DNA of 21,028 nucleotides from a bacterium (lineage in GTDB: Bacteria > CAIJMQ01 > JAADFP01): NCBI GenBank assembly GCA_027021085.1, contig JALUVB010000270.1, forward strand, positions 1-21,028. Reading direction: 5' to 3'. The translations under genes were made by a program, and so were the position numbers. Position 1 is the first letter of the stretch; every line of letters begins with the position of its first letter. Under the pieces are notes generated by a model, which worked only from the letters and a program-made list of their open reading frames with translations, searched no databases and had not been told where the DNA came from. Positions 1 to 21,028 of the stretch are shown here, piece by piece.

Positions 1-91
1 AGTTACCATTAACTGCTTACTATTTACTGTTCACTGTTTACTATCTTCCCCTCGCTACTAACTACTCACTACTATCTACCGTTTAAAAGAA
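1..91. repeat. Degenerate heptanucleotide tandem repeat downstream of the desulfurase gene
   Basis: There is no gene here. From 3 to 44 the plus strand divides exactly into six consecutive 7-base units of consensus T-Y-A-C-T-R-T (for example TTACTAT, TCACTGT). After an 11-base CT-rich bridge at 45-55, three more 7-base units starting TACT run from 56 to 76. The same order (heptamers, a CTTTCCCTCGC-like bridge, heptamers) recurs twice in the spacer at 6944-7330, so this is a dispersed composite element. It lies directly 3' of the last gene, and I see no clear hairpin plus T-tract terminator in it. Confidence 0.7.
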
Positions 92-1255
92 TTACTCTCC
101 CGGATAAAGTGGGCTGAGCTTCCGCAGTTTGTCAATTATGGGAGGGAGAACTTCCAGGACCCTATCTATTTCCTCTTCCGTGTTATCTTTCCCCAGGGAA
201 AATCTCACACTCCCCTGAGCAGGAACGGGAGGGACACCCATTGCCAGGAGCACGTGCGAGGGTTCCAGGCTGCCCGAAGTACAGGCAGAGCCTGAAGAGA
301 CGGCAATTCCCTGCAGGTCCAGATTGAGGATAATGGATTCACCTTCCACGTATTCAAACGATACATTCAACGTATTGGGAAGCCTGTTGTTCACGTCTCC
401 GTTTATGCGCACATGCGGTATATTTTCCATGATGCCTTTTTCCAGCCGGTCCCTAAGCTGGCTAATTCTTTCTGCTTCTTCTATTCTTTCTTCCCGGGCA
501 ATTTTTGCCGCTTCTCCCAGACCCACAATGCCTGGAACATTCTCAGTGCCTGCCCTGAGATTTCTTTCGTGGTGTCCTCCTGTGATTAAAGGTTCTATTC
601 TTTCCCCTTTTCTTATGTAGAGGACACCTACACCCTTGGGACCGTAAATTTTGTGGGCTGAGAGAGAAAGGAAATCCACTCCCAGTTTTTTGACATCCAC
701 CTCTATTTTCCCCACGGCCTGCACCGCATCTGTGTGGAACGCAATTCCTTTTTCCCGGGCAATCTTTACCAGCTCTTCAATAGGTTCTATAACACCCACC
801 TCATTGTTAGCCATCATAATACTTATCAATATGGTATCCGCGGTAATAGCCTGTTTTAAATCATCCGGGTTTACCCTGCCGCCTCCGTCCACGGGAAGGT
901 AGGTAACCTTAAATCCTTTTTTCTCCAGGCGTTTCAAGGGATTAAGCACTGCATGGTGTTCAATGGAGGAAGTAATTATATGATTTCCCTTTTCTCTATT
1001 CTTCCAGATGTATCCTTTCAGTGCCATGTTGTCGGATTCTGTTCCTCCCGAGGTAAAGATAATTTCGGAGGGGTCTGCATTTAACAGAGCAGCTACTGAT
1101 TCGCGGGCTTTTTCCACTGCATTACGAGCTTCCTGTCCGAAGGAATGCAGGCTGGAAGCATTTCCGAATTTCTCGCTCAAATAGGGATACATTGCTTCCA
1201 GAATCCTTTTATCCAGGGGAGAAGTAGCATTATGGTCAAGATATATCCTTTTCAT
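92..1255 (-). CDS. iscS: Cysteine desulfurase, NifS/IscS type (class I)
   Basis: PLP enzyme that takes sulfur from L-cysteine, leaving alanine, and holds it as a persulfide for Fe-S clusters, tRNA thiolation or thiamin. At 387 residues it is full length. The PLP lysine is K202 in the SAHKIYGPKG motif. The catalytic cysteine is C325 in SSGSACTSGSLEPS, the long mobile-loop form of group I enzymes. H100/H101 and the N-terminal YLDHNATSP also fit. The ATG is preceded by a GGGGGA ribosome site lying inside the end of the preceding gene, one base away, so the two are co-translated. It is the last gene of the run; no iscU follows within the window, so its acceptor may be the TtuA/TtuB or Thi4 systems just upstream. 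NifS versus IscS naming cannot be settled from sequence alone. Confidence 0.95.
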   Translation of the reverse strand: MKRIYLDHNATSPLDKRILEAMYPYLSEKFGNASSLHSFGQEARNAVEKARESVAALLNADPSEIIFTSGGTESDNMALKGYIWKNREKGNHIITSSIEHHAVLNPLKRLEKKGFKVTYLPVDGGGRVNPDDLKQAITADTILISIMMANNEVGVIEPIEELVKIAREKGIAFHTDAVQAVGKIEVDVKKLGVDFLSLSAHKIYGPKGVGVLYIRKGERIEPLITGGHHERNLRAGTENVPGIVGLGEAAKIAREERIEEAERISQLRDRLEKGIMENIPHVRINGDVNNRLPNTLNVSFEYVEGESIILNLDLQGIAVSSGSACTSGSLEPSHVLLAMGVPPVPAQGSVRFSLGKDNTEEEIDRVLEVLPPIIDKLRKLSPLYPGE

Positions 1256-1256
1256 T

Positions 1257-2009
1257 TTAGTTCCCCCTTTCTTTTATTATTTCTTTCCACTTCCTCTCAT
1301 GGAGTGGACATAAAGTGTACGGCACATCGTCCTGGGCCTTAATCAACTCCTTTTGCCAATGGGAATTCCAGAGAGAGCATTCTTTATCCCGGCAAAAGGG
1401 TTCTCCCGTGTGGAAATAAAATATAGTCTGCAGGAGTATCCCGGCCAGGACCCTTCCCAACCTCTCATCCTCTGGGGTTAGAAAATCACCCTTAAACTTC
1501 TCTTCCAAGAAACTTTCCTGGAATCCCAGGCTCTTTCCCAGGTAAACCTCGCGTGGCCGGGCAGGAGCTTCCACTATTCCGGTGAGAGAAATTAGGGTGG
1601 GCATACCAAATACAGCATAACGCAAATGCCAGCGGAGGTCTGCGCTATCCCAGGTAGCAATATAATCCGGGGTAATAAAAACGGGAAGAGAAGAAATTTT
1701 CCCTTCTTCAGGCTTTAAAAGAGCTCCCAACACCCGGGAAAGGTGCATCCCGCTGTAAATACTTCCCCTTCCACATCTGCATTCCTTTATCTTCCTCTTC
1801 TCAAAATCTATTTCCAGGGGATAAGGTGTATCGTTCAAGGAGGAAGACTGAGGATTAATGACCCGCAGAGCAGCTAACCTCTGCGGGGCTACTCCTTCCC
1901 TTTTATAGAGACACTCACGGTAAGTAACCTTCTTCCACCCCCAGGAATAAAGATAGTCCACTGCTTCTTCTATAAGTTTCTGAGATACAGAACATAGATA
2001 CAGGGTCAT
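1257..2009 (-). CDS. DUF6775-like putative metallopeptidase-related protein, function unknown
   Basis: A 250-residue soluble protein without signal peptide or membrane segment. From memory it resembles the DUF6775 family, mostly archaeal and named as putative metallopeptidases. The central segment 133-157 (FGMPTLISLTGIVEAPARPRE) and the C-terminal region are the recognisable parts. C206, C211, C234 and H237 could bind a metal, as in the C-terminal half of archaemetzincin-type enzymes. Where those enzymes have HExxH, this protein has QTIFY at 194-198, so I see no catalytic zinc site. A CRCGRG motif lies at 77-82. The start codon overlaps the thi4 stop by 4 nt and the desulfurase follows after one base, which suggests a role linked to sulfur or thiazole metabolism, but this is inference. 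The family call is tentative. Confidence 0.6.
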   Translation of the reverse strand: MTLYLCSVSQKLIEEAVDYLYSWGWKKVTYRECLYKREGVAPQRLAALRVINPQSSSLNDTPYPLEIDFEKRKIKECRCGRGSIYSGMHLSRVLGALLKPEEGKISSLPVFITPDYIATWDSADLRWHLRYAVFGMPTLISLTGIVEAPARPREVYLGKSLGFQESFLEEKFKGDFLTPEDERLGRVLAGILLQTIFYFHTGEPFCRDKECSLWNSHWQKELIKAQDDVPYTLCPLHERKWKEIIKERGN

Positions 2010-2785
2010 AGTTTTTCTAAGATTATCTCAGCAATTCTTTTACCGGAAAGAAGCATAGCACCAAAGGTTGGGCCCATGCGCGGAATACCGAATACGGTGG
2101 AAACAGCCATCCCGCACACGGCTAATCCCGGATGTATCTCCCCGCTGTATTCCACTATAAGGTCTTCCGACTTATCCACCCACATGGCACCAAACCCTTT
2201 AGTTTTCAGCATTCCTCTTTCTTCCATTTTCTTTGCTATGCAGGCATCGTGCCCGGTAGCATCTACTATTATGTCTGCCTCCAGGGCTATGGGGTCAACA
2301 CAGGTTATCTGCCTGGGAAGAGCCTGTACAGGAGTCCAGTTTACCACTACCCCGCCTACCCGGTTATTCTCTCTCAATACCACATCTTCAAATGTGGCCA
2401 TATTAAGAATTGTTGCGCCTGCCTCACAAGCAGCGGCAATCAGCTTGGAACAGGCATGGGGACCATCTGCCACGAAAAGGTCTTTCGTTTTCTCTTTGTA
2501 GGGGATATTCAGTTCATCCAGAACTTTTTCTCCCGGATGCCGCACAGTAATCTTATTCATCAAAAAACCGCCTATCCAGAACCCTCCCCCCAGATAATTG
2601 TTCCGCTCTATTACCAGCACTTTTTTGCCTTTAGCAGCAATTTCCCGTGCAGCCATGAGCCCGGAAGGCCCACCACCAATAATGATGCAGTCACTCTTTA
2701 CAAACTTCTCGAATTCTTCCGCAAAACCGGAAATAATCGCCACACTAATATCTTTTTCACTTACTTGAGAAAATTTTACCGCCAT
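2006..2785 (-). CDS. thi4: Thi4-family thiamin thiazole synthase
   Basis: Makes the thiazole precursor of thiamin (ADP-thiazole) from NAD, glycine and sulfur. Using numbering from an upstream in-frame ATG at 2791, the dinucleotide fold GGGPSG is at 39-44, an ERNNYLGGG segment at 62-70 and the C-terminal PRMGPTFGAM at 237-246. C164 in ITCVDPIALEA aligns with the sulfur-donating cysteine of yeast and plant Thi4 (CCMDP / SCMDP), whereas methanogen enzymes have histidine there. I choose the second ATG at 2785: the AAGGAGGT ribosome site is only 2 nt from the first ATG but 8 nt from the second, giving 259 residues. It lies 14 nt after the Rrf2 regulator, and overlaps the next gene by 4 nt. With a cysteine it could act as a single-turnover sulfur donor; with free sulfide it might turn over. 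Confidence 0.9.
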   Translation of the reverse strand: MAVKFSQVSEKDISVAIISGFAEEFEKFVKSDCIIIGGGPSGLMAAREIAAKGKKVLVIERNNYLGGGFWIGGFLMNKITVRHPGEKVLDELNIPYKEKTKDLFVADGPHACSKLIAAACEAGATILNMATFEDVVLRENNRVGGVVVNWTPVQALPRQITCVDPIALEADIIVDATGHDACIAKKMEERGMLKTKGFGAMWVDKSEDLIVEYSGEIHPGLAVCGMAVSTVFGIPRMGPTFGAMLLSGKRIAEIILEKL

Positions 2786-2799
2786 GTTCATGACCTCCT

Positions 2800-3249
2800 T
2801 TAAATCTGAAAAGTATAGTTATGTAACAATCTGGTTCCCTCATCATCCTTGCTGACAAGGTCCCGGACAGTCACCTCTCTCAAAACATCTACCAATTTTT
2901 CTCTTAACATTTTCCCCAGTGGAAAAGCAAGACAATACTCCTTTCTTTGACAGGATTCCATGTTTTCCTTTAAACATTTCGCCAGCACCAAATCTTCTCC
3001 GACTGCCCGCAATATTGCTTCCATGGTTATTTTATCAGGTGAACGGGAAAGCATATACCCCCCCTGTTTTCCCCGGAAACTTTTTACCAGTCCTTTTTTC
3101 TTTAAATGGTTGAGCAGCCCTTCCAGATATTCCTTCTGGATCTCCTCTTCCCGGGAGATTTCGCCTGCCGTAATCGGGTATGAATATGCTCTGCTGGCTA
3201 AATATAGAATTGCTCTTACACTATATCTGGCAGGCGCAGAAAAATTCAT
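2800..3249 (-). CDS. Rrf2-family (IscR-like) transcriptional regulator
   Basis: Winged-helix regulator, about 149 residues from the ATG at 3249, which has an AGGAG site upstream; a longer reading from 3312 would run into the ferredoxin gene and adds a non-family leader. It opens with the family-typical ARYSVRAILYLA and has the wing motif GKQGGYMLSR. Three cysteines, C92, C100 and C106 (C-x7-C-x5-C), sit where IscR has C92, C98 and C104 that bind a [2Fe-2S] cluster, although the first gap is two residues longer. It may therefore sense Fe-S or cysteine status, as IscR or CymR do. It sits between the NIL-ferredoxin gene and thi4, so its natural targets are likely these sulfur genes. I could not identify an operator. 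Confidence 0.88.
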   Translation of the reverse strand: MNFSAPARYSVRAILYLASRAYSYPITAGEISREEEIQKEYLEGLLNHLKKKGLVKSFRGKQGGYMLSRSPDKITMEAILRAVGEDLVLAKCLKENMESCQRKEYCLAFPLGKMLREKLVDVLREVTVRDLVSKDDEGTRLLHNYTFQI

Positions 3250-3266
3250 CTCTTTCTCCTTGTGAA

Positions 3267-3674
3267 TTAAATAAGAATTACCATTGCCTGATAGGGACAG
3301 GCAGGGATGCAAAGCTCACAGGCAATACACTTCTCCTTGTCAAAGCTCACCTTCCGGGTATCTTTATCCACACTCAGGGCTTCAGTAGGGCATATGGTTA
3401 TACATGCGGTGCAATGTGTGCAATTTTCCTCATTCCAGGTTACATCCCGCGCCAGGGGTTGAATATGCACTCCCAGCTCACTTAGATATTTTACTCCTTT
3501 TTCCAGCTTTTCTTTCTCTCCCTCCAAATCTATCACCAGCTTACCTTCTTCTTCCGGGGTAACCCGTGCCCTCAAGATGTTTACCACCAGGGCATAATCT
3601 TTTACCAGGTGATAGGTTACCGGGGTATTAACCAGTGAAGGCGGAAAGGTTAAAACCAATCTTTTTTTTGCCAT
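3267..3674 (-). CDS. NIL domain-2x[4Fe-4S] ferredoxin protein, likely partner of the DUF39 protein
   Basis: A 135-residue protein: an N-terminal NIL domain (about 4-75) followed by a two-cluster ferredoxin. Cysteines C85, C88, C91, C95 and C116, C119, C122, C126 form two C-x2-C-x2-C-x3-C-P motifs. This NIL-plus-ferredoxin layout matches the small protein that works with DUF39 proteins in methanogens (Methanosarcina MA1822 beside MA1821), where the pair is needed to make homocysteine from aspartate semialdehyde and sulfide. It probably delivers electrons for reduction of a persulfide or disulfide. A DUF39 gene is present at 7331-8536, about 3.7 kb upstream, rather than adjacent. An AGGAGGT site precedes the ATG. 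A possible promoter lies in the 91-nt gap before it. Function is by analogy. Confidence 0.87.
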   Translation of the reverse strand: MAKKRLVLTFPPSLVNTPVTYHLVKDYALVVNILRARVTPEEEGKLVIDLEGEKEKLEKGVKYLSELGVHIQPLARDVTWNEENCTHCTACITICPTEALSVDKDTRKVSFDKEKCIACELCIPACPYQAMVILI

Positions 3675-3696
3675 CTTCTACCTCCTGTAGGTTTAA

Positions 3697-3726
3697 ATTC
3701 TAAATTCTCGTAACTCAGGGTAGCAA
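3697..3726 (-). promoter_or_regulatory. Possible sigma70-type promoter before the NIL-ferredoxin/rrf2/thi4 genes
   Basis: In the 91-nt gap upstream of the NIL-ferredoxin start, the minus strand reads TTGCTA, an 18-base spacer, then TAGAAT. These are fair -35 and -10 matches, and would start transcription about 15-20 nt before the ATG. The evidence is only the spacing and hexamers. A start here would give rrf2 and thi4 their own transcript. Confidence 0.3.
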
Positions 3727-3765
3727 GACCTCCCTGTGCAACGTCTAATTTCTTAAGTCTATACT

Positions 3766-3966
3766 CTAATCCCCAGGAGCTCCTCCCGACACTACTCTCC
3801 ATATCTCCACTTTATCGTCCACTTCCACCCAGTCATTTTCCGTAAGCAGGGTGTCGTCTCTTACCACAATTACCTCTTCACGATTAAGCCCAAATGCTTC
3901 CAGAATATCTTTGACTCTTTTCCTTTTCTGCCATTCCTTTACCTGATTATCAAATTTTACCTGCAT
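3766..3966 (-). CDS. TtuB/ThiS/MoaD-like sulfur carrier with extended C-terminus
   Basis: A 66-residue beta-grasp protein, the usual size for ThiS/TtuB. The ATG at 3966 has a GGAAGAGG site just upstream; a longer reading from 4032 lies inside ttuA and its extra residues do not look like the family. The gene overlaps the ttuA 3' end by 17 nt, so it is the obvious sulfur carrier for TtuA. The Gly-Gly that should end the protein is at 61-62 but is followed by APGD. Carriers of this family are activated by adenylation of a terminal glycine, so these four residues would have to be removed first. Other carriers with such tails (CysO-related and QbsE-type) are trimmed by JAMM peptidases, and one is encoded at 20373-20786. 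Confidence 0.8.
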   Translation of the reverse strand: MQVKFDNQVKEWQKRKRVKDILEAFGLNREEVIVVRDDTLLTENDWVEVDDKVEIWRVVSGGAPGD

Positions 3967-4861
3967 TCTTTGCCTCTTCCTTTCTGAAAGTTTTACAAAA
4001 GGAGCAAATCTCAAAAAGTGACGGGAAACCACAGAGCAAGCAATCTTTTAACTCCACCTTATCCTCATTCTTCCGGAAAAGATGCAGATTCTCCAGGAAC
4101 CCCCGGTAGAAAGAAAACTTAGTCCCCGGTGAACTCATCTCTATTTCATTAAGGAGATGTTTCATTCTCAAGAAGGAGGCATCCCTGGAATAGGGGCATT
4201 CCTCCCTGAGAAAAGAAATGCCGGAGAGGAAAGCATAGGCGGCTGTCTCTCTCTCGGTAAGATATATCAAAGGCTTAGCCTTTTTCTTGAGCTTTCCCTC
4301 TTCTGGCAACAGGGGAAGCTGTTTTACCAGGTAGCTTGTTCTCCAGCCCAGAATATTAGAAAGAAGCGCAGAGACCATATCGTCCAGGTTGTGACCGGTA
4401 GCTACCACGTCAAATTCCTCTTCATAGGCTACTTTGTTAAAGTAGTACCTTTTGACCATGCCGCACAGCGAACATACGGACTTGTAGGTTTGACGGCAAA
4501 AACCCCTTATGCCTTTGCCCCATTCTTCCTTAAGCGAGATTATCTTTAGCGAAAGCGCAAATTTACGCGCAAATTCTTCGCAAAACACCCGTGAATTATC
4601 CGAGTATTCATCTATTCCCAGGTCTATATAGAGCAGAGAGACATCATATCCCAGCTTGTTAAGGATATAAGATAAGGCAAGGCTGTCTTTCCCCCCCGAT
4701 ATTACCACTAAAATCTTTTCCTCTTTTTCAAACATAGCGAAATCGTGAATAGCCTTCTTCACCCTCTCTTCAATAAACTCGCAAAAATGCTCCCGGCAAA
4801 GGGGCAAATTATGCTGATAGAGCTTTATGGCTGCCTTTTCCCCGCATTTCCTGCACTTCAT
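3950..4861 (-). CDS. ttuA: TtuA/Ncs6-family tRNA 2-thiolation enzyme
   Basis: PP-loop ATPase that thiolates tRNA; in Thermus TtuA makes 2-thio-5-methyluridine at position 54, which stabilises tRNA at high temperature. At 303 residues it is full length. Visible parts: N-terminal zinc site C3, C6, C22, H25; PP-loop SGGKDS at 55-60; cluster cysteines C130, C133 and C222, the same numbers I recall for the [4Fe-4S] site of Thermus TtuA; ATGHNLDD at 154-161; C-terminal zinc site C274, C277, C286, C289. It overlaps the RseC-like gene by 4 nt at its start and the TtuB-like carrier by 17 nt at its end. The sulfur would come from the carrier, loaded by an E1 enzyme such as the one at 9180-10265. An alternative target is position 34 (Ncs6-like) or 32 (TtcA-like). 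Confidence 0.92.
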   Translation of the reverse strand: MKCRKCGEKAAIKLYQHNLPLCREHFCEFIEERVKKAIHDFAMFEKEEKILVVISGGKDSLALSYILNKLGYDVSLLYIDLGIDEYSDNSRVFCEEFARKFALSLKIISLKEEWGKGIRGFCRQTYKSVCSLCGMVKRYYFNKVAYEEEFDVVATGHNLDDMVSALLSNILGWRTSYLVKQLPLLPEEGKLKKKAKPLIYLTERETAAYAFLSGISFLREECPYSRDASFLRMKHLLNEIEMSSPGTKFSFYRGFLENLHLFRKNEDKVELKDCLLCGFPSLFEICSFCKTFRKEEAKNAGKI

Positions 4862-5262
4862 TTCCTGGCTACCTCAATAATTTCTACCTTACTCACGGTT
4901 TTCTTCCACTTGCTACGAGAGATGCCCATGGCAATGAATACTCCTATAATGAGCATACCCAGGGCCGATAAGGCCTGCAATCCCTCCTGCTTGAAGAAAG
5001 AAAATCCCAATACCGCCCCCGCCAGGAGAAAAAGCAAGGGTAAGCCAAAAGAAAGCAGGGAAAACACTGCCATTTTACCTTCCGGCATACTCAGCTTTAC
5101 TTTATCCCCTACCTGCAGGCTACCCGTATCAGGAATTTCCAGGATTTTCTCATCTCCCCTGTTGCTGCACAACTTACACTCATCGCAGAAGGAAGACCCT
5201 CCCAGCTTGATTTTCACCCAGCCTCTCCTTATCTCTTCTACTTCTCCCGTTTCTATCCTCAT
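4858..5262 (-). CDS. RseC/MucC-family (SoxR-reducing system) membrane protein
   Basis: A 134-residue protein with a soluble N-terminal beta region (1-62), two transmembrane helices (about 66-90 and 96-114) and a short charged tail. C26, C29 and C32 (C-x2-C-x2-C) lie in the N-terminal domain, as in other RseC proteins that have a cysteine cluster there. The family is linked to the Rnf-like Rsx complex that keeps SoxR reduced in enterobacteria, and to sigma-E control; its biochemical role is poorly known. Here it overlaps the PP-loop gene before it and ttuA after it by 4 nt each, so it is co-translated with RNA thiolation genes. A link to membrane electron flow for the Fe-S enzyme TtuA is possible, but is inference. 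Confidence 0.82.
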   Translation of the reverse strand: MRIETGEVEEIRRGWVKIKLGGSSFCDECKLCSNRGDEKILEIPDTGSLQVGDKVKLSMPEGKMAVFSLLSFGLPLLFLLAGAVLGFSFFKQEGLQALSALGMLIIGVFIAMGISRSKWKKTVSKVEIIEVARK

Positions 5263-6239
5263 AGCATCCTCCCTCTTTTACCAGGCTCAACCCTCACCAA
5301 TCCTTCACTTTCTCCGTTCTTCCATGTAACTTCTACTTCTTTATCCTGTCTATGCGCACTGTAAAAAGCAGCCAGGGAAGCACCATCTGAAATATCCTTC
5401 TCGGAGCATTCCCCTTCCAGGACCACCAAGGCACCTTTTCCGCCCTTTACCTGGAGAGTACATTCCTTGCCCTGCAGTAAAAATTCCAACTTCTTATTCT
5501 CTTCCTCGTTTCTTCCCACTATGGCTTTAATCCCCGAATCCAGCCGGAAATGCCTGCCGATTTTTAAAACTTCTATGTCTTTCAAGGAAAAGTCACCTTT
5601 GTGCTCAATCAAGTCCTTCATGCGCCGGGAAAAGCCGGGGTCTGTAAGCAAACAACCACCGGCCGGGGAAGGGTAATGGGTAAGCCCTATCTCCTGCGCC
5701 AAAGCCATCTGCACCTTCCTGCTTCTCCCTTCTATCTTTAGAAAATCCTCTCTCCTTACCCATCCTTCCTTCTCAGGCAGGCTGGGAGGCAAAAGTTTAG
5801 CAGAAAGAGGCCTGACTATCTTACCCTCCAGACCGGATTCCTTCTCGATAAGCTCTATAATCCTTCTTCTCTGGGACATGGGTCTCTGTCCTACCACTTC
5901 TCCGCTTACCAGGAATTTAGCGCCTTCCTCTTCCATCAATTTTTTGGCCTTCTCCCACATCATTATCTTACAGTCAATGCAGGGGTTTAATCCCTGTCCG
6001 TATCCAAAACGGGGATTCTTTACTATCCCCAGCATCTCTTCTCCTATGGGCAGCATCCTGAGGGATATCTTTAAAAATTTTACTGCATCTTTCGCGGCAC
6101 AGCCTCCATGCTTGGCTGCTTCGCAACAGCAAAAAGGAGTGCGAAAATTTATCCCTATCACCTCTATGCCCTGTATCTTCACCAGATAGGCAGCTAAGCT
6201 AGAATCCAGACCTCCAGAAATAAGTGCAAGTGCTTTCAT
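5259..6239 (-). CDS. PP-loop thiolase-like protein (MnmA/ThiI superfamily) with NFACT-R-like C-terminal domain
   Basis: A 326-residue protein predicted to modify RNA with sulfur. The N-terminal ATP-pyrophosphatase domain has SGGLDSS at 8-14. A CIDC motif at 87-90 and VSGEVVGQRPMSQ at 111-123 resemble the MnmA NPDxxC and ATGHYA regions. It has no THUMP domain, unlike standard ThiI. C37-C39 form a CCC run and C196 could be a second catalytic cysteine. The C-terminal region (about 228-315) has the NFACT-R/DUF814 pattern: VGRNEEEN at 241-248 and ASLAAFYSAHR at 287-297. This PP-loop plus NFACT-R layout is known in bacteria and archaea, often named ThiI-like, but I know of no settled substrate. It overlaps the genes on both sides by 4 nt. 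Confidence 0.83.
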   Translation of the reverse strand: MKALALISGGLDSSLAAYLVKIQGIEVIGINFRTPFCCCEAAKHGGCAAKDAVKFLKISLRMLPIGEEMLGIVKNPRFGYGQGLNPCIDCKIMMWEKAKKLMEEEGAKFLVSGEVVGQRPMSQRRRIIELIEKESGLEGKIVRPLSAKLLPPSLPEKEGWVRREDFLKIEGRSRKVQMALAQEIGLTHYPSPAGGCLLTDPGFSRRMKDLIEHKGDFSLKDIEVLKIGRHFRLDSGIKAIVGRNEEENKKLEFLLQGKECTLQVKGGKGALVVLEGECSEKDISDGASLAAFYSAHRQDKEVEVTWKNGESEGLVRVEPGKRGRML

Positions 6240-6943
6240 GGTAAATCCTTTCCTTCAATTCCGTTTATAGTAAGATTAATATCCGGATATCCATCACCGG
6301 CGGGAAGCAAACGCGTAGCCGAGATAAACTCCACATGCCCATCCACGAACAAATAACTCCTTCCTCCCTGCCATCCCCACCAGCCAGGGTCATCCTCCAG
6401 AGGTTCATGGTTACTCAACCACTCCCCCACTATTGCTTTCTTGCTGGGATACCTAACCTGGCTCAATCTCCGGGGGACAGAAGGCATCACCTTATCCGAA
6501 GCATAGGTATAAGATTTATCGTTCATGCTGTTTATCTGCCGGGGAGAATGGTAAAAACTCATAGAGTAAGCATAGGAAGTGCTCTCCCATTTCTCGGGTG
6601 CGGTGCGGTCCTGCGGGCAATAAAGGATGCTGGGATTATCCTGAGAAATATCCCTTAAAATGTATGGAGCAAGGTAACTCCTCCATCCCCTTCCCATCCA
6701 CAGCCAGTAATAGGGGGATGTAGAAACAGGGTCCCGGGCAATGGGAAATGTCTCCCTGAAATCCTGCAGATAAAGATAAAATCCATAGCCTATCTGGCGC
6801 AGATTGCTGGCACATACCGATTTCCCCGCCTGCAGTCTCGCTTTCCTCAAAGCCGGCAGAAGAAGTGCGGCAAGAAGCGAAATAATGGAAGTAACCACCA
6901 AAAGCTCCACCAGAGTAAATCCCCTTTTAACCTTTCTTATCAT
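6236..6943 (-). CDS. Type II secretion/type IV pilin-like protein (prepilin N-terminal methylation domain, DUF1559-like tail)
   Basis: Secreted or pilus-like protein. It opens with a short basic leader ending in G11 before FTLVELLVV, with glutamate at mature position 5 (numbering from a GTG at 6952), the prepilin peptidase and N-methylation signal, followed by a hydrophobic helix to about residue 35. The C-terminal part has SYLFVDGHVEFI, the H-x-DG type motif seen in the large pseudopilin families of Planctomycetes, Lentisphaerae and related genomes. I take the ATG at 6943 (235 residues); neither start has a strong ribosome site. Its end overlaps the PP-loop gene by 4 nt, so it heads the thiolation operon although its function seems unrelated. 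Two cysteines and many aromatic residues mark the extracellular domain. Confidence 0.88.
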   Translation of the reverse strand: MIRKVKRGFTLVELLVVTSIISLLAALLLPALRKARLQAGKSVCASNLRQIGYGFYLYLQDFRETFPIARDPVSTSPYYWLWMGRGWRSYLAPYILRDISQDNPSILYCPQDRTAPEKWESTSYAYSMSFYHSPRQINSMNDKSYTYASDKVMPSVPRRLSQVRYPSKKAIVGEWLSNHEPLEDDPGWWGWQGGRSYLFVDGHVEFISATRLLPAGDGYPDINLTINGIEGKDLP

Positions 6944-6984
6944 GCTCTTCACAATAAATTAGTTGCGCGTTGCCAGTTCCCTGT

Positions 6985-7000
6985 CCCGGCGCATGCCGGG
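6985..7000. repeat. Short perfect hairpin
   Basis: CCCGGC, a 4-base loop GCAT, and GCCGGG form a perfect 6-bp stem. No T-tract follows on either strand, so it is not a standard terminator. It may be a remnant of a dispersed palindromic repeat. Confidence 0.5.
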
Positions 7001-7015
7001 GTACCTATTCCCCAT

Positions 7016-7043
7016 GTTAGACTATAGACATCAGACTTTAGAC
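7016..7043 (-). repeat. Tandem 7-base array, GTCTAWR family (minus orientation)
   Basis: Four adjacent 7-base units, each ending AGAC on the plus strand (GTTAGAC, TATAGAC and so on), read as GTCTAAA-like units on the minus strand. A fifth degenerate unit continues to 7050. The partner array in the opposite orientation is at 7131-7158. Confidence 0.65.
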
Positions 7044-7079
7044 ATTATACGGGAAAGACACATGATACGGGGGCCCAAC

Positions 7080-7123
7080 TCACTATTTACTATCTTTCCT
7101 CGTTACTTGTTACCATTCACTAT
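7080..7123 (+). repeat. Composite heptamer block, second copy
   Basis: Two T-Y-ACTAT heptamers at 7080-7093, a CTTTCCTCG bridge at 7094-7102, then three heptamers at 7103-7123. The layout and the bridge sequence match the element at 31-76 and the one at 7289-7328. Confidence 0.6.
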
Positions 7124-7130
7124 TCTCCCA

Positions 7131-7158
7131 GTCTATAGTCTAAGGTCTAAAGTCTAAA
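7131..7158 (+). repeat. Tandem 7-base array, GTCTAWR family (plus orientation)
   Basis: Four adjacent 7-base units beginning GTCTA: GTCTATA, GTCTAAG and two of GTCTAAA. It is in inverted orientation to the array at 7016-7043, 87 bases away, so the two could pair into a long imperfect stem. Confidence 0.65.
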
Positions 7159-7165
7159 ATCCTGG

Positions 7166-7185
7166 ATGCCTGCTTCCGCAGGCAT
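7166..7185. repeat. Perfect 8-bp hairpin with 4-base loop
   Basis: ATGCCTGC, loop TTCC, then GCAGGCAT. On the minus strand the loop reads GGAA, a GNRA-type tetraloop. The surrounding sequence (GACAGGC..., TGTCATTCTTGC) looks like the small palindromic repeats common in candidate-phylum and deltaproteobacterial genomes. It could end transcription of the upstream cluster on the minus strand, but only a short, interrupted T-run follows. Confidence 0.55.
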
Positions 7186-7243
7186 GACAGGCGGGCAAGT
7201 TGCTTGTCATTCTTGCAAATCCCAACCTCCCTTAGAACCTCTC

Positions 7244-7278
7244 CCAGGATACCAGGATTACCAAGATACCAGGCTACC
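7244..7278 (+). repeat. Tandem 8-base array, CCAGGATA family
   Basis: Four adjacent units of 8 to 9 bases with consensus CCAGGATA, plus a partial fifth. Another simple repeat restricted to this spacer. Confidence 0.55.
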
Positions 7279-7288
7279 GTCCATCTAT

Positions 7289-7328
7289 TCACTGTTCACT
7301 ATCCTTTCCCTCGCTACTCACTACTATT
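7289..7328 (+). repeat. Composite heptamer block, third copy
   Basis: Two heptamers (TCACTGT, TCACTAT) at 7289-7302, a CCTTTCCCTCGC bridge at 7303-7314, then TACTCAC and TACTATT at 7315-7328. It is the closest match to the element at 31-76, in the same orientation, and like that copy it lies immediately 3' of a gene end. Confidence 0.65.
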
Positions 7329-7330
7329 TC

Positions 7331-8536
7331 TCACTTCACTTCCCGCATTCGCATGTTTTTGAAAGTAAGGCCGGATTCCGGGCCGGGTAAAGGAGCTACT
7401 GGCTCGGTGAGCAAAAAGTCACCTTTCTTAATCCACATCTTTAAAATCTCAGCTACTTCTCTTGCCCTGGCATAGCTGGAAAGACTGGCAGTGGGAACTT
7501 CTTTCCCTTTAACGGTAATCTTCCCACTCTTTAATTCCTGGTAGTTGGCTTCACCCAATGCACCAGGAATTACCTGCGGGTAGGCTTCACTGTAATCCAC
7601 TATGGGTGCATAAATCTCGCTGTCCTTTACCGCGGTATAGCGGGCAATCTCCTCATCAAGAACGGGTATGGGAACTCCGATACCCACAGTAAGCGTAACA
7701 CCATAGCCAGTCATGGTAGTACCCCTGAGCCACTCCGGAGACATCTTTTTCAAATCACCTATAACCGCCAGGGTCCCTGCTCCTCCACAGGGCACACCGT
7801 TCTCTTTTCGCTTGGCAGTGGGGTTATGCTGAGTACCCTGCCAGGCCACATATCCAATCCCCCCTCCCAGGAATATTTTTGTGCCTATTCCCAGAGTTTC
7901 ATAATAGGGGTCATTGAGAAGCGGCGACAGTTGTCCTGCACTGCAGTAATTGGCATTACCCAGATGTGGTTTCAGGATACCCATATAAGTGTATATGGTT
8001 TTATCTGAAAGGTTCACGGCAATGTTGTAATTCTGGTAGCAGTTGCGGGGGTTGAAGAGAACTGCCTCGTTTACATCCTTGATATTTATCCAGACTTTAA
8101 GTTTTTTCCTGGGGTAACAATCAGTACCATAAGTCTCTGCTTCCAGGATAATATCCTTCCCGGCTACGAATTCCTGTATTACATGCCCTCCGCCGTACTT
8201 GAAGGCTCCCGGGTGGACGGCATTGCGCGGGTCATCGTCCGGCAGGGCAGTACAACCCAGGTATATATCCACGGCTGCCCATCCTGCATAGGTGGGTACA
8301 TTATTGAGATAACACTTGCCTCCCCCTATCTTTATGCGAGGCTTGGCGTGTCCCAGGTTGATATACATTCCGCTGGAACACATAGGCCCAAAAGTTCCCG
8401 TAGTAACCACATCTACTTCCTGGCTGGCCTTTTTGGCCCCTTTCTCCTCCACAATGTCAATCATTTCCTCCGCAGTAACCACCACCACCTCTCCTTTCCT
8501 TATTTTCTCATTGATTTCTTTAATAGTTTTAGCCAT
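7331..8536 (-). CDS. DUF39/COG1900 homocysteine-biosynthesis protein (L-aspartate semialdehyde sulfurtransferase type)
   Basis: A 401-residue protein of the HcyBio (DUF39) family. In Methanosarcina the homologue MA1821, with a NIL-ferredoxin protein, supports homocysteine formation from aspartate semialdehyde and sulfide, bypassing O-acyl homoserine. Family signatures here: TTGTFGPMCSSGMYINLGH (45-63), IGGGKCYLNNVPTYAGWAAV (70-89) and TYGTDCYP (135-142). C53 and C140 lie in the segments where, as I recall, the essential cysteines of the methanogen protein are. There is no C-terminal CBS domain pair, which some relatives have. A strong AAGGAGGT site precedes the ATG. A small ORF and a NIL-only protein are just upstream, and the NIL-ferredoxin protein is at 3267-3674. 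It ends the sulfate-assimilation run. Confidence 0.9.
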   Translation of the reverse strand: MAKTIKEINEKIRKGEVVVVTAEEMIDIVEEKGAKKASQEVDVVTTGTFGPMCSSGMYINLGHAKPRIKIGGGKCYLNNVPTYAGWAAVDIYLGCTALPDDDPRNAVHPGAFKYGGGHVIQEFVAGKDIILEAETYGTDCYPRKKLKVWINIKDVNEAVLFNPRNCYQNYNIAVNLSDKTIYTYMGILKPHLGNANYCSAGQLSPLLNDPYYETLGIGTKIFLGGGIGYVAWQGTQHNPTAKRKENGVPCGGAGTLAVIGDLKKMSPEWLRGTTMTGYGVTLTVGIGVPIPVLDEEIARYTAVKDSEIYAPIVDYSEAYPQVIPGALGEANYQELKSGKITVKGKEVPTASLSSYARAREVAEILKMWIKKGDFLLTEPVAPLPGPESGLTFKNMRMREVK

Positions 8537-8570
8537 TCAGCACCTCCTTCCACTCTGCTTTATCCACACC

Positions 8571-8819
8571 TCAACCATATTCCTCCTGGAGCAGGGAGAA
8601 TGCCGCCAAGACTCTTTCCCAGATTCTCCCCTTGTTTTTTATACGCAGCTGGATTAGTTTTCCGGCTAATTCTGGATAGGGTTCTCCGTAAACCTTGGCT
8701 TGTATCCAATCATATACATTTTCCGCAAAAAAGTCCATCACATTGTTATCCATCCATAAAACATGCTTATTTGCCGGAAAATCCCTGAAGCACAAGAATA
8801 CCATGCAACAGAAATACAA
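8571..8819 (-). CDS. Small hypothetical protein
   Basis: An 82-residue ORF between the NIL gene and the DUF39 gene, 34 nt before the latter. I do not recognise it. The N-terminal 22 residues are cysteine- and hydrophobic-rich and may not be translated; in-frame ATGs at 8753 and 8738 would give about 60 or 55 residues, none with a strong ribosome site. The start at 8819 has a GTGAGGT-like sequence about 10 nt upstream. The C-terminal half (NVYDWIQAKVYGEP then KGRIWERVLAAFSLLQEE) looks like a compact helical protein with normal codon use, which favours a real gene. The place in the cluster suggests a link with DUF39, but there is no direct evidence. Confidence 0.5.
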   Translation of the reverse strand: MYFCCMVFLCFRDFPANKHVLWMDNNVMDFFAENVYDWIQAKVYGEPYPELAGKLIQLRIKNKGRIWERVLAAFSLLQEEYG

Positions 8820-8908
8820 TTTTCTACCTCACTATTCTTCTTATTTTTTGTTACGAGAATGAAAAAATAGCCTTGTGGTTATCGTAAGCAGCCATGCTAA
8901 GAAGATGG

Positions 8909-9163
8909 TCAGTCCACGATATCTCCCACGATAGGCTTTACCTCCACACCTTTCTCAAGCAGGTACTTGATTCCTTTTTCTACGTTATCTTCTTTGCCCT
9001 CTAACTCGAGCACCAATTCTCCTACCGTCTCAGTAACCCGGGCCCGGCGTATATTGGGAACTATATCGTATTTTTTTGCCATCTGGAAAGTTACCGGTTC
9101 CCTAATCAGATTTTGAGGAAAAATTAACTTAACCATTCTCTTTACCGTCTCCTTTTCAGCCAT
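8909..9163 (-). CDS. Stand-alone NIL domain protein
   Basis: An 84-residue protein made only of a NIL domain. It parallels the N-terminal domain of the NIL-ferredoxin protein at 3267-3674: VKLIFPQNLIREPVTF here matches LVLTFPPSLVNTPVTY there, and both go on with a VVPNIRRARVT / VVNILRARVT segment. The ATG at 9163 has a GGAGGAGGT site 8 nt upstream; a longer reading from 9223 would overlap the E1 fusion gene and adds a non-family leader. NIL domains occur on methionine ABC importer ATPases as ligand-binding regulatory domains, so methionine or homocysteine binding is plausible. Being near the DUF39 gene it probably serves homocysteine synthesis. Confidence 0.85.
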   Translation of the reverse strand: MAEKETVKRMVKLIFPQNLIREPVTFQMAKKYDIVPNIRRARVTETVGELVLELEGKEDNVEKGIKYLLEKGVEVKPIVGDIVD

Positions 9164-9179
9164 ATTATCTACCTCCTCC

Positions 9180-10265
9180 TTATTGCTTTGCACTACGAAG
9201 CTGGCAGAACTCTTCGTAGTCAATTAACTCCCGTATAGTGGGATTATTCCCGCAAACCTGGCAGTTTTCATTTCGCTGGATATTCACCTTGCGGAAGGTC
9301 ATATCCAGAGCATTAAAAATGAGTAGCCGGCCGTTTAAAAGGCTTCCCTTTCCCAGAATATATTTCAGCACCTCGCTGGCCTGCACCATGCCCATGATAC
9401 CAGCCACAGCCCCCAATATGCCCGCTTCCTGGCAGGAAGGCACCATGCCGGGAGGCGGAGGCTCGGGAAAGAGGCAGCGATAACAGGGCCCCTCATGCGG
9501 AACAATGGTAATCGCCTGTCCTTCAAATTTCAGGATACCAGCATGGGAAAACGGTTTTCCGGCAATAACGCAGGCATCATTCACCAGGTAGCGGGTGGGA
9601 AAGTTGTCGCTCCCATCAACTACGATGTCGTAATCTTTAATTATATCCAGGATATTTTCGGAAGTAACGCGCAGGGGATAGGTGATAATCTGCACATCAG
9701 GATTAAGAGCCAGCAGCTTTTCTTTAGCGGATTCCACCTTGAGTTTACCCACATCGGAGGTAAAATGGAGAATCTGGCGTTGTAAATTATTTAGCTCCAC
9801 CCTGTCGCTGTCCACCAGGCCAATCTGCCCCACACCGGCACTGGTTAAATAATAGGCACAGGGCGAACCCAGTCCACCGCAGCCAATAATCAAAACTTTG
9901 GCTTTGAGCAGTTTTTTCTGCCCTGCCCCCCCTACCTCGGGAAGGATTATCTGGCGGCTGTATCTTTCGATTTGTTCTTCTGTGAAGTCAATCCCGCCGG
10001 CAATTGCCGGTATGATGGAAACCTCGTCCCCATCTTTCAGTGCTGTCTTATCTCCCTGCAAGAACCGGATATCCTGCTCGTTTACGAAGAAGTTTATAAA
10101 CCGCCTCAATTTACCGTTTTCTTCGCAAAGCCTTTCCTTGATTCCGGGATACTTCTTGTCCAGGTTCTCTATTAAATCCCTGATATCCTTACCCTCACAC
10201 TCCACTTCTGTTTGGTTACCGGTTAATTTTTGCAATGGTACTGGTATCCTGACTCTAACTCCCAT
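9180..10265 (-). CDS. CysO/MoaD-like sulfur carrier fused to MoeB/ThiF-type E1 adenylyltransferase
   Basis: One 361-residue reading frame with two units. Residues 1-91 are a beta-grasp carrier ending IIPAIAGG, very like actinobacterial CysO ([26 protein letters not shown]). Residues 92-361 are an E1 enzyme: [13 protein letters not shown] at 100-112, nucleotide loop GCGGLGS at 128-134, acidic VDSD at 151-154, zinc cysteines C261, C264, C335, C338, and C278 at the place of the ThiF catalytic cysteine. E1 enzymes adenylate the terminal glycine of a carrier, but here Gly90-Gly91 runs straight into the E1, with an ATT codon and no usable internal start at the junction. The E1 may activate the TtuB-like protein and, after cleavage, its own carrier. 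Start overlaps thrC by 11 nt with a GGAGG site. Confidence 0.92.
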
Positions 10266-11505
10266 TTTTCTCTCCTCCTCTCTTCTTCATTTCTTTCTCA
10301 AAAAAGTTTAAATTCGGCTCTATCCTCATCACTTTGTCCAGCTTACTTGAAACAGCTTCCTGCGTTTTCAAACCGTTCCCTGTAATTGAAATTACAATTA
10401 ACTCGTCCGGGGGAATCCTGCCCTGTTCTATCAGCTTTTTGGCCACAGCCACTGTAACACCTCCCGCGGTTTCGGTAAATATCCCCTCGGTTCTGGCCAG
10501 TAACTTTATCCCTTCTACTATTTCTTCGTCGCTCGCCTCTTCACCCCAGCCGCCGCTGTCCATAACCGTTTTAAAAGCATAGTACCCGTCAGCCGGATTA
10601 CCAATGGCCAGGGACTTAGCAATTGTCTTTGGTTTTACCGGCTTGATTATCTCGCTCCCTTCTTTAATTGCTGTAACCACCGGAGCACAACCCTGTGCCT
10701 GGGCAGCGTATATCCTGGCATCAACCTGGTCAATTAACCCCAGCTTTTTAAGCTCGTGGAATCCTTTCCATATCTTGGAAATTAAAGACCCTCCCGCCAC
10801 CGGGACAATAATATGTCGGGGAACCCGCCAGCCAAGCTGCTCCACTATTTCATAAGCGTAAGTCTTGGAGCCTTCCGCATAATAGGGGCGGATGTTGATA
10901 TTTACAAATGCCCAGTTGTATTTATTTGCCACTTCACTGCAAAGTCTGTTTACTTCGTCGTAGTTTCCTTCCACGGCGATAACCTGCGGGGCATAAACAA
11001 GCGAAGCCACCACCTTGCCCAATTCCAGGTCAGCGGGGATAAAAACAAAACATTTGATTCTTGCCTGGGCAGATTGGGCAGAAACAGAATTTGCCAGGTT
11101 CCCCGTAGAAGCACAGGCCACCGTATCAAAACCAAATTCTTTTGCCTTGCTTATGGCTACCGAGACCACCCTATCTTTGAAAGAAAGGGTGGGGTGGGAG
11201 ACAGAATCATCCTTAATATAAAGTTCCTTCACTCCCAATTCCCTGGCTAAGTTGTCTGCCTTGACCAGGGGGGTAAAACCAGAGTGCAAGCCGACCAGGG
11301 GATTCCCGTCAATGGGTAAAAGCTCCTGGTACCGCCATAAATTTTCTGCCCGGGAGGAGATAATCTCTCTGCTTAATTTTTCTCTTATACTGGAATAATC
11401 ATAAATTACTTCCAGAGGACCAAAACAATATTCGCACACATAAAGCGGCTCCTTGGGATATTCCCTCCCACATTCTCTGCATTTTAATCCTTTTACGTAA
11501 CCCAT
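10255..11505 (-). CDS. thrC: Threonine synthase (PLP-dependent)
   Basis: Converts O-phosphohomoserine to threonine. At 416 residues it has the N-terminal zinc ribbon (C9, C12, C24, C27), the PLP lysine K110 in HPTLSFKDR, the phosphate loop [10 protein letters not shown] at 131-140 and a late glycine-rich [10 protein letters not shown] segment. It belongs to the shorter class found in archaea and many bacteria. It is inserted between two carrier fusions: 12 nt after the ThiS-cysteine synthase gene, overlapping the MoaD-E1 fusion by 11 nt. thrC next to a CysO-like carrier is also seen, as I recall, in actinobacteria. Because PLP enzymes of this fold can use sulfide in place of water, a side role in homocysteine formation is conceivable, but threonine synthesis is the default. 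Confidence 0.92.
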
Positions 11506-11517
11506 TTTAGACCCCCC

Positions 11518-12678
11518 TTAAATTTCAAAGTATTGTTGCATACTGAAATACCTTTCTCCCGAGTCAGGAAGGATAACCAGCACCCTTTTCCCCTTACCCA
11601 AATCCTTCGCCACTTGCAAGGCTGCGAAACAGGCTGCACCAGAGGATATTCCACAGAACACTCCCTCCTCCTTTGCCAACCGCTGCGCCGTGTGGTAAGC
11701 ATCTTCGTCTGTAACAGATATGATTCGGTCAATCACTTCCCTGTCTAATACCTCGGGGATAAATCCAGGCCCGATACCCTGTATTTTATGGGGCCCGGGG
11801 GCATTTCCGGAAAGCACGGCAGAACTATCCGGCTCCACGGCAACTACCTGGACCTGGGGGTATTTTTCCTTCAGTGTCTCCCCCACCCCGGTAATTGTGC
11901 CTCCTGTGCCTATTCCGGCCACAAAAGCATCCAGTTCCCCATCCATACAGGCAAGTATTTCCTGCGCAGTGGTTTTCCTGTGTATTTCCGGATTTGCAGG
12001 ATTTTTAAACTGCTGGGGCATAAATGCATTTTCGGTCTTTTCCACTATTTCCTCTGCCTTTTTCACCGCCCCTTCCATGCCTTCAATTGCCGGGGTAAGC
12101 ACTGTCTCTGCTCCAAAACTTTTTAATATGTACATTCTCTCCAAGCTCATTGATTCCGGCATGGTAAGAATGCACTTGTATCCTTTAACCGCACAAACAA
12201 AAGCCAGGCCTATCCCCGTATTGCCGCTGGTAGGCTCCACAATAATTGAACCCGGTTTGATCCTGCCTTTTTTTTCCGCATCCTCAATCATGTTAAGCGC
12301 TATCCTATCTTTTACACTCCCTCCCGGCGTAAAAGACTCAAGTTTAGCATAAACCTCTGCCATTTTATCATCTACGAGACGATTTAACTTCACTATCGGG
12401 GTATTGAAAATTAACTCCAGCACATTGTTAGCCACCTTCACGCCGCATTTTTTCTCCTTTCTCTCGTCCAGACATCCTCCTCCCATGAAAAACACTATCT
12501 CCACCCGGTCATCGTTCTTTAGTTTTACCTTCTCGTAATCTCCCCGGGGAATGATTTTATCATTAAGCTCTACGGTAACCACCTCCGGGCGAATATTTTT
12601 CTTTTTAAGAAGCTCGGCAATACTTAAACTACTTTCCAACTCCTCTGCTTTACCGTTAATTAAAACTTTTACTGGCAT
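11518..12678 (-). CDS. cysK: ThiS-like sulfur carrier fused to cysteine synthase
   Basis: A 386-residue fusion. Residues 1-68 are a ThiS-type beta-grasp carrier ending VEIVFFMGGG; residues 69-80 are a linker with two cysteines (C69, C78); residues 81-386 are cysteine synthase. The PLP lysine is K123 in GGSVKDR, with TSGNTG at 150-155, a GTGGTITG loop and the C-terminal PDSGERY. The HKIQGIGPGFIP segment is that of O-acetylserine sulfhydrylases rather than of phosphoserine-specific CysM. In Mycobacterium a separate carrier, CysO, hands sulfur to CysM; here the two are one polypeptide, so the carrier tail is blocked unless cut. An in-frame ATG (M65) with GGAG 12 nt upstream could give a free cysteine synthase. 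AGGGAGG precedes the start. The gene follows the sulfite reductase by 17 nt. Confidence 0.93.
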   Translation of the reverse strand: MPVKVLINGKAEELESSLSIAELLKKKNIRPEVVTVELNDKIIPRGDYEKVKLKNDDRVEIVFFMGGGCLDERKEKKCGVKVANNVLELIFNTPIVKLNRLVDDKMAEVYAKLESFTPGGSVKDRIALNMIEDAEKKGRIKPGSIIVEPTSGNTGIGLAFVCAVKGYKCILTMPESMSLERMYILKSFGAETVLTPAIEGMEGAVKKAEEIVEKTENAFMPQQFKNPANPEIHRKTTAQEILACMDGELDAFVAGIGTGGTITGVGETLKEKYPQVQVVAVEPDSSAVLSGNAPGPHKIQGIGPGFIPEVLDREVIDRIISVTDEDAYHTAQRLAKEEGVFCGISSGAACFAALQVAKDLGKGKRVLVILPDSGERYFSMQQYFEI

Positions 12679-12695
12679 AATATCCTCCCTATATT

Positions 12696-15035
12696 TTATT
12701 CAACTTTCTTTTTCACGACTACCCTGAAGAAATTTTCTACCGGCTCTATCTTTAATATTTCCTGTCCGTCATTCTGCAAACTTTTGGGAACATTTCTTAT
12801 CGGCTCTCCCTCATCAACCCAGACCTCTAAAATATCCCCTAACTTTAACTCTTCCAGCCGGAGCTTTACTTTAACATAATTGATAGGACAGGGGGTTCCC
12901 CGCAGGTCGTAGAGCATGGGTTTTTCCTGGGGCGGTACTTCTTCCTGTTTTGTCTCTTCCGCTTTAAACCTTACGGGAAAATTAAAATTACTATCCATCA
13001 ACGCATAAATCTCCTTTACTTCCCTGTATAGCCTCTCCGCATAATCGTATGCTTTCTTTCTATCTATTTTGCCCGAGACAACATCTGCATAAACCTCAGC
13101 CACATTTTCAAACTGCGGCAAAGAAATACCGGTTTTTACAAACTTATCTACAAAGGCAGCAACCGCTTCCTGCTCGTCGCGGGGATCAACTCCTTTTACT
13201 ACCAGTAAAGCCCTAACTGAATATATTAAGGCATCTCTTATTTCCTGCAGGGCAAAATCTTTTTCCCTAGCTTTTATAAGAGACTGGTTGGCAGACTCCA
13301 GGTCAGATTCTATCATATCTATCACTCCCGCGCCGCACTCTCCCTGGGTCAACCCTTCCAGGGAAAAGTCCTCTGTTCTGCCAAAGTCCACGTAGTAACT
13401 TCTGTCCTCTTCGTAAGGTGGAACAAAGGAGTACTTCTTTACCAAATCCCTCATTATTCTTTTACCTTGCGCGGCAATAAACTGGTAAACATTTCCGTCT
13501 TCCGTATTTTCCTGCAGGATAGCGATAAACTCTCCTATTAATTTGGGGGTAACGCGTGCCGGTACCACTCCGATATGCTGGGCAAGTTTTGTCTTTTCTC
13601 CGGCCAGTTTCCCTCCTATGTATATCCGGTAAAAAGGCACCGTGCGGTTATAGACCTTTCTGGCCAGACCGGAGAGAGCAATGGTTCCGGTGGGATGATG
13701 ACCGCAGGCATTGGGACAGCCATTAATGTTTATCCTTATATCCTTTAATTTTTCAATATCTATACTTCTCCTATTTAACTCGTTTACAATCTCCGGGGCC
13801 AGGGCAATAGCATTGCATATACCCAGATTACAGGTAGTAGCAGCCTTACAGCAAACAATATCCAGGATTGTCTCCGGGAACAAGTAGTCTTTCAGGCAAG
13901 AGTTGACTTCCCGGTAAACAGTATAGATTTTATCCTCCGGCACATTTGCTATTATCAGGTTCTGCCTCTGGGTGGTTCTGAAATTTACCCGGGGCAGGGA
14001 CTCGCCTATGCGGGAGAGGGCAATCAATGTCCCGGCATCAATCTCTCCGAAGGGTATCTTCAACTTGATGTAGCGGTATCCCTGCTGCTTCTGCTTGCCT
14101 GTATTGTACTTGAGAAAAAGCCGGTACTCTGCATCATCTTTGTGTAAGTTCTCCTCTTCCCGGAATTCCGGCAGGGAAGGCAGAGAAGGCAAACTATCTT
14201 TTTCTTTCAAAACTATATGTTCATTCTCCCTGGTGCGCTCCAGTTCCTGGTTATAGAGCTTAACAAAATTTTCCCATCCCATGTCTTTAATTAAAAACCT
14301 TAATCGGTTGTGATACTTGTTTTTTCTATCTCCGTGCTTGTTAAACAGATTTACCAGGGCTTTCACCACATACCCAATCTCTTCTTCCTGCACATTTTCT
14401 TTCAGAACCTTACCCACTGCACTCTTGGCTCCCATTCCTCCCCCGCACAAAACCTTAAAGCTGCCATCTTTCAGCGCAACAATTCCCATATCGTTTACCC
14501 CGCTCCCGGCACAATCCTGTGCACAGCCAGAAAATGCTATCTTGAGCTTGCGGGGAAGCGTGTAGGCTTCATCCAGCGATAACAGGTATTCGCTTAAACT
14601 CCAGACAATTTTATATACCTCGTGGTTTTCCTGGGGACATATCCCGGAAAGATAGCAGGCAGTAATATTCCTCACCGTGTTTCCGCCTCCGCCTCTGGGC
14701 GAAATATCAAATTCTTTCAGGTACTCTATTATCTTTATTGAGTTTTCGTAGGAGACATCGTGTATCTGAATATCCTGCCGGGTGGTAATATGCAGTTTTC
14801 CGTCAGCAAACCTATCCGCCGCTGTGCCTATGGCTTTTAATTGCTGCGGAGTGAGGATACCTGCCGGCACTCTCAACCTGGACATCAAGAAAGCATCTCC
14901 GCGCTGGGAATAATTTCCCCAGGGCACGCGAATACCGCGGAAGAAAGCATCTTTTAATTCGCCGCGCAGAAATTTCTCCAGCGTTTCCCCGTATTTCTGC
15001 GTATCTTCTATGATTTTCTTAGGTAATTTGAACAT
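12696..15035 (-). CDS. Ferredoxin-type siroheme sulfite (nitrite) reductase with helical and TusA C-terminal domains
   Basis: 779 residues. 1-510: two-fold repeated siroheme/[4Fe-4S] reductase core that should reduce sulfite to sulfide. Siroheme and sulfite contacts of E. coli CysI are visible: R53 or R55 in SRLRVPAG, R86 in ITTRQDIQ, R122 in VRN, K163 and K165 in LPRKLK. The usual cluster cysteines are C396, C402, C440, C444 (C-x5-C-x37-C-x3-C). The first repeat carries the same motif, C127, C133, C171, C175. 560-680: an alpha-helical region, perhaps HEPN-like. 706-779: a TusA sulfur-carrier domain with C716 in RGTPCPIN; the usual CPxP second proline is asparagine. Sulfite rather than nitrite is favoured by the flanking sat, cysteine synthase and siroheme genes. 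AAGGAGG precedes the ATG. No flavoprotein partner is seen, so ferredoxin is the likely donor. Confidence 0.9.
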   Translation of the reverse strand: MFKLPKKIIEDTQKYGETLEKFLRGELKDAFFRGIRVPWGNYSQRGDAFLMSRLRVPAGILTPQQLKAIGTAADRFADGKLHITTRQDIQIHDVSYENSIKIIEYLKEFDISPRGGGGNTVRNITACYLSGICPQENHEVYKIVWSLSEYLLSLDEAYTLPRKLKIAFSGCAQDCAGSGVNDMGIVALKDGSFKVLCGGGMGAKSAVGKVLKENVQEEEIGYVVKALVNLFNKHGDRKNKYHNRLRFLIKDMGWENFVKLYNQELERTRENEHIVLKEKDSLPSLPSLPEFREEENLHKDDAEYRLFLKYNTGKQKQQGYRYIKLKIPFGEIDAGTLIALSRIGESLPRVNFRTTQRQNLIIANVPEDKIYTVYREVNSCLKDYLFPETILDIVCCKAATTCNLGICNAIALAPEIVNELNRRSIDIEKLKDIRININGCPNACGHHPTGTIALSGLARKVYNRTVPFYRIYIGGKLAGEKTKLAQHIGVVPARVTPKLIGEFIAILQENTEDGNVYQFIAAQGKRIMRDLVKKYSFVPPYEEDRSYYVDFGRTEDFSLEGLTQGECGAGVIDMIESDLESANQSLIKAREKDFALQEIRDALIYSVRALLVVKGVDPRDEQEAVAAFVDKFVKTGISLPQFENVAEVYADVVSGKIDRKKAYDYAERLYREVKEIYALMDSNFNFPVRFKAEETKQEEVPPQEKPMLYDLRGTPCPINYVKVKLRLEELKLGDILEVWVDEGEPIRNVPKSLQNDGQEILKIEPVENFFRVVVKKKVE

Positions 15036-15047
15036 ATTTTCTCCTCC

Positions 15048-16340
15048 TTAATTCTTTAACCTTTCCAAAGCTACCAGAGAGACACCTATTGTTTTCTCTA
15101 TATCTTCTTCTCCATGGGCAAGCGAAACAAACGAGGCTTCAAACTGGGAAGGGGGGAAGTAGACCCCCTCTGCCAGCATCTGGTGAAAAAAGCGCGCATA
15201 GTGCTCTGTGTTTGACCTGAGAGCTGTTTCATAATCGCAAACTTCTTTTTCCCGGGTAAAAAATACGGTAAACATTGACCCCGCCTGGTTTACCAGTGCA
15301 TCTATTTCCAGCTTCCCTATGTGCTCCCGGATACCTTGCACGAGACGCTCTGCCCTCTTTTTAAGTATGCTGTATGCTTTCTCCCGCGAGAGAATCCTCA
15401 AGGTTGCCAGCCCGGCAGTTACACTGACCGGATTGCCGGACAAGGTGCCTGCCTGATACACCGCACCCCGGGGAGCAAGATTTTCCATGATTTCCCTCTT
15501 CCCGCCAAAAGCACCTATGGGGAAGCCTCCCCCGATGATTTTCCCTAAGCAGGTTAAATCAGGCTTAACCCCGTAAATTTCCTGCGCCCCTCCGTAAGAG
15601 ACGCGAAACCCCGTGATGACTTCGTCGAAGATAAGCACTATGCCGTAACGGTGGCAAATTTCTCTCAACCCCCTTAAAAACTCTTCTTTCGCCTTTACCA
15701 CTCCCATGTTCCCAGAAATCGGCTCAACAATTATGCAGGCTATACTCTCATGCTGCTTCTTAACTACCTCCTCTGCCATTTCCAGGTTGTTATAGGGAAG
15801 AACAAAAGTATGCCGGGTAAAATCAGCCGGGACCCCCGCACTATCCGGTCTGGCAAGAGTCGTAGCCCCTGAACCTGCCTGTACCAGGAGATAATCAGCA
15901 TGCCCATGATACGCACCGGAAAACTTGACCACCTTCGTTCTCCGCGTATAACCCCTTGCCAGGCGAATGGCACTCATACATGCTTCCGTGCCCGAATTCA
16001 CCAGGCGCACCATTTCCATGGAAGGGAAGGCACGGCGAATCTCTTCTACAAGTTCTGTCTCCAGTTTTGTAGGAGCACCAAAACTGGTTCCTTTACCAAC
16101 CGCCTCCCTGACCCTTTCAATCACTTCCGGATGAGCATGGCCTAAAATCAAGGCTCCCCAGGACATGCAGTAATCGATGTAACCCTTCCCTGCAACATCG
16201 TAAATCTTTGCTCCCTTTCCTTTCTCGATAAACAAGGGCACTCCTCCCACTGCCTTAAATGCCCTTACCGGCGAATTTACTCCTCCGGGGATACATTCTC
16301 TTGCCCTATCAAAGAGTTGCTTATTCAATCCCCTATCCAT
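15048..16340 (-). CDS. hemL: Glutamate-1-semialdehyde 2,1-aminomutase
   Basis: Second enzyme of the C5 route to 5-aminolevulinate. 430 residues, full length. The PLP lysine is K267 in [34 protein letters not shown] (114-130) and [12 protein letters not shown] (141-152) are family landmarks, and FDEVITGFR carries the PLP-ring aspartate. The start overlaps hemB by 16 nt and it ends 12 nt before the sulfite reductase, so tetrapyrrole and sulfite reductase are made together. With hemA, hemB, hemC and cobA-hemD it supplies siroheme. Confidence 0.96.
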
Positions 16341-17314
16341 TCTGCCACTCCTTTTGCCCAGTAGGTAATAATCATGTCCGCTCCCGCCCTTTTTATCGAG
16401 GTCAGGATTTCCAGTACTGCCTTCTTCTCCTCAATCCAGCTCTTTTGAGCTGCTGCCTTTACCATGCTATATTCTCCGCTCACACTGTAAGCAGAGAGAG
16501 GAAAATTAAATGCTTCCTTCACTCTCCTGATTACATCCAGATAGGAAAGAGCCGGTTTAACCATTACTATGTCCGCTCCCTCTTTTACGTCTGCTTCCAC
16601 TTCCCTTAGCGCCTCTTCCCAGTTGTGGTAATCCATCTGGTAGCTGCTTCTGTCTCCAAAGCGGGGAGAGGAATCAGCCGCTTCTCTAAACGGCCCATAA
16701 AATGCGGAAGCATACTTTGCTGCATAGGACATTATGGCTACATTCCTGTATCCGTTTCCATCCAGCGCCTCTCTTATCGCATTTACCTGCCCATCCATCA
16801 TGGCTGAGGGAGCCACCATATCTGCCCCGGCCCCAGCCTGCGAGAGGGCAATCTTCCCTAATATTTTTAGCGTTTTATCGTTGTCTATCTCAAACCTCCC
16901 GCTTTCTTTATTTTCATATCCAATAATTCCACAATGTCCATGCCTGGTATAACTGCATAGACAAACATCCGTTATCACGCCCAGGTCAGGAAATTCTTTC
17001 TTTATCTCCCGCACTGCTCTCTGCACCACCCCTTCCTGATGGTAGGCAGAAGAAGCAATCTCATCCTTGCTTTCAGGCACGCCAAAGATGAGCACGGCAG
17101 GGATACCGAGTTTTTTCACTTCTTCTACTTCCCGCTTCAAACTGTCAACAGAAAACCGATAAACTCCCGGCATGGAAGGAATCTCTTCTTTTCTTCCCTT
17201 TCCCTCCACTACAAAAATTGGCAGTATAAGGTCGCTTACTAAAAGCGTATTCTCCCGCAATAATTCCCTGAAAAACCCCTTGCTTCTCAAACGTCTCAGG
17301 CGAGTAAATTCCAT
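16325..17314 (-). CDS. hemB: Porphobilinogen synthase (5-aminolevulinate dehydratase)
   Basis: Joins two 5-aminolevulinates to porphobilinogen. 329 residues, full length. The Schiff-base lysines are K200 ([15 protein letters not shown]) and K253 ([10 protein letters not shown]). The metal site is the three-cysteine zinc type: C118, C120, C128 in [13 protein letters not shown], as in E. coli, not the aspartate-rich magnesium type. The start lies 19 nt inside the cobA-hemD gene, with a GGAGG site; the end overlaps hemL by 16 nt. Confidence 0.96.
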
Positions 17315-18702
17315 TTGCGTGCTTCCCTCCTGGTTACCGGCCCTATCGTTCTTACCTTAATTTTTTGTGCTGGCCTGCCATACCTCTTTACGAAATTACG
17401 CACCGTGGAAGGGCTGGTAAATACTATTTCATCAAAGAAATCAAAATCCAGGTCCGGTAAATTATCCGGCATTACATTATGATAAGCCACACAGGGAACA
17501 ACCCGGGCAGAAAGGTTTCTCAAGCCTTCCGTTAATCCCTTATCTGCAATATCAGAACGGGGGAGAAGAATACTGGCTCCTTTAATCCCCTTTTTCTTAA
17601 ATTCCATAATCAGCCCCCGGGAAGATTCTTTCTCGGGCACGAGGTCTGCAGAAATGCCATATTCTCTTAATTTCCCCGCGGTAGAACCTCCGATAGCCGC
17701 TATTTTTACCCCTTTAAGCACCCGCGCATCAAGCCCCATTTTGAAAAGCTCCCGGAAAAAATACAGCACCCCAAAGCGGCTGGAAAAAACAATCCAGTCA
17801 AAAGATTCTGCCTTCTTGATTAAGTCATCCATTTCCCTGTAGTCTTTCAGCGGCTTTATCTCAATTAAGGGAAGATGAAAGATTACTCCCTTCTCAAAAA
17901 ACCTCTCTGAAGATATGCCGGTAAAAAGAATTTTCTTGCTCCTCCTGAACCAATTAAAACTTCTTTCCTTCTTTACCACTTCGCCAATAATCACTATTGC
18001 CGGGGCAGAAATTTTCTCCGCCGCAGCTTTCTCATAAATCCCCTCCAGGCTGCCTACAACAAGCTTCTGCCCCATATCACTCACCCGGGAAATAACCGCT
18101 GCCGGCGTTTCCGGCTTCTTTCCGCAGAGAATCAAGATCTCTGTCAGGGAAGACAGGTTTTCCACTGCCATGTACAGGACAATAGTATCTACCCGAGCAA
18201 CTTCCTTCCAATCAATATACCCTCCCTCTTTCCGGGGGGCTTCATGTCCGGTGGCAAACAACACAGCAGAAGAGATACCCCGGGCAGTAAGGGGAATACC
18301 GCTAAAACAGGCAGCAGCGCTTGCCGCTGTAACTCCCGGGATAACAGAAAATTCTATCCTGTTTTTAGCCAAAGCCTCCATTTCTTCCGCTGCCCTTCCA
18401 AATATAGAAGGGTCTCCGCTCTTTAGCCGCACCACCCTTTTCCCTTCCTTTGCTTTTTCCACCATTAACTCGTTTATCTTATCCTGCCTTGCATTATAAT
18501 CACGGCTGCCTTTTTTTCCCCCTAACAACTCCTCCGCACAGATTTGCTCTGCTCCCGCATCCGCGTGCTGCAAAATCGCCCTGCCCACGAGCCCATCATA
18601 AATAACCACTTCTGCCTGCTGCAAAATCTTCAGCCCCTTCCAGGTAATCAAACCAGGGTCACCGGGCCCTGCTCCCACCAGGAACACCTTGCCTTTAGCC
18701 AT
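17296..18702 (-). CDS. cobA-hemD: Uroporphyrinogen-III C-methyltransferase / uroporphyrinogen-III synthase fusion
   Basis: A 468-residue bifunctional enzyme that closes hydroxymethylbilane to uroporphyrinogen III (HemD) and methylates it to precorrin-2 (CobA/SUMT). Residues 1-245 are [16 protein letters not shown] at 9-20, [14 protein letters not shown] at 90-103, ATGHE at 150-154. Residues 255-468 are HemD, with the family-typical IVFSSRFGV and [10 protein letters not shown] segments. The fusion is common in Clostridia and deltaproteobacteria-like genomes. It begins 8 nt inside hemC and ends 19 nt inside hemB. CobA activity pushes the pathway toward siroheme or B12 rather than heme. The dehydrogenase/chelatase that finishes siroheme is not in this window. 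Confidence 0.95.
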
Positions 18703-19396
18703 TTATTCTCCCAAAAAACGTAATTAACTCCCTATCTTCCTTCCTCGTTTCCACTGCCAGCCGTCCCTGCAAGGGATGGGGAGTAAGAATCCGGAAAGGT
18801 ATCCTCTGGCTTATTCTATCCTCCAGCCCCAGACGAATCAGCCCCGCCGCAGCCAGCACCAGTGCCTCGTATTCACCCCTGTCTAACTTTTCAATTCTTT
18901 CCTCGATATTTCCCCGGATATCGGTTACCTTTATGTCCGGCCGGTATCTCTTTATCGCCTCCTTGCGCCGCACGCTTGAAGTTCCCAGGCGTATCCCGGG
19001 GGGGAGCTTCTCCAAAGACCCCGCTGATTTCAGGGAAGGATGCACCACCAATACATCGTATGGGTCTATTGAGCGGGTTAAAGCAGCAATAACCAATCCC
19101 TCGGGTATTCTCTCAGGCAAATCCTTGGCACTGTGCACAGCAACATCTATCTCCTTATCCAGCAGAGCCCTCTCAATGGTGCCGGTAAAGAAATCCGTCC
19201 CATCCACCCGGGAAATGGGGGTTTCTTTATCCAGATCTCCCCGGGTATTATACACTTTCACCTCAAACTCAATCTTTCCTTTCCCCAATAACCCCAGCAC
19301 CTCCTCAACCTGCTTTCTGGCTAACCGGCTGGGACGCGTGCCAACTCTAAGCCTGGGATATTGGGCACTAAAGGCGGGGTATCCATGCGAGACCAT
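18695..19396 (-). CDS. hemC: Hydroxymethylbilane synthase, short form lacking domain 3
   Basis: Porphobilinogen deaminase, but only 233 residues instead of about 300. Domains 1 and 2 are well conserved: RVGTRPSRLARKQ at 17-29, HSAKDLPE at 88-95 with the catalytic aspartate D92, GTSSVRRKEAIKRYRPDIKV at 138-157, DIRGN and LAAAGLIRLGLEDRI. The protein stops after PLQGRLAVETRKEDRELITFF, where domain 3 should begin. The cysteine that holds the dipyrromethane cofactor (in a GGC-x-x-P motif) is therefore absent. cobA-hemD begins 8 nt before the stop, so no room exists for the missing part. The ATG at 19396 lies 76 nt inside hemA with GGAG just upstream; no later in-frame start precedes the domain. 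Either the lineage uses a reduced enzyme or activity is impaired. Confidence 0.88.
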   Translation of the reverse strand: MVSHGYPAFSAQYPRLRVGTRPSRLARKQVEEVLGLLGKGKIEFEVKVYNTRGDLDKETPISRVDGTDFFTGTIERALLDKEIDVAVHSAKDLPERIPEGLVIAALTRSIDPYDVLVVHPSLKSAGSLEKLPPGIRLGTSSVRRKEAIKRYRPDIKVTDIRGNIEERIEKLDRGEYEALVLAAAGLIRLGLEDRISQRIPFRILTPHPLQGRLAVETRKEDRELITFFGRING

Positions 19397-20373
19397 AATT
19401 TCTCCGTTTCCTCCTTAATAATTATCCTTGCTTTCTCCGCTTCCTTCTTTCTCATTTTATAATTCTCTGCAATAATCAAATGGAGAGTATCCAGGTCGTA
19501 TAAAAAGACATTATCCACACCCTTTATCCGCGGGTCTATATCACGAGGCAGGGCCAGGTCCATCATGCACAACGGCTCTTTTCTGTTTTTCATTACTTCC
19601 TGCACCAGTTCTTTTTTCAAGATTAAATGCGGGCTGGAGGTGGCGCTGATAACGATATCCGCACTTTCAACCTCCTTCTCCAGGTGGTCAAACCTTACCG
19701 CTTTCCCACCTATCCTTTCGGCAAGTTCCACTGCTTTCTCGTAGGTGCGGTTTGCCACAAAAGTTCCTGATATACCCTTCTGCATTAAATACTTCACCAC
19801 CAGTTCACCCACCTTGCCGGTTCCAATAATCAAGATTCTCTTGCCTTCCAATTCTCCCCATAAGTTCTCCAGCATCTTCAGGGCTACACTCCCCACCGAG
19901 ACATTTCCCGCCGAGATTTTAGTCTTCCGGCGTACAATCTTCCCCACTTCCATTGCTTTCTGAAACAATTTATTAAAGTGCCGACCGGTGCTTCCTGCCT
20001 GCTTTGCCTGGAAATAAGCCTCCTTCACCTGGGATAGAATCTGGTTTTCTCCCATGACCTGGGAATCCACCCCGCTGGCCACGGAAAAAAGATGCCTCAC
20101 CACATCTTTATTTTCCAGGAAATAAAAATACTCCGGGAGATAATCCTGCAAATGCAGTTCCTCTTGCAAAAATTCCCGCGCTGCACCCGGAGAAGCTGCA
20201 GCAACATACACTTCTGTGCGATTGCAGGTAGAAAGAATTACCAGTTCATCAATTACTTCACTCCCGGAAAATTTAACCAACATTTGTTCCACCTTCCGGC
20301 GAGAAAAGGAAAACCTCTCCCGCACCTTTAAAGGCGCACTCCGGTAATTTATTCCCCAGAGGACAAGATTCAT
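19321..20373 (-). CDS. hemA: Glutamyl-tRNA reductase, short form lacking the dimerisation domain
   Basis: First enzyme of the C5 route, reducing glutamyl-tRNA to glutamate-1-semialdehyde with NADPH. 350 residues against the usual 410-440. The catalytic cysteine is C50 in LSTCNRTEVY; GENQILSQVKEAY at 108-120 and the nucleotide loop IGTGKVGE at 183-190 are intact. The connecting helix (MRKKEAEKARIIIKEETEKL) is present, but the chain ends about 20 residues later, so the roughly 100-residue C-terminal dimerisation domain is missing. The last 76 nt overlap hemC. GGAGG precedes the ATG, which overlaps the JAMM gene stop by 1 nt. Confidence 0.92.
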   Translation of the reverse strand: MNLVLWGINYRSAPLKVRERFSFSRRKVEQMLVKFSGSEVIDELVILSTCNRTEVYVAAASPGAAREFLQEELHLQDYLPEYFYFLENKDVVRHLFSVASGVDSQVMGENQILSQVKEAYFQAKQAGSTGRHFNKLFQKAMEVGKIVRRKTKISAGNVSVGSVALKMLENLWGELEGKRILIIGTGKVGELVVKYLMQKGISGTFVANRTYEKAVELAERIGGKAVRFDHLEKEVESADIVISATSSPHLILKKELVQEVMKNRKEPLCMMDLALPRDIDPRIKGVDNVFLYDLDTLHLIIAENYKMRKKEAEKARIIIKEETEKLWSRMDTPPLVPNIPGLELARVPAG

Positions 20374-20786
20374 TATTCCTCCTCGATTATTTGCAGCTCT
20401 TCTTCGCTAATCTTATTATCCTTTATCCTGAATGACCTTACCTCCTTCACCTCCCCTGCAAAGAGAGATAAGATTAAATAAGAAGCATCCGGATAAAAAG
20501 CCAACTCCAAATCCCTCCGGGAGGGATAGGCAACCGTATTAATATGCGAGTGATAAATAGCTACCATCTCCAGGTTAAGCTGTCGCATCTCCTTAAAAAC
20601 CCGCAATTGCTCCTCAGGCTTCATAAAGTAACATATCTGCGGCTTATCCGAGACATTTTCCATGGGGTACACCTTCTCCACCACTCCATCCTTACCGGAT
20701 AGTATCCCGCAGGCTTCGTAGGGGTACCCCTTTTTACAATGCTCTATAATCTTTTGATACTCTGATTTTTTTATTTTAATTCCCAT
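20373..20786 (-). CDS. JAMM/M67-family zinc metallopeptidase (Mec+/RadC-like Mov34 fold)
   Basis: A 137-residue single-domain JAB1/MPN+ peptidase. All metal and catalytic residues are present: E24 in [10 protein letters not shown]79 and H81 in YHSH, S89 and D92, giving H-x-H-x7-S-x2-D. Bacterial proteins of this size, such as Mec+ of Mycobacterium, QbsD and HcyD, cut after the Gly-Gly of ubiquitin-like sulfur carriers, either to expose the terminus for activation or to release cysteine from CysO. The ATG at 20786 has an AGGAAG site; a start at 20816 would lie inside sat. It overlaps sat by 11 nt and hemA by 1 nt. The three tail-blocked carriers in this window are its obvious candidate substrates. 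Confidence 0.92.
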
Positions 20787-21028
20787 TTTCACTTCCTTTC
20801 TGTCTCCACCATTCAATCAAGATATTAGATACCTCCGGCCGGGTAAATTCAACCGGTGGTATTTCACCTGCCCTTAACAATTCCCTCACCTTTGTACCGC
20901 TGAGAGAAAAGTGCTCTTTTTCCGTATGGGGACAGGTTTTATGGGAAACTATCCCCTGGCATTTCCTGCAGTAAAAAGTATAGCTGAAACATAAAGGAAC
21001 AATCCCTACTTCCTCAGGGGAAAACTCA
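20776..21028 (-). CDS. sat: Sulfate adenylyltransferase (ATP sulfurylase), C-terminal part; 5' end outside the window
   Basis: The last 83 codons plus stop, read by translating the minus strand from the window edge. The C-terminus has [17 protein letters not shown], the zinc-binding cysteine segment of the single-chain Sat found in sulfate reducers and many other bacteria, then [17 protein letters not shown] and [15 protein letters not shown], which are diagnostic of this enzyme. It activates sulfate to APS with ATP (or makes ATP from APS in oxidisers). The stop lies 11 nt inside the JAMM gene. Its lead position with the siroheme and sulfite reductase genes points to sulfate assimilation; the APS-reducing step must be encoded elsewhere or upstream. 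Confidence 0.93.

Follow-up and report, generated by a model that had tools for sequence, protein, structure and literature searches.

Sulfur carriers joined through Gly-Gly to cysteine synthase and an E1 enzyme as candidate JAMM-processed precursors in a bacterial sulfate assimilation cluster

Three carriers with blocked Gly-Gly ends

The window analyzed here, a 21,028-nucleotide stretch of bacterial DNA (contig JALUVB010000270.1), encodes a sulfur assimilation cluster on its minus strand that includes three ubiquitin-like (Ubl) sulfur carriers. As an earlier note on this DNA had proposed, all three are blocked at their glycine ends: a TtuB-like protein ends in GG-APGD, a MoaD domain runs through GG into an E1 enzyme and a ThiS domain runs through GGG into a cysteine synthase. 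A peptide bond on the last glycine of such a carrier bars its loading with sulfur.

The MoaD–E1 fusion (positions 9180–10265; 361 amino acids (aa); Pfam ThiS and ThiF) joins a CysO-like MoaD, matched by the ThiS/MoaD family at residues 5–91 (E = 1.9e-18), to a MoeB/ThiF-type E1 (residues 102–337, 5.8e-87). Gly90-Gly91, encoded at 9993–9998, is the proposed cleavage point and is followed directly by E1 sequence; this GG is kept across all MoaD relatives examined. The MoaD part matches the CysO structure 3DWG (4.4e-19). The protein ends after ThiF without a rhodanese domain, whereas the Omnitrophota fusions carry one. Homology searches of the genome found no second MoaD or E1 at E ≤ 1e-10, and the fused E1 is the only clear MoeB/ThiF-type E1 found there. 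The end of this gene is overlapped by a NIL-domain protein (8909–9223, 1.7e-16), and in seven other genomes a NIL domain is joined directly to MoaD.

The ThiS–CysK fusion (11518–12678; 386 aa; Pfam ThiS and PALP) comprises ThiS at residues 5–68 (3.3e-11), a linker of ~12 residues and a cysteine synthase (2.2e-79). Its proposed cleavage point, Gly66-Gly67-Gly68, is encoded by GGA GGA GGA at 12475–12483, and MGGG is kept in solo as well as fused ThiS. The synthase scores over the cut-off for TIGR01139 cysK (463 versus 351) and under that for TIGR01138 cysM (306 versus 394), and no second CysK was found in the genome at E ≤ 1e-10. AlphaFold2 (AF2) models place both GG sites in hinges between folded domains (a flexible hinge at residues 89–94 of MoaD–E1 and one at 65–79 of ThiS–CysK), with low confidence that stems partly from few alignment rows across the junction. 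No description of a ThiS–CysK fusion was found in the literature searched, which mostly excluded subscription journals; carrier trimming by JAMM had already been predicted (Iyer 2006).

The TtuB-like carrier (3766–3966, 66 aa) matches SAMP2 (5.5e-7) and, weakly, the ThiS profile. Translation most likely begins at the ATG at 3966, and the protein ends in ...VVSGG-APGD; the listed open reading frame (ORF), 3766–4032, begins upstream of this ATG, within ttuA. The tail is GG-SSGD in a genome of the same genus (G001), and in another relative (G002) a stop follows GG. Its partner would be a TtuA-like tRNA 2-thiolation enzyme (3950–4861; ATP_bind_3; TtuA_LIM_N, 1.4e-8) that matches NF049949 at 7.4e-102, under the family cut-off. 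The pair has the make-up of TtuA/TtuB tRNA thiolation, a TtuA with an N-terminal zinc domain adjoining a GG-ending Ubl, here with APGD after GG.

The JAMM peptidase and the rest of the cluster

A JAMM/MPN+ metallopeptidase of 137 aa (20373–20786; Prok-JAB, 1.5e-23) carries the complete motif E24...H79-S-H81-x7-S89-x2-D92, and residues E24, H79, S80, H81, S89 and D92 are invariant in a 15-sequence alignment. Its nearest solved structures are 2KKS (3.4e-24) and Pyrococcus furiosus JAMM1 (5LDA, 3.1e-12), and it is the sole Prok-JAB match above the cut-off in the genome. The partial gene preceding it, cut by the window edge, is the C-terminal end of an ATP sulfurylase (20776–21028, 2.5e-21), which bears out the proposal that the peptidase is encoded beside sat. 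In fusion-bearing Elusimicrobiota and Omnitrophota, hemA adjoins the JAMM gene.

Between the carriers and the peptidase lie a siroheme sulfite/nitrite reductase fused to TusA (12696–15035; NIR_SIR, 9.9e-45; TusA, 8.4e-17), the likely source of sulfide or sulfur for the carriers, and the tetrapyrrole genes hemL, hemB, cobA-hemD, hemC and hemA (15048–20373; ORFs named by inspection, in the same order in G001), which presumably serve siroheme. The DUF39 homocysteine pathway (PMC5764234) is represented by the homocysteine synthase HcyB (7331–8536; HcyBio, 1.4e-156) and a NIL-ferredoxin protein (3267–3674; NIL, 3.6e-15, plus Fer4).

Separately, the threonine-synthase-like gene next to MoaD (10255–11505) is a dedicated second paralog, distinct from the housekeeping ThrC: a second ThrC was found elsewhere in the genome in 15 of 15 genomes, and the thrC–moaD pair is kept across phyla.

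Recurrent fusion through conserved glycines

Assembly error or a chance open frame was ruled out because a second genome of the same genus, G001, carries both fusions with the same junctions and without stops (93–94% identity), along with the tailed TtuB and the sat–JAMM–hemA order. Relatives found within the window's own class numbered six. All family members examined retain the carrier GG, whereas the sequence downstream is free to vary: it is followed by a stop, a short tail, a NIL domain, rhodanese–E1, E1–rhodanese, E1 or CysK. Taken from the contig scan by itself, GG conservation is partly circular, since AGG was part of one search pattern; as a check we therefore used sets collected by similarity to E1, CysK or the whole fusion, without the GG motif. 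One candidate, G011, was rejected as a MoaD–E1 fusion as it has a stop after GG-TH.

Unfused collinear operons, with MoaD-GG-stop and then E1 in L080 and ThiS-GGG-N-stop and then CysK in G162, represent the ancestral layout. In the E1 and CysK trees the window sequences lie near Elusimicrobiota and Omnitrophota. MoaD–E1 fusions fall in three distinct parts of the E1 tree; the window's ThiS–CysK is nested among unfused CysK with 100/100 support, apart from the Elusimicrobiota fusions. These placements indicate at least three independent origins for MoaD–E1 and at least two for ThiS–CysK.

Fused carriers co-occur with JAMM

The earlier note had called for a search for co-occurrence across genomes and named fusions without any JAMM as a finding that would refute its proposal. 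We looked for such cases and found none: Prok-JAB was present at E ≤ 1e-16 in 19 of 19 genomes with fused carriers, a set that does not include the thaumarchaeal fusions. RadC-like proteins (220–260-aa frames with E values of about 1e-4 to 1e-6) did not count as JAMM. The phylum background was 33 of 247 Elusimicrobiota (13%) and 100 of 384 Omnitrophota (26%), against which the fused-carrier genomes were enriched (hypergeometric P = 0.002 and 2e-5, respectively). Across Omnitrophota, JAMM closely tracked the E1 family (88 genomes with both, 29 with E1 only, 12 with JAMM only and 255 with neither; Fisher P = 3e-47). Among E1-bearing genomes the enrichment for fusions was weak (8/8 versus 88/117, P = 0.09) because JAMM accompanies unfused systems too. 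Carrier tails and JAMM were also weakly associated in 50 named genomes (P = 0.03, or 0.08 at a stricter cut). Short-tailed carriers occurred in metagenome-assembled genomes (MAGs) in which no JAMM was found (L085/G067, L097/G077 and G037), and three further MAGs with such carriers (G038, G257 and G044) gave weak RadC-like matches only; either these MAGs are incomplete or carriers can have a tail in genomes that lack JAMM.

Comparison with known systems

The gene set fits the class 4e sulfur-assimilation operons of Iyer, Burroughs and Aravind (2006; PMC1779556) better than the Mycobacterium tuberculosis CysO/Mec+/MoeZ/CysM system. Class 4e operons contain ThiS/MoaD, JAB, a rhodanese-less E1 and SirA/TusA, and the same study reported ThiS fused to sulfite reductase and predicted JAB release of fused ThiS/MoaD. 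Carrier, JAB, E1 without rhodanese, TusA, ATP sulfurylase and sulfite reductase are all shared and lie within one 21-kb window, but in the window there are two or three carriers, with fusions to CysK and to E1. For homocysteine, the window has HcyB/DUF39 in place of the O-acetylhomoserine sulfhydrylase of class 4e, an enzyme absent among the window ORFs that may not be obligatory throughout class 4e. The likeness to the M. tuberculosis system (PMC3227635) drawn in the earlier note is approximate: a CysO-like carrier (3DWG), JAMM, MoeB-type E1 and pyridoxal phosphate (PLP) synthase are shared, whereas here the carrier is fused to an E1 lacking the C-terminal rhodanese, and the synthase, fused to a separate ThiS, is by profile score CysK-type rather than the O-phosphoserine-type CysM.

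Ubls joined through an internal GG to a partner enzyme, with a free GG needed for function, are known from MoaD–MoaE precursors and MoaX. In two cases a JAMM cuts after GG: HvJAMM1 activates SAMP1–MoaE in vivo (PMC4443979), and DRJAMM (DR0402) cuts MoaD–MoaE to a C-terminal Gly (PMC8832034). MoaX requires cleavage at GG, and the accessible part of its report (PMC4326299) names no JAMM as the cutter. The window fusions share this layout but differ in that the earlier examples belong to molybdopterin synthesis and have MoaE, not a PLP enzyme or E1, as partner. MoaD–MoeB and MoaD–MoeB–rhodanese fusions are catalogued from Thaumarchaeota, Poseidoniales, Rokubacteria, NC10 and Acidobacteria in the accessible parts of PMC11237513 and PMC2948915. 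These have the same architecture as the 9180–10265 protein, and those parts draw no link to JAMM or cysteine synthesis, whereas the window's carrier is CysO-like and sits in a sulfate assimilation cluster. In the Wolinella HcyS/HcyD/HcyF system of Krishnamoorthy and Begley (2011), residues beyond the carrier GG are reportedly trimmed by JAMM before thiocarboxylation. HcyS differs in having a short tail instead of a whole enzyme and a homocysteine synthase as partner; no such MetY was found among the window ORFs searched, which include HcyB instead.

Proposed maturation and alternatives

From these comparisons we consider it likely that the fusions serve as precursors, which JAMM matures by cutting after GG, within an assimilatory sulfate-to-amino-acid module using Ubl sulfur carriers. 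ThiS and the CysO-like MoaD would be made as N-terminal halves of precursors and the TtuB-like carrier with its four-residue tail. Cleavage by JAMM would expose the terminal glycine of each carrier and release CysK and E1 from their precursors. The carriers would then be adenylated by the single E1 and converted to thiocarboxylates with sulfur supplied by sulfite reductase/TusA or by a desulfurase. ThiS would then supply CysK (cysteine), TtuB would supply TtuA (tRNA) and MoaD probably the adjacent threonine-synthase-like paralog, and JAMM may, like Mec+, also hydrolyze carrier adducts to free their amino acid. Loss of the gene boundary in ThiS–CysK and MoaD–E1 gene pairs would have created the fusions, which would have been tolerated because a processing peptidase was already there. 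It is possible, if doubtful, that one JAMM matures all three carriers with a separate sink for each, the MoaD sink being an undescribed thiocarboxylate-dependent PLP synthase.

Were the fusions left uncut, ThiS and MoaD would serve as tethered domains for docking or regulation, with other free proteins of the cell as the true carriers. Two observations lend this some credit: thaumarchaeal MoaD–E1 fusions are stable gene families (PMC11237513), and archaeal Jab genes seldom adjoin Ubl genes (PMC2948915). We nevertheless find it highly improbable: every fused copy retains GG though it is useless without a free carboxyl group, this genome (G000) has no other MoaD or clear E1 by the searches above, and MoaX and SAMP1–MoaE are inactive when uncut (PMC4326299; PMC4443979). 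A different division of labor, in which JAMM mainly hydrolyzes carrier–amino acid adducts in the manner of Mec+, or acts as an isopeptidase on TtuB conjugates, while another protease cuts the precursors, seems unlikely. JAMM does adjoin carriers with an already free GG (L060, L063, L076 and L134), Mec+ releases Cys from CysO (PMC3227635) and TtuB conjugates are aberrant in a Thermus thermophilus mutant of JAMM (PMC3980101). Yet one enzyme can do both, since either role involves the same bond after GG and HvJAMM1 cleaves linear as well as isopeptide bonds. Moreover, the window yielded no other convincing candidate for a processing peptidase: its DUF6775 'probable metallopeptidase' (1257–2009) lacks HExxH by eye.

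CysK and E1 could also be made as free proteins from internal translation starts on the same mRNAs, leaving the fusions as partial read-through and only the carriers in need of cleavage. The GG(G) codons (GGAGGAGGA) resemble a ribosome-binding site and precede the downstream start in relatives (G044 and L082), and near-cognate codons stand at the would-be starts, CTG in ThiS–CysK and ATT in MoaD–E1, both kept in G001. CTG and ATT starts are rare, however, neither window fusion has ATG, GTG or TTG at the old start position and the carriers would still be blocked, which makes this account rather improbable. The earlier note had gone beyond maturation to call the system protease-gated with fixed stoichiometry, that is, fusion selected for JAMM control of sulfur loading and 1:1 carrier to enzyme. 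One JAMM facing three blocked carriers, and its linkage to hemA or sat where fusions occur, would suit such a gate. We give it low weight because tails and linkers are unconserved, ranging from one or two residues to whole domains; moreover, the same JAMM is kept beside unfused carriers in relatives, and fusion is patchy within phyla. Tolerated fusion fits these linkers and unfused neighbors better than an evolved gate.

Repeated natural fusion through GG is a strong, testable hint that bacterial JAMM proteins act as sulfur-transfer maturases, and such maturation would be comparable to the processing of ubiquitin precursors. The ThiS–CysK fusion would extend the Ubl-fusion theme from molybdopterin to amino acid synthesis. 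Finally, the conserved pairing of MoaD with a second ThrC points to an unassigned enzyme in many phyla, a candidate MoaD-linked PLP synthase that would be common to cyanobacteria, Nitrospirota, Omnitrophota and other phyla.

Carriers with blocked Gly-Gly ends

The cluster is encoded entirely on the minus strand. Starting at the right edge of the window, the order is the C-terminus of ATP sulfurylase (sat), a JAMM (Prok-JAB) metallopeptidase (20373-20786), hemA, hemC, cobA-hemD, hemB and hemL, followed by a siroheme reductase fused to TusA, the ThiS-CysK fusion (11518-12678), a threonine-synthase-like gene (10255-11505) and MoaD fused to a MoeB/ThiF-type enzyme, E1 (9180-10265). Beyond MoaD-E1 are a NIL-domain protein and HcyB/DUF39, and the left part of the window holds a TtuA/TtuB pair (TtuB, 3766-3966), a NIL-ferredoxin protein, Thi4 and IscS. 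The TusA fusion (a sulfite/nitrite reductase with a C-terminal TusA domain, 12696-15035) places a persulfide carrier onto the reductase. Also encoded within the cluster, at 6236-6952, is a type IV pilin/pseudopilin-like protein whose N-terminus carries a methylation motif. Between IscS and Thi4, a DUF6775 'probable metallopeptidase' (1257-2009) by eye retains archaemetzincin-like cysteines, is missing HExxH and is therefore probably without activity.

The earlier note held that the Gly-Gly (GG) ends of three carriers are blocked, with a JAMM peptidase in the same cluster, and proposed that this one enzyme processes all three. The sequence junctions and their recurrence in a genome of the same genus (G001) show the blocked ends and the clustered JAMM to be real. 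The final residue of the CysO-like carrier abuts the start of E1 with no gap, the ThiS-CysK junction reads FFMGGG-CLDERKEKKCGVKVANNVLELIF and TtuB ends in VVSGG-APGD. G001 has both fusions, an identical sat-JAMM-hemA order and a TtuB ending in GG-SSGD; TtuB of a same-family genome (G002) stops at the bare GG. The MoaD, E1, CysK and JAMM of the window are probably the main set of the cell, because homology searches of its genome (G000) returned no further MoaD, E1 or CysK at E ≤ 1e-10 and a single Prok-JAB match over the cut-off.

The window operon is of the same kind as the class 4e operons defined by Iyer et al. (PMC1779556), who in 2006 proposed that a fused ThiS or MoaD is set free by JAB. 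Fusions already catalogued include MoaD-MoeB and MoaD-MoeB-rhodanese (PMC11237513), and a Thaumarchaeota Ubl-E1 fusion was recorded in 2010 (PMC2948915); no description of a ThiS-CysK fusion was found in the literature searched.

Sequence behind the Gly-Gly and fusion history

We read the residues after GG in CysO-like MoaD from 80 loci and further genomes gathered by similarity. GG was kept in every one. Taken from the 80-locus pattern scan alone, this conservation would be circular, as one of its patterns contains AGG; the sets collected by similarity to whole fusions, E1 or CysK are free of this circularity. In all cyanobacteria, and in others, the protein stops there. Elsewhere it runs on into a tail (examples are K, IRA, SSCRI, MAEYHR and LVDPGGPGCQDGPGVLGGPGGPRDSG, and some are longer), a NIL domain (G017, G020, G026, G035, L077, L078, L120), rhodanese then E1 (G049), E1 plus rhodanese (Omnitrophota G390, G413, G681 and G595, and G367 per the search table) or E1 alone (window genus). 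ThiS of related operons continues after GGG with a stop, R, Q, QA, AA, REA, AWA, QR, N, ELF, ECPTN or CysK. An invariant GG with arbitrary sequence behind it is the pattern expected if cleavage occurs after GG.

MoaD-NIL fusions (L077, 10001-10519; L120, 10001-10513; L058, L064, L066, L070) and the separate NIL genes after MoaD or E1 in many operons suggest that NIL is part of the MoaD/E1 system.

ThiS-CysK fusions occur in the window genus, three Elusimicrobiota (G064, G124, G127) and one Omnitrophota (L082/G065). A CysK tree indicates at least two fusion events: the window pair falls inside unfused CysK of ThiS-CysK operons (support 100/100), and the fusions from Elusimicrobiota group in a clade of their own (100/99); L082 is a possible third. 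In the E1 tree, MoaD-E1 fusions branch at three distinct positions. The parent arrangement can be seen in collinear unfused operons (L080, L082, G162, G044), in some of which the GG codons double as a ribosome-binding-like sequence ahead of the following start.

In G044 (L006, 1490-1700), the ThiS gene has an apparent frameshift in an A-run and its GGG-ECPTN end overlaps the cysK start; E1 matches are weak and JAB matches weak and RadC-like, and this carrier system is possibly decaying. Six Nitrospirota operons (L110, L117, L125, L131, L134, L147) have two E1 genes, one by ThiS-CysK and one by ThrC-MoaD-NIL, whose placement in different E1 clades suggests carrier-specific E1s.

A threonine synthase paralog linked to MoaD

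The gene at 10255-11505 encodes a threonine synthase homolog (linked ThrC) that partners MoaD in several groups, among them cyanobacteria, Nitrospirota and Omnitrophota. All 15 tested genomes with the linked copy have another threonine synthase, of a more ordinary kind, at a different locus; the linked copy is absent from both tested genomes with ThiS and no adjacent MoaD (G024, G032). The active-site motifs of the two copies differ (the compared motifs include STGNLANS and NSVNPYRLEGQKT). We infer that the linked ThrC would take sulfur from the MoaD thiocarboxylate; it is a candidate thiocarboxylate-dependent PLP synthase. A cyanobacterial ThrC of a 'distinctive lineage', in company with a canonical second copy (ThrC2), has been reported as a threonine synthase/deaminase (PMC12172450) and may be the linked copy.

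Probable maturation by JAMM

By established chemistry, a carrier whose terminal glycine is held in a peptide bond can be neither adenylated nor thiocarboxylated, leaving uncut carriers non-functional. The need for a free terminal glycine is restated for MoaX (PMC4326299) and for SAMP1-MoaE (PMC4443979), and HvJAMM1 (PMC4443979) and DRJAMM (PMC8832034) are JAMMs that cut Ubl-enzyme fusions after GG. Because a blocked glycine cannot be loaded, and by analogy with these precedents, we consider it likely that JAMM matures both fusions; we are less sure that it trims TtuB, since that tail is only four residues and genus-specific. JAMM may also act on carrier adducts in the fashion of Mec+ (PMC3227635).

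AF2 models of both fusions have two confident domains joined by a low-confidence hinge containing the GG (residues 89-94 in MoaD-E1, 65-79 in ThiS-CysK). This placement fits accessibility, but the scarcity of alignment rows across the junctions would in itself depress confidence at these points. Foldseek ranked ThiF, Uba4 and MoeB highest for MoaD-E1. The window JAMM has a complete catalytic motif, and its closest solved structures are 2KKS and P. furiosus JAMM1.

Co-occurrence of fusions and JAMM, a check suggested in the earlier note, was complete: Prok-JAB was matched at E ≤ 1e-16 in 19/19 genomes in which any carrier is fused (G000, G001, G064, G124, G127, G065, G390, G413, G681, G595, G367, G049, G017, G020, G026, G035, G061, G062, G090), evidence limited by unfused carriers being likewise accompanied by JAMM. 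Background frequencies were 33/247 in Elusimicrobiota and 100/384 in Omnitrophota, where E1 and JAMM were both present in 88 genomes, E1 only in 29, JAMM only in 12 and neither in 255 (Fisher 3e-47). Among E1-bearing Omnitrophota, JAMM was present in 8/8 fusion genomes versus 88/117 (p = 0.09). In a separate set of 50 genomes, extended tails were weakly associated with JAMM (26/28 versus 15/22, p = 0.03); the few tailed carriers with no detected JAMM are all in draft genomes. Where ThiS is fused to CysK, JAMM is encoded close to hemA, even if on a separate contig from the fusion. By eye, three Elusimicrobiota JAMM domains (L207, L210 and L213, in G147, G162 and G151) have a variable in-frame insert with SPVDEPKGSIPNEPKGSTPVG-like repeats and a C-terminal fusion to an ArsC/low-molecular-weight phosphatase-like domain.

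The further proposal that fusion provides protease gating and fixed stoichiometry was unsupported, as linkers are unconserved, fusion is patchy and the peptidase also accompanies unfused systems. For the same reasons, the simplest history would be that, with JAMM present, genes could lose the boundary between them without harm.
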